This document shows, piece by piece, positions 1-64,000 of a DNA stretch of 64,000 nt. The notes beneath the pieces are model-generated. The model saw nothing but the letters and a program-made list of their open reading frames with translations, was not told the origin of the DNA and did not search any database. The position numbers were made by a program, and so were the translations under genes. Position 1 is the first letter of the stretch. Each line of letters opens with the position of its first letter. The stretch is from Yamagishiella unicocca (taxonomy: Eukaryota; Chlorophyta; Chlorophyceae; Chlamydomonadales; Volvocaceae). Location of the stretch: assembly GCA_003116995.1 (NCBI GenBank), contig BDSL01000014.1:434001-498000 (forward strand), given 5' to 3'.

Positions 1-803
1 AGGGCAGCGGCTGGTGAGGCTCGTGCCTCCGCTAGCGCAGCATGTACTACTGCCGTAGCCTGGCAAGCTGTGATCGTGGTCGCGGGTAGGAATTAATTTG
101 GATGAGTAGCAGCTGTAAGAGTCCGCTGAGAGGAGGCAGGTGGTGCGACGCAGCGCATGCAGCTTGCTGCTGTCGCCGCCAAGGTCCAACCTCAGCAGCA
201 GCAGCCGCGACAGCATGTTACACCTCTTGTCGTGCAGCTAATGAAAACATGCATGATCATGCATGAAAACCACGCAGTTGTGCAGGCGGTGGACACGAAG
301 TATCGTACCGGCTGTTGGATCTTTCCTCTCACCGCCTGCGCGCCAACGGTGCCAATTCAAGGACATACATTCACTAAGACACTTACAATTTAAGACACTA
401 AAAAGCTGAGCATCGGGCGCCAACGCATACGCACCACTTTCACATTCTGGCGTCTTTGCCAGTGAGTCACGCAGCCACGCCTCCAAAACACCCCGCTTCT
501 GGTCAGCATAGGAAGCCATGCTCTGTGGTCATTAATGGTGATACGGGCGTCTGCATCTTGGCCCTGAAAGAAGTTGCTCGCGCTGGCAACCTTCACAGCT
601 TCTTGCTAGCACTAACGACACCGAGGCGCAGTCGGCTGGCGCCCATGCACGAGGAACCGCGATAAGTCGTGTTTCTTCCTTCGTTTATCCTACCAAGTCA
701 GCAGCCTCCACAGCTGCGGCGCTATCCACCAGACCCTTGGAGCGTGATTAGCGGTAGTAACCGCCGGAGCAAAACGCATTTCGTCAGCCAGTGAGCCGCG
801 CTG
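1..803. other. 5' flank of the coiled-coil gene, no gene supported
   Basis: Only short open frames lie here and none has splice-consistent extensions or recognisable protein content. It presumably holds the promoter and 5' UTR of the gene starting at 804. I see no tRNA, repeat array or clear core promoter motif. Confidence 0.4.
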
Positions 804-3800
804 TTGCACATCGATACAATTATGGATTGTTTTGCGGAAGAATGCGACGAGCACGGGCAACCCGAGGAGGTCGACTGCGAGCTGGGCATGTTGCGCGAGC
901 AAATCGCCATGCTCACGAAGCAGTTCTATCACGATCGGCAGCAGTGGTTAGAAGAGAAGCGACGCTTGCAGGATGCCGCCAAGCCGCAACAGGCACCTTC
1001 CGATGATGTGCAGCCACAAGGTACACCTTGCAGCAGACACGGGCAACAACGCGTTTCCTCTAGCGTCCAGCTGTGCAGTGAAGCTGGCAGTGAGGCTAAT
1101 GGCGAGGACGCAAGCCAGGGCGGTATGAGCGCGCGGGAGCCCACCTCCAGCTCATTTACATCGTCATGCCAGTCGACGCGCAGTGCAAGCCCCACGAGCC
1201 CCAGCCAGACAGGTGCGCCTGTGTCCGAAACTCGGGCGCTTCTGCTTCAAATTGCACCGGGTTTTGCATCGCCGCGGTGGCGGGTGAAGCGGAGGGTGAA
1301 CACAATGTCATTGCCGGGAACGATTACGACGCACCTTGCACTTTTGTGCGTCACTGGCCGCCATTCGCTTGTTCATGGATGGGGTCAGTGCCATTGTCAC
1401 GCATCGAGTGTCTGGCGCCGTGATTTTTCAAAATCGCAGCGCCCATCTAAACTGTCCATCTAACCCGCTTCTAACCCGTTCGCCCAGCCTCTTGCTGTGC
1501 CTGTGGTCGCAACCCACCCATTCATTGACCTTACGTACTTTCTCGCCACAACCTGTTGGCCCCCTCATCGGGTGTCCGCAGACGCCGTGGTGGAAGCCAC
1601 CACCAGCGTGTCGAGCTCGGAGCTGCTTCTAAGCTTGACCGAATTGCAGCGGCAGCTTCAGGTGCGGTGACTAAGGAAAGCCCGTGGACTAGGAAGCCGA
1701 GTAGGAAACCGTTGGGTAGGAAACCGTTGGGTACACGCGTTTGGAGCTGCATGCTGGAGAACTTGGCGCGATGGAGGGGGCCCGTGAAGCGAGGCTTTGG
1801 GAGCGGTTGGGCGACAGCAAGCGCGCGCGTGGCATGGTGTGAGGGGCGAAGTGGCGTCAAGCCAACCCATTGCCCATTGGAGGGTTATGTTGCCGCTGTA
1901 CCGTACCCATGCATCGGCATGTTTGCGAATATCATCGCAACGAACGTGTTGTTATTGGCCCTGCCCCACCTCCCGCGGCAAACATGGGGTTGATTTGCAT
2001 GTCCTTGTTTTCTCCAGGAGAGCCGGCGGCAGCAGGAGTCGGCCGCGGTCCGGTGGACGCTTGAGCGCGAGGCGCTGCAGCGGCAGGTGAGCGGCAGGCA
2101 GGGAGGGAGGCAGGCAGGCAGGGAGGGAGGGAGGCTTTGAGAGGATGCCCGAGGGTCAACACATAGGAAGAATAAAGCCCTGGCTGGAAACGGTTTGAGG
2201 AGACAAGGAGGGAGCTATGGAAAGACGGCGCAGGGAGGCAGGGAGGGCAGAAGGATGGAGGGCAGAAGCACTGCGTCCGCTGGCGGCGGCAGAAGGGCCC
2301 TACTTCAGCTCCGGATGTACGGATGTATGAGAATGTACAGATGGATGGATGTACGCCACCCAGCTTCTCCTGCATCTGCGCCCCGCCGCACAGGTTCACG
2401 CGCTCATCAACATGTCTGCCGAGGCGGCACTGGACTCCGGTGGCGGCCGCACCCGGGAGCAGCAGGAGAAGCAGCAACAGCAGCGCAGCGGGGGGCCCCA
2501 CGATGCGGCGGCACAGCTGCAGGCGGAGCAGGAGGGCGAGGAGGAGCGGGAGCAGCTGCACGAGCGGGTTTCGGAGCTGGAAGCCATGGTGGAGGAGCTG
2601 CAGGTGTGGGGCAACGGCATCCTGCTAAAACCTAATCTCGGCTTTGCGTGTGCAGTCTCGTCTCGGCGTCTCGGCTGTGTCCGTGCGCAGGAAGCGGGCG
2701 TCTTTACTCATGTGTTTGTGTACGGTGGGGGGAATTGCGGAGGGAAGGGGGCGCAGCAGGGGGGTGTCGAGGTGCGGGGGCACATCACGGGAAATGGGCG
2801 TGGTGGCCCAAGCTGAGGTCGGTCAAGCCGTGGCTCATGCCGAGGGCGGTGCAGCGGCTTGAGGGAGGGGGCGGGCGGTTAGGACCAGCGCCTACGTGCC
2901 TTGCCCACGGCGCCGAAACCAAACCAACCACCCCTACATGTGCGCATCGGACACTCCGGACGCAGGCCGAGCGGGTGAATCTGGAGCAGCAGCTTCGAGT
3001 GGTGGCGGCTGATGCGACGCGAGCCAAACGCGCCACGCACTCCTTCTCCTCCTCCCCCCCGGAGGCGGCTCTCTCACCCAGCGCCGACACCGAGCCGAGG
3101 ACGCCGCCGGCCCGGGCGGCCTCGGACGAGGCGGGCAGCCCCTCCGCGCCCGCGTCCAGCTCGCGACGCGGCAGCACCGACGGCAAGGGCGGCTGGGCCC
3201 TGACCCTCACGGACAGCGTCAGCGTGCCCGCGCTGCTGGCTGCCAAGGCGGAGCTGGAGCGGGAGCTGCGGAGGTACCGGGAGGAGTTCGTGGCGGTGCC
3301 GCGGGCGGAGTACTCGGAGCTGAGCTCGGTGCACAAGCAGATGGTGGGGGGGCGTGGAGGGGTGTGTGGAGGGGACTTGGACTTCTCGGCCCGGGGGCGA
3401 GGAGGCAGGCCGGGGATACAGGTAAAAAACCGGTAACTCGACTGGGGTAATGTAGTTGGTGCATAGCTCTAGCGTCTAGCCGTCATACTTCGAACGCGCG
3501 CGCATGCGACACACACGGACGCGACGACTGTGGGTGCAGTGAAGAAGACGAAAACGTGGACTATATTATGGAGTGCAAAGCCGAGAACTGGGATGGCGAA
3601 CTAGGAAGCCGCGGGATGCACCGAAGGCTGGAGACGGCCCCGCGAGGAGGCAGGCCGGGGAGGGATGCACGCAGCAGGGGAGGAGAGGGCACAGGGCGGA
3701 GTGGGGCGGAGAGGGCGGCTGGGGAAGGTGGTGCGGGAGCACGTGGAGGGGTCGCGTTGGGGCCCAGGCAGCGGGGGGGCCGCGGTGTGGAGAGCGAGGG

Positions 3801-6800
3801 TGGGGGCGGAGAGTGGGGGCGGAGGGTTGCGCCCACACCGGGGGAGGGGTGTGGGCGTATGAGCAGCATGCCATACTCATTGCTCGCGGGCTAGTAAGCC
3901 GCCGCACCGCAACCCGCACCGCACCACTCCACCTCGCGGCGCGCCCCGCTGGTTGGCCGTTGGCCTGCTGCTGCTGCAGGCGTTCATGGAGGCTGAGATG
4001 GAGCACCTGCGGCAGGAGGTGGAGGAGGCGGGCAGGCTGCGGCAGGAGGCGGAGGAGGAGCTGACGCAGGCCTTCCAGGTGCGGGGGGGGCTGGGGGGGG
4101 TGGACTGCACTGGAGGCCGCTCTAGAAGGGGACGCTCGCGAGGAGGCGGCGGCGGCGGCGGAGGAGGGCGGCTGCTCGGGCGGTCAGGGCTAGCAGGGGG
4201 GGGTCGGAACACGGGGGTGACGTGTCGGCGCTGACCTCGTCGCCCCCCCATGCGTGCACCACCACCGCAGCCCCGTCTAGTCCTGCAGCTCTGCAACCAC
4301 CCCCTGGGAAAGCCGGTTGAGCAGCCAACCTTGTCTTGCGTGTCCTCTTGCCGCTGTCGTCGTGTCCGCCGCTGTGTAGGAGTGTGCTGCGGTGCCCCGG
4401 GACGAGTACCAGCGGCTGCTGCGGCAGACGGCGGAGGCGCACGCGCGGGAGGCGGTGTCCGCCATCGAGCCAGCCAGCCAGGGCACCGTGGTCGTGCCGC
4501 TGGAGGAGCACCGGAAGCTGCTGGCGGCGGTCCAGGTGGGGAGCAGTGGGAGGGCTGGGGGGGCAGCAGTGGGAGGACTGGGGGAGGGGGCAGCAGTGGG
4601 AGGGATGGAGGGGGGCAGCAGTGGGAGGGATGGAGGGGGGCAGCAGTGGGAGGGATGGCGGGCGGCCGCAGCGGTGGTGGTGTTACCGCTGCTACTGCGG
4701 TCCAGGCGGCTGGGAGGGTCAGTGCGGCAGTTGGAGGGGGCAGCGCAGCCCTCCCTCGCAGCGTCCCAACCGGGCAGCGTGCAGCTGCACGCGGAAGACC
4801 TGATCTGACTCGATCTGACCTGACTCGATCTGATCTGACTCCATCTGATCTGACTCCATCTGATCTGACTCCATCTGATCTGACTCCATCTGATCTGACT
4901 CCATCTGACCTGACTCCATCTGATCTGACGCCGTGCTGGCCGCCGCCGCCGCCACTGCAGGAGCGTGATGCGCTGGCGGAGCACGTGACGGCCCTGCAGC
5001 TCAGGACGGCCGCCTCGGAGGCCGCCGACCTGGACGGCTCGCCCCAGGCCGGGAGGTCGGGGTCCGAGGACGGGTCGGTGGAGTCGGGGGTGCTGGTGCT
5101 GCGGGAGCAGCTGGCAGATGCGGTGGAGGCCGCGGTGGCGGAGTCCAACCGGCTGAGCGGCAGGGTGCAGGAGCTGGAGGAGGAGCTGGCGAGGATGAGG
5201 CACGAGGTGGGTTCGGTTCGGTACGCAGCCTGCCGCCGGCGCTACTCCGAGCATCTGCACCCTCGTCAACACAACACCCCAATGCACCACCGAACACGCT
5301 TCCGGCTCTTCGCGCGGACCTGCTGCGCTTACCCCGCCTCCGGCCCCCACCTGGGCCTTACTTCCGGCGCCACAGAATGCTTCGCTGGTGGCGGAGTCGG
5401 GAGTCGTTCGCAGCGCTCTGGCGTCGGGCAAGCTGCAGGTACGTGGGGCGGAAGGGGTCGCGGGGCAGGGGGGGCCTGCCTGCGCCAGGGTGGGGTGCCG
5501 CAGCTGGTCGCTTAGCCCCTGATGAGTCATGAGTGATGACGGCATGGCACGCAGCTGCTCCGAGCCCTGGATCGGGTCGTTGTTGGTCGCGAATGACACT
5601 TGCCACAGATGGGGAGGGGTGTGACTGCCCGATGAGGCCGTGACGCTGACCCTGACCCCTGATGACCCCTTCTGACCCTGACCCCTGATGACCCTGACCC
5701 CTGATGACCCTGACCCCCCTGATGACCCTGACCCGTGCGAACGTGTGTGGGTGCTCTGCCACGTAGGCCAACGACTCGGCCCGTGCCGCCGCGGTGGCCG
5801 CTGACGAGGCGCGGAACGCCGCTGTTGGGGAGCTGGCGGAGGCGCAGCGGAGGGTCCAGATCCTCGAGGTGCGCGGGGGTGCGGGGGGGGGTGCGGCTGC
5901 GCAGTGGGAGCTGCTGGCGCCCGCGCAAGGTCGCCCCTTCTCTCTCCCTAGCCACACGCTCATTGTATGGAAGTCTTGTGGCAGCGGCACTGGTGCTGCT
6001 GCTCCCAGGCCGACTGCTGCACGCGAACGAACGACTCCGCGGTGCGCTCCCTCCGGGGTCCCTCCCCGGTCCCTCCCGGTTCCCTTCAACACCACCGAAC
6101 GGAAGCCAATCCTTGTCGTTTGCTCGCTCGCAGGAGCAGCTGGCCGCGGCACACGAGGCGGCGGAGGTGGCCTGGGCCGAAAGGTAATCCTCAGCGCGCG
6201 CGCGGGGAACGGTTTTTGAGCTGAGTTTCGCCATCTAGGGTTGCGGCTGGTGCTTAACTACCAGCGCTCCGCTACTCGTTGCCTCCGGTACCGATATCAG
6301 CCCGCAGCTGCGGGAGGAATGGGATCGGAACGTCACTCCAACCACTCTCCCTCTTCCAAACAACCCACCCTCCCTCTGCCCCGGGTCTTCACGCCACCCT
6401 TCCTCTGCCCCCAGGGACGGCCTCCTGCTGGAGCTGGCCCCAGTGCGCGACGCCGCGGTGCGGGCCACAGAGGCGCTGGCGGACTGCCAGGGGCGGCGCG
6501 AGGCGGCGGAGCTGGCAGCGTCAGCCGCCGCCGCCGACCTGGCCGCCGCCACCCGGGAGCTGGTGTCCACGAAGCTGGAGCTGGCGGAGGCGCGAGAGCT
6601 TGAGGTGCTCTTCAAGCGTGACGTGTTCAAGAGCAAGCGGATGCTGCACGGACTGCCGCAGGAGTGGATCTACGGTGCTGGGGCGGGATCGCCGTCGACG
6701 TCTGCGAGCCGGACGGGGTCCGCGGGCGGCGGGAGCGGGAGCGGCAGCGAGCGGCTGCCGAGCGGGTCGATGCCCAGCGGGTCGTTGGCGTCGGCCTCGG

Positions 6801-6886
6801 CCTCGGAGGTGGCGGAGGCGGTGGAGGTGCGAACTGACGCGGCCTGCGAGGCCGCTGGCGTGGAGGCGGCGACCCTGAAGCCCTAG
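804..6886 (+). CDS. Coiled-coil protein of unknown function, 12 exons, 777 aa
   Basis: Exons: 804-1212, 1582-1661, 2018-2086, 2394-2603, 2966-3343, 3980-4078, 4380-4535, 4961-5206, 5376-5438, 5767-5868, 6134-6183, 6415-6886. Every junction is GT-AG and the phases add up to one 777-codon frame ending in TAG. The start at 804 gives MHIDTIMDCF; the in-frame ATG at 822 is equally possible. The protein is rich in Glu, Ala, Leu, Arg and Gln with heptad-like stretches: residues about 25-60 (LREQIAMLTKQ), 187-256, 383-415, 468-549 and 605-670. These suggest a long, mostly parallel coiled coil broken by Ser/Pro-rich linkers at about 65-136 and 275-345. A less repetitive block near the end contains LFKRDVFKSKRMLHGLPQEW and may be the only globular or binding segment. 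I see no signal peptide, membrane span or catalytic motif. It could be cytoskeletal, basal-body or Golgi-tether like; I do not recognise it. The gene structure is well supported, the function is unknown. Confidence 0.8.
1673..1772 (+). mobile_element. Family A introner-like repeat, diverged (coiled-coil gene intron 2, donor side)
   Basis: The outer terminus AAGGAAAGCCCGTGGA starts about 12 nt after the donor at 1662. The doubled GTAGGAAACCGTTGGGTA and the inner end TGCATGCTGGAGAACTTGG at about 1749-1767 match other family A copies, for example near 10366 and 47355. It is diverged but recognisable across its length. Confidence 0.6.
4803..4930 (+). repeat. 15-bp tandem repeat in intron 7 of the coiled-coil gene
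   Basis: Consecutive copies of a CTGATCTGACTCCAT-type unit, with some units reading ATCTGACTCG. It ends just before the acceptor at 4960. It is purely intronic and has no bearing on the protein. Confidence 0.85.
5640..5735 (+). repeat. Short tandem repeat, intron 9 of the coiled-coil gene
   Basis: Irregular repetition of CTGACCCCTGATGACC, about 16-18 bp, immediately upstream of exon 10. Confidence 0.75.
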
Positions 6887-7935
6887 AGAGCGCACGGGGA
6901 GGGGAGTGTCGCGCGCCGACGCGATTCGCGAGAGCTTGTGTGGTTGACGGTGGCGCTTGGCTGCTCGTCCAGGGCCGAGCAGGGGGACGCACGGCAGCGT
7001 GTGAATCGAATCCGTGTGGGGGCTGACTGACTGACTGACTGACTGACCGAGGACATGCATGCATGCATTGCTGACCAGCTGGCGGTGGTCCCCTTCGTTG
7101 CAAAGTTACAGACGAGTTGAGGTCGCGGTAGCACCGCTGGTAGCCTGGCTGGCGCCACGGGCTCGAGCGCCTCGACCTGACGTGCATGCTGGCGACTTGC
7201 CGTACCATTACATGTGGTAGCTGCCTGGGTCGGGCGCAGCTTAGATGGTACGAGTGTGCACCACACATGCAACCACTCCAGTGATAAGGGTTAGGGCGTG
7301 GTGGTGGTGACGGGGCGCGGGGCTGAGAAGGTGGGGGGGTTGAGGTTCCGCAGGTTGCACTGACGCCCGCTTTTTACTTTCCGGCCTGCAATGTGGGGGG
7401 TGCGTGTGGTTGTGCGTGGGGAGGGTGTGTTGCGTGGGGAGGGTGTGTGTTGCGAGGAGCAACCATAAGGCGGGCGGGCGCAGGATGGCGCCGAGCTCTT
7501 GTTGAGCGCTGCCGCAGGTTGTTTGAAAGGGGATTTAGGACGCACGGTGGCGGCGGGTCTGATGCATTTTTTTCGTTTGTGTGATCGAAGACTTGCGACT
7601 ACCTTTAATGCGTCGATTGTGTGGAGTGCGCCCCTTGGCTCACCCCTTGGATGGTTCGCTGGGCCGTTGGCCCCACACGTGGGTACGGTACCCCATAGCG
7701 GTTGTTCGCCCAACCATCCCAACCGCCACTCTGGCCGAGTGATTAGGGCGGGAACCTTGGTTGCCTGTGTGCGCCAGCCAACCTAGGCATCCGGTTGACC
7801 CATGCACGAGAGGCGCAGCACTAGAGCGCCGTCCGTGCATGCGGCGTCGGTGCACACGTCGATGGCGATAGTTAATAATAAAACACGTTTGCGGCTGAGG
7901 GTCTGGAAAGAGACCACACTAGGCGTTTCACAACC

Positions 7936-7940
7936 TGTAA
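7936..7940 (+). terminator. Candidate TGTAA poly(A) signal of the coiled-coil gene
   Basis: First TGTAA that I find on the + strand after the stop at 6886. TGTAA is the usual volvocine polyadenylation signal. It implies a 3' UTR of about 1.05 kb. The assignment is an inference. Confidence 0.3.
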
Positions 7941-9958
7941 TTGTGTCACACATATGGCGCCGACAGCGGTGTTTCCGGCCTTGGCACGGCACTGTTGTCG
8001 TGGAGGTTGACGGTTGACGCATTTGATTCGCGCGCGGACAGCAGTCCGTGCAGTTCCGTGCGGTGCGATCTCCAAGTGCCTGGGGCCACCTGGGAGGGGC
8101 GAGGTTCTTCGAACGGGACAGCGGGCACCACAAGAGGCAAGACAGCTAAGGCATATTGACCCAAGTAGCGGGGGGGCGGATACCTCGACACGAGGCGCCG
8201 CGTAAGACCCACGTCAGCAAGGCCCTTGCCGGTGCGCGCTCATTGCGGCGTACTTACGGCATAGGAGTTAGGTATATAGGGTGTAGGGTTCTCTCTCGAC
8301 CCTCGTTACAATGGTCCCTCCCTCTCACGGCCTGCTGCAGTGCTCTGGTGCCCCACCCGCTCACTGCTGCAGCGGGGCTCTCCAAGCAACAGCTGCGGAC
8401 ACGTGCCGGCTCTCGCACAGCGAGCGGCGCATGGCAGCGCCTACAACTATGAAACAAACTCGCGTAAAAAAAAACCGCTGCGCGCGTGTCGTACCTGACA
8501 TGCCGCGCGTCAACATCAACGTGCCATCCCACGGGTTATGACGGCTGGCGTGAAGTGAAGTGAAATAAAGTGGTTCAGCGGGCAACTTAGCGGGCAACTT
8601 GGCTAGCAACTGGATCCACATCCTCCCCGCGCAGTACGGTATGCGATACGCGGCAGGACACCAGGTCGTTGGGCTCGGACGCACCAACGACTTAAAAATC
8701 GGTTCCGGTAGCTGGACGATGCCCCAGGCTGCGGGCGCGGGAGCGGCGGTGCGGTGCATTTTTTAGTCCCCCCGCAAAACGAGCTACAACACTTCCACCG
8801 CGTGTACACAATCGCGTGTGCATGACTTATGACACCAAAACTCTCCTCAGCGCTTTCACTGATAAACCCTGCTCTCTCAGCACTGCCTGACCTCTCACAG
8901 CGTTGTCCTACTGCTCTGACTGGTACGACCTCAACATCTCAAACGAAAAAACATCCGGGCCTAGAAACGCTGTCGGCCGCTGTTGCTCTGCGTAAACAAT
9001 CTTTCTTTCTTCTCAAAACATTGCACGGCAATAACGCTCACCGCCCAGGAGCGGCGCGCGCACGACCCGCAAGCTCCGGCAACAAGGGGGAATCGCGCAA
9101 AACACAAACACAGTGTTGACATCGTACTACCACGTCATCCGGGTCCCGACGGCACCACCCCTGCCCCGGTCCCGGCGTACCCTGCCTCTCTACCGCCCCC
9201 TCGAGGCGCCAACAACGGCTACGACTACGACCCGATCAGACCCACGACAGTCACTGAGCGGCCTGCTGGTCCCCGGAGCAGCAGCAGCACCACGGCAGCT
9301 GACGCCACATCGTCGTCTTCACCGCCATCAAGCAGCAACGACCTTCCCAGGGCTGTCGTCACGGGCGGGTGCCCCGACACCCAGGCGGCGGCGACGAAAA
9401 CGAAAACACGTGTCGCTACCTGGCGCCGAGGGGAGGGGGGCGCCAAGCGCACCCGAGCACCCTGGACCCTGGAGCCTGGACCTGATGTAGCTGGTGGTGC
9501 TGGCAGGGCAGTTCCGGCGGACGGACAAACCCACTTTGGTTTCGGAGGAAACGGGGCCGGCAGTCCGACCGGCCGCAACAGCCGCGGCCTTCCTGAGCCC
9601 CCGCCTCGCTAGCCGGACCAAGCCCTTCGCCGACACCGGCGGCCGACAGGAGTACGACGTAATGAACCAACATCTTCCCCGACACCTTTTGCCTTCCAAC
9701 AGTACCCCCGTCACCCCCCATGCTGCGATCATCATGCTGGACCAAGGATATGTGGATATCGCATGCAGTACCGGTAGTATATCATCCAAGAGGCCGTGCA
9801 TTTTGCCATGCGCATGGTCCGGTCCGGCCCCCCCCCTTCCTCCTCCTCCTCCTCCGCTTCCCTTAGCGTCATGCGCCAATTGGGTACTCCATTACGAAAA
9901 TTGCGTACAGCCGCCGTGCTCCCGACAGGACGCCGATCACCAGTCCTGCCGGCACGCC

Positions 9959-9963
9959 TTACA
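9959..9963 (-). terminator. Candidate TGTAA poly(A) signal of the SMP/C2 gene
   Basis: TTACA on the + strand, i.e. TGTAA on the gene strand, about 300 nt after the stop. Inferred only from motif and distance. Confidence 0.3.
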
Positions 9964-10255
9964 GCCGCCGTACAGCCGTGCTCCCCACCGGGCGCTGCAG
10001 AGCGCCAAGACGCGACGACGACGCCGAGGAGGCGACAGACAGCGCCTGCGACCACCGTTCCTCGCCCGCCCCACCTGCCAGACCGCTTGGCCCCCACTAC
10101 GGACACACACAGCCACTCATTCCATGCCAGGAAGCCGACCACCGGCCCCTCCCTCGCACCCCTAGCTCCAAACTGTACATCTGTCCTTTTGGTACCTCGG
10201 GACGGAACCCCTACCGCGGGGCTTCCAGCCCTGCCCGGCCCGTACAACAAGAGTT

Positions 10256-13200
10256 TTACACCATGCCGCCTCCTCCGCCTCCGCTGGCGTGCTGCTCCAG
10301 CGCCTGCAGCGCCGCCTGCATCGTCATCAGTGCCACCTCGGGGACGACCGCCTGCGTCGGAGGGAGGGGAGGAAGACCCGTGGATGCGAGAAGAACCGTT
10401 TAGGACAGACGTTTCGAGATGCATGCTGGAGAACTTGGGTGAGGAAAAGACAGAGGTCGTATGTCGGCCTTCGGCGGCTAAGCGAAATCGGCGTCGGCGT
10501 CGGAGGGTGGGGAGGGGGCGGCGGCAGCGTGGTGGAGTGGTGCAATGCAGCGATGGGGAGCCCAGGGATTGGAATCGTCAACCCCACACTAAAACAGTCT
10601 GCTGCTTCCCTACCACCATCGCACCGGGCTGGCCGCCATGCAAGGGTGGCCAGTTCAGCAGGTGCGACAAGCCCTAGGGTATCCCCCGGCGGTGTAATGG
10701 CTCGAGAGGGACGGACCACATGTTGCAACACGCCTGGTCGCAGCGGCTTGTCACAGGGGTTCAACAGCGAGTACAGACATGAGCCGCCTTGCGCTGCCCC
10801 CTGCCTCCGACCCCCTTCCCCCGACCCCCCTCCCTCCGACCCCCCGGCCGGCGCCCCACCCGCACCTGCAAGTGCTCCAGCTGCTCCAGCCGCCAAGCCA
10901 CCACCGTCAGCAGCCCCACCGCCACCGACAACAGGAAGGCCGCCAGCATCAACCACCTGCGCACCGCGCGAAGCGGCACAAGCAGCAGAGCGGGGGGTGA
11001 GCAAGCCAATCAGCGAGGTATGCGAGCAAACCAAGCCCGTCTGATTCCCGCCCTGTCATGTCTCCTCAAGCCCGAGCATATACCTATTTCCCTGGATCAA
11101 CTCAGTGCCGCTTTGCCGCCTGGAGCGCCCCCCTGGAGCGCCGACTCACTTGCGGTCGTTCCGCTCCACCGCTTTCATCCACAGGTTGCTGACGTGGTCG
11201 GTGCGCTCCCGCCAGCTGTCCTCCTGCGCGACCGGGGGGAAAGGGGTCACAGGGGCGGAGCGGGCGGCAGGTGGTTCCGGCGGTGGTTCCAAACGTAGTT
11301 CCGGCGGTGGTTCCAGACGTAGTTCCGGAGGTGGTACCAGAGGTGATACTGGCGGTGGTTCCAGACGTAGTTCCAGAGGTGGTTCCAGAGGTGATTCCGG
11401 AGGTGGTTCCGGAGGTGGTTCCAGAGCAGCCCGCGGGCGCACGGAGCCGCCGACCCGCAGCACGATGGGGGCGGAAAGGGGGGGGAGACGACCGCCGGGT
11501 ACCTAGTGATGCAGCAGCGCCCTGGCTTCCCCCCCGACGCCGCAACAACCACAACAGCTTCGCCACCAGCGCGTCCTTACCTCCCCCCCATCCTCCCCCC
11601 TTACGGCAAACCGCAATGTCCACCCCAACCTCACCACCCCATGAGGGACCACCCAATGAGGGACCACCACAGCAACCACCCTGACAGCCGCACCTTGAGT
11701 CGCTGCACCTCCGCCGCAATCTCCTCCAGCGGCAGGTCCGGCGGGATGTAGATGGCCTCCACGGGCTTGCTCCCCTCGTCGCTCCTGCCGCCCGCCTCGC
11801 CCTCCTTCCCCCGCTGCCCCTCCTTGTCCCCGTCCGACCAAAACTGCCACCACGGCTTGCGACCAGCCTTCCCGTCAACATCCCCCTCGCCAGCCGCCTC
11901 CGACCCCGCTGCTGCCGCATCCGCGTCCGTGTAATCCGCGAGCATGGGGTCGCCGCCTTTGGACGCCCAGAACTGCCACCAAGGGTGCTCCTCACCCTCA
12001 CCCTCGCCTTCCTGCCCCCCGGCCGAGTCCACCGAGGCAGAGCCCTCCGCGTCCTTGCCCCTGCCGCCCTTGCGCCTGCCCTCGCCCTCCTCCTCCTCGC
12101 CCGCGTGGTGCTGCTGGGAGCCGCCGCCGTACCGCGGCAGCCGCGACACAATCGCATCCAGCCAGTTGCTGCCGCCGCCCTCCGCCGCGTCCTCCTTCTC
12201 CTTCCCTGGCTGCTGCTGCTGCGGCTGGTGCGGCAGCTGGTGCGCTAGCGTCTCCCGAGCCTTCTCGAGGGCGGTGTTGGTCAGAGAGTGCGCGGACGCC
12301 GTCAGCTGAGCCAGCGCGCTCAGCACGGGGCTGACGGCGCCGCCGCCGCCACTGCCGCCGCCGCCGCCAGCTGCGGGGGCGGGGCGCTCCGCCTCCCCCT
12401 GCGCCAGAACCTCCGCTGCGATGTCGATCGGCTCCGCCAGGGAGTGCTCCAGGGGGGCCTGCTGCTGCGGCAGCTGCGTGTCCAGCAAGCGCTGCACCGG
12501 TGTGATGACGTGCAGCGGCAGGCGGCCCTGTCCGTCATCCGGCGACCTCCCCAGGGCGGCCTCAGAGCCCCCAGCGGTGTGTTCCACGCCACCACCGCCC
12601 CCCGACCCGGCGGCGGAATCCCAGTGGGGCTCGCCGGCGCCTGACGGCAGCAGACCACCCCCATTGGCGCCCTCGCCGCCGCCATTATTGCGCGGATAAT
12701 GCCCGTACGACGGGCCATCGCCGCCGCCGACCCCGGCCAAGTGCTCCAGCACGGGCGGCCGCTCGATGACCGCTGTGGCTGCCTTTGAGGCCGATAGGGC
12801 TGTAGCTGTAGCCGTCGCTGTAGCTGTCGCGACGGCGGCGGCACCTCCCGGCGCCATCAGCCCTACTGCGCGAGCCTCCACCGCCAGCGGGACCCCACCG
12901 CGGGCCTCCTCCGCCTCCTCCTCCTCCTCGCCCACCACGACACGCACTCGCAGCGCAGCGGCGCCGCCAGCCGCCGACACGAAGTGCGCGGCGGCGCCGC
13001 CGTCCCCATTCGCGCCCGCCGCCGCCGCGGCGCCGGCGTCAGTGCCTGAGGCCCCCGGTGCCGCCGCCGCCGCCGGCAGCGCCAGGCGCCGCTGCCTCTC
13101 GGCTGCCGCCGCCGCTGCTACCGTCGTCGCATCAGGTGAGGCTGACCCGTGGGTCGAGGTGGCCGGCTGCGCCCCCGAAACCGGCGGCTTCGGAAGAGCC

Positions 13201-16200
13201 GCCGCCGCCGCCGTGTTGCTGGCGGCCGGCAGCTGCTTGGGCTGCGCCGGCGGCAGCACCGCCAGCGGCTGCTGGCCGATCATCGAGGCCCCCTGGTCCA
13301 CGGCGCCCTTCGCGGCGCCAGCCGCCGCCGCGGCGGCCTCCTGTGCGGCTCGCGCCGCTCGCGCCGCCGCTCGTGCCGCGGCGGCGCGCGTCATTGCGAT
13401 GGCGGAGATGGCCGCGGAGGCTGCTACGGCTGCGCGGCTGCTGGCTGCTGCTGCGCTGCGGATGTCGGTGATGGGCGCCTGCGACGCGGCCTGCTTGGAG
13501 TACTTCTCCGCCTCGCGACACCCCGAGTCCTGCTCCTCGTCGTCAAAGGCCTGAGGAGGAGGGGAGGCGGGAGGGGGAGGGGAAGCAGGAGGGGAGGAAG
13601 ACCCGTGGATACGAGGAGGCAAGGAGGAGGAGGGGAGGGAGGAGGAGGAGGGGAGGGAGGAGGAGGAGGGGAGGGAGGAGGAGGAGGGGAGGAGGAGGGG
13701 AGGCAGGAGGGGGAGGAGGGCGAGGAGGGTGGGGTTGAGGTTGGGTTGGGGTGAGTTGCGTGGTGGGTTTACAATTTATGACTGGGTTACGATTTACTGG
13801 CTCATCCACCCATTTTGGGTTTAGGGTTTCAGGGAGGGGTGCGGCACGAGGGTGCCTACCTTGTACGACAGGTCCACCAGCACCTCCCCGGTGGGGACCG
13901 CCTCGCCGCCCGTGATGCCGTACGACCCGGCGGTTGGCTGCAGGGTGACCCACATGGACACCTTGCCGCCCTCCTGGGACGAGCGGAGGGGGGAGGAGGG
14001 AGGGGGGAGGGGGAGGGGGAAACCCGGGTTGGAGACGAAACAGCAGGAAGAGAGGAGAGGAGGGGGGGAGGGCATGGTCGGGAGAGGGCGGGAGGCGGCG
14101 GAATACCATGCAGTTGGTTGACGGTTGGCGGTTGGGTGCCAGGAGGGCATTCCCGGATGTGTGGTACACAGCCACCGCCAGCTCTCCCTCCGGGGAGCTG
14201 TCCCGTCACAGGCCCTGGAGGGCCCCACCGCCACAGCCCCCCCTCCGCGTCCAACAGCTGCCGAGTGCGCTCGCTCACCGGTCCGTGCTCCGCCGCCAGC
14301 AGGTCCTCCAGCCGAATGGACGCCCGCCCCACCTCCGTGCGACCAGTCAGGTGGCTGTCCTTGACGATCATCTCGAGAACCTGCGGGACGAGCACCGGAG
14401 CGGCGGCGGTGGTGGCGGTGGTGGTGGCGGTGGTGGTGGCGGTGGTGAGGGTGAGGGTTGGATGCGCGGGAGGGGGAGGGGCAATGCAACTACAGGCGTC
14501 AACGGTGCCGAGGCATCGTCTGTACGCCGGTGCGCTCCCCCGCCTCTAGAGCCTCCCCCCCCTCTAGAGCCTCCCCACCCACGTCCCTCCAGCTACCGAT
14601 GGTATTGACCCTTCGCCTATTCTCCCGTGTATGCCATCCCCACGGTCCCCTCACACCCCTGCCCACGTCCCCGGGTCTTCTCGCCCCCTCCCCCTGCCCT
14701 GCACCCCCACTCCCCCTGCCCACCAGCACCCCTTCCCCCCTGCCTACCTGCACCGCGGGGTCCTTCACCAGGAACTGGAACTCCTGGTTCCACACGGGGG
14801 CGCGGTGGCGGCCCGGGTGGCTGGTGTCGCCCTCGCGGCGACTCTGGACGGCCTGGGGGGGGAGGAGGGAGGGCGCGGCAGGGCACATCGGGGTGGGAGG
14901 GTCCGAGAGAGACCGGGGGAGGAGCCGAGGTTGGAAGGAGCCGAGGTTAAAGGAGGAGCCGCAGTGAGGAGGGGGAGCCGAGGTTAAAGGAGGAGCCGCA
15001 GTGAGGAGGGGGAGCCGAGGTTAAAGGAGGAGCCGCAGTGAGGAGGGGGAGCCGAGGTGAAAGGCGGTGCCGCAGCTCCCTCGCTGCCCCGCCGCCGCGA
15101 CGTCACCTCTTTTGCCGCATCCCCCGTGCGCCCGCGGCCGCAGGCCCCTCAGCCTGGCTCCCCCCGTTGCTCTCTCCACCGGTGCAACGCCCGCACCCTT
15201 GCGTGGGGGACATTACCGCCAGGCCCCCCCTTGCGCCCTGTCTTGTTCGCGTCAACGGTTTTCACGCCACCCCCCTTTTGCGTCCGCACCTGGTCCCCCA
15301 GCAACAGGCGGCAGTAGGGGTTGCTCTGCCCCGGGAAGCCCCACACCGGCAGGTTGCGGGCCTCGCGCAGGGTCACCCCCAGCTCGCCCTGCAGGCGGGG
15401 AGGGAAGGGGCGGGAGTGGGGTGAGAGGCACAGGGCGGGAGTGGGGCGCACGGGGCGTGAGCCCGCGCGTGACGGCGATGACGTTGTCATGCGCGAGGCT
15501 CCCGAGAACCGCGCTGGCCCGTCAGGTCGGTCAAGGTTGCCGGATGCGCCGGCACCTGATAAGCGACGCTCCATGAATGCGGAGGGCGCGCGCAGGGCCG
15601 GGCTTCCAACGCGTTCCTATTTCGACTTCACGTTGGATGAGCTGGAGGATGTGCTGACCGTCGGTGGATATGCCACCAATGAGACGGTAGCAACTCGCTG
15701 GCTCATCCAACGTGAAGTCGAAATAGGAACGCGTTGGAAGCCCGGCCCTGCGCGCGCCCTCCGCATTCATGGAGCGTCGCTTATCAGGTGCCGGCGCATC
15801 CGGCAACCTTGACCGACCTGACGGGCCAGCGCGGTTCTCGGGAGCCTCGCGCATGACAACGTCATCGCCGTCACGCGCTCAGGGCGGGAATGGGCCCGCA
15901 CGATGGGTGCGTACGGGCTGTGGAATGCACATGAGCGCGTAAGTTGCCGGCACTCACGGAACCTTGCGAATACTGGTGGCCCAAATACTGCGATCAAGGT
16001 CTTTAATCTGATCATCTGGCCACGGGCCAAAATTATACAAAGCCCCCCCCCCCAGCAGCTCATCAACTCCAGGGTTTGAAGGGGACTTGAGGGGGGCTTT
16101 AAGGGTGGGGGTCGTAGCACAACGCCAACGCAGCGGCAGCACAACCGCAGACGTACACGCGGCTGCTGCTGCTCACCTTGAACGCCTCCGGCAAGGTGAT

Positions 16201-19200
16201 GCCGCCCGCGGGGGTCTGCGGCCCCAGGGGCAGCGCCGCCAGCAGCGCCGCCTCCACCGCGTCCGCCTGCTGACGAGGAGGGGTTCAAGGGGGTGGGAGC
16301 CCTCAGCGGGGTGCTAGAGAGACCGGGCGGGCCCGCCAGCCAGCAAGAGCGGGGGCAGGCGCGTCGGTGGCTCGGGACCCCTGCCCCAGGGCGCGAAGAC
16401 GACACACGTCCGCAACCCCTGGACCCTGCGGTTCATGATCGCAACCGCTGCGCAGTGGGATTCCAAGCCACGAAACCCTGGAACCCCCCCCCTCGTTTAG
16501 AACGTCTGTTCTAAACGGTTTTCGGGCATCCACGGGTCTTCCTCGAAACCCCCCTCCCTCACTCCCCTCCCTCACTCCCCGAACCTCACCTCCCCTCCCT
16601 CACTCCCCGCGCCCCCCCGCCACGTGCCTGCAGCACCGCGCTGGCCACCGCTCGCATGATGGTGTCGCGCCCCACAGCCGCCTCCGCGATGGTGGTCACT
16701 GAGGGCGGGATGTTGATCTCCAGCCGCTGCGGCAGCACCATCAGGCCCGGCAGGTCCACGGTGAGCAGCTTGCGCAGGTAGTTCTGTACGACCGGCACGC
16801 GCATCAGTCGTACGCGGTTGTACGGCGACAGCTGGACCTTGACGTTTGGGGGGCCCACGAAGGCCAGGCTGATGGTCCCGATCCAGGGGCACATGGGCGC
16901 CAGCCGCAGCTTGAGCCACATCTGGCACTCCAGGTCGAGGTCCGAGACCAGCACCGGCACCTTGAACCGCCACCGCCCCTCGCCCAGCTCCAGCATCAAC
17001 AGCATGCGAGCGCCGCCCGTGTAGCGGATGTCCACCACGCCGTTGAGATCGGAGTCCTGGTCGGGGGAGGGGTTGGCATAAAAACCGTTGACGCGAAAAG
17101 GACAGGATAGTTGGCGCATGGTCGGCGGGCACCTAGTTTGTGGGCGCATGCGGGAGCACTGGGACGGACTACCGGCGGGGGGACGGGCCAGGGGAAATGG
17201 GTCCTCGCGGAGTGTGCTCAAGCAATAACACGCCCGGGAAGCAGCAGCCGGACGGATCGTCGCGGAGGGAGTTCCGCTGCTTGGCGGTAGCGCAACACAA
17301 CCCTCACCAGCACCCCGGGTCGAAGCTAACCCCACTTCCCCCTGACCCCACCTTGCGGCTGTTCCTCCGCCGCATGTTTGAAAAGTACGGCGCCTCGTGA
17401 TCCAACGTCAGCTCCACCACCCGCAGCCGACAGAGCCAGCGGGGCACCGAGCCGTCCTTGACCTAGGCGGGCAGGCAGGCGGGCGGGCAGGCAGGCGGGT
17501 GGGTGGGTGGGTGGGCAGGCAGGCGGGCAGGCAGGCAGGCGGGTGGGTGGGTGGGTGGGCAGGCAGGCGGGCAGGCAGGCAGGCGGGTGGGTGGGTGGGC
17601 AGGCAGGCGGGCAGGCAGGCAGGCGGGTGGGTGGGTGGGCAGGCAGGCGGGCAGGCAGGCAGGCGGGTGGGTGGGTGGGCAGGCAGGCGGGCAGGCAGGC
17701 AGGCGGGTGGGTGGGTGGGTGGGCAGGCAGGCGGGCAGGCAGGCAGGCGGGTGGGTGGGTGGGTGGGCAGGCAGGCGGGCAGGCAGGCAGGCGGGTGGGT
17801 GGGTGGGTGGTGGGCAGGCAGGCGGGCAGGCAGGCAGGCGGGTGGGTGGGTGGGTGGGCAGGCAGGCGGGCAGGCAGGCGGGGGTGGGTGGGTGGGCAGG
17901 CAGGCGGGCAGGCAGGCAGGCGGGTGGGTGGGTGGGTGGGCAGGCAGGCGGGCAGGCAGGCAGGCGGGTGGGTGGGTGGGTGGGCAGGCAGGCGGGCAGG
18001 CAGGCAGGCGGGTGGGTGGGTGGGTGGGCAGGCAGGCGGGCAGGCAGGCAGGCGGGTGGGTGGGTGGGTGGGCAGGCAGGCGGGCAGGCAGGCAGGCGGG
18101 TGGGTGGGTGGGTGGGCAGGCAGGCGGCAGGCAGGCGGGTGGGTGGGTGGGTGGGCAGGCAGGCGGGCAGGCAGGCGGGTGGGTGGGTGGGTGGGCAGGC
18201 AGGCGGGCAGGCAGGCAGGCGGGTGGGTGGGTGGGTGGGCAGGCAGGCGGGCAGGCAGGCAGGCGGGTGGGTGGGTGGGTGCGAGAGAGGCATGTGCTCA
18301 GGAAGCGGACCGCGAGGGTGTGGCACCGGCTATGGCACCGGCTGTGGCACCGGGTGTGCCCGGATGACGGCGCGGCGGAGTTGCCAGGATCGCTTTCAGA
18401 CGCCCCATGCCACTTAGTCAACACAATGCCGCAACCAAGCTACCCTGACGCCCCTACATGCCGCTGCAGCAGGTCGCGAGCAGCGCTGCTGCCTCGACCT
18501 GCACGGGCGAGAAACGAGTCGCCCCATTACCCCCCCGAAAGCCGCCGCCATGTATCCATCCTTGCGCTTCCCCTTCCCTCCAACAAACCCCCGCCGGCCC
18601 CCCTTCCGTCTCCTATGCCGTGTAACCGCGTCTTCTCACCCTCCCCGCCCCCGCGCCACCCGCAACGCTACCCAGTCCGTCAGTCTTCTCACGCACACAC
18701 CCGCCCCGCTCACCAGTCCGTCAAACACCGGCTGCAGCAGGTCGATGATCCAGCCCTCCAGCCCTCGCTGGTACACCCGCCACACCTTGCGCCAGCACAT
18801 GTTGACCCACTCCACACTCTCACCCGGGTCCGCACCGGGGGGCATCCCCGACGGCGGCGGCATGCCGGCCGGGCCCGGACCACCTGCCGGCGGCGCCCCA
18901 GGGCCCGCCTGCGCGGCCGCCGTCCCCCCCGCCGCCCCGTCGAGCGAGCCCAGGGGGCTCCCTGCAGCGCTGCCCGCTGCCCCACCCGAAAAGGCCGACC
19001 TCGCTGCTGCCGCTGCCGCGGAAGACGACGAGGACGCGGTGCTGCCCTCGGCCCCGGTGGAGGAGGAGCGGCTCGACCCGCCTTTCCGTCCGTCCCTCCG
19101 CGCCCCCCCCGCCTCGCTATCCTCGCCGCTCGGGGGGCTGTCGCTGGTGCTGGCGCTGCTACCGCTACTGCGGCGCAGGTCCAGCAGGTCCAGCAGCTGC

Positions 19201-20383
19201 TGTCCCCAGCGCTGGCGCTGCAGCCAGCGGCCAGCCATCTGAAGCGCCACCGTCAGCAGGATGCCCAGGGCGATACCGCCGGCGCCCACACTGGCAGGGG
19301 CAGGGGGGAGAGACGCGGGGGCAAAGGGCGGTAAACGGGTGAAGAAGCCGGGCCGCGTGCCGGTGGGTGGGTGTATGGGGGGGGGGTTCGCATCCATGGG
19401 CGAGGAGGGAGGGGCCGTGGTTTCGGGGCAGTCACAATGGGGTGTAGCGGCGGGGCAGGCTTCTGACCCGGCACCGTGTGGCGACGTCGCCGCGTGTGTG
19501 TGTATTTGGAGGCCAGGCGAAAGGGGGGGGTCGCAAGCGGCGTGAAAGTAGGCGTCCGTGAGGGCAGTATGCGAGCAGGGAGGGCGGGGGTGGGGGCGCG
19601 GCAGTGCGCTCCGAAACCCATCCCCGGCAGGAAGGGCGGCAGTGCGCTCCGAAACCTGTCCCCGGTATGAAAACCTTGCCAACCAGGCATTACAGGTCGC
19701 CATTCCCCCGTCCGGACGAGTCGCGGAGCTCGGCGGGTTACACGTACCCGCCACGCGTGGGTAGCTTGGTGGCGGAAGCCACCGGTGTCGGCGGAACTAG
19801 TCGCTGCACCAGCTGGTGCGCAGCCTCATGCTGCTGCTGCTGCTGCCGCAGCTGCTGCTGTACAGGCTGGGCGGGTTGCTGGGGGTGCTGGTGCTGGTGG
19901 GGATGGTGTTGAGGAGACGAGCGAGGAAGTGGAACCGCCGGCGAGGCCGCCGACTCCGCATCGGACCCTGCTCTGGCAGGCGCCTGAAGGGCAAGACATC
20001 GATTAGCATGTTCATGCGGGCTGCCTTGTGTTGTAAGCCGCGCGTGCGCCCCTGGCCGTTTCCGTCACCGCTTATGACACGTCACTGAAAGCCAGGTCGC
20101 AGCGCCAGATGACCCAATGCATAGACCTAAGTCATCCTAGGGTTGCAAGCATGGATCGCGTATCGGAGTCGCACTTGGTGGATGCCAGTCAGCCCAACGT
20201 TGCCTTGTGACACAACTTGGGCGGCGCCACGTCAAGTCTAAAATGGTAATATCAGAACCTTACCTCGGAAAATCCAATTGCTGCAGCAGGACGCACCAGG
20301 CGACGTTTACAGCAGCGCAGCCGCGAATTGCTGCCACGCACGCAAGCTGCTGGCAGCTGCACAGGAGTCGCCTGGATTTCCAT
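10256..20383 (-). CDS. NTMC2T5-like SMP + C2 domain membrane-contact protein, 14 exons, 1367 aa
   Basis: Exons in gene order: 20383-20264, 19983-19748, 19290-18714, 17462-17352, 17056-16628, 16269-16177, 15388-15290, 14852-14748, 14380-14279, 13973-13860, 13550-11694, 11223-11150, 10956-10866, 10351-10256. The frame is continuous and ends in TAA; intron 5 uses a GC donor. Residues 1-40 (MEIQATPVQL..., Arg/Cys/Ala-rich, no acids until the end) look like a plastid or organelle leader. A hydrophobic span (GGIALGILLTVALQMAG) follows at about 120-137. The SMP lipid-transfer domain spans about 280-520, with SVEWVNMCWRKVWRVYQRG and YTGGARMLLMLELG as the diagnostic blocks. The C2 domain spans about 523-662; its loops read SNPYC and VKDSHLTGR, so the usual Ca-binding aspartates are mostly missing and Ca-independent binding is likely. 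Residues 663-1281 are an Ala-rich acidic insert. The C-terminus adds a second hydrophobic span (LAAFLLSVAVGLLTVVAW). Plant NTMC2T5 proteins act at chloroplast-ER contacts in lipid transfer; that role here is inferred from homology. Confidence 0.9.
10366..10440 (+). mobile_element. Family A introner-like repeat (SMP/C2 intron 13, acceptor side)
   Basis: Reads GAGGAAGACCCGTGGATGCG, then AAGAACCGTTTAGGACAGACG, then GATGCATGCTGGAGAACTTG on the + strand. On the gene strand its outer end lies about 14 nt from the AG of the acceptor before exon 14. One of the best-preserved copies. Confidence 0.85.
11275..11430 (+). repeat. Tandem GGTGGTTCC-type repeat (SMP/C2 intron 11)
   Basis: Runs of GGTGGTTCCAGACGTAGTTCC and variants (GGTGGTTCCGGC, GGTGATTCCGG), lying between exons 11 and 12. 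It opens frames on both strands that are artefacts of the repeat. Confidence 0.8.
13590..13620 (+). mobile_element. Family A terminus fragment (SMP/C2 intron 10, acceptor side)
   Basis: GAGGAAGACCCGTGGATACG followed directly by GA-rich minisatellite. Its outer end points towards the acceptor before exon 11, about 45 nt away. Confidence 0.6.
13622..13735 (+). repeat. GGAGG-rich microsatellite (SMP/C2 intron 10)
   Basis: Repeated GGAGGAGGAGGGGAGG units. On the gene strand this is a long C/T tract, a possible extended polypyrimidine tract before the acceptor. Confidence 0.7.
14925..15060 (+). repeat. About 42-bp tandem repeat (SMP/C2 intron 7)
   Basis: About three copies of a unit containing GGAGGAGCCGCAGTGAGG and GGGGGAGCCGAGGTTAAA, the last copies nearly identical. 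It is intronic, between the two exons that encode the first half of the C2 domain. Confidence 0.85.
15250..15282 (-). mobile_element. Family B terminus (SMP/C2 intron 7, donor side)
   Basis: On the gene strand, GGTGGCGTGAAAACCGTT then GACGCGAACAAGACAGG begins within about 15 nt of the donor that follows exon 7. It matches the outer end of family B copies near 17075, 25866 and 57655. Confidence 0.65.
15465..15878. repeat. Perfect 178-bp inverted repeat with 58-bp spacer (fold-back element) in SMP/C2 intron 6
   Basis: The left arm 15465-15642 is the exact reverse complement of the right arm 15701-15878. I checked all 178 positions and found no mismatch or gap. The spacer is 15643-15700. The arms begin GCGCGTGACGGCGATGACG and end CACGTTGGATGAGC at the spacer. 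Both strands of each arm therefore read the same peptide frame. Similar GGCGGGAGTGGG / GGCGGGAATGGG sequence flanks the two sides but is not a clean target duplication. The element lies wholly in the intron between exons 6 and 7, so the pre-mRNA would fold into a long duplex. Confidence 0.97.
16497..16555 (-). mobile_element. Family A introner-like repeat (SMP/C2 intron 5, donor side)
   Basis: On the gene strand it reads TTTCGAGGAAGACCCGTGGA, then TGCCCGAAAACCGTTTAGAA and CAGACG. Its outer end faces the GC donor at 16627, about 75 nt away across a GTGAGGGAGGGG repeat. Confidence 0.75.
17075..17165 (+). mobile_element. Family B introner-like repeat (SMP/C2 intron 4, acceptor side)
   Basis: GGCATAAAAACCGTTGACGC, then AAAGGACAGGATAGTTGGCG, then CATGGTCGGCGG and GTGGGCGCATGCGGGAGC. 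Near-identical to the copy at 47195-47292. The outer end is about 19 nt from the acceptor before exon 5. Confidence 0.85.
17466..18285 (+). repeat. G-rich minisatellite of about 46 bp unit, about 820 bp (SMP/C2 intron 3)
   Basis: Arrays of GGCAGGCAGGCGGGCAGGCA alternating with GGGTGGGTGGGTGGGT, around 18 copies with a few indels. It fills the intron right up to the acceptor before exon 4. All six frames stay open for long stretches; these are not genes. The + strand has clustered G-runs capable of quadruplexes. Confidence 0.95.
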
Positions 20384-21623
20384 CAGGGTTGGCAGAGAAT
20401 AACCACCTCAACTTCGGCACATCCGGAACAGTAAGAAGCAGAGTTGGCGAAAAGTGGCCCAGCCAAGCGCCCCTTCACGACCTCCATATCCACAATCATA
20501 GCCCATAATCCGTATACGTTATACCCAGGAAATATCACATACCGATCGTCTTATGCCGCTGGAGCAGCCCAGTGGCCGCTGCATGCCCATTTCCTATCTG
20601 AAGTTCCGTGCTCGACGCAGCCGCTCGCCGCCGGAACTATCAGTCGAAGAAGTACCAGAATACCATATCGCCGCTTTCTGGTGACTAGGAGCGGCGAGCG
20701 GCTGAAGACAAGAGGGTAAGAGGCTCCGCAAGCAGACGTGTGCAAAGATAAAGATAGCTTGCTCGTGTTGTAACATACACAGGTATTCAAAATGATCAAC
20801 GTTAATGCGCATACAAGGAAATGGATTTTCGATTTTGATACATCAACATCATGTCGCATGACGATCCTCGCATGTTCCGCACGGCAGTTGCTTTTTGTTT
20901 TCTCTGCTAGCGCTTTGGATTATGATTTATTCAGATTTCCTTAACCGTTTACGCTAACCCAATAGACATATACTTTATTTTCGCGGACGACCTACATACC
21001 GTTACGGGTGTCGTTTCCTTGACCAGTTCGAGAGCCTATTCGCTTGTCCAGTTCCTTTTTTGACGACTTCTGACTTCTATTTACCTCCTGCTGCGTGCGG
21101 ACGCATTCGGTGCATGCGGCATTGGTGTCGTCGGCAAGAAACAAAGCGCGAGCGACATGTTCAAGACTTCAAGGGGACGGGCAGTTTGTGAACAGACAGA
21201 GGTCAGAGGCGTTCCTGCGGTTGGCTGCGGTCCAGCGGGTGGCTGAAAACCGAACACGACAGAGCGCCAGAACATTGTGGACAGGGGATCACATAATAGA
21301 GCACGCTATGGCTATGTTCTCTGCTGCATATAGCGCTGTTTCAATGTTTCGTAACCGACGCCAAGCGACGACCGCATAAAACCCCCCGAGCGCGCCAATC
21401 GGGCAACTGCACAGCCGGAACAGACGCCAGCGCGCAACAGCCTAGGCAGCTCCAGCGCCATCACAGGTCCCCTACTCGTACACGCCACCCAGCTGACTGC
21501 CCATCCACACCCGCGGTTGCTGTAGCAACACGGCGCGTGACGACATCCCTAGCCTCGCTCCCTATCACCACACGCCCCAGCACCTTCCTTCCCTGACGAC
21601 ACCACCTACCGTCGGACCTCCCC
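20384..21623. promoter_or_regulatory. Divergent promoter region between the SMP/C2 gene and the PhoD-like gene
   Basis: About 1.24 kb separates the two start codons. The middle (20700-21070) is clearly more AT-rich than its surroundings. It contains a 14-bp inverted repeat, CAGCCGCTCGCCGC at 20618-20631 and its complement at 20691-20704. I see no unambiguous TATA box. Confidence 0.5.
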
Positions 21624-24600
21624 ATGGAATCGCAGGACGGCCCCGTTGTCGACTCGGCCATCCCCTTATGCGGCGAGGGTGGCTCTGCCGCCAGCCCAGA
21701 CGACATCATCCTCTCGGAGCAGCGGCAGCCAGTGGCGGGAGAGGGATCCTGCTTGGAGAACAACACCTGCTGTGGTTTCAGGCTAAGCGCGCCGCACACC
21801 GTGGGCCCCTTCCTAAAGTTCTGGGGGCTAGAGCGCGTGGAGGCGCCCCCGGTGCTGGACCCGCGGTTCACCAGCTTCGGCGGGGAAGGCGCGCCCACGC
21901 CGGCGGCAGCCCCGCCGAAGTTCGTGTGGGTGGGCACCGTGCTGGTGGTCACAAAGGTCGGTGCGCGCTGCAGCGAGGGGTGTACCCGAAGTGGGTGCCG
22001 CAGGGGACCGTGGGTGCCGCAGGGGTCCATGGGTGCCGCAGGGATGCAAAGAGACACAGGGGCATTGCAGTGACTGCCGGGTGGTAGTCCGTCCGGGGGC
22101 CCCGATGTCGTGGTGCCCCTGTGGTACGGTGCAGAAAAGGTTTCCACCGACAAAGTGCACCACGTTGATGGATCAGGGACGCAAGCTTGCCATGGCGAAT
22201 GACGTTGTGAATAATTATTCCGTCCAGTGGTTTGGTGCGTGCGGGACCGGATGAGGGAGGCAGAGCAGCAGCGGGCGAGTGGGTGCCTCTCTGGGGTGCC
22301 AGCTGTGCTGTCGATGCCGATGGGCAGGTCAGGGTGGTACCATGGTGGTTGCAGGTCTCCACTGGCCAGACGCTTGCAGGGGCCGGGCCGGGAACGCGGA
22401 GGCCTAGTTAGGATACCAGCAGGAGCTGGAGGACTGACCCAATTGGTGCAGCCCGAGTAGGGCTGGGCGGCCAAGGTTAATCTCTTGTTTGCCGGCTGCG
22501 GGTTCGAGGCCACTCCGGCTACTCCGCTCGGTTATCCCTGAGGCCCCGCTGTGCACCTCCCCTGCAGGCGACGAAGAGTGAGGTGGTGGTGGAGCTGCAG
22601 GTGCGACGGGACGGGCTGTGTGCACGCGGATTTTCGAGTGGAAATTCGGCGGGAAACGGCGGAGAATGGGGCAGAACGATCGCAATCCGGGGTCGGTCGA
22701 GGCTGTTGCTGCGCCGCCGGAATTGTACGACGGCGCCGACAGTGGAATGATAGCGAGGCCAGGATCACGGCAGCCCCTGTGTGTTTTTGCCCCGCTTGCC
22801 TGCCGCACTGCCCACTCCCTCCCCGTCTACCTCTCGGACCACCACAACCACCTCCACCACCTCGCATCCTGGTGCTCGCCCCCGGCATTGCCATCGCCTG
22901 TCCCGCTGCGGCCCCCCGCTGCGCCCCCCGCCGGCGTGGCTCCATAGCTCACGACCCCATCCCCGCCCACCTCACCCCGGGCCTGACAGGACGCCGAGGG
23001 CGCCCGCCAGGAGCTCCTGCAGGGCGAGGAGCTGGACTCGTACAAGGGCTGGGTGGCGCTACGGTACCGCATGCGGGTGCCCGTGGCGGAGGAGGAGACC
23101 AAGGTGGGAGGACGGCTGGGTGCACTGGGACCGCAACTGACTTGGGTTTTGGGAGGGTTACGGCTTTGAGGGTTTAGGGTTTTGCAATTGTGTCAGCGCA
23201 ACTGCAATGGTGCTATGGTTTAGTGCGACTGAACACCCAGCATTCCAGCGGCGGGCCCGATGCCGTGGCTGTGCTGCTTGCTGCCAACCGCGAGGTGAAA
23301 ATGCCGTGGGGCTGGCTGGCTCGTAAGGCGCCACCTCTGTTGTCGCCGCATGATGCGAGCCCCACCGGCCCTGCCCGGTCCGCCGTGCCCCACACCCCAC
23401 TTCCTCCCCGGCTCCCTACAACTCTCCCACCAAGTTCCCCACCAAATCCTCCAACATGCATCTCCAAACGACTGTCCTAAACGGTTTCCTCTTTCGTACA
23501 CGGGTTTTCCTTGCAACCTCTCCCCCCCCTCCACCCCACCAGGTGCACTACGCTGTGTCAGTCGGCGGGAAGGCGCTGCACCCTGCGGGCGGCGGCAACT
23601 ACCACTTCTACATCGCAGGTGCGCGGGTGCGGAGGCGAGCCGCAGTGCCCCGTCATGCAACATGGTTGGCATCCCAGCACACTGACACCCTCCAGCGCCC
23701 TGCCGGTCTTAATACCAGCTGGACACCGTACCCATTCGTGAGCTCAAGCTGCTACCACCTGTGCTCCTACATTCCACTGCCACGGCGTCCTCCACCGTCT
23801 TACTTCCATCCTCCCGCTGCTGCTACTGCCTCGGCTGCGGTCGCCACCTGCCCTGCTTCACTTTTCACTCATCTTTTGCTTTACCTTTACCTCCCCCTCC
23901 TCCGCGCCGGACCCGTGACCCCCGCAGGCAGCACCCAGCCCACCCACTGGGGCTTCTACAGCTGCTCGGGTTTCTCCGCGGACGTCAACAAGGAGGAGCG
24001 CGACGGGGTGTGGAAGGGCCTGGCGCCGCTGTGGCAGGACGTCGCTGCGGTCCATGAGGCGGTGAGGCGGGAAGGGGGATGGAGGGGAGGGGGAGGAGGA
24101 TGAACGGTTTGGGGAGCGGGGTGAGAGGGTTTTGCCAGATCGGTTAAGGCGTGCCACATACGGCGCGGCTGCCCATGGGTCGGAATAGCGGTGGTGACGA
24201 GTCGGGCCGGGGGAAGCGCCAATCGCGCGCGCTTTGCGCCCCATGGCTGGTGCTGGATGCGTCATATGTGTCACGTGCAATGTTGTCCTGACACCGCCCT
24301 GGCACCGCCTTTCCCTTGGCCCTGAACGAAACAGAAACCGCTGCATCTGCTGGTTGGCGGCGGTGACCAGCTGTATTGTGACGACGTCTGGACGGTGGGG
24401 CGACCAGGGATGGAGGAGGGCGGGTGTTGCAATGTCTTGGTGCTGGCTCTCCCCTAGTTGTGTCTGAGACAGCACCATCACCGCCGAGCAAGGCTGCTTG
24501 TGCTGACTGACTGATGCGGCGCTCGGGACGGCGTCCCTCGCCGCTGGCAGCCTCGGTCGTGTCGTGCCCGGCGCCCGCAGCCCTCGCCGCAGCTCTGGGG

Positions 24601-27600
24601 TGTTGGAGCTGCACCGGCGTTCCTACCTGCGGCTCCTCCTGGCTAGCTGGGATGTCCAGCGCCTTGGCCGTTCCCTAGGACCCCGTGCGTCGCCATTCAG
24701 CGAGTTTTGCTGACATGCGTCGTCTGTGTCAAACGTGTTCATAGTGCCGTCTAGCCTCTGCTTCAACTTCTGCACCCTCCTTAACCCTCCTTGACTACAT
24801 TATCCCTCTGCTCCCCTCAAACCCCGTCCCCTTGTCACACGGGCCACATACCACCACCTCTCAAACGCGCTCGTCGGCACACCTCCACCACCACCCGGCA
24901 CCACATCTCCACCACATGTCCACCACTATTCGGGACCACCACCACCAGCTGCCCAGCCTCAAGCGCTTCCTGGAACTGCCTCGCAAGACGGAGCAGCAGC
25001 GCGAGGACAAGCGCAAGTCGGTGTACGACGACCAGATGAGCAACGAGGTGGATGACTACTACTTCCACCACTACTGCTGCCACTTCGCGCAGCCGGTCAT
25101 CGCGGACGTGTACGCCTTCGTGCCGCAGGTGGGGGTCGTGCCTTTCCGCCGGTTCTGCTAGGAGGTAGCAACCTAACACAACCATGCATACGGGACGGTG
25201 GTTGCGCACCTCCACTAACATCCAACGGGAGAATCCGGCCCCGGTCTACGGGTTCCCCCTCCTGCCTCCCGGCCTAACGCCCTGCGCCCATCCCCCGGAA
25301 AGTACCCTCCATCCCGCCGCGCCACGATATAAGCTCAGAGCCGCAAAACCCAAAGACGCGTTTCTTCACCACCCTCGCTCCCTGGCCTTCCCCAGATCAT
25401 GACCTGGGACGACCACGACATCTTCGACGGCTGGGGCTCCTACCCTCAGCACCTGCAGGCCTCCAACGTGTTCCAGTGCATCTTCAAGAACGCCGACCGC
25501 TGGTACTGCGTGTTCCAACAGCACTGCCGGTACGGCAGGGCGGCTCGGCCGCAACTCGCGCCACTACTTGGACGTGCACCTGCTGACCCCGGCCCCCCGC
25601 CCCCGGGGCTCTCTTGGCTCACGTGGTGCCGTGCTGGTCTGCTTTCGCCCTCGTGTTGCCCTATCTTGCCCCATCTGCCTGCAAGTATATTTGTTTTCTT
25701 GATGTGCTGGGGCTTCGTAGCTTGGGACACTCGTCCTTCCGTCCGTCCTCTTGATATGATACAGACCAGCCTTGCCCCCGCCCTCGCTCGTCCTCCCGCC
25801 ACCCCGACGAACCCCCGCCCCACCCCGACGCCCTCCCGCCTTGACGCCCCCCGGCCCCACCCCGACGCGCCAGCTATCCTGTCCCTGTCGCGTAAACGAT
25901 TTTTATGCCACCCCACGCCGACGCCGTGTTTGCTGCCCAGTCCTGAGGAGAAGCAGCCGGTGACGGTGTACGAGGTGGGCAGTCGTACGGCCATCGTGGC
26001 CTGCGACCAGCGGCAGAGGCGGCGCAAGAACCAGATCCTGCCGCTGGAGCACTACATGGAGATCACAAACCTGTGCACGAACCTGCCGAAGGTAGGGCTG
26101 GCGGGCGTGGAGGGTTGAGAGGAGACCCGTGGGTCGTCAGGCTCAGAGGACTGCAGCGGAGGGAGGTTCGAGGAAGACCGGGAGGGAGGGAGGTTCGAGG
26201 AAGACCGGGAGGGAGGGAGGTTCGAGGAAGACCGGGAGGGAGGGAGGTTCGAGGAAGACCGGGAGGGAGGGAGGGAGGGGATGGGCTCACGCTTTCCAAC
26301 ATCCGCACATCCGCGCGGCCGTCCAGCTACCCACCCGCCTCGAAGCCCCTGCTCCCGCCCCTGCTCCCGACCAACCAACCGCAGGGCATTGAGCACGTCG
26401 TGTTCGTGAGCACCGTGCCAGTGGTGTACCCGCACATCCTGGGCGCCAGCCCCGTGCTCAACGTCCTCAAAAGCGGCATGCTGCAGTGCCTGCTGGGCAG
26501 TATCGGTGAGCTCATGGCCGCTAGCTGGCTGTCCGGTTGCCTGGGAAGGGCCAGCGGCGGGCCCGCCTCTTCCTTATGGGCCCAGCCGCGTCAAAGAAGC
26601 GTCAAATCGTGACACCGTGACGTGACACTGTGGCTTTTTGTCTTTGCTCATCACTAACTGTATTATCATGAGCGAGCGGACGCCTCCGCCAATCTTCTCC
26701 GCCCCAGGCCTCAAGCCCATGAATGACTTCGGGGAGCCGGAGCTGCTGGATGATATCAACGACCACTGGTCCACACCCAAGTGAGGCGGCTTGGGTGATC
26801 GAGCGATATGGCGTGTAGCCAATTGGGTTGCGCGCGCGGGTTCGGCGCCATGGTGCGATTGGAGGATCGCCGTCCGGTCGTTGGTGCTGCGAGTTCAGCT
26901 GCTCACCTGGGCCCCTCGCCTCAGTCTGCGCAATCGACGTTGCTCTAAATACGCACCACCGCTGTCCTTACCTCGCCGGTAGCTTCCCTTCGCTCATCGA
27001 GAACCGCCCTGTCCCCAACCCCACCACGACCCCCAGCCACCACGAGGAGCGGCGCTTCCTCATCGAGCACCTGCAGATGCTGGCCAAGTACCGCGGCTGC
27101 CGAGTGACGCTGCTGTCAGGGGACGTCCACGTGTGCGGGGCGGGCAAGCTCATCAGCCACCCGGCGCCGCAAGAGAACGCCCTGCGCCATGACGTCCGGT
27201 GCGCTGTGGGGCTGCTAAGCGGCCGCAAACGGGGGGGGCAAAGAAGCAGGGGGGGTGCGCGCAAGTATTGGGCGGGTGAGGCAAGGTGAAACGGTTCATG
27301 GCAAGGAATAGTTGGACGATAAGGGCGGCGATGTTGGTGACGGAAGGATGTACGCGACGAGCGAGGCGGGGCAGTGTAGACGGAAGCAGCGGGGTGTAAG
27401 GTACTGGTGAAGGTGTAGGTGTGTCGCCCGCGGCCTCCTGACGGTGCCAACTGCCCACTGCTGCCACTGTGTCGTGCACCCAATCCGCTCGCAGGTATAT
27501 GGTGCAGGTCATCAGCTCCGCGATCGCCAACCCTCCGCCGCCTGGAGGCCTGATGAAGGTGCTGGACTTCTTCAGCTGGCCCAGCAACATCAACAAGAAC

Positions 27601-28586
27601 ACGAGGTACTCCATGATGCGGATCATCAGGTGAGTGCCTGGGTGGGTGGCGCATGGCAGGGCGCGATCCAGCAACCCCGACCCTACGTCGCTCGCTCGAG
27701 CGACCACATATATGACGGGGGGAAGGGAGCGACAACACGCTTACCAGCAATGACGAAGACCAGCGCCTTAGCAGGCCTTTTCAACTTAATCATTTCTCTC
27801 CTCGATCTCATTAGTCCGTTCTTGCTCGCTCCGTAGGAACCAAATGGGCGTCCGCAAAGCACTGGACAACAGGCGCAACTGGTGCGAGGTCCTGGAGCAC
27901 AAGGTAAGCTGCGGGTAGCGCTCCCCCGCGCAGGGGCTAATCCTATCTGGGCCCGGGCGGGCTGGAGTGTTTCCGGGAGACCAATCTCGGTAGCTGCTTC
28001 ACACTGGACTGGTTAAGCTGTTTCGTAGCCCCTCACTGGCCACTGCCTGCCAGCCCGAAGACCTTATAGAGCTGGTTGCCCGGTACCCAATGCTTCACTC
28101 GGCCCCCTGCCCTTCCCTTCGCCTCTCCACCGCCGATTCCTCCTCTCGCTGCGCTCACCCTGGTCTTTACTCCCCGTGCTCAGACCCAGGCCGACGAGCA
28201 GGGCCTCGACGGCTACCTTACCTTCCGCTTGCGTGTAGAGGTGGGTTAGGGAGCGGACTGCGGCGGATCTCGAGGGCGTTGCCTGACGGGCTGATCCTTG
28301 CACGAAGCAACTAGGTTCTTGCCTGTGGCGGACAACTCAATGCACATGGCAACGAAAAGCAAACCGCCTTTTGGTTCCTCCCTATCGAGCCTCGTTTGTC
28401 CCTGTGTTAATTGGCTCGCTCCGACTGCCGCCTGGGGTCCTGCCTGCCGACCACACGCAGCAAACACCCGGCAGCGTGACGGACCTCAAGACGCACGACA
28501 TCCTAGTGCCGCCCCTGGAGCCGCTGACGCCCGGCACTGACGACTACTTCGACGTCAACTCGGTGGCGCACCAGGGCTGCTGCTAA
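21624..28586 (+). CDS. PhoD-like metallophosphatase, 16 exons, 651 aa
   Basis: Exons: 21624-21956, 22568-22600, 22990-23103, 23543-23618, 23928-24061, 24335-24394, 24949-25128, 25396-25529, 25941-26091, 26385-26505, 26708-26780, 27037-27198, 27495-27629, 27837-27903, 28184-28240, 28461-28586. All phases agree and the frame ends in TAA. The family is recognised by metal-binding blocks typical of PhoD-like phosphatases: VGGGDQLYCDDVW at about 236-248, MTWDDHDIFDGWG at about 312-324 and LLSGDVHVCG at about 495-504. A long N-terminal beta-rich part (VWVGTVLVV, WVALRYRMRV, HYAVSVGG) precedes the catalytic domain, as in the fungal and plant large PhoD-like proteins. Expected activity is phosphomonoester or phosphodiester hydrolysis with Fe/Ca-type metals; the substrate is unknown. 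No signal peptide is seen, so it is probably cytosolic or membrane-associated. Exon 6 (20 codons) is the least certain border. Confidence 0.92.
22003..22055 (+). repeat. 17-bp tandem repeat, PhoD intron 1
   Basis: Three copies of GTGGGTGCCGCAGGGGNCC just downstream of exon 1. Confidence 0.7.
23140..23185 (+). repeat. Short interstitial telomere-like tract (PhoD intron 3)
   Basis: Contains TTTTGGGAGGGTTACGG and GAGGGTTTAGGGTTTTG, degenerate TTTAGGG units. A similar piece, GGGTTTAGGGTTTCAGGG, lies at 13815-13832. Too short to infer a telomere. Confidence 0.4.
23450..23520 (-). mobile_element. Family A introner-like repeat (PhoD intron 3, acceptor side)
   Basis: On the + strand ACATGCATCTCCAAACGACT, then GTCCTAAACGGTTTCC, then ACACGGGTTTTCCTTGCAACC. 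Its outer end is about 25 nt from the acceptor before exon 4. It is the reverse complement of the copy near 10366. Confidence 0.85.
25866..25920 (-). mobile_element. Family B terminus (PhoD intron 8, acceptor side)
   Basis: Reads GCGCCAGCTATCCTGTCCC, then TGTCGCGTAAACGATTTTTA and TGCCACCCC, ending about 23 nt before the acceptor of exon 9. Reverse complement of the start of the copies at 17075 and 47195. Confidence 0.8.
26158..26280 (+). repeat. 28-bp tandem repeat built from a family A terminus (PhoD intron 9)
   Basis: Four copies of GGAGGGAGGTTCGAGGAAGA followed by CCG. The core GTTCGAGGAAGACC equals the outer end of family A elements. A further copy-like GAGGAGACCCGTGGGTCG sits at 26119-26136, near the donor. 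Confidence 0.85.
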
Positions 28587-29162
28587 TGCGGATCCAAGCG
28601 ACTTGGCGCCTAGTGACCCTAATGCCAACAAGCTTGCCAAGTTTCCATGATCGACCCTGGCTGCTGCGGCGCTCAAACCTCGCGCCCTCCTACCGGTGTC
28701 AGGTGCTCGGGTGCCGTGAGACCCGTTGGGATGCAGCGCTATGGCTGCTTGTTGCCGGTCGGCGGCTGCAGGTGGGGCTTCAAGGGATTGTTGCGCAGCG
28801 AGCGACCAGTGAACACCAAGGCGGCTATCCGATGGTGGGCCGACGGGATGTCAGTGAGCTGTGTTCGGATATACCATTGGTCTGTCCTCGAACGGATGCC
28901 AGTAACAGCGCACGGGCGACGAATGTACGTCAATAATGCTGCACCAGCACTGTGGAGCGTCCTGCAGCTCCAGTTGATGCGAACCAGTTGATGCGAACCG
29001 ATTCCCATTTATTGCTTACTGTTGGTGACTCATACAAGGGCCGGATGTGCCGGCTAGGCACGGAGGCAGGCAAACCAGTTGGCCGGCCGGATGTGGTGAC
29101 CTAGACCGCGCGCGTTGCTGGCTCGAGTTGCTAGAGTGCTTTCGTGGAGTTGTGAGACGGGT

Positions 29163-29167
29163 TGTAA
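29163..29167 (+). terminator. Candidate TGTAA poly(A) signal of the PhoD-like gene
   Basis: First TGTAA that I find downstream of the stop at 28586, implying a 3' UTR of about 580 nt. Confidence 0.4.
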
Positions 29168-32100
29168 GGTTGATGATGTTGTGAGATGGCGTTTGTGGGG
29201 TTTGCTTGCATGTTTTTCGACATGTGAGGATGTGCTCAGTTGCTGACGGGGAGGCACCGCTGGTCCGGTGTGCTCCCCTCCCCTCCCGTATGACAGGTGT
29301 GCAACATCTTATTTGACATGGCCAGCAAATTGCCCGTTGTTGCATCGCACGGTCATCGCTGTTGAACCCCTGATGACCATGGCACAGTGAGTGCCATCTG
29401 CTGACCTCATGCATATTACCAATCGGAGCTGTTTATCATAATATGCGTGACAATTGTATGTGATTAGTCTTTTAAGATGTGATTATGGACCTCCTCTCCG
29501 ATATGCACCTCCACATTGTAATAAGGAGATAACTGTAATGAAACAGTGGAGGTTGCAGCAGTTTCAAACAGTATTTCGTTGTCCATACACGGGGATCGTG
29601 ATAGGCAAATCGGCCGAATGCTTCGTACGACCATGCAGTTTTAGGGAGACCTGAACAAGCCTTGGGATACACATGGGATTACAGATAAATGTGCTGGGGG
29701 TGAAATTTGCTTCATTGGGTATGTTCAGTCAGCAATGCCACACTGGCGACAACAAGGGCTACAAACACGGTTCAAACCCACTTAAATACGTCTCACGTCT
29801 GTCCATGGGCTAGATAACCCATCAGTTCACCGATTCGATTCTCCATAAACCATACTTAGGGTTGGTTCTCCATTAACCTTACATACACATACGGAGGTCA
29901 CGCATAGTCACAAGCAATGTAACAGCCGTCAGTCATAGGATAGGCGCCGCTATATATGTCCACCCACCGATCCTAACAGGTGCGCAGCTGATGGTGTACA
30001 GCCACCTAACAGGATCTACGGACACGGTAGTCACCCCCCCCCAGCGATGCCTGTCGTGGTCAAGAGACTATACGCACATAAAAAGGACTTTGTTACCAAA
30101 CCACTGCCCGTCACAAGGCTCTCAGGGGATCTGGGGCGCCCATGGCAATGGAAGTTGGTGATGACGCAGTTGACGTAACTAGCAGCCCTTGGTTGCAAGC
30201 TCCCGGCTTTCCTGGCACATAGAGCTGTCGAGGCAGAATGGGAGGAGGGGAAATGGAAGGGTCAAGCTTCGGGCGACGACATCAGGCGAGGCCTTGGCCA
30301 TGAACCCTTTTCTTGTCCTGGGTTCGCCCGTGCTTAACGGCACCGTAATGTCTTGTGATAAATGCAACGAGCAATGAGGTGTCCTATAGCCTCAACACTC
30401 ACCATAGAGGACAGCACATAGTGCACATGCAGTCCTTGCATCCGTCGCCGGCGATGCCGTACTTCGTGCGAATATGCGCACGAGTTTGCATGTGTACCAG
30501 ACAGCAGAGGCCCAGGCTCCACATAAGGGTGTAGCAGCAGCATGAACCGAAGCAGCTGCCGCCGCAGTAGACCGACTGCGTACGCGGGACAGGGAACAGA
30601 CAGTGATGGGTGAGCGACGGGATGGTATGTGCAGTTCATTACTGGGCAATGTTTTTATGCTGACTGTAATTTATGAGCGAGGGAATGCATGTTGGTGAAG
30701 GTGACAGATAGCTTTATGAGTTCCAGAGGATTTTTTCTCCCTTCCCTGCACGCTGTGCATCGAGCACAAACAATTCTTACGCATTTTATTGCTGATAGGA
30801 TCTGGTACACGTCAGCGCGGTTGTTAACTGCGCGTCAGACGTGCCTTCCAAAGACCCTGCGCACTTAATCCAAATCAAAGCTGCTCTGCAAAGACCAACC
30901 CACAACGCAGTTTTTAACCTATGCGCCGCGTTGTACAAGCCGAACGTTGCGCAAGCCCAGCGGTTGATAACGTCACTACTCAGAAGCACACACATAACAA
31001 GTGTGACTTATAAAGCTTTACTATATCTGCTGTCCCTAGCATCAAGAAAGGACTCGTGCCAGAGGATACGCCGACGGTTCGTATCTTCGTCTCGAACTAG
31101 TGGGTACCCCTGTATGCTAGCAGCATCTAAGAATTCGGAATAACTTATGGACATAAAAGACATTCCTTTGCGTGTAGAGGTTTGGTTGGTGGCGTGCACT
31201 ACCGACACGTTGCAAGCTACGAGGCCGGGGGCCGCGCCCGACGCATCCACTTACGTCTGCGGGGAGCTTTCCGACAATGCTGCCATACATGCAGCAGGGA
31301 CAGCACCAGGCGTACACTGCACAGGCAGGGCGCAAGGCGTGTAAGTCAAACGCAAGCCCGCCAAACGCCAGCGGTGCGCTGGCAGGACGAGAAATGCGCA
31401 ACGGCAACGAATCCGACAGCTGACTATCATGTCGAACGAAACAGTATGGCCAAAACTTACAGCAGGTACCGAACCCGCCGGGCGGGGCACACCAGCTGCA
31501 GAAACCTGTGCTCCAGTCGGCCGACATTGTAAGGGGAGAGTCAAGAAACTTGGACAATGTATAAGTAGAGAGCTGATACGATCTGATGGGAGGATGCTTG
31601 GAGGATGAGATATGGACCTTGTGGACGCTCAGCTATTTCATAGACCTTTGTCGATGCTCCTTAGGTTGCGTCGTACAGTGGAGACATAGGGCCCCACGCT
31701 TTCCAAACCTCACAGCGGGCTGCGACCGCTGGCACTCCTCATATTCGTCTTCTTTGTAAGCAATATGCCAACGAATACACTTGGGATTCCGTGAGGCTGC
31801 ATACGCCTTTGGTGTGTATGTTGTGCCTTGGACAGCGACAACTGGTCTACAAACTGGAAACAGTCTCCACAAAGAATATTCCCAAATTCCGTTATATGAT
31901 GAACTGAATGCGTTTGCATAATCGCGCATACATCCATAACCAGGCAGCCGAGTTCTCCATAGGTTCCACCTAGGTACCTGAGCCTATCATCTCATATAGC
32001 TCGTTAAACGCTACGCTCACAAACTATACCCCGACTTATAAAATACTAAACCACCTAATTGCTGAACGTGCGCCTTACATGAATGCGTCACGATGAGTGT

Positions 32101-34359
32101 TTTTTATCCCGGCCACGCTGGCAGCTGTACATGTTTCGCGGAATAAAGCTAAGCCTCAATTGATTCCTCCACCAGCAAGTCCACGGAGGCCATCAGTTAA
32201 GCGTTTGTGTTAACTGCTCCGAGGGGATGCCACCATATTCCTCAGGCTGCCTCAATCCTGCATCACGCAGCTGGTATTGTTACTTGCACAAATATGTTTT
32301 CTTCCACAGCCCCTCCACCCGGCACACTGTATTTGCGCTGGTTTTGGAGTCTGCACCCACGGCCCGCCAGCAGCTGCAACGCAATTGCATGGTTCGATCG
32401 CGCCCACAGCCATCCTAGCCGGATCGGCGGACGGAGTTTTCTTCGCATTTTTCGGTCAAACAGGACTCTTCGCCGCTGCCCGGTTTCCTTGCAAACTTGC
32501 GGTTGTGATGTATGAGTGATTAGGATTTTTTACTGAACACAAGCGCGCCACTTGCCACTTCCTGTTTCTACTACATTTTGCTTCACACAGCTGCCGTGTG
32601 CGCATCGCGCTGACGCTGTCGTACGGTTCGCGCGTCCCAGTACTGGCATCGCGGCGATCATAAGTAAGCCAGCAAAGCCCTTCATGCTGAACCACACTAC
32701 GCGGTTTCCATATCCCCCCCCCCGCGGTGTCTCCCTTGTAAGGCGGCGCGGTTCAAGCCACACGCCAGCAACGGACGCACGACCGTGCGACTCGGTAACG
32801 TATCTCCTTTCCCAGGTAAAGGCCTGTATCCGGGCTGGGCTGGCACGTCGCCAGGCATCAGTGCATCCCGCGTCACCATTTCCCCATTCGCCACCCTGGT
32901 TCTCTGCTGTGCGCTCCACACTTGAGCACACAAGTTTCATTTTCTTCCCTTAACCGACCACCGACGAGTCAGCTTTTACGACAGTCGACACGAGTCCAGT
33001 AGCATGCGCGCGCGTCCAGGTTTCCGAAGGCTATGCACCAGCTACACTTCCCATGTCGAGTAACCCGTTATTTTCTGAAATCCCCATGTTAACACAGCAG
33101 TACCCTCCCCCCTCCACAGGCTTAGCATATGTACTAACCGGAACCGCAAACGCACCTTGGCTGCTCCTCCATGCACGTGCTAGCTGGCTCCCCCGCTTGG
33201 CCCCTGCTGTGAATGCTCCTTCGTCGTGTCGCACCGCCGACTGTCACAGAAGTCGCCCGCACGCACGCACTCAACATGGGCCGTACGGCCACATGAGCGC
33301 GAGACGTTGGTCGACCATTCCATACGCTAGCGCCAGCTCGACGGCACGTAGTACAGCTAGATGCAGCAAGTAGCTGTCTGCGCCTTCGCACGGCCTGCTG
33401 TGCTTTGGTCGCGCGGAAGGTTCGCACCTGCTTGCTTGCACCCGCCGCGCGTGGCTAGTGCCACCGGGTAGACTTTTCTGTCGTACTCCTCAGTCTTACC
33501 TTGCAGTTGCCTGACGAATGGAAAATTGCAATTGCAATCAGGTTGGCATGTGATCTCTAAGTAGCAGGCAGGAGCTGCTGGGACGGGCTACTGGCAATCC
33601 ACAATTGGGCAGGCTGTATATGCAGGTGCTTGTGGTCGCATGGTTTTTAGGCCGTGCGTGCGTGAGAGACGGCAAACAGATAATGTAGCAGATAGGTGTG
33701 GGCGTATGGTAGCGGATGGTACCCACCCATGCATTGCGCCCGTGGTTCCAAGTGCTTCAGTAATGGCGGGAACCCCTTACGTACCACCGTTGCGGACGAT
33801 GCAGGGAGCCCAATAAAAATGCAGGACAAGAGCACGTGAATCGTGTTCCTATAATACCATGATCTGCTAGTCGCCATGGACCTGCCTCACATCCGACAGC
33901 TGAACTACTTCGGCAAATTTAAGCCGGAACTTTGTTCAGCCAGTCGAAGCTAATTTTCGGCATTGCAAGCCAAGGAATACTGAGTATTAAGCTACTCCTT
34001 CAATCACGCATTCAGTCTTGAGGGCCAGCCTAGTTAGGGTCCTGAAGACACCGTTCCCTCAGCGTTGCGTACCGTATGGCGTTGCTTGCACAAAAAACGG
34101 GTCTTCCGATGGTTTTGCGCTCGTCTCCGTCCGTCTCTGCCAGCAGGTGGATGGTGTAAGGCATGTTTCGCGGCAGGCGTCGCTTGGCTCGCTCCTGCTC
34201 GCCGACGGTCATCTGGGACCCGTCGGGCGCCGCCAATGTAACGTGGTCAATTCAGGCCCGGTTAAGGGCCCTTAAAAGTAACTCAGGATTTATGGATATT
34301 TGTACGTCCGGAGCACGCAAGTGTGATCTACCAGCAAGCGTGCGCCTCACACTGCTCGG

Positions 34360-34392
34360 CTGCTGGTCTACTAACAGCTAGTAGACCAGCAG
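34360..34392. repeat. Perfect 14-bp hairpin with 5-nt loop
   Basis: CTGCTGGTCTACTA, then ACAGC, then TAGTAGACCAGCAG. Pairing resumes outside the stem after a short bulge (CCTCACACTGCT with AGTATGAGG). It sits just upstream of the satellite array. Confidence 0.85.
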
Positions 34393-34539
34393 TATGAGGC
34401 CACGAGGCCACGAATGATGAGGCCATGCACCTACAATCAGCAGTGTTGCGGCAATGTCACATCGTGCGCAGTGCTGTGAACCTGTTCCGTCCACATACAT
34501 CTACGGACAAAATATGCAGTGACACACACCAAGGCATCG

Positions 34540-35900
34540 CAGCGCGTGCTGCTTGACGCCCACGTACCCAATACAAACGGAAATGTTGTGCGATCCTTGC
34601 CACGTTTGGTCCAAGCAATGGTGGTGTAGCGGGCCTGCAGTCGAGCAACAGCAGGAACTTATTACACCTAATTTGGCTTAGAACTCCAGGCCTGGGTGGC
34701 TAATTGTACCGCTGGTCAATCAATTATCCAGTGACTATCCGTGACTGTCACTGGCCGTCTCCAGTATGGCAGCGAGCCCATTAGTGGCGCGCGGCCCACG
34801 CCGGGGTGACGGCGACCATGACTGGCACCTGCAACAACTATCTCCGTGGTTTGAAGTTTTTGAGAGGTAGATGTATGTGTAAGGAATTAAGCGTGGCCGT
34901 AAACGTCACTAGATGGTGCTAAGATAGTGGACAAAGCCCGCGCATCCATAGCACGCACGAATTACTTATATGTTCCTTAAGCGTGCGCCCACGTACCCAG
35001 TGTACCCAGTGTACCAAATGTTTATATTGTTGGATTCTTACCAGGTTTGTAGCCATGTTAATGTAGCGGGACAGCAGTCCAGCAACAGCAGATACCGGCG
35101 CCTAAGTTGGAAGCCTTAGGAAGCCAGGCCTGAGTGGCTAATCGTATTGCTTGTCCATCATCCACGACCGTCACTGGACGTCTCCAGTATGGCAGCGAGC
35201 GCATCTGGGCGCGGCCCGCGCCGGGGTGACGGCGACCATGGATGGCACCTGCAACAACTTTCTCCGTGTCGAGCGGTCCAGAGGTGTAAAGCGTGGCCAC
35301 AAAAGCTACTGTGTTTAGTGTGTAAGGAATAAAGCGTGGCCACAAAAGTTACTGTGCTGAGATAATGTACGGCGGGTAAGTAGCGAAAGGTGAAGTTCAA
35401 GCATCCATAGGAACGTATTATCTATTAATATCTTCGGTAAGAGCGTGCTGCTTGACGCCTACGTACCCAGTGTAACAAACGGCCTGGTTTGATCCTGGTG
35501 TATAGCGGGCCAGCAGTCGAACAACAGCGAGCAGGAATCGATGCCTAATTTGGCTTTGGATGCCAGACCTCAGTGGCTGACCGTATTGCCGGTTTAACAT
35601 TCTGTTTCGTGACTGTCATTGGACGTCTCCAGTATGGTAGCTAACTCATCAGTGGCGCGCGCGGCCCACGCCGGGGTGACGGCGCGCGACCATGAATGGC
35701 ACCTGCAACAACTATGTTCGTGGGTCCCCAATGTCGAGCCGTACATCAGGATTAAAAGCATAATGTGTGCGTTGACAAGAAAAGGTTAGGGTGATTGCCG
35801 CCAAACTAGGAATTCTGGATGGGGCAGCAGTACCACTGCTGCTGCTGATTGGCCGTAAAAGTAACTGTGCTGAGATAATGTAAGTGGACAGACCACACAC
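34540..35900. repeat. Diverged tandem satellite, three copies of about 423-445 bp
   Basis: The anchor GTCTCCAGTATGG recurs at 34757, 35180 and 35625. Each unit also contains TAGCGGGCCNGCAGTCGA, a GGCCCACGCCGGGGTGACGG block, GGCACCTGCAACAACT and, just before it, TGCTTGACGCCNACGTACCC. A sub-repeat, GTAAGGAATAAAGCGTGGCC, is present near 35320. Copies differ by many substitutions and small indels, so the array is old. No coding frame is conserved between copies. Confidence 0.85.
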
Positions 35901-37647
35901 ATCCATAGCAACCTGATTATGAGATGTTACAGCAACCTATTAGCTGGCGCGCGGTGCGAACTAGGTTGCCAATTTGCTTGACGCAGATGGCCTATCTACA
36001 CGCATGTATGACTGCGTGGGCGTAAGCGTAGCGTGCGTGCCGTGCTGTAGGAATATGACGCTCCCCGGCGTGGCTCGCTAGTTATGACGCTCTATAGCGT
36101 GGCTCGCTAGTAACACCAAATGACGGCTAGCACGAGCGAATAAAGCTTGGCAACAACTTTCGGAGCGATTCATGTACGCCGCCGGGCTCTCTGAAACCCG
36201 TGCGTGCTTCTGCAATCCTGTCATGCCCCACAGCAGGCATCACCTGTCGCCGACACCAGTGTTACACCTGAAGCACAACCAAAACAACCAACACAACCAA
36301 CACAACCAAGCAGAAGAACCACGCCGAGGAATGAGGCGTGGTTCCGCTAAATACTCTGCGGCACCAACGGATTTGGTCAGAAGGGCCCTGCGCCCGACCT
36401 GAATCGCGAGATTCACACGTGTCCCCATCGTTGTCGGAACGAGTAGAAACCGAATCCATGACGCAATCAATCCTAACAGCAACAGAGGCGCTGTAGTTAC
36501 GGCAACAGCATACAAGCGGAAACGCAGATGTCCTGGCTCCGGAACCAGTGCCGGTGAAACGTACGTGCCGGCGCTGGGGCGTGGCAATCCCCTGCTGCAT
36601 GGTGCAGGGTGGTGCCAACTTACGGCAACACGCCTAGAGCACGGACGTGGAGTCATCCATATTCCCTATCATCCATGAACCACACCTCTGATACCTGCTC
36701 GCAATCACCGAGCCCCGTGATCCAACTCACCGTTTAGATACGCCCTACGAGCGAGCGCTGCATGCAGCAGGAACGCGGCTACGCGGCTTCTCTTCGGAGT
36801 AGTGCGCTGCACAGCAGGAACAAGTACAACTAACAATGGCCTGCAACAGATGCCACCCGGGCTTTTCCTACAGGCTTCCGCACAGCAGTACAGAGCAGGT
36901 AGTGGCACGCACAGTATTAGCCCACAACAGCAGACTGATACGTGGGCAACCAGCGGGCAAAAGGAATGGGTGTAACAGCAGGACGGAGGACAACGGCACA
37001 TACACATACATCGGGTCCCGGCTGGCGGAGCCAGATTGGACAATGTTGGATGCAGGTACATGACCTGCGACCTGTCAAAAATCATACATTCTTTGACCAA
37101 CGGCGGGGTACAAGATGTCCGTTTTATGGACGGGTGGGCACAAAGTTCAGCGCAGCGACATTGCAGCTGTGGCCTATCGCAGCCAACCACCTATCTGGAA
37201 AAGGGAAGCCCCCTCTAACAAAGTGCAGGCTAGGTAATATGTGACGAAAACATTGCTTTCGTGACGGGTAGGGCAGATGCCGATCATGCAGGTTGGCAAG
37301 GGTGGGCGGGACGCGGCGGGGGGGAACGGGGAGGGTAGATGTCTGTTTCCTGTGGCAAACTACATTTGCGACAGAACTTACAAAAGACTAAATTGCGATG
37401 CGTTGCTCTTTCGAACCCTGCGTCCATGGAGTGCGTGGAAGGAAGGGCAAGCTGCATGCCCATGCATCATATGTTCATCATGCACGCAGGGTATCGGGAC
37501 TCATATATTTACTGTTTTAATGGACAAAAGGTTAAATGTACAAAAGGTTAAATGTCCATTGATAAAGTTCGGTTTTGTCAATTCGGGGTTCCAACCTGTC
37601 GACTTTGAACGCCCCCGTGAACGGCCTAGAAACGCAAGCACATCGCC

Positions 37648-39679
37648 ATGAGCAATGATAAGGAAGTTTCACTAGGATCCAGTCAGCCTGGCGCTAGTGG
37701 CCTTACGTATGGAGAAGACGACATCCGCGATTCAGGTAGATTCCAGACTGTCTGCCCTTGGTCTTGCTTTGCGACTTGCCTCTATTAGCCGATAACAGTA
37801 CAGTATCGACGTATTATTACGGCCTTGCTACCAGGAGGCCCCCCCCCCCGCCCAAATGGCAGCAGCACACGCACACGCGTGCCCCGCCCCAACCTCCTAA
37901 CCCCTTGTGTTCGGGAGCCCCAACTCCTGTGCCCAGTGTAGCATCCATTGACGTCATCATCACCATCGTGTCTTCCCTTTTCCTTCCCATCCGCTGACCG
38001 AACGGCGAGTCTACGCCATGCAGAACATCCCGCCGCATCGCCACCGTACTGCTGCTTGCGGCCATGTGCTGATCTTTCCCTCACATTTCACCTATCCTTT
38101 TGCGCAATGGGTGGCCGACCATGCTCGCCCTGGTGGTGTAGCAGGCACCGGCAATGCTGCGGAACCCAGCGGCAACGAGGGCGGCAGCGGCGGCCCCCAA
38201 GCAGCAGATCAGCAACCCGGCCAATCGGGCGTGGGCGAAGTGCGGCAAGGCACAGGACCGACGGAGCGAGGGCCTGCGGACCAGGGGTCCGATGTGATGG
38301 CAGCGCAGGCTCCCGCCGAGGAGTCGCAGTCGTTGCAGCAGCAGGATGGAGAAGTGTCAGGGCGAGACGAGTTGGAAATGTCACGACAGCAGGAGCAACA
38401 GCAACAAGTGCAGGAGGGCGAAGCAGTGCAGGAGCTGACACAGGGGCAGGTGGAGCAGCAGGCGTTGACAGACGCGGAGGCGCTGGCGCGCGCAGAGGGC
38501 TTCAAGAGGGACGGCAACGAGCTGTTCGGCAGGGGGTCATGGGAGGAGGCTGCGGCCATGTACAATGCGGCCCTGGACGCAGGTGGGCGGGGCCAGGGTT
38601 AACCAGGGTTCGTGTCCTAGCGCAGACGCGGCAGCATAGCGCAGCGCGCCGTGTACCAATCCGAAGCGGCAGCCACGGCCCGGTCGCCGTCACAATCGCA
38701 CGTCCTTAACTTGCGGGTAATGTACGTGAGGCTCAGGGGCCGGACTGCCGTACGTGTCGTACACACGTCATCGCTATCCTTCAGCACATGTGGCCGGGGT
38801 CGATGTGGCTGGGTGCCCGCGCGTCTCCCGGCCCCGGCACTGCCTCACCGAGCATACCCAGATGTCCCCGGTGGCATGCTTGGATCACCACACTGCGCGC
38901 TGAGCGACTGCTTCACGCCCTCTCTCGTCCACATGTGTGCAGCGCCGTCGACCGCCGCCAAGGAGCAAGCCATTTACTTCGCCAACCTGGCTGCCTGCAA
39001 CATCAAGACCCAGCAGTACGCGATCGCCGTGCAGAACTGCACGGAAGCCGTACAGCTGGATGCGTCGTACCAAAAGGCCTACATGCGGCGCTGCGAGGCG
39101 TTCGAGCGGTTGGATGAGCTGGACCACGCGCTGTCTGACGCCAAGAAGCTTCTAGAAGTTGCTCCAGACAGCGCCTGGGCGAAGGCCAAGATTGCGGCGC
39201 TGCAGCCGCTGGTGGATGAGCGGACGGAGAAGCTCAAGGTAGCGGGGTGAAAGCGGGCCTGGGAGAGGAGGAGGCTGCGGGAGGAGGAAGGCGTTATGGC
39301 TTATGGGGACACTGTTTGCAGGACGCGTATTATGCATTACGCACGTGACTCAGTCGCGAGTCAGGCACGTTAATGTCTGCCTTGGACGGGTTGTGCCGCA
39401 GGGGGGGATGCTTCAGTGGGGTGTTCGTGCCGTCCGCCGGAAATAGGTCATGTGTTGTCGACCCGAGCTGCAAGCGGCCTCCTTGACTTGCCGATTGCGT
39501 TCGTGGACATGACTCACCTGCCGCCATGTATTCTGCGCGACCCCCGTCAGTCCGAGATGATGTCCAAGCTGAAGGACCTGGGCAACACGATTCTGGGCAA
39601 GTTTGGTCTTTCAACCGACAACTTCAAGTTTGACAAGGATCCAAACACCGGGAGCTACAACATCAAGTTTCAGCAATGA
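37648..39679 (+). CDS. TTC1: TTC1-like tetratricopeptide repeat co-chaperone, 4 exons, 316 aa
   Basis: Exons 37648-37735, 38145-38582, 38943-39238 and 39551-39679; all GT-AG, phases 1, 1, 0; stop TGA. Residues 1-150 are an acidic, Gln/Glu-rich tail. TPR units follow: FKRDGNELFGRGSWEEAAAM (about 157-176), AIYFANLAACNIKTQQYAIA (about 183-202) and KAYMRRCEAFERLDELDHAL (about 217-236). The C-terminal signature KLKDLGNTILGKFGLSTDNF plus DPNTGSYNI is what identifies TTC1 rather than any other TPR protein. TTC1 proteins bind HSP70/HSP90 C-termini and G-protein or Ras partners in the cytosol. At 316 residues it is close to the animal length of about 290. The next gene, RPB2, converges on it. No regulatory motif is evident. 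Confidence 0.92.
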
Positions 39680-41337
39680 GGCGCGTGATCGCACTACCCT
39701 TCAGCGGCCGGGAACGGCTGAGACGCCAAACGCGAGGAGGGATCGACCGGCGGATTGGCAGGAGTTGGTTAGGGCAGCAAGTAGGGTTTGGCTGTTGGTA
39801 GATAGTGGAGAAGACGCCTTGGAACGGAAGCATCATGACAAGCTTAAACGCAGCATAACCACGCAGAGAGCACGCGCTGATTGTTAGGATAGGGAGTGCG
39901 GCGTGGTTTGTGCCAGGGACTTTACGGCGTGGTACTGTAGCTTGCATTGCGTTGCACTGCAGCGCCACCACAGCCATTGGCTGGCCGTGCCTGAGAGAGG
40001 CGCCGGGCGGAACAGTGGCTGCTCATTCCGCTGGAACGATTGGCGGCAGCAGCCAGCCTGGCGGCTGTTGAGCTGCAGCAGCAAAGGGCCGCTCCCGACC
40101 TGGGTAGTGCGGCGCTGCGGGTGCGGTGCAATCATGCAACGGCAGCGGACTCCAAAATCGATTGTGCCGTACGTACTTCACAACTTTCATAGAATCCTCG
40201 AAGCTGCAGTCCTGACTTGAAGCGGCGGGGGAGGCTAGGTGGTCCGATGTTACATCCTGAAGCAGCCAGTGCGCTCAGCCAGCCAAGCTTTTGCGGCTAG
40301 TAGACCGAGTAGACCCCCAACACCGCTTCTTCAACCTACAACGCATGTCCGCAAGACGCACTTTGCTGCTTCTGTCCGCCAAACCGAAGCGGCGCCACCG
40401 CCTTCTTCGTGCACGACAGACCGGGGCCAGCAAATTGTTGTTGGGCCCCTGGCTCCCGGCCTTGTCTGCCGCCAGCAACTACTGCTGAGCCCCCGCACAT
40501 GCCGCTCGTCGTACCAGGCAACAAAGCACGCAGCATGAGCCAGAGGGCCCTTCCTGCATTGAAGCGCACATGCTTCACTTCATCCGCCTTATCCGAACCC
40601 TAGCGAAGTTCAGCTTTGACCTGTGCAGCGCGTAGCCTTAGCGCCTGTCGGTCCTACAGCCCGAGTTCCGCCCGACCGACCTACACCCCCCAGCGCCGGT
40701 CCTTCCGACAACAACACGCCAACCCTCGTCCCTCCGCACCCACTCGTCTGCGGCATGCCCTCCCCTCGCGTACGTGACTCAGCCCCAAGCCCAACCGCCA
40801 GCCACACCACCCCAACCGTCGCTCCTCACTCAGGCTTGTCGCCCAGCGCTGGAACGCTGCCGCCGGAGGCGACGTGACCCCTCACGTTGCCATGTTGGCT
40901 CCACCACCCTTCCCCGCTCCACATTCGTTTCTTCTTCCTCAGCTGCAGTTATCGCATACTGCTAGGATACTACGCAGTGACTGCAGCCGCCGCCCCGGCA
41001 CCTCCTCAGCCACAGCAGCACGGCACCGGCAGCAGCACGGCACCGGCAGCAGCAGGGTAAACGTGCGTGTGCCTCGCGCCAGATCCAAAATGCTGGAACC
41101 TTCCTGTCTGTCTCCGTCGAACCGAAAACGGAACGCGGCTGCCCCGGCTGCCCGCTGCACCCTGCCCCCTGCTGGCCCACCTGCAGCCTGCCCCCTGCAG
41201 CTGGCTGGCTTGGCGCGCACCGGCTGCCAGCCAGCACCGCAACCGTCGCGCTGTACGGCAATCCATGCGCGCCGGCCGCAGCCGCGCACCGGCCATGTTT
41301 CGCGGGTGCCCTTCGATGGTCCGCTCCGATGAGGGCC
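39680..41337. other. Convergent intergenic region between TTC1-like and RPB2
   Basis: Must hold both 3' UTRs. Short Pro/Arg/Ala-rich open frames on both strands show no conserved content. A CACGGCACCGGCAGCAG tandem duplication is present near 41020-41056. Confidence 0.5.
40250..40254 (-). terminator. Candidate TGTAA poly(A) signal of RPB2
   Basis: TTACA on the + strand, about 1.08 kb after the RPB2 stop; the first such motif that I find in that direction. It falls in the interval shared with the end of the convergent TTC1-like gene. Confidence 0.3.
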
Positions 41338-44300
41338 TCACGTCAGGGGGGTGGGCTCGCGCTCGAACTGCATGCGCGGCGCGATGCACATGGCCATCAG
41401 CTCCTGGAACAGCAGCTTGCAGGCGTAGGGGATGTACACCTGTGGGGGTCCGGGGTCGGGGGGGGGGGAAAACAGGGGACGCGAGGTGAGGTGAGAGCTC
41501 TGTGACGAGTCCGGACCCCTGGCGGGACCTCAGACCGCAGCCTCCCTCGAGCGCTTGCGTATGGCAAGAACGGGTCGGGAGCGTCGAGTCGGCACCACTC
41601 CGCGCGCCATGGCAGGGCTTGGCACCTTTTCCGCCACACCGGGATGACACCTCGCCCGCAGCACCCGCAGCCCGCCCGGCCCCCATATCCGGGCAGCCAG
41701 CTCACCTGGTAGATGTTCGAGCCCTCCTTGTAGATGGTGGACGTGAACTGCTGCTTCTTGAGGTTGGCCACCGCCATGAGCCCCGAGCGCTCGCACACGT
41801 GGATGCGGTAGGCGTCCGACTGGTCGAAGAGGCGCTCCTTGAGGAAGGCGGCGGCGCCGTGGGAGATGATGCAGTCGCGCTCCATCTCGCCGAACCTAGG
41901 CGGCAGGGGCGACAGGGAAGGGCGGGTGAGGTGGAGCCAGACCTCACGTGGGGTCAGGAGAGGACAGGCGAGAGAGAACGGCGGCGCTGGTGAGGCCGGG
42001 GGCGAAGCATGGAGGTGCTGTGCAGGTGTGGGAGGGCAGGAGACAGGGAGTGTCGAGTTGGAGACCAAGCCCCTGCCGTAGCTGGGTAAGGTGAATAATA
42101 CACGCAACTGACCCCGGAGTGGCCATTCCGCTGACGGTCCTTCTAGTCCAGCACCTGCTCCTTGTCCAGCACCACTCGCCCCGCTGCCCAGCACGAGTGC
42201 GCGCCATTCGCATTGTATCATGACCCCAACCCAGGGCCACATGGCGCCGAGAAAAAGGCATGTCCCCGAATGCTAAGACGGCCCTCTTCCCGCCCCCAGC
42301 CCAGCCGCAACCCGCCCAGCGCCGCGCAGCCTACCTCAGCCCACCGTCCCTGGCACGTCCCTCTGCCGGCTGGCGCGTGAGCACCTGCACCGGCCCGCGG
42401 CCTCGGGAGTGGATCTTGAAGTCCACCATGTGCTTGAGGCGCTGGTAGTAGGTGGGGTTGAGGAAGACCTGCGCCTTCAGCTGGCGGCCGGTGTGGCCGC
42501 TGTACACCACCTCCCAGCCCCGGCGCTGGTAGCCGAGGTCGTGGAGCATCTGGGACACGTTGTCGACCGTCACCTGTGAGAAAGTGGGGTTGAGGGTTCG
42601 GGTTTGCTCCGTGTTGGGTTCGTGTTTGTGTTCTAATTTGGTTCGTGTTGGGTTTGGCATGGGTTGCACTTAGGGTGACTGTGGGCGACGAGGCCAGCGA
42701 CCGAGGGCGCGTGGGTGGGTCGATGGGATGGTCGTGACGGCGGGAGCTGCGGGCCCAGGTAGCGGCGTGTCCAGGGCCGCGTGTCAGCACAGCCCTGGAG
42801 GGCCCCTCAACTAGCGCGCCAACCCACACCCGCCGCATCACGGCCTGCCCGCTGACGCCTCCGCAATGTTATAACTCCCAACTCCCACCCACCCACCTTG
42901 GTGAAGGGTGTCGCGTCACCCTCGCTGCCCATCAGAGAAGCCACCTGCGACGGTCGAGAAGGGGTGTGAGGCGGGGCGGACCAGCAGCGTCAGAGGTAGG
43001 CGAGGCGAGTGGCGCGGGGCTGCGCACTTGCCGCCGCACCAGCTCAGCTTGCCGCCTTACGCCACCTCTGGACCCCGCGCGCCACGCGTCCTTCAGCCAT
43101 GGGCCCAACCACCCGCGGCCCTCCGCCCAACCCACCTTGCTCATCAGCGCCTCGACCAAGTGCCCGATGGTCATCCGCGACGGAATGGCGTGTGGGTTGA
43201 CGATGATGTCCGGCACGGTGCCCTCCGCCGTGAAGGGCATGTCCTCCATGGTGTAGGTGATGCCGCAGGTGCCCTTCTGGCCGTGACGGGAGGCGAACTT
43301 GTCGCCCACCTGCGGGGTCCGGGAAGAGTCGGTGAGTCGGTACAGGGGGAGAGTCAGTACAGGGGAAGAGTCGGTACAGGGGGTGAGTCGGTAGAGGGGG
43401 TGAGGCGCTATTAGCTTGGAGGAGGGGGCGCCCGGGAGGGGAGGAGGTGGAGGAGGGGGCTCACGACCGCGCCCCATCGCGCCAGCCCCCTGGCGCTGCC
43501 TTGCCACCCCGTGACTCCCTCCCCTCCCCTCCACGCGTAACTGGTTTTTATGCCTCCCCTCCCCTCCCCTCCCCTCCGCTCCGCTCCGCTCCCCTCCCCT
43601 CCGCTCCCCTCCCCTCCCCTCCCCTCCCCTCCCCTCCCCTCCCCTCCGCTACCATTCCCCCACCCTCCTGCCTGACCCGCGCCCACCTGCGGAATGCAGA
43701 TGGTCCTCACGCGGATCTTGACGAACTTCTGGCCCTCGTCGTTGGTCGTCAGCATCACCTGGGGGCGACAGCGTGTGGCGGTGGCGGCGACAACGTGGTG
43801 GTGGTGGTGGCGATGGTGGCAGGTTGTAGGGGGGCAGGGAGCTGAGGCCGGACCATGAACGACCACGCGTGACAACATCGAGCGCCGCAAAGCCGCACAA
43901 CCCAACGTCAACACTCCCCAGGTGCAGCGCACCCACCCTTAGTCCGCCCCCGCCCGCCCCCGCACCGCCTTACCCCACACCGCCCTCCGCTCGTCAGCGC
44001 ACCTGGTCGATGACCCCCGCCTCGTGGCCTCGCAGCGCTAGTGACGCGTCCTTCTTGGTGAAGCGCTGCACCGCCCCGGTGGGGTCGTCCGGCAGCGTCA
44101 CGGTCTTGCCGCAGATGATGTCCTCTCCGGACACACGAGTGCCTGCGGGTGGGAGCGGAGGAGGAGCAGGAGGAGGAGGAGGAGGAGGAGGAGGAGGGAA
44201 GGAAAGGGGGGGGGAAATACCGGTACGGCAGGTTAATTGGCTGGTTGGTTGGCCAAGGAATGCAAGTAGGTCATGGTGAGCAGGCAGGCAGGTCCGTGCG

Positions 44301-47300
44301 CATCATCAGCAACACTGTGTCTCCTCGAACCCTCCTCCTCCCAAGTTCCCCCCACCTGGGGGGCACAACCCGTCCGCGTCCAGCTTGTCGTACGTCCCGT
44401 GCTTCATCTTGGAGGTGACCACTGGGTCGGGCGCCTCGATCTCCTCACGGGCCAGGCTGCCGGCCTTCTTCTCCTCCTCCTGCGCATCACCCGCCAGGCA
44501 GCAGCACACATGAGCACGGCAGCGACAGCGCCGAGAGATGATGTTGAGGCGGACGGGTCCGGCCAACAGATCAGTCGCGCCCGTTCGAAACCGATCCGCA
44601 AAACCGATCGTCAAAACCGATCCTCAAGGGTAGAGGAAAGCTCAAGGGCAGCGGCAAGCCAGGCCAACGAGGCGTATGGGCTCTGCCAGGGAGTTGCGAG
44701 GGCGCTGGCAGCTAGGGACGCAGCCGATGACCTCCATCGGGCCCTTGCTTACCCCTTACCCTCCGTCTACTCGCCAGCTATGTCTTCTTGGACCACAATT
44801 ATCATCGCCTTTGGTTTGTCGACCGTGTATTCACGGATCTTATATACCCTCCCCTTAACGTCCCCTGCACATACCCGGCCCAGCCCACGGGGCCCATGTT
44901 TCCTCTCATACCCCGCCCACCCGCCGCCCCCCTCCTCCTCCCGGCGCCCACCTTGTACGCGCGGTAGAAGATGGAGCGGTGGAAGCCGCGGTCGATGGAC
45001 GAGCCGTTAAGCATGAGCGAGTCTTCCTGGTTGTAGCCGCTGTAGCACATGATGGCCACGATGGCGTTGATGCCTACCGGGGGGGAGGGGAGGGGAGGGG
45101 AACAGAGGGGATGGAGGGAGGGGAGGGGATGGAGGGAGGGCGCTGGTGGAGATCCGGCATCCCCCTGGTGCCCTTTTGCGCCCCGCGCCGCCCGCTGTAG
45201 CCCGCCGGCGAACCGTCCCCAACCACTTAATCCACCGAAAGGCCCCATAACCTTCCGCGGCCACCACCAAAGCAATCGTCCCTTTTTTGCCACAACAATC
45301 GCCACGCCGCTTTACCCTCTCCCCTCCCCTGCACCTGCGCGCTAATATTCACAGCTGCCCGCCCGCTGCTCCCCCTTCCCCCCGGCCCCACGCTGTTCCC
45401 ACCCTGACGTTGTTTCACCCATCCAATCCAGTTGATATCGCATCTCACTACCTTGCAGCAGGCATCCTTGGTGTATTGGCTGGTTTATTCCACTTATATA
45501 AACGTCCTATTTGTTTATATAGGTATACGCCCTAGATTCGTTTATAGTTTGGTTAGTCTACGTGTAGTACCGAGCCAGTGCTATCAAGCAGGCCCCCTTC
45601 CGCCCCACCTGCCGGCAGCTCCCGGAACTTGAGGTAGTCCATGGCCCGCGTGCACACCAGCGGCTTCTGGGGGTAGTACAGCACGAAACCCTGCGGGGGG
45701 GAAAGGGACCGGCCGAGGACGGAGGAGGGGTCAGCATGTGCACGTGACGAGTACGACGAACCTACCGGGTATCTCTCTTCGCCTCTCCCCTTCCTCGAAC
45801 CCCTCCCTAGCCTCTGCCGCCTGCCACGCTCCTTCCCTCCACTCCCACGAAACCCATTGTCACACAGCTCCCTGCCCCCCTAACCCCCCCCACGGCGGCC
45901 GCGGATTCACGGAATCTCTTATAACCCCCCCCCATCGCGCTCCGCCCCTCTCCGCCCTGCTGACCTGCGTGTCCATGCGCGTCTGGTAGTTGGTGGCGTA
46001 CATGCCCATGGCCTGCTTGCCCATGGCGCTCTGCGGGAGACACCGGGGGGGGGGCGGGTTTAGAAGAATCCGTGAATACGGGGGGCGGGGGCGCGGGGCG
46101 GGGGGGTCGGCGAGTCAAGGTTGCGGTTGCAGGCTCGCAGTGGGGGAGCATACGCGGGCGCAGGGGCTGGCCCGGGGCGATGCCGAGTCACGCCACACCG
46201 CGCCTCACCACAGCGTCCTTTCCGCTACCATTGCGGGCGCTGGTAGCCGTCACGAGCTGTCCCACTGGCTACCGCAACTGCCCTCTGGCGACTTTCAAGG
46301 CGAAGACCTCTCCTGCCTGCCCCCCAAAGCACGCGGCCTTCGCTGCTGTGCGCCGTGTATTTTGGAGTACGTCGTACGGTATACGTCATACGTCATACGG
46401 CACTCGAAAGGTTCCGTGTGGCCGGGGTGGCCCTCACCTGGTAGGTGTTGCGGGGGGACTGGTTGTGGTCGGGGAAGGGGATGATGGATGCGCACACCCC
46501 CAGGATCATGGCGGGGTGGATCTCGCTGTGGGTGTAGGTGGTGCCGGTGGCCGCGCCCGCCTCTCGTGCGTTGCGCAGGTCGGCGATGGTCATGGCGATC
46601 ATGGTGGTCTCCTCCTCTTCAGCGTCGATGTACCTGGGGGGCGTCCAGTTATGGGGGGCGGAGGAGAGAGAAACACACGGTGGATGTCCCGCGAGGGACG
46701 CGGGTATACAGCAGGGGGATGGGCGCACATGCAGCGGCTTTCGGTCCACGGTCCCAACCTCTCCCGCCTTCCAAATCTCCGGCTGGAAGTCAGCACCCTC
46801 CTCCGTCGAACCACCGGTTTCCTCTCAGCCTCAATGCCTCAATCTTCAACCGGCGGCGGTTTCGCTTCGATCCAGCAGCTCCGCCCCCCCCGCGGGTGGT
46901 TCCTCCCTAACGCTCCCCGCCCCGCCCCGCCCCTCCGCCGGCGGCGCACTCACTCCACCAGGCCGTCCTGCACCAGCTGCGGCCAGGCGTACTCCTCCTC
47001 GTCGGGGGCCGGCGAGATGAGGCGCCGGATGTGCTGCTTGGTCACCAGCAGCCGGTTGCCCTCCACGATGTAGAGCGGGCGGGAGGTGCGGCCGTAGTCG
47101 GTGAAGATGCGGAGCTCCTTCAGCGGGCCATCGTAGATGATGGCCACCTGAGGGGGTGGGGTGGGGGGTGGGGTGGGGAAGGGGGGGTGGGGGGGCAAAA
47201 AACACCGTTTACGCGACGGGACAGGATAGTTGGCGCATGGTCGTCGGACACCGTTTTTGTGGGCGCATGCTGGAGCACTGGGAGAAAAAAGGGGGCACGT

Positions 47301-50300
47301 GCGGGGGGCAAATGACCCGGTTACGCGACATAGGAAACGGTGGTGGGGGGGGGGTTCGAGGGAAACCCGTGGATGTCCGAAAAACTGTTTGAAACAGAAG
47401 TTTTGAGATGCATGCTGGAGAACTGGGTTGGGGATACTAAAGCTGAAGGTCGCAATATGACGCCGCCGCCGTGCGTTAGGGCCCGGGGAGGGGAGAGGGT
47501 GTTTCTGAGCCCCTCGCTGGACGGGTGGCGCACCTCTGTGCTGAATGCGACCTGGCGCCGCATGGCCCTCAAGTTCTTGATGAGGGCGGTGGGGTCGCGC
47601 TGGATGCCCAGCCACACACCGTTGATGAACACCTGGGGGGAGGGGGGCGGCATAAGGACCGGTTACACAAAGGGGGAGGGTTACAGAAAAGAACCGGAGG
47701 AGGGGAGGCGACAGAGGAGGTGGGAGGCCGGGAGGGGGAAGGGGAAGCAGCGCGAGTGAGGTCCCTGACGCCGGGCGATGGCGACAAAGGTTGGGCGACG
47801 GATGGAGGGCTGGGAAAAAGGCCCGTTTCCGCGACGTGATGGGGGGGGGAAGGGACCGCAAACAGCCGCACCCTTCGCTGTGCTACCTACCCCGCCTCCG
47901 GCAGCTGACAATTCGCAACCGCGGGTGTGTGTTGCTGCTGCCACTGCCTGTTCCCACGCCGACGACATGGGGCCCCCCGCCGACGACATGGGGCCCCCCC
48001 GCCTTGACCCCCCACCCAACGCTCTGGCCCCTCCTCCCCACCTTGGTGGACGCCGCAATATCCGCCGGCGTCACCTCGTCCAGTGCCTCCGTGTTGAACT
48101 CCTCCAAGTGCGCCACCACGGGGAGGGAGGGGGTGCCCACTGCAGGGGGCAGAGGGGGCCGCGAGGAGGGGGGTTTCGAGGAAGGCCCGTGGATGCGAGA
48201 AAAAAACCGTTTAGAGCAGAGGGGGGAGGACGGTGAGGGTGATGAGGGTGATGAGGGCAGGCCGGCAGGGTAAGGGAGAAGGCGGCGGCCCCGCCTGCTC
48301 TTCCCCCCTGCCCCACGGGTTTTCCTTGCACCCCCCCTGGCCCCCACGCACCCCTGCCCCCCACGCACCAGTGATGTAGCACATCATCGCCATGTTCTTG
48401 ACCAGCCCCACGGCCTGCCCCTCGGGCGTCTCGGCCGGGCAGAACATGCCCCACAGGCTGTTGTGCAGCTGCCGCGGCTTGGCGAGCTTGCCCTCGCGAC
48501 CGATGGGGGAGTTGACGCGGCGCAGATGGCTGAGCGTGGAGGCGTACGTGAGGCGGGCCAGCACCTGGCTCACACCTGGCGGCAGGACGACAGGAGGCAG
48601 CGGTGAGCAGGGAGGGGTGTAGGGAGGGGTGTGGGGAGGTGTGTAGGGAGGGGTGTAGGGAGGTGTGTAGGGAGGGGTGTAGGGAGGGGTGTGGGGAGGG
48701 GTGTGGGGAGGGGTGTAGGGAGGGGTGTAGGAAGGGGTGTAGGGAGGGGTGTAGGGAGGGGTGTAGGGAGGGGTGTAGGGAGGGGCGTGGGGAGGGGTGT
48801 AGGAAGGGGTTCTGGCCGCCTGCCTTGCCTGTGGTGCCCCGGTCCCCGGTAGTCGGTACACACCAGGACTGCTGGCACCGTAGTAGGCAGGGACGCGTGT
48901 CATACACACATCCCCCCTCCTTTGTTTGACATCGCCCCTGCCTTCACCCTCGCGGTCCACCTGCCCTGCTCACCTGCCCTGATGCCCTGCTTGCCCTGCT
49001 CGCCCCAGTTGCCGGTGGCCAGCGAGTACTTGAGGCCGCGCGTGACGATCTTCTCGTTGATGGCGGACAGCACGTTGATCTCCTTGCCGGCGTCCACCTG
49101 GGAGGAAGGGTATTGCCGCGTGTTTCCTTGTCTCATGGGAAGAAGCCACCCGCAAGAAAGCAACCCACATGAAAACATGCAACCATTAGCTTATCAGGAG
49201 ACCCGTTTGCTTTGCCGACACGCGTTTGAGGGGGATCGCGAGGAAGACCCGTGGAGGGGGAGGGGTGCCGGTGCTGGCGCAACGACCCGCGGCAGCAGCG
49301 AGCATCAGACGCGGCAGTGACGCGGGTCGCCCTCCTCCCACGGGGCCTCCGAGGCTTCCGACACGCAGCCGACCCAACCCCCAGGCTCTCCTCTTGACCC
49401 AGGCCCTTCCCTTACCAACACGACGAGCACCCGCATGTGGGCACCCGTTTCAACACACCCAAGCCCACCCCGCCCGGCACAACAGCCACGCCAGCAGCCG
49501 CCAGCACTGCACCTCTCCCCCCCCAGGCGCACGCGCACCATCCTCTGCGCCTGCATCCGCAGCTCCTTGCACAGCTTGCGGAACAGCAGTCTGAACAGCC
49601 CCGCCATCAGCGGCCCGCCCAGGTCCAGGCGCTTGTTGGCGTAGTGGTCGCGATCATCCTCTGAGCGCCGGTTCAGCGCCACCAGCATCAGTCTGGGGCG
49701 AGAGTGAGAGGTATGTGTGCGTGTGTTTGAAGTATGCTGAGCTGTATGTGTGCGTGTGTGTGTGTGTCTGTTTAATTTGCGGTAGGCAGTGGGGTGCGCA
49801 GGAAGGGAGGGGAACCGGGGGGATTTCAGGAGGCAGGCGGTCGCCTGCCCCGCCAACGATACCAGAGCAGCTCCCACCCGCGGCATACACCACGTCTGAC
49901 AGCCCAGTCGCCCTACCGTGTTTTCGGGTCACTGATCCGCCCTTGCCCAACCTCGTCCTTTGGCCGTCCCCCATGGCACCGGCAACCTCGATCAGAGGCC
50001 CCCTCGAAATCCCCCCCAATACGGCCCCCCTCCCATCATAAGGCCCCCCTCCCCTTCCCCGGCCTGCACCCACCGGTGCACCATGTATCCCACGAAGTAG
50101 CCCTTGCGGGTCTCCATGAACTCCTCCGTGCCCAGGTGCGGCAGCAGCTCCTTGATCAACAGGTTGCGGGCGTACTGGATGCGGTCGGCCTGAGGGGGGC
50201 GTGCGAGGGAGGGGGGCCAGGGAGGCGGGTGACCCCCGGGTCGGCCTGCGCTTGGAGCGGCCCCCGCGTCAACCCCACCATGCCCGGCTCACGAGCAGGT

Positions 50301-53300
50301 GGGCTCGCTTCACCCTTGCCATGTCGGCTAGCCCTAATCTCTTGGCCTTAGGGTCTAGTCCTGACTGCTACAGGCACCCACTTTCCTACCCACCCAACTT
50401 TCCTTCCGCGAACCCCCAGCCCAACCCCATTCCGTCTCTCCGCCCCGCGCTCCAGCAACACGCAGACATGCCCCTCTTCACCTCCCACCCATGCAGCGTT
50501 CCTTCCTAGGTTCCCAACCCGGCAAGCCACGGTCTCCGGTCGTGGGCTCTCCCCCCTCCTTCCCCCCCCACCCTTGCGGCGCCCCTCCCAGCCGCAGCTC
50601 GCTGCTGCCACAACAACTGCCCCCCACCCAGAAGATGATCCCCTCTTTTGCCGCCCCTGCCTCTCCCCCCGCCCCTCCCTTCCCCGGCCTCCCCCCCCTC
50701 CGGTCTTCCCCGGCCTCCCCCGGCCTCCCCCCCTCCGCACCTTGCTGGCGCCCGTGACCGTCCCTCGCTTGCCCAGGTAGTTGAGCGCCTCCTCCTGCGT
50801 CTGAACCTCCTGCGCCTCCTCCACACTGGCCCTCAGCGCCTCCAGCATGGCAGGATCCGTATCCAGGTCGTACACAATGTGCTCCAGGATATCGCGATCG
50901 GACTGCGCGGCGCAAGTGTGCAGAGGCGGATGTTGCGAGTTGTCCAGGGAGGGGCTGGGAGCCGGCAGTGGCATTCTGCAGCAGCAACATGGGCTCCACC
51001 CCCCCCGCCTTCCAGCCGCCCCAGCACGCCTCCTGCCGTGGCCCCAAACCCATGTACCGAGTCTACACGCCAACGCCCCCGCCTCCGTTCCGTTCACTCG
51101 CCACCCCTCTCTTCTGGACCACCACCTTCATCGCCCTTGGTTTGTCGGCCGTGGATTCGTGGATTGTCCTTTACCCCTTCCCCCACACGGGTCTTCCTCG
51201 AATTCCCCCCACGTACCACGAATCCTAGCGCCCTGAACAGGATGAAGATGGGGAACTCCGCCCGGATGTAGGGGATCTGTGCGCGGATGACACCCGCCGC
51301 GCCCGCCTTCTTGCCCTTGGCCAACATCATGATCGACATGGAGGAGGCGGAGCGAGTGGAACCCTCCACCACGGACCTGGAGGGGGCGGGGGCGTCCGGG
51401 GAAGAGGAGTGGAGGTGGGAGGACAAGACGGGGGAGAGGCAGGGAGAAGCCGAAGGCCAGGGGGAGGCCATCGGGCTTGCACCGTGCCAGTGACTACCCA
51501 TGCCGCTGATTGCCACCCAACCCAGATCAAAACTATGACCCTGCGAACGCCCCACTGCCGCTATGCTCTGCCCGGTCGACATACCAGCTCACTTTCTTTA
51601 TTGCATTTTCGCAGACCTCTGTCCGCCCCTCGCGGACCCGCCCCTCCTCCCCAGCCCCTCGGCGACACCGCCACACCGCCCCGCCTCCTGCTCGCGCCGC
51701 CTACCTAATCTCCGCGCAAAAGGTGTACTTGCTGGGCTGGCTCTTCTTGAACACGTACACGTGGTTGTTGGCCATGCGCTCCTGCGCGATGAGCACCTTC
51801 TCACTGCCGTTGATGATGAAGTAGCCGCCCTGGGGGGGGGAGGAGGTTGGGGGCCGGGGCTTAGCGGAAGCTTAGCGGGAGGCGCCCAGGCTGCAACACG
51901 CCTGACCCGCTCCCAAAGAAACCCAGCCTCAAACTATAGGCTGCCGCTGTTGCCGCTGCTGCAGCTGTTGCCGCTGCTGCAGCTGTTGCCGCTGCTGTTG
52001 CCGCTGCTACTGCCGCACCTGGTCGTAGGGGCACTCTCCCAGGTTGGTCGCCTCCTGCTCCGTGGACGCCTCGTGCAGGTTGCAGCGCTCCGACTTGAGC
52101 ATGATCGGGACCTGGGGGCACCGGGCAGACCGGGGAGGGGGAGGAGCAGCGATAAGGGCTGCGGTCCCTCCAGGCAACCCAGCCCAGATGACGCGCAGGT
52201 GCTGAGTGCGGTCCCCCCGCGGCACCAGGCGGTCAGGAGGTCAGGCGGATCATCCCCCGGGATCTGGAGGGTGAGGAGCCACCCCGTTGCGCGCCACCCT
52301 GAGGCGGGCATGGAAGCAAGGGGCCAGGCGCCAACCGCTGGACAAGGCGCCGGTGGCGGCCCACCTTCGCCCCCCCCCACGTGCACTGGCTGCCATGGAC
52401 TAGTCCGGCTCGTGCGCCACCCGCCTCCCGTTGAAAGGATCACAACCCGCGCATCGCATCTTCTCGGCCCAGCGGGGGAGAATGTCCCTTCCAATCCACC
52501 GCCCACCGCGCGTTTGTACGGTGCACGACAGAGGAACCACGTGAGGCAGGCTCAGTGCCGCCGTGTGCCAGCCATTTCACGTCCCGTGCTGCAAGGAAGT
52601 GGTGGCAGCATGTCGTGTCCCTCCAGGGGGGGCCGTTGGGACTGTCAGGAGGCGGATCTGTCCCCGTCACCTCCCCCACCGCCGCCAATACACCGACTCG
52701 ACCCAGAGAACGCCTTCGACCCAGATGACGCAAAGGCAATTACACTCCTGTCTTGCTGGGGCCGGGCTTCCTCGTCCTTTCCGTCCTTCGCCGTGAGGCA
52801 CGTGGAGCGCCTCTTCAAGACGCCGACGCACCAGAGCCTCGCAGATCAGGCCAACGCGCACATGGAATGGTAGCGTGCGGACGGCGCCAACGCCTCAGCA
52901 CTCGAAGCGGGAACGCGGGCTCCGACGTGCCTCAACACAACGACCCCAGTTGCGTGTCGATGCGTGCAAATAGCACCCGCCCCGCGAGCTCTGCTCTGCG
53001 AGAGTGCGGCGGGCCCCAGTCCCGGCAGCCTTCGCGGTCCTTACCTTGCCCAAATGCACGTGCGAGAACGTCTCCTGCTTCTCCTCCACCGTGTCATCAG
53101 CCAGCCGCGTGTACTCCGTCTTCGTGACGTCCACGTACAGTGGCGCGCAGTAGCTGCGCAGGACGGGACAGATGTTTCCGGAACCGGTCACGGTCCACAG
53201 CTGGCGAACGCTAGTGGGCGCCCGGGCGTGTATTGTACGGCTACTCACGAGAAGCCTCGTATGGAACTCGGCGGGAGGGTTGTGGAACCCCTATTCCCCA

Positions 53301-53839
53301 CCGGCAGTGCGACGGCTGGATGCGGTGTCGCCCGTCCACTTCCCCCAAACCATACCCACGGTCAGCAAGCTCACGTCTGATGCTCACGCGGGCGCATCAG
53401 TTGCCCAACCTATACCCTGAGTTCTTGGGCGTGCAAGCCCTCGAAGATTGCCTGGGTCTCGCTGCACCAATTTAACCTACGTGAGGTTGCGGAGGCGCGC
53501 CTCCTTGGGGAAGAGTACCACTGACTCGCCATCCTGCTCGGTGATCTGGGGCCTGCTAAGGTACACCTGGCCGAATTTGATAATGTATTCCTTCTCCTCA
53601 GCCGCCTCCACGCCCGGCAGATGCTGAGATTCAGGCTTTATGACGATTTCGGGCGTTTCATCGATGATTTCCTGGATTGTGACGTTGACAAACTCGTTGA
53701 ACGAGTCTAGCTGCTGACGCACAAGGCCTTTATCGTCGAAGAACGCTGTAATGACGTTCCACGAGTCTTCTTGCACAATCTCGTCGTCCCCCTCCTCCTC
53801 CTGAGCAACTTCCATGTGGTCCTCATCCGCCCCGTACAT
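41338..53839 (-). CDS. RPB2: RNA polymerase II second-largest subunit RPB2, 25 exons, 1184 aa
   Basis: Exons in gene order: 53839-53481, 53153-53045, 52111-52019, 51829-51705, 51376-51217, 50902-50741, 50189-50074, 49692-49539, 49097-48974, 48575-48369, 48139-48042, 47632-47534, 47147-46954, 46633-46438, 46030-45965, 45690-45609, 45073-44952, 44479-44356, 44142-44003, 43758-43687, 43309-43136, 42944-42897, 42573-42335, 41895-41706, 41439-41338. All phases agree; the length fits the family (about 1170-1220). With RPB1 it forms the catalytic core that makes mRNA in the nucleus. Conserved blocks in order: [112 protein letters not shown] and [14 protein letters not shown]. Oddity: the C-terminal zinc site reads HVCERSG and [12 protein letters not shown], so three of four cysteines are missing. 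The 24 introns contain many introner-like repeats and minisatellites. Confidence 0.98.
43545..43655 (+). repeat. CCCCT microsatellite (RPB2 intron 20)
   Basis: Repeated CCCCTCCCCTCCGCTCCGCT, on the gene strand a G/A tract. A family B-like terminus, GCGTAACTGGTTTTTATGCC, lies immediately beside it at about 43534-43553. Confidence 0.75.
44788..44860 (+). mobile_element. Family C introner-like repeat (RPB2 intron 17)
   Basis: Reads TTGGACCACAATTATCATCG, then CCTTTGGTTTGTCGACCGTG, then TATTCACGGATCTTATATAC. It aligns along its length with 51115-51172 and with the reverse complement of 57888-57952. The side carrying the outer end faces the donor of this intron. Confidence 0.75.
47195..47292 (+). 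mobile_element. Family B introner-like repeat (RPB2 intron 12, acceptor side)
   Basis: AAAAAACACCGTTTACGCGA, then CAGGATAGTTGGCGCATGG, then GTTTTTGTGGGCGCATGCTG and GAGCACTGGG. Very similar to 17075-17165, which lies in an unrelated gene. The element reaches to about 50 nt from the acceptor, the rest being a C-rich tract on the gene strand. Confidence 0.88.
47355..47428 (+). mobile_element. Family A introner-like repeat (RPB2 intron 12)
   Basis: GAGGGAAACCCGTGGATGTC, then CGAAAAACTGTTTGAAACAG, then GAGATGCATGCTGGAGAACT. It lies in the same intron and same orientation as the family B copy at 47195, with another family B-like terminus (GGTTACGCGACATAGG) between them. Confidence 0.85.
47645..47675 (+). 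mobile_element. Family B terminus (RPB2 intron 11, acceptor side)
   Basis: GGCGGCATAAGGACCGGTTA then CACAAAGGG. On the gene strand this lies within about 15-40 nt of the acceptor before exon 12. Confidence 0.6.
48173..48334. mobile_element. Introner-like element with inverted termini at both ends, spanning RPB2 intron 10
   Basis: The intron is 48140-48368 (229 nt). Its + strand left side has GGTTTCGAGGAAGGCCCGTGG (48174-48194) and its right side CCCACGGGTTTTCCTTGCACC (48313-48333). These are imperfect inverted copies of the family A outer terminus, about 33 nt from the acceptor and 34 nt from the donor. The interior has GAGAAAAAAACCGTTTAGAG, the family A core. Almost the whole intron is therefore one element. 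Confidence 0.75.
48605..48815 (+). repeat. 12-bp minisatellite (RPB2 intron 9)
   Basis: About 17 copies of GGGAGGGGTGTA with GGGAGGTGTGTA and GGGAAGGGGTGTA variants. It opens artefactual frames on both strands. Confidence 0.9.
51115..51212 (+). mobile_element. Family C introner-like repeat ending in a family A terminus (RPB2 intron 5, donor side)
   Basis: GGACCACCACCTTCATCGCC, then CTTGGTTTGTCGGCCGTGGA, then TTCGTGGATTGTCC, and finally ACACGGGTCTTCCTCGAATT. The last part equals the family A outer end and lies next to the donor at 51216. It links families A and C. Confidence 0.8.
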
Positions 53840-54268
53840 GCTGCCTCACGCCTCTGCAGCTCGCTGACCGGCAGAGCGGGTCCTGCGGGGCTGCGGGGCA
53901 AAGAAGCGGGTGCCCGCCGACCCCGCCGCTATGCGCTTCTCGCTGCTCCTCAGATGCAATATACAGTAACACAACTGATGTTAGGTTGTGAAGTGTTTAC
54001 AGCAGGGCTGAGCCCCTTTGGTTACAAACTACAAACTTCCGGGCGTCTCCGTAAGGAAGCAATAATAGGAAATACTGGATCTATTAGACGTGGATTAACA
54101 AAACGTTTATGACACTTAGTTAATGTCCTTATTGCCGTGTTTCATTTACTGAACAATGTCTCTCGTTGGCGCGCATAGCGGCAGAGGGGGTTCCCCGGTG
54201 ACTAGTACTATTCACAATTATCATATAGAAACGTTGAAATGATGTGATCAAACCCGCATACCGGTAGC
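53840..54268. promoter_or_regulatory. Bidirectional promoter region, RPB2 / M3 peptidase
   Basis: Only 429 bp separate the two divergent start codons. The central part (53950-54250) is AT-rich compared with the genes. No defined motif is claimed. Confidence 0.6.
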
Positions 54269-57200
54269 ATGTTGGTCGCCCCCGTCGCCTACTCGGCGAC
54301 CTATCTGCTCCAACCAGCTTCGCAAGTCATCGGCCCCCATGCCAGCTTAGCCGCAGCAGGGTATGCCCTTTCGTCTTATCGATCGCGCCCGCTGGCGGCG
54401 AGTCGGCGTCTTCTTGGGGTCCACGCGGCGAGAGGTCCGCGACAGCGGAATGAGCTTGCCTGCAGCCAAGTATGCGGTAACACTTCCGGTGACATCATTA
54501 AACACGTTACTATCACCGCGGCACAAATTGAACGCTTGGTCAATTCAATTAATGGTACCAGCGCCAACGACGACAGTAACGCCAACAGCAACTTTGCACT
54601 TGATGGCCCCGCCGCGGACCACGAGCGGGCCCGCCGGCTGTGGCCGGACCTGCTGACCCACATCGACGCCCTTGCAGCATCCGTATCAGACGTCCGAGCC
54701 TGCGCGGCGATGGTGCAGCAGTACAGCCACTCCCGCGAGGAACTCACGGCAGTGGTGCAGCTGCTCGCGCACATTGCATCCTTCGAGGACGCAGTTTTGA
54801 CGTGCCCGCGCACCTACAGCGCACTCCGACCACCGCCGCCAACAACAACTGCCGGCGGCGGCGCTGGGGCCATGATGGTGACCGGCAAACGGCTGGCCGG
54901 AGGCGCCGCGGCGAACGTGGGGCGTTCTGAAGCCCCTGACGGACACACAGAAGACGACCTCTGCCTGCGGCTATTCGCGGCGCTCGGTCCACGTTTTGTG
55001 CGCGAGGGCTACCACCCGAGCGACCCACATGCCTACTCCGTCGCTCTCAGTCGAGCAGATAAGGAGGCCTTGCTAGCGGACGCGAGACGCCAGGAGAAGC
55101 TGGTGCTGGCGGCGCTAGGCCAGTTGCTGGGCTCTGGCGGCGGCCCACGTGGCGACCGATATGACAAGGGGGGTGGCAGCGGCACCGATGAACTCGGCGA
55201 CGCGGGCGGCCGAGGAGCAGGCATTCGCGGGGGCAGCGGTGGAGGCGCCGCAGCGCCGCCCGCGTGGATGGTAGAGTCGGGGCTGCCGCCGCCTGCGCAG
55301 GGCCCAGCTGCGGCAACGGCGGGGTCGCTGTCGTACGATTGGCCGTCGTACGAGCTCACGGCCGAGGAGCTCGACGAAGATACCGTGCTGGCGGTGGTGG
55401 CGGCGGCGCAGTGGCGGCGGCCGATCCGCGGCGGCGGCGGCAGTGGCCCGGGGCACCGGGCTTCGGGCGGCCCTCTGCTGCTAACGTTGGACACATGCGC
55501 TGCGCTCCTGCAGCGCCATCCGGATCCGGTGCTGCGGCAGCAGGTGGGTGAGGGGTGGCGAGAAGACCCTGTTACATAGGAGACGGACGACAGGAACTAG
55601 CCGGCGAATAGTTGGGGTGGTGAGGGGAGGGGCAGCAGGTGGGTCAGGCTCCTTCGGGCGGGCCGAGCAGGCATACAGGTTTGCTACAATGCGTACGGCG
55701 CAGGCAAGGCATACGGATACTTCACATGCTAAGAAGGCTGTGAGGTATTTCGGATTGGGTCGTGTAGTCCCGTCACAACAGTGCATACCTGGGGCGACGG
55801 TGGGCTGCGTAGGTCAACAAGACACTGGCAGGCCCCACCCTCTCGCCTCGGCAGGTGTACGACGAGGGGCTGGCGCCCCTGGCGGCCGCCGCTCTGGGCC
55901 TTATGCAGCAGCTGCGCGACCTGCGCGCCCAGCAGGCTTCGCTGTACGGTCTGCACGACAGCAGCACGAACGGTGCAGCGCCCGCGTCCACCGCTGAGTT
56001 GTACGGCGGCGCCCCCGCCACGGGCGGTGGCTACGCGGGCCTTGTGCACATGGACACGCTGGCCCGCGACGGCCGCGCGGCGGCGGCCTTCCTGACGTCG
56101 CTGGCGGAGGCTCTGCAGCCGCTGGTTTCGGAGCAGGTGAAGTGGCGGGCGGAGAGCAGTGGCCAGCGGCCTCGTATGTGCTGCAGCCGCGATCCTGATC
56201 ACAGCATCTTCATTCCGGTACGCACCAACCCTGTATCCCCTCATGCCCAGCACGTCGATGTGCTGCTGGTTTTGCGACGGGGGCTGCCGTAACACCCAGC
56301 TCGTTCGCGACTCCCGGGAACTGCAGACTGCTCGCCTTCGGGCCGAATCCACACGCGCGTCTCTGGCGGCCGACGCTGGCAGCTTCGAGTACCTGATGCG
56401 GCTCCAAGCCTGGGGCCCTCGCCCCGGTGATGGCCAGGGCACTAGCGGCAGCAGCAGCAGCAGCAGCATCCTTGCTGACGCCGGCGGTGCCAGCGACGAC
56501 GTCGCCTACCCCGACGCCGCCTCGCCGTACCTTCAGGACTTCAGCGCACTGATGCGGGGGGTGTCCAACTGGCTCCGGGATTTCATGGGCCTGCAGCTGC
56601 TGCGGCCCTGCTCCCCCAACAACGCGCCTGACGCGCTGGATAAAGGGCACCGGCTGCGGCAGGACACCGGCTCCGACGCCTGGGACGACCCCAGCGGTGG
56701 CTGCAACGAGGACCCGGACAACGCGGCGGCGACGGCTGTGCCGTACGACGTTGACGTCATGCTGCGTGACCTGGAACTGCACGGTGGACGCAGCGGCGAT
56801 GGTGGGGGGGGAGGCGGCGCGGCATTGGGGCCTCGCGCCATGGTGCTGGCGGCGGTGCGTGAGGCGGCAGCGCGTGAGCCTGAGCGCTTCCTCGCATATC
56901 GGCTGGAGGAGGAGGGCGAGGCGGAGGGCGATGGGGTGGGTGGGCCCATCGGCCGGCGGAACACCGAAGGGGAAACTGCGGCAGCTGCAGCTGCAGCCTC
57001 CACCGCGTCGCTGGAAGGGCTCCGTAACGAGCCTGGCGGGTCAACCGTGGCGGCTCGGTGGCTGCTTATCGATCGCCGCGGAGGTTTCGGCACCCGGTAC
57101 CTGCTGCCGCCGGTGCATGCCCCCTGCGGCTCCGGACCGGTGGCGCCCGGAGCGCAAGAGGCGGAACAGCCGCGTCGGGAGGAGGCGCCAGTGGTCGCGG

Positions 57201-60095
57201 CGGTCGTGGTGGGGCTGCAGTCCGGTTGCGCGGCTGGTGGCCATGGCCCGGCGCACGGGGGCGACGCCGAGGGCGCCTTGCTGACCCGTGGGTCGGAGTT
57301 TTTGGTCTGGGAGCTGCTCCACGAGATCGGCCACGCGCTGCATTTCCTGCTGGCGGCAGCGCCGCCGCCGCCGTCGCCGTCGCCGCCGCAGCCTGAGGCG
57401 CCGCAGTCTGAGGCGCGGATGTCGCCCGGGAACGACAGGGCTGGCGCCGCGAGGCCGGGATTGCGAGCACCGCGAGGCGGCGCACTCGCCGGGTCCGGGG
57501 GAGCACAACAGGTGCAACCGCCTCTGCGACAGCTGCGCCAATCACTTTTGCCGTACCAACTGCCCCTGGAGCTGGTGGAGCTGAGCTCGTCCTTCCTGGA
57601 GCGCGCGGCGGCTGAGGCCGAGGTGGTGCACGTGATGCTGTCCGAGTGCAGGTGGGGTGGCATGAAAACCGGTTACGCGACACGGATAGGATAGCTGGCG
57701 CGTTGTCTTCGGACATGGGGCGGGGTGGGGTGCAAGGAGTCCGTGGTTGACGTCCCAGGGCGCGCGCCGAGGAAGCCCGGCGGATGGGAGGGGGGGCCCG
57801 GGGCTCGGGGGCCCCGGGGCTCGGGGGGCTCGGGGGGTCCGGGCACTGTGAAGGCGGGGCTCAACCAGGGGCCATCAGGGATGGGGGTTTTGATAAGAGA
57901 ATCCACGAATCCACGGCCGACAAACCGAGGGCGGTGAATGTGATGGTCCAGCGTGTTGAAGTGGCGCTGGTCGAAGGTAGAGGCTGCCCGTCGATGAGTA
58001 GTGTTGAAGTTCCGGCCCCTAGGCAAGTAGCCCGACATGTAAGTGCCGAGGGCGGAGTGCCTGTGCTAGGCTCGCCTAGCACCTACGGTATCTAGTAAGC
58101 ATTTTCGCGTTGGGCGCGCTGGCGGTGCGCCAGCCAGAGGTCTGTGAGCTTGCCAACGTCCTTGGGCTGCATCGCAGGCACGTCATAACGGGCGGGCCGG
58201 CACCGCCAGACGTGTGCGCCGCGCTGGCTCGTGCCGTACGGTCGTCGCACTACAGCCCCATAAGCGTGCAAATACAGGTGAGCTGGTGGGGGCCGAGCGT
58301 CACGGCACTCAGCTCACCGCCCCGCACTGGACGCACAAGCACCACTATCCTGATGTGTCGGCGTGCCTGTGCGCCTGTTGCTACTGCTGTGATCCTTCGA
58401 CGAGACTGCCCTACCGGCGATGTGAAAGGGAGCTCGTGCATGGGCTCATCTACTGGCCCTGCAGGCGAGTCGAGCCAGGGCTCACGGCGGTACCCGCAGG
58501 CTTGTGGTGCATCCCCGGTAGCACCCGGAGCTACCGCACCCAGCTGAACGCCTAGGGCCGGCTGGGGTCCGGAACCTGAGCGCCACAACGGCACACATTG
58601 TCACATCACACTACATACGGTACACACATATGGTACATCGTACCATATCTGGACCACCGCCGCGGGCGATTGCGGCGCGCCCCAACCGGCCTCACATCCA
58701 GGCGCCTTCCCCCTTCCCTAGGCCTTCTCCTCCGCCTCCTGTGTCGTGTAAATCGGCTTTCTCGTCATCCCTCTCCCTGCAGGTGCTCTCGTCGCTTCTT
58801 GACCAGCTCCTTGCCATGTCGCCTCGCAAATCGCCCGACATGGCGAGGCGCCTGTGGCCACAGCTCATTGCCAACTTCGCGCCGTCGCTGCCCGTCGACT
58901 ACACCGTACAGCAGGTTGGAGGGGTTGCGAGGAAGGCCCGTGGATGCGAGGAAAACCGTTTAGAACAGACATTTAGGACAGCAGGCTGGGGTGGGGTGGG
59001 GTGAGAGAAAATCCGTACAGCAGTTTGGGGGGGAAGGGCGCGTGCATGGGGTAGGGTCTAGAATAGGGTCTAGAACGCCATAGGGTCTAGAACGCCATAG
59101 GGTCTAGAACGCCCCTCCACGCTGCCAACCTATCGTTCTCCTCGCTCCTGAAACTGCCGCGCCCCTCGCCCGCTGCTGGACCTTCTTCTGCAAGCTAGTG
59201 CTGCCTCCTGCCCGATGTTGGACCGGTGGTTTTCTCCTATCCTCCGCTGTCGGCGTCCCGCTGCTGTGCTCCTCCGCAGCTGCACTCGATATCCCGCATC
59301 GCCGCGGCGTCGGGCCAGGGCTACTCGTATGTGACGGCGGCCTACCTGGCGGATGAGCTTTGGAGCGCATGTGGGTTCCCCGGGGACATGGAACGGCGGC
59401 AGCAGCAGCCAAAGCCGGAGCGGCAGCGGGAGCGAAAGCAGCAACAGCAGCAGCAGCAGCAGCAGCTGGGGATGGAGATGGGGATGGAGATGGGGATGGA
59501 GATGGGGATGGGAGCGGCAGCTGCGGGCACTGCTCAGCGCGCTGCTGCTTCAAACGTCGCCGGTGCTAGTCTGGATGTAGTGGGAAGCGGCTCGGGCTCG
59601 GCTGATGGAGACGCTGGGCTTGATGTGGGGCTTGTGCAGCGGAGCCGTGGGCACGGGGGAGGCGTGGGCGGTGCGGCTGATGTGGCCGGGGGCACCAGCA
59701 AGAGCACGAGCTCGGGGGCAGCCCCAGGCGGTTTCACCACGGATGCAAGTCGCGGCCAGCGCGGGAGACTGGTCCGGCGGTGGCTGTTCGAGCGGGACGC
59801 ATCAGAGCCCCCGATGACCCTACTTTCGCGGCTGCTGGGCGAGATGCATGCCGCGGTGGTGACGGTGAACGGCGCTGCGGACCCCGAGGGCGAAACAACA
59901 GGCGAGGCAGCGTCGCGCAGGCGGGAGCGGGGTGGCGTGCAGGAGCGGGGTGGCGTGCAGGATCTGGGCGGGACGCCGCCGCCGCCGCCGAGCCCCCTGC
60001 CGTTGATTCGCGTTGCGGGCGGCGGATGCGTGCCGAGGGTGTGCACTTCACGCGTTCGGCGGTGGACTGGGGCGTTCTTCCGCCGGAGATTGTGA
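54269..60095 (+). CDS. M3-family zinc metallopeptidase, mitochondrial intermediate peptidase-like, 6 exons, 1318 aa
   Basis: Exons 54269-55543, 55855-56136, 56300-57651, 58178-58277, 58783-58914, 59280-60095; phases agree. The first ~60 residues (MLVAPVAYSATYLL..., Arg/Ala/Ser-rich) look like an organelle presequence. The N-terminal part (LWPDLLTHIDALAASVSDVR and following) resembles the helical start of mitochondrial intermediate peptidase. The zinc motif HEIGHALH is at 860-867; the third ligand is probably Glu946 in PLELVELSSSFLE. The substrate-side block HSISRIAAASGQGYSYVTAAYLADELW corresponds to the GYSYL region of M3 enzymes. Activity is removal of short N-terminal peptides or oligopeptide breakdown. 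Low-complexity Gly/Ala/Pro inserts make it nearly twice the family length, including one of about 55 residues between the zinc ligands. The last ~230 residues contain poly-Gln and (MEMG) repeats; the C-terminal border is the weakest part of the model. Confidence 0.85.
57655..57720 (+). mobile_element. Family B introner-like repeat (M3 intron 3, donor side)
   Basis: The donor is at 57652 and the intron opens GTGGGGTGGCATGAAAACCG, then GTTACGCGACACGGATAGG, then ATAGCTGGCGCG. The element outer end therefore begins about 6 nt inside the intron. Confidence 0.85.
57885..57955 (-). mobile_element. Family C introner-like repeat (M3 intron 3)
   Basis: AAGAGAATCCACGAATCCAC, then GGCCGACAAACCGAGGGCGG, then TGAATGTGATGGTCC. 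Reverse complement of 51115-51172. Confidence 0.8.
58925..58990 (+). mobile_element. Family A introner-like repeat (M3 intron 5, donor side)
   Basis: GTTGCGAGGAAGGCCCGTGG, then ATGCGAGGAAAACCGTTTAG, then AACAGACATTTAGGACAGCA. It starts about 10 nt after the donor at 58915. Confidence 0.85.
59050..59113 (+). repeat. 21-bp tandem repeat (M3 intron 5)
   Basis: Copies of TAGGGTCTAGAACGCCA, three to four units, each carrying a TCTAGA palindrome. Confidence 0.8.
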
Positions 60096-60147
60096 GGTCC
60101 TGTGGCTAAAGGCGCTGGCCCTTCAGACGAGGGGGCGTCCGCGGCTG

Positions 60148-60310
60148 TCATGTTTTAGCGCCAGTGGCTGTCATGTTTTAGCGCCAGTGGCTGTCATGTT
60201 TTGGCGCCAGCAGCTGTCATGTTTTAGCGCTAGTGGCTGTCATGTTTTGGCGCCAGCAGCTGTCATGTTTTAGCGCTAGTGGCTGTCATGTTTTGGCGCC
60301 AGCAGCTGTC
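60148..60310 (+). repeat. 23-bp tandem repeat, seven copies, downstream of the M3 peptidase
   Basis: Unit GGCTGTCATGTTTTAGCGCC then AGT, with alternating TTTTAG/TTTTGG and GCGCC/GCGCT variants. It begins about 50 nt after the proposed stop and so probably lies in the 3' UTR. Confidence 0.9.
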
Positions 60311-60762
60311 TGCGCGACGCGTCCTGCAGCGTGCCCTGGAGCTGAAGCTGCCGGGTGATGCGTAGAGGGAGGGAAGCGTTGCTGCAGTATCCTTCTACAA
60401 CACGGGTCCGCAGCACGCACGTTTGTTGTGCTTCCAGGACTGGTCTTGCCCGCGCATTCGTGCCAATCAACACCAGCGCCCCCCGCGGCAGTCCGGGAAT
60501 TCAAACGTCCGTCAACACACGACGTCCGACCCCCCGGGTCACTTGCACCCGTACCACCCCAATCAGTCCAACAGCACCAGCGCCGCCGGTACTTGAAGCC
60601 GCCTGGACCCGCCTCCCTAGCTACCCGAGAACCCGACGAATACCGCAACGCAAGCCCCCCTAATTTCGGCTACAGGAGCTGCGCGTCTGCCTTGGAACCA
60701 CCACTACGCCGATGATGGCGTTCTCACAGGGGGGGGACACCAGCTGCGTGGCCCCAGTAAGG
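60311..60762. other. Convergent intergenic region, no gene seen
   Basis: Between the ends of the M3 peptidase and DnaJ-like genes. Nothing recognisable beyond UTR-like sequence. Confidence 0.4.
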
Positions 60763-61855
60763 TCAGGACCCTCGAGCGCCCCAGCCCGGGTCCTCGGCGG
60801 GCTTCCACAGCCAATAGTTGGCCAGGCCCGTGTGATTGCACGCCTCACACTGCACCCGCCCGCGAGCGGTGCACGTCTCGCAGGCGCGGAGCTCCAACCC
60901 AGCCAGGCAGCCGCCCACCTTGCCTCGGCCGTGGCAGCTAGGGCACGGAAGGTAACCCGCGCCGTAGCAGGACTTGCACTTGCGCGGCTTCTGGAAGGTG
61001 GGAAGGGGAGGCGGTGCACGGCGGCTGGCTCAGCGATGGTCGACGTTCAGATGGCCGTGGCGAGCCGGCGTGCAGCTGTTGTTGTGGGTTGGCAGGGTGC
61101 TGTTGATTACGGCTTGTGCATTCAGCAGCGACCTGCTGCAGCAGGGGCCGAAGAATCATGGCAAGTCCACACGGACTCGCCCTGAGCTACCGTGACGTTT
61201 TCCTACTGGACATTATTGTCCTAAATACTGGTAGGTTAAGCCCTCCTGGCGCCCCTGCGCTGGGAACAGGCGACACACCAGATACTCAACCACCGCCACT
61301 GCGCCGTACGGCAGCGCTGCGGCACCAAGTACCGCCAGGCCTGCAGCGGCCAGCGGCACAGCCTCCACAGGCACTCCGCAGGAGGCCACAGTGGAGATGG
61401 CTGCAGGGAGGGGTGAGGGCGCTGGTGATGAACTGGGCCGGGATCCCGCTCGACGCGGGGTTTTGTGCGGGTAAGTGCGTGCGGGGTTCTTAAGCGGCAT
61501 GCGAGTACCGTACGCCGTGGTGGGTTGACTGCGGTGAACCGGCCCGATTACCGGCAAGTGCAAGCAGATGCAGGGTATCTAGTATCTAGGCATATGGTGG
61601 TGGACAGGGGTGGACCCGCACAGACCCACACTTCACACCACTCGCGGCCGCGCCCTGCAACGAAGAGTAAACGTGCGGTGCTTTGCAGCACATGCATCCG
61701 CTAAGCGCAATCGCATCATGGCCCTTGGATGCAGCAAGCACCGGAAGAGCGGAGTGCTTACCCTGCAGTCGCAAGCGTGGTGGCCGTCGTGCGCCAAGGC
61801 TAGTGCCGGCTTGGCATGGCCGTAGTGTTGCCGTTGATCGACAAAGCTCTGACAT
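60763..61855 (-). CDS. Plastid-type DnaJ-like zinc-finger protein (BSD2-like), 3 exons, 147 aa
   Basis: Exons in gene order 61855-61762, 61400-61279 and 60990-60763; phases 1 and 0 agree and the frame ends in TGA. Residues 1-31 (MSELCRSTATLRPCQAG..., no acids after Glu3, Arg-rich) look like a chloroplast transit peptide. A hydrophobic stretch, LAAAGLAVLGAAALPYGAVA, follows at about 47-66. Residues about 73-130 hold four CxxC motifs of the DnaJ cysteine-rich type: CKSCYGAG, CPSCHGRG, CETCTARG and CEACNHTG, then LANYWLWKP. Proteins with only this domain (BSD2, PSA2 and relatives) are thiol/zinc chaperones for plastid complexes such as Rubisco or photosystem I; which one this matches cannot be told. 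The donor of exon 2 (GTGTGT) is the least certain border. There is no J domain. Confidence 0.75.
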
Positions 61856-63134
61856 TTTGAAAATGATTACACACGAGCTCGCTTTGCAGGAAGGATGGGT
61901 ACGAACCAAATATTCCCGCAAAGAGAGTCCCGACACCCAAAGCATGCACAATGTCTTCCCCTTTTTAAAGAATAACACAATGCGGCATATTAGCCATGAA
62001 TGGCTCCTAGGGTCGCTGCACTCCAAACGTTCGGATGCCTAGCGCACCATTCGTAGCGGCCGCGGCGAGCACTGCTGCCCTTAGCCTGCTACTTGTGGTT
62101 GTCGACTCGCACGACAGAGGGGCTTCTGTGTGGCGATTTTGGTTTGGCCTCCAGTCCTGGTCAGGAAGAGTCAGCCCATCAGGTGCGAGACAACTCGGGA
62201 CTCCCCAGATACAAGCATGACTTTGTGTGACCGATGCGTCAGGCATGGCGGCACATTATATGCAAGCTGCGAGCCATCTCCGGATGACGCGGTGAAGGTC
62301 CAGTCCGATTAAGACAAGTCTTTGCTTAAATGGACGCGGGCAAACACTGTCTTCCGCTATTCATGTGATTGTATGCATCTCCAACTCTGTCGAAGATACA
62401 TGCTTCGTCCTGACGGTCCTGTCGGTGCAGGTTCGGACTTATTCCTTCGTAGCCTCCTATGTGGAGCTGCGCAAGTTGCGCAGTATTCTTGGCTCCTCTG
62501 GCACTCGTTTCATGTACTACACAGCTGGTTCTGTAGCCCCGGGGCGCGCATATCAGCGTGTTGTCCCGGTTGCTGCGTTCGGGCCGTCCCGTTGATGGTC
62601 GGGGTGTCAAAAAGCGTGGAACAGAGCCCCGATGGGAATTGCTCTCAGCCATCTATAAGCCGAAAACAGTGTCATACTGTAAGTCAACAGCATGCCGGCG
62701 CCCTGACTCCCTGCCCATACCGGTATTCTCAGCTCCACCGGCGTCGGGAGCGGCTGCTTTCCCCGACAAGGCCGGCAGCGGCTAATGGTGCGCTGGCATT
62801 GCCGATGGGCATTGCCTGCCGCCGGAAGATATGCGCAGATGACCGGCTGCCGGTGGCCCTGCTGCAACAGCCTTTACCGCCGTCGCCGTGTACAGCTCTG
62901 GGGCAACGGCAGCTCCTATCATGGCACCACGCGCGATGGCGGTGCGGCGGACGAGAAGCCTCGGGGATGGCGGTCCGGCCACTGCTCGTGAGGCCCACTG
63001 CAGAAACCACCTGTCGGTTGAAGTCAAAACCTCTCCGCAGCAGCTGCACCTCCGACCGCGACCTTGGCATCGTTGCACACCCACGACGGCGGGAGCCGCG
63101 AGGCTTCCTAGCCCGACTGGCTTCGATTCCCCAG
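61856..63134. other. Upstream region, possibly containing unresolved 5' exons of the terminal gene
   Basis: Long frames exist on the + strand (for example 62322-63134) but the predicted peptides are Cys/Arg/His-rich and unlike the flanking exons. I could not join any segment to 63135 with confidence. No SBP-type zinc domain is visible. Confidence 0.35.
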
Positions 63135-64000
63135 CGCGCGATGGTTAGCTGCGCCGTCAGCTATTCTCCCGTCCTGGGTCTTCAATGTTTGCAGCTTAAG
63201 GTTTCGGGTAGGGAACCCGAAGATCTGTCTGCCAGCTTCGAGGGACAGCTTTGTACCCTGGCCTCCGCCGGCAGTTTCTACCTATCCCAAATCTACATAC
63301 GGAGGGTGCGTAACCTGGGCGCGCTGCCAGGATGCTGGGATGTAGCCCGCGAACTTTACAATGGGTTGTGGACAAACGTTCAAAGGGGACGGGCCTTTAA
63401 TACCGGTTTCGGCCAGTAAACTGATTGCCAGCATGTGTACAGCCAAGCCTTTCAGCATGAGAGCCAGTTGGCCTGCACGAAAGCGAAGTGACGAGGCATG
63501 CCGCAGAAGTGGACGGCCTCAGCCCCATGCGCTGTTGTCCATGTAGTCAGTGCCCCGTCCGCAGTCCAGGTGGCATGAACTCGCCAAAACCCTAGCACTG
63601 CAAGGCGCATTTCGGCCCGCTTGCTCCGCTTACATTCGTTTGCCGTGCGACACGCAGGGCTGCATCGAGCTCACCCTGGATCTCGAGAAGGCTCACGACG
63701 GCCGAGCATCGCGGGCGGATGCGGGAGCGGAGTACGATCATGACGACAGCGAAGCCGAGAGGACCGACAGCGCCTATGGCAGCAGTCGCGCTGACGAATT
63801 GGCGGGTGGCGGCGACTCCGGCAGCGGGCGCGAGGGCGGCACAGAGGGCGGGAGCGGCCCAGCAGCTGGCAGTGCAGGACGGCGCATCTTGGACCTGACT
63901 AGCCAGGAGGGCGCAGACGCTGTGGCGCAGTTGGTCAGCCTCGCAACCAGGGATGAGGGCGGCGCCGTTGAGGCGAGCGGCCCGTCTTTGACCTTTGCTA
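63135..64000 (+). CDS. Partial gene with an SPL-like C-terminal motif, runs off the window
   Basis: Two exons are proposed: about 63135-63305 and 63658 to beyond 64000, joined in phase 0 by GTGCGT...ACGCAG. Across the junction the peptide reads SQIYIRR then GCIELTLDLEKAHD. The preceding part is LQLKVSGREPEDLSASFEGQ. Together these resemble the block in large plant SPL (SBP-box) proteins that reads like LFGKEP...LRGQI...YIRPGCI-LT. The rest is acidic and Gly/Ser-rich, with a helix-like QEGADAVAQLVSLATRDEG near the edge. The 5' end, any SBP domain and the C-terminus are not seen, so it may instead be an algal protein that shares only this module. The role as a transcription regulator (for example CRR1-like) is a guess. 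Confidence 0.45.

Follow-up and report, generated by a model that had tools for sequence, protein, structure and literature searches.

Short repeats in green algal introns: probable truncated retrocopies that land on G/C-runs and lengthen existing introns

Introduction

Short repeats that recur in the introns of unrelated genes raise the question of whether they created these introns or were added to introns already present. The window analyzed here (the whole stretch of 64,000 nucleotides, C14:434001-498000, from an assembly of 133.4 Mb in 1415 contigs) contains three such families, termed A, B and C. A first-pass annotation had described 16 copies plus fragments, confined to the introns of five unrelated genes and, with few exceptions, close to a splice site, and had interpreted them as transposons that generate introns. 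In the excerpt of PMC9860276 available here, introners are described as inserting into exons and thereby creating introns, with target-site duplications of 3-9 bp and terminal inverted repeats in part of the families. Our search of the open-licence literature found no description of families A, B and C, and nothing combining introners with volvocine algae.

Results

Host genes and gene models

The window contains the RPB2 gene on the minus strand. The protein stitched together from its exons shares 96% identity with that of Astrephomene gubernaculifera and 95% with that of Chlamydomonas incerta, with other green algae reaching at most 73%; these identities place the source genome among the volvocine green algae or their close relatives. 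Spliced alignments of the C. incerta and Astrephomene proteins have 24 RPB2 introns of 189-933 nt in common, and the introns proposed from 41341-41356 onwards, which differ between the two alignments, represent C-terminal alignment noise. Further genes were predicted with a home-made hidden Markov gene finder, which was trained initially on RPB2 and thereafter on its own predictions for the window and additional loci. The predictor recovers the RPB2 introns, apart from noise at the 3' end and occasional spurious splitting in the 5' part. It also proposes a coiled-coil gene (plus strand), an SMP/C2 gene (minus strand), a PhoD-like gene (plus strand) and an M3-like gene (plus strand) in which HEIGH is present.

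The SMP/C2 gene matches Pfam PF25669 at an E-value of 3e-8, just below the curated cut-off, and its homologues carry PF00168/PF25669. A homologue of the M3 gene carries PF01432, and the Pfam search of raw reading frames recovered neither M3 nor PhoD. Homologous proteins uphold the copy-hosting introns of SMP/C2 (Volvox carteri, Gonium) and M3 (Pleodorina, Volvox), and place the A-bearing SMP/C2 intron at 10352 to about 10859-10865, versus a predicted end at 10613. Among the five unrelated host genes named earlier, RPB2 is therefore certain and SMP/C2 and M3 are supported, whereas the coiled-coil and PhoD-like genes, like all models outside these three, are products of the home-made predictor and keep the names given by the first-pass annotation.

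Several other features were observed in this region. The SMP/C2 intron 16267-16627, which carries an A copy, starts with GC (GC-AG) in two alignments of homologous proteins. A perfect 178-nt inverted repeat (15465-15642 / 15701-15878) with a 58-nt loop lies inside the SMP/C2 intron 15389-16176; it is a young hairpin and possibly represents a small-RNA precursor or an inverted-repeat transposon. About 1 kb of 8-nt-spaced repeats (about 17377-18400) falls mostly in the SMP/C2 intron 17463-18713, and diverged tandem copies of about 430 bp occupy 34541-35722, an exon-poor stretch of lower GC. The C. incerta homologues of SMP/C2 and RPB2 (HXX76_013322 and HXX76_013327) have locus numbers five apart and are listed on contigs of identical length, so that the SMP/C2-RPB2 gene order is probably conserved with C. 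incerta.

Repeat copies in the window and in sampled loci

Self-matches of the window in blastn reached E-values of 1e-21 for family B and 1e-12 for family A, and pairs of C were also found. A profile search with nhmmer yielded 16 copies, namely seven A, six B and three C. The three families thus stand as described, far above chance, and so does the count of 16 copies plus fragments, with two short pieces in addition to the 16 profile matches. The features are as follows.

1673..1766, plus strand: family A copy, sense to the coiled-coil gene, at the 5' splice site of predicted intron 1662-2017 (nhmmer match 1721-1766, from profile position 29; diverged start set by eye)
3422..3508, plus strand: family B copy (nhmmer), sense, 78 nt from the 5' splice site of predicted intron 3344-3979
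10354..10363, no strand: target-site duplication GCGTCGGAGG, first copy, adjoining the SMP/C2 3' splice site
10365..10499, plus strand: family A copy, antisense to SMP/C2, 13 nt from the 3' splice site at 10352
10497..10506, no strand: target-site duplication GCGTCGGAGG, second copy
15237..15274, minus strand: short B-like piece, adjoining the 5' splice site of SMP/C2 intron 14853-15289
16499..16548, minus strand: family A copy, sense, 79 nt from the 5' splice site of SMP/C2 intron 16267-16627
17077..17151, plus strand: family B copy, antisense, 20 nt from the 3' splice site of SMP/C2 intron 17057-17351
23432..23516, minus strand: family A copy, antisense, 26 nt from the 3' splice site of predicted PhoD-like intron 23104-23542
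25864..25907, minus strand: family B copy, antisense, 33 nt from the 3' splice site of predicted intron 25530-25940
33001..33075, minus strand: family B copy, probably intergenic, any exon junction being more than 600 nt away
44797..44839, minus strand: family C copy, sense, 112 nt from the 5' splice site of RPB2 intron 44480-44951
47197..47271, plus strand: family B copy, antisense, 49 nt from the 3' splice site of RPB2 intron 47148-47533
47354..47449, plus strand: family A copy, antisense, same RPB2 intron (47148-47533), behind the B copy 47197..47271 and in the same orientation
48174..48220, plus strand: family A copy, antisense, 34 nt from the 3' splice site of RPB2 intron 48140-48368
49230..49266, plus strand: short A-like piece (repeat pair), RPB2 intron 49098-49538
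51122..51165, minus strand: family C copy, sense, 51 nt from the 5' splice site of RPB2 intron 50903-51216; a short piece resembling A (by eye) lies between copy and splice site
57661..57715, plus strand: family B copy, sense, 9 nt from the 5' splice site of M3 intron 57652-58177
57900..57942, plus strand: family C copy, sense, same M3 intron (57652-58177), behind the B copy 57661..57715
58908..58919, no strand: target-site duplication ACAGCAGGTTGG, spanning the M3 5' splice site (exon ...ACAGCAG, then GTTGG)
58925..58977, plus strand: family A copy, sense, 10 nt from the 5' splice site of M3 intron 58915-59279 (far end set by the repeat that follows)
58978..58989, no strand: second, intronic copy ACAGCAGGCTGG of the M3 duplication, in which the GT reads GC

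Profile matches in the window and 47 fetched loci amounted to 78 A, 35 B and 22 C. Family A is abundant in the genome: the 40 scored among 1738 first-look candidates were 94-100% identical over the matched part. In heuristic counts, the number of these candidates falls from 1738 for a query from the tail to 418 for the middle and 182 for the far end. Most A loci were picked as best matches to one copy, and 40 of them by a 77-nt match, which under-samples short copies. Copies older than the reach of the profiles are missed. Two contigs, represented by loci L030 and L033, carry a recent duplication of 3.5 kb or more that includes A, B and C copies and is 99% identical between them.

Anatomy of the families

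As drawn, family A has a fixed start, consisting of a G-run followed mostly by T(T/G)(T/G)CGAGGAAGACCC, and its other end varies widely between copies. Across 68 copies, the end points spread over profile positions 44 to 943, with small clusters near 90-101 and 148. The longest copies, with the twins L030/L033 set aside, show roughly 72-91% identity across an alignable length of about 0.7-0.86 kb, and matches to the outermost common segment mostly end at positions 124-136 of the 144-nt query. The family A sequence thus forms the tail of an element that measures about 0.7-0.95 kb and in which no coding domains are recognisable. Family B has a fixed and a variable end like A, and its longest common stretch outside the L030/L033 duplicated segment is about 0.3 kb. 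A GGG was found no more than 14 nt from the fixed end in 67 of 69 A, 32 of 33 B and 14 of 21 C copies. As for C, its profile begins a few nucleotides into the element, and the listed C starts mostly show the G-run further out.

All three families are drawn here as the reverse complement of what would be the RNA sense of the elements. No Pfam domains were found in the three RNA-sense frames of two long A copies, and stop-free stretches in this sense reach about 140-200 aa, which is not unusual in such GC-rich DNA. A donor-like CAGGTGA(G/A)TT is conserved in the RNA sense at 10 of 11 long A loci (L009, L030, L033, L051, L052 and L054-L058, with L030/L033 being one duplicated segment). An acceptor-like C-run plus CAG was rejected as a conserved feature of long A copies, being present at that place in one of five. 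Furthermore, the 3' tails are free of AG over 61 (A), 34 (B) and 44 nt (C); shuffles gave P values of 0.065, 0.19 and 0.26, respectively, and an adaptation of the tails to splicing was not upheld. Where an antisense copy lies no more than 45 nt from the 3' splice site (n=20), the intron retains a long AG-free stretch, with a median of 75 nt versus 55 nt in the comparison set (n=241).

Location in introns

An exon junction lies on the fixed-end side of 15 of the 16 window matches, and the earlier description as confined to introns was overstated. The exception is the B copy at 33001-33075, which is alignable to another B copy over about 313 nt and sits in a stretch of about 28.8-38 kb with almost no predicted exons. 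The statement that nearly all copies lie close to a splice site was likewise overstated, as the fixed end is within 51 nt in 10 of the 16 matches and within 25 nt in four; the remaining fixed ends are 78, 79, 112, 206 and 248 nt from a junction, besides the one without a junction within 600 nt.

In the window and loci together, the fixed ends of the 135 matches fall in predicted introns in 129 cases, in predicted intergenic DNA in five and in a predicted exon in one. An intronic location is weak evidence by itself because introns make up most of the sequence. In an arbitrary set not selected for copies (the window plus eight 10-kb stretches, 144 kb), 106 kb were predicted as intron, 34 kb as exon and 3.4 kb as intergenic, with an intron fraction that is overestimated since the simple gene finder under-calls intergenic DNA. 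This set holds 22 matches, 16 of them in the window, and only 17 of its 159 exon-flanked introns carry a copy. Extrapolated to 133 Mb, these matches correspond very roughly to 20,000 recognisable copies.

Flanking direct repeats

Direct repeats with a local-repeat score of at least 10 flank 25 of the 68 A copies (both twins L030 and L033 included), versus 6.7% of mismatched pairs from different loci; at a score of at least 11, the figures are 18 of 68 and 3.1%. No direct repeat scoring at least 10 was found in 43 of the 68, and duplications are thus readable in a minority of copies. Many of the best direct repeats end in Gs adjoining the fixed end. Together with the fixed and the graded, truncated end, these repeats bear out the earlier view that the families are mobile elements.

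The two duplications in the window lie at protein-confirmed splice sites. More specifically, the SMP/C2 repeat has a period of 143 nt, lies inside the intron and stops just short of the 3' splice-site AG; by arithmetic, the 514-nt intron minus one repeat unit is about 371 nt. The M3 repeat has a period of 70 nt and a score of 9.5, which leaves it outside the class of at least 10, and doubles an existing 5' splice site; here, the 365-nt intron minus one repeat unit is about 295 nt.

G-runs and proximity to splice sites

Proximity was assessed in 82 copies with a readable fixed end in introns whose flanking exons are at least 30 nt long (the number is also 82 without L030, the twin of L033). The fixed end is within 40 nt of the outward splice site in 34 of them (41%), compared with 29% of the GGGG sites of copy-free introns and 9% under a uniform distribution; the far end is this close in about 1%. 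Sense copies lie in the 5' half of the intron in 40 of 43 cases, and antisense copies in the 3' half in 41 of 44. In copy-free introns of the window and loci L002-L048, read in gene sense, GC skew falls steeply, with a value of +0.34 for the first fifth of the intron and -0.35 for the final fifth. The 5' half contains 642 of 839 G-runs of at least four, and the 3' half 571 of 735 C-runs. Because introns run from G-rich to C-rich and the target is a G-run, copies come to lie near splice sites and to point outwards, and this G/C-run target preference accounts for the greater part of both the closeness to splice sites and the orientation rule.

A second comparison was made with G-runs matched for run length and local G count, but not for the full target motif (n=76, after dropping L030, copies without GGG within 12 nt, which were 5 of 82, and runs less than 6 nt from a junction). 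Fixed ends are within 30 nt of the splice site in 36.8% versus 23.0% of controls (P=0.0035), within 40 nt in 42.1% versus 30.5% (P=0.015) and within 60 nt in 59.2% versus 42.8% (P=0.001). Likewise, the outward rule is followed by 81 of 87 copies versus 1213 of 1574 G/C-runs (Fisher P=0.00016). G-runs therefore leave a modest splice-site excess unexplained, which reflects either a narrower target motif, or selection sparing insertions at the edges, or splice sites attracting integration.

Two or three copies were found in each of 14 introns. Adjacent pairs have the same orientation in 11 cases and opposite orientations in five, and all five opposite pairs have the sense copy on the 5' side and the antisense copy on the 3' side. 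Tandem arrangements include C-B-A (L039), B-A and C-A. Each duplication would make a new G-run, and copies may pile up side by side in this way.

Residual length of host introns

The far ends of the 82 copies were set by profiles of 99, 76 or 44 nt that cut longer copies short, and family A was therefore retested with a long profile in 48 of the 68 copies, the other 20 lying outside exon-flanked introns. The distance from the far end to a splice site is at most 40 nt in 1 of 48 copies and at most 60 nt in 3 of 48. Both ends are within 40 or 60 nt in none, and within 80 nt in one, contrary to the idea that copies start and end at splice sites.

Host introns have a median length of 444 nt. Minus the copy and its duplication, 311 nt remain, versus 284 nt in 241 copy-free introns, and none of the 71 residual introns is shorter than 60 nt. 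The slight surplus over copy-free introns (P=0.005) perhaps stems from undetected older copies or from B and C ends cut at profile length. In the arbitrary set alone, 17 host introns have a residual length of 297 nt versus 277 nt in 142 copy-free introns, and in 41 host introns containing only A copies, with long-profile ends, the residual length has a minimum of 129 and a median of 311 nt. With respect to the host gene, 43 copies are sense and 44 antisense. The orientation of introners is expected to be fixed by their splice signals, since introns are spliced in one direction only. The earlier claim that the repeats generate introns is thus contradicted by end positions, residual intron length and orientation; the copies probably lengthen introns already present and give no sign of having created them.

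Comparison with known retroelements

A fixed 3' end with graded 5' truncation, as in non-LTR retrocopies, is present here, and so are target-site duplications, in the readable minority. In non-LTR retrocopies these duplications are often about 7-20 bp long, and a 3' poly(A) or simple-repeat tail is not universal. Such a tail is absent from the listed copies, whose fixed ends stop at the G-run (a C-run in the RNA sense). A strict pattern for the Pol III A or B box found no match in the alignable part of five long A copies, and only a loose A-box-like string occurs in the GC-rich middle or tail of long A copies. Rfam gave no relevant match.

Possible partners were sought at eight reverse transcriptase-bearing loci (L059-L066), sampled from 150 scored among 610 first-look candidates. 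By eye, L059, L062, L064 and L065 are Ty3/gypsy-like, L060 and L061 are LINE-like, and L063 could be assigned to neither type. No A, B or C tail was found downstream of the eight, of which only two are LINE-like and one (L066) has a region that stops before the end of its open frame. At L060 (G000:C5:1579200-1581700), the LINE-like 3' end lies, by eye, a few hundred nucleotides from a tRNA-like sequence. A DNA transposon or MITE is not favoured, one end being truncated at graded positions. In their mode of action, the families are like non-autonomous retroelements copied by target-primed reverse transcription. They are not assigned to the SINEs, since neither a Pol III head nor a partner tail was found.

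LINE and SINE retrocopies made by target-primed reverse transcription have a fixed 3' end, a variable 5' end and duplications of 10-14 bp. A, B and C resemble them in all three respects, but differ in that their G/C-run target coincides with splice-site-proximal sequence, which gives rise to the orientation rule in introns. The SINEX families of C. reinhardtii, as far as the excerpt of PMC3747384 describes them, end in (ATT)n, (CTTT)n or (A)n, with RandI/Dualen and L1-1_CR as LINE partners. Like A, B and C they are non-autonomous retroelements, in this case of a relative, presumably moved by LINE enzymes recognising the 3' end. In contrast to these, A, B and C end at a C-run indistinguishable from the target, a distinction drawn from the ends listed in that excerpt and not from the sequences.

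Discussion

Our findings make it likely that A, B and C are 5'-truncated retrocopies of small non-autonomous retroelements, which land on G/C-runs and lengthen existing introns. The elements would work like a SINE or another RNA moved by a non-LTR reverse transcriptase, the partner enzyme being a postulated part of the model. An endonuclease may nick the strand just after a G-run, and the free 3' end may then prime reverse transcription from the 3' end of an element RNA that appears to end in ...AACCC. Synthesis would usually stop early, leaving tails of mostly 40-150 nt and duplications of about 10-14 bp. With G-rich intron starts and C-rich intron ends, most genic targets would lie towards splice sites and point outwards. 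Selection would tolerate insertions in introns and leave them nearly absent from exons, so that existing introns would be lengthened from their edges.

The families share with the introners described in the available part of PMC9860276 the occurrence, in an aquatic organism, of numerous similar non-coding copies within the introns of unrelated genes, but a copy here is part of an ordinary intron, its duplications are about 10-14 bp and its ends are unequal. That each copy nevertheless made its host intron by insertion into an exon, bringing or recruiting splice sites, with flanks that grew later, seems very improbable. Only one end lies near a splice site, an ordinary-length intron remains in 71 of 71 cases, sense and antisense copies are equally common though introns splice one way only, and two or three copies occur in each of 14 introns. 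These outweigh the many similar copies in unrelated genes, with fixed ends often a few nucleotides from splice sites, the one duplication that spans a 5' splice site (58908-58919 / 58978-58989) and the donor-like motif of the long A copies. Still harder to credit are immobile, conserved intronic elements under selection for splicing or regulation. Position and orientation relative to splice sites would suit such a role; graded truncation, flanking direct repeats, the occurrence of both orientations and the scarcity of copies, which were found in just 17 of the 159 exon-flanked introns in the arbitrary set, all speak against it.

A variant closer to the preferred model keeps the same retroelements but has their integration guided to splice sites beyond G-runs, for example through coupling to splicing or through R-loop-exposed G-rich DNA. 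The excess over matched G-runs and an outward rule that copies follow more strictly than G/C-runs do point in this direction, but the excess is only moderate, the controls cover run length and local G count rather than the full motif, and errors in gene models blur both signals; we regard such guidance as unlikely. If the machinery were drawn to splice sites beyond base composition, successive insertions that face outwards would extend introns inward at both edges. Now and then, a new intron could also arise from one of the rare long insertions in gene sense, whose conserved GTGA(G/A)T donor-like motif would need only a downstream CAG. We give this combined scenario a similarly small chance.

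Retrocopies added to existing introns, the reading preferred here, bear on the architecture of algal genes. Core-Reinhardtinia algae have conspicuously long introns and lack the usual 60-110 bp peak, according to the portion of PMC8226300 available here. Abundant retroelements that add mostly 40-150 nt near intron edges are a testable contributor to these long introns. Moreover, a target preference combined with base skew can mimic introners, which calls for caution in scans that identify introners by intron similarity alone.
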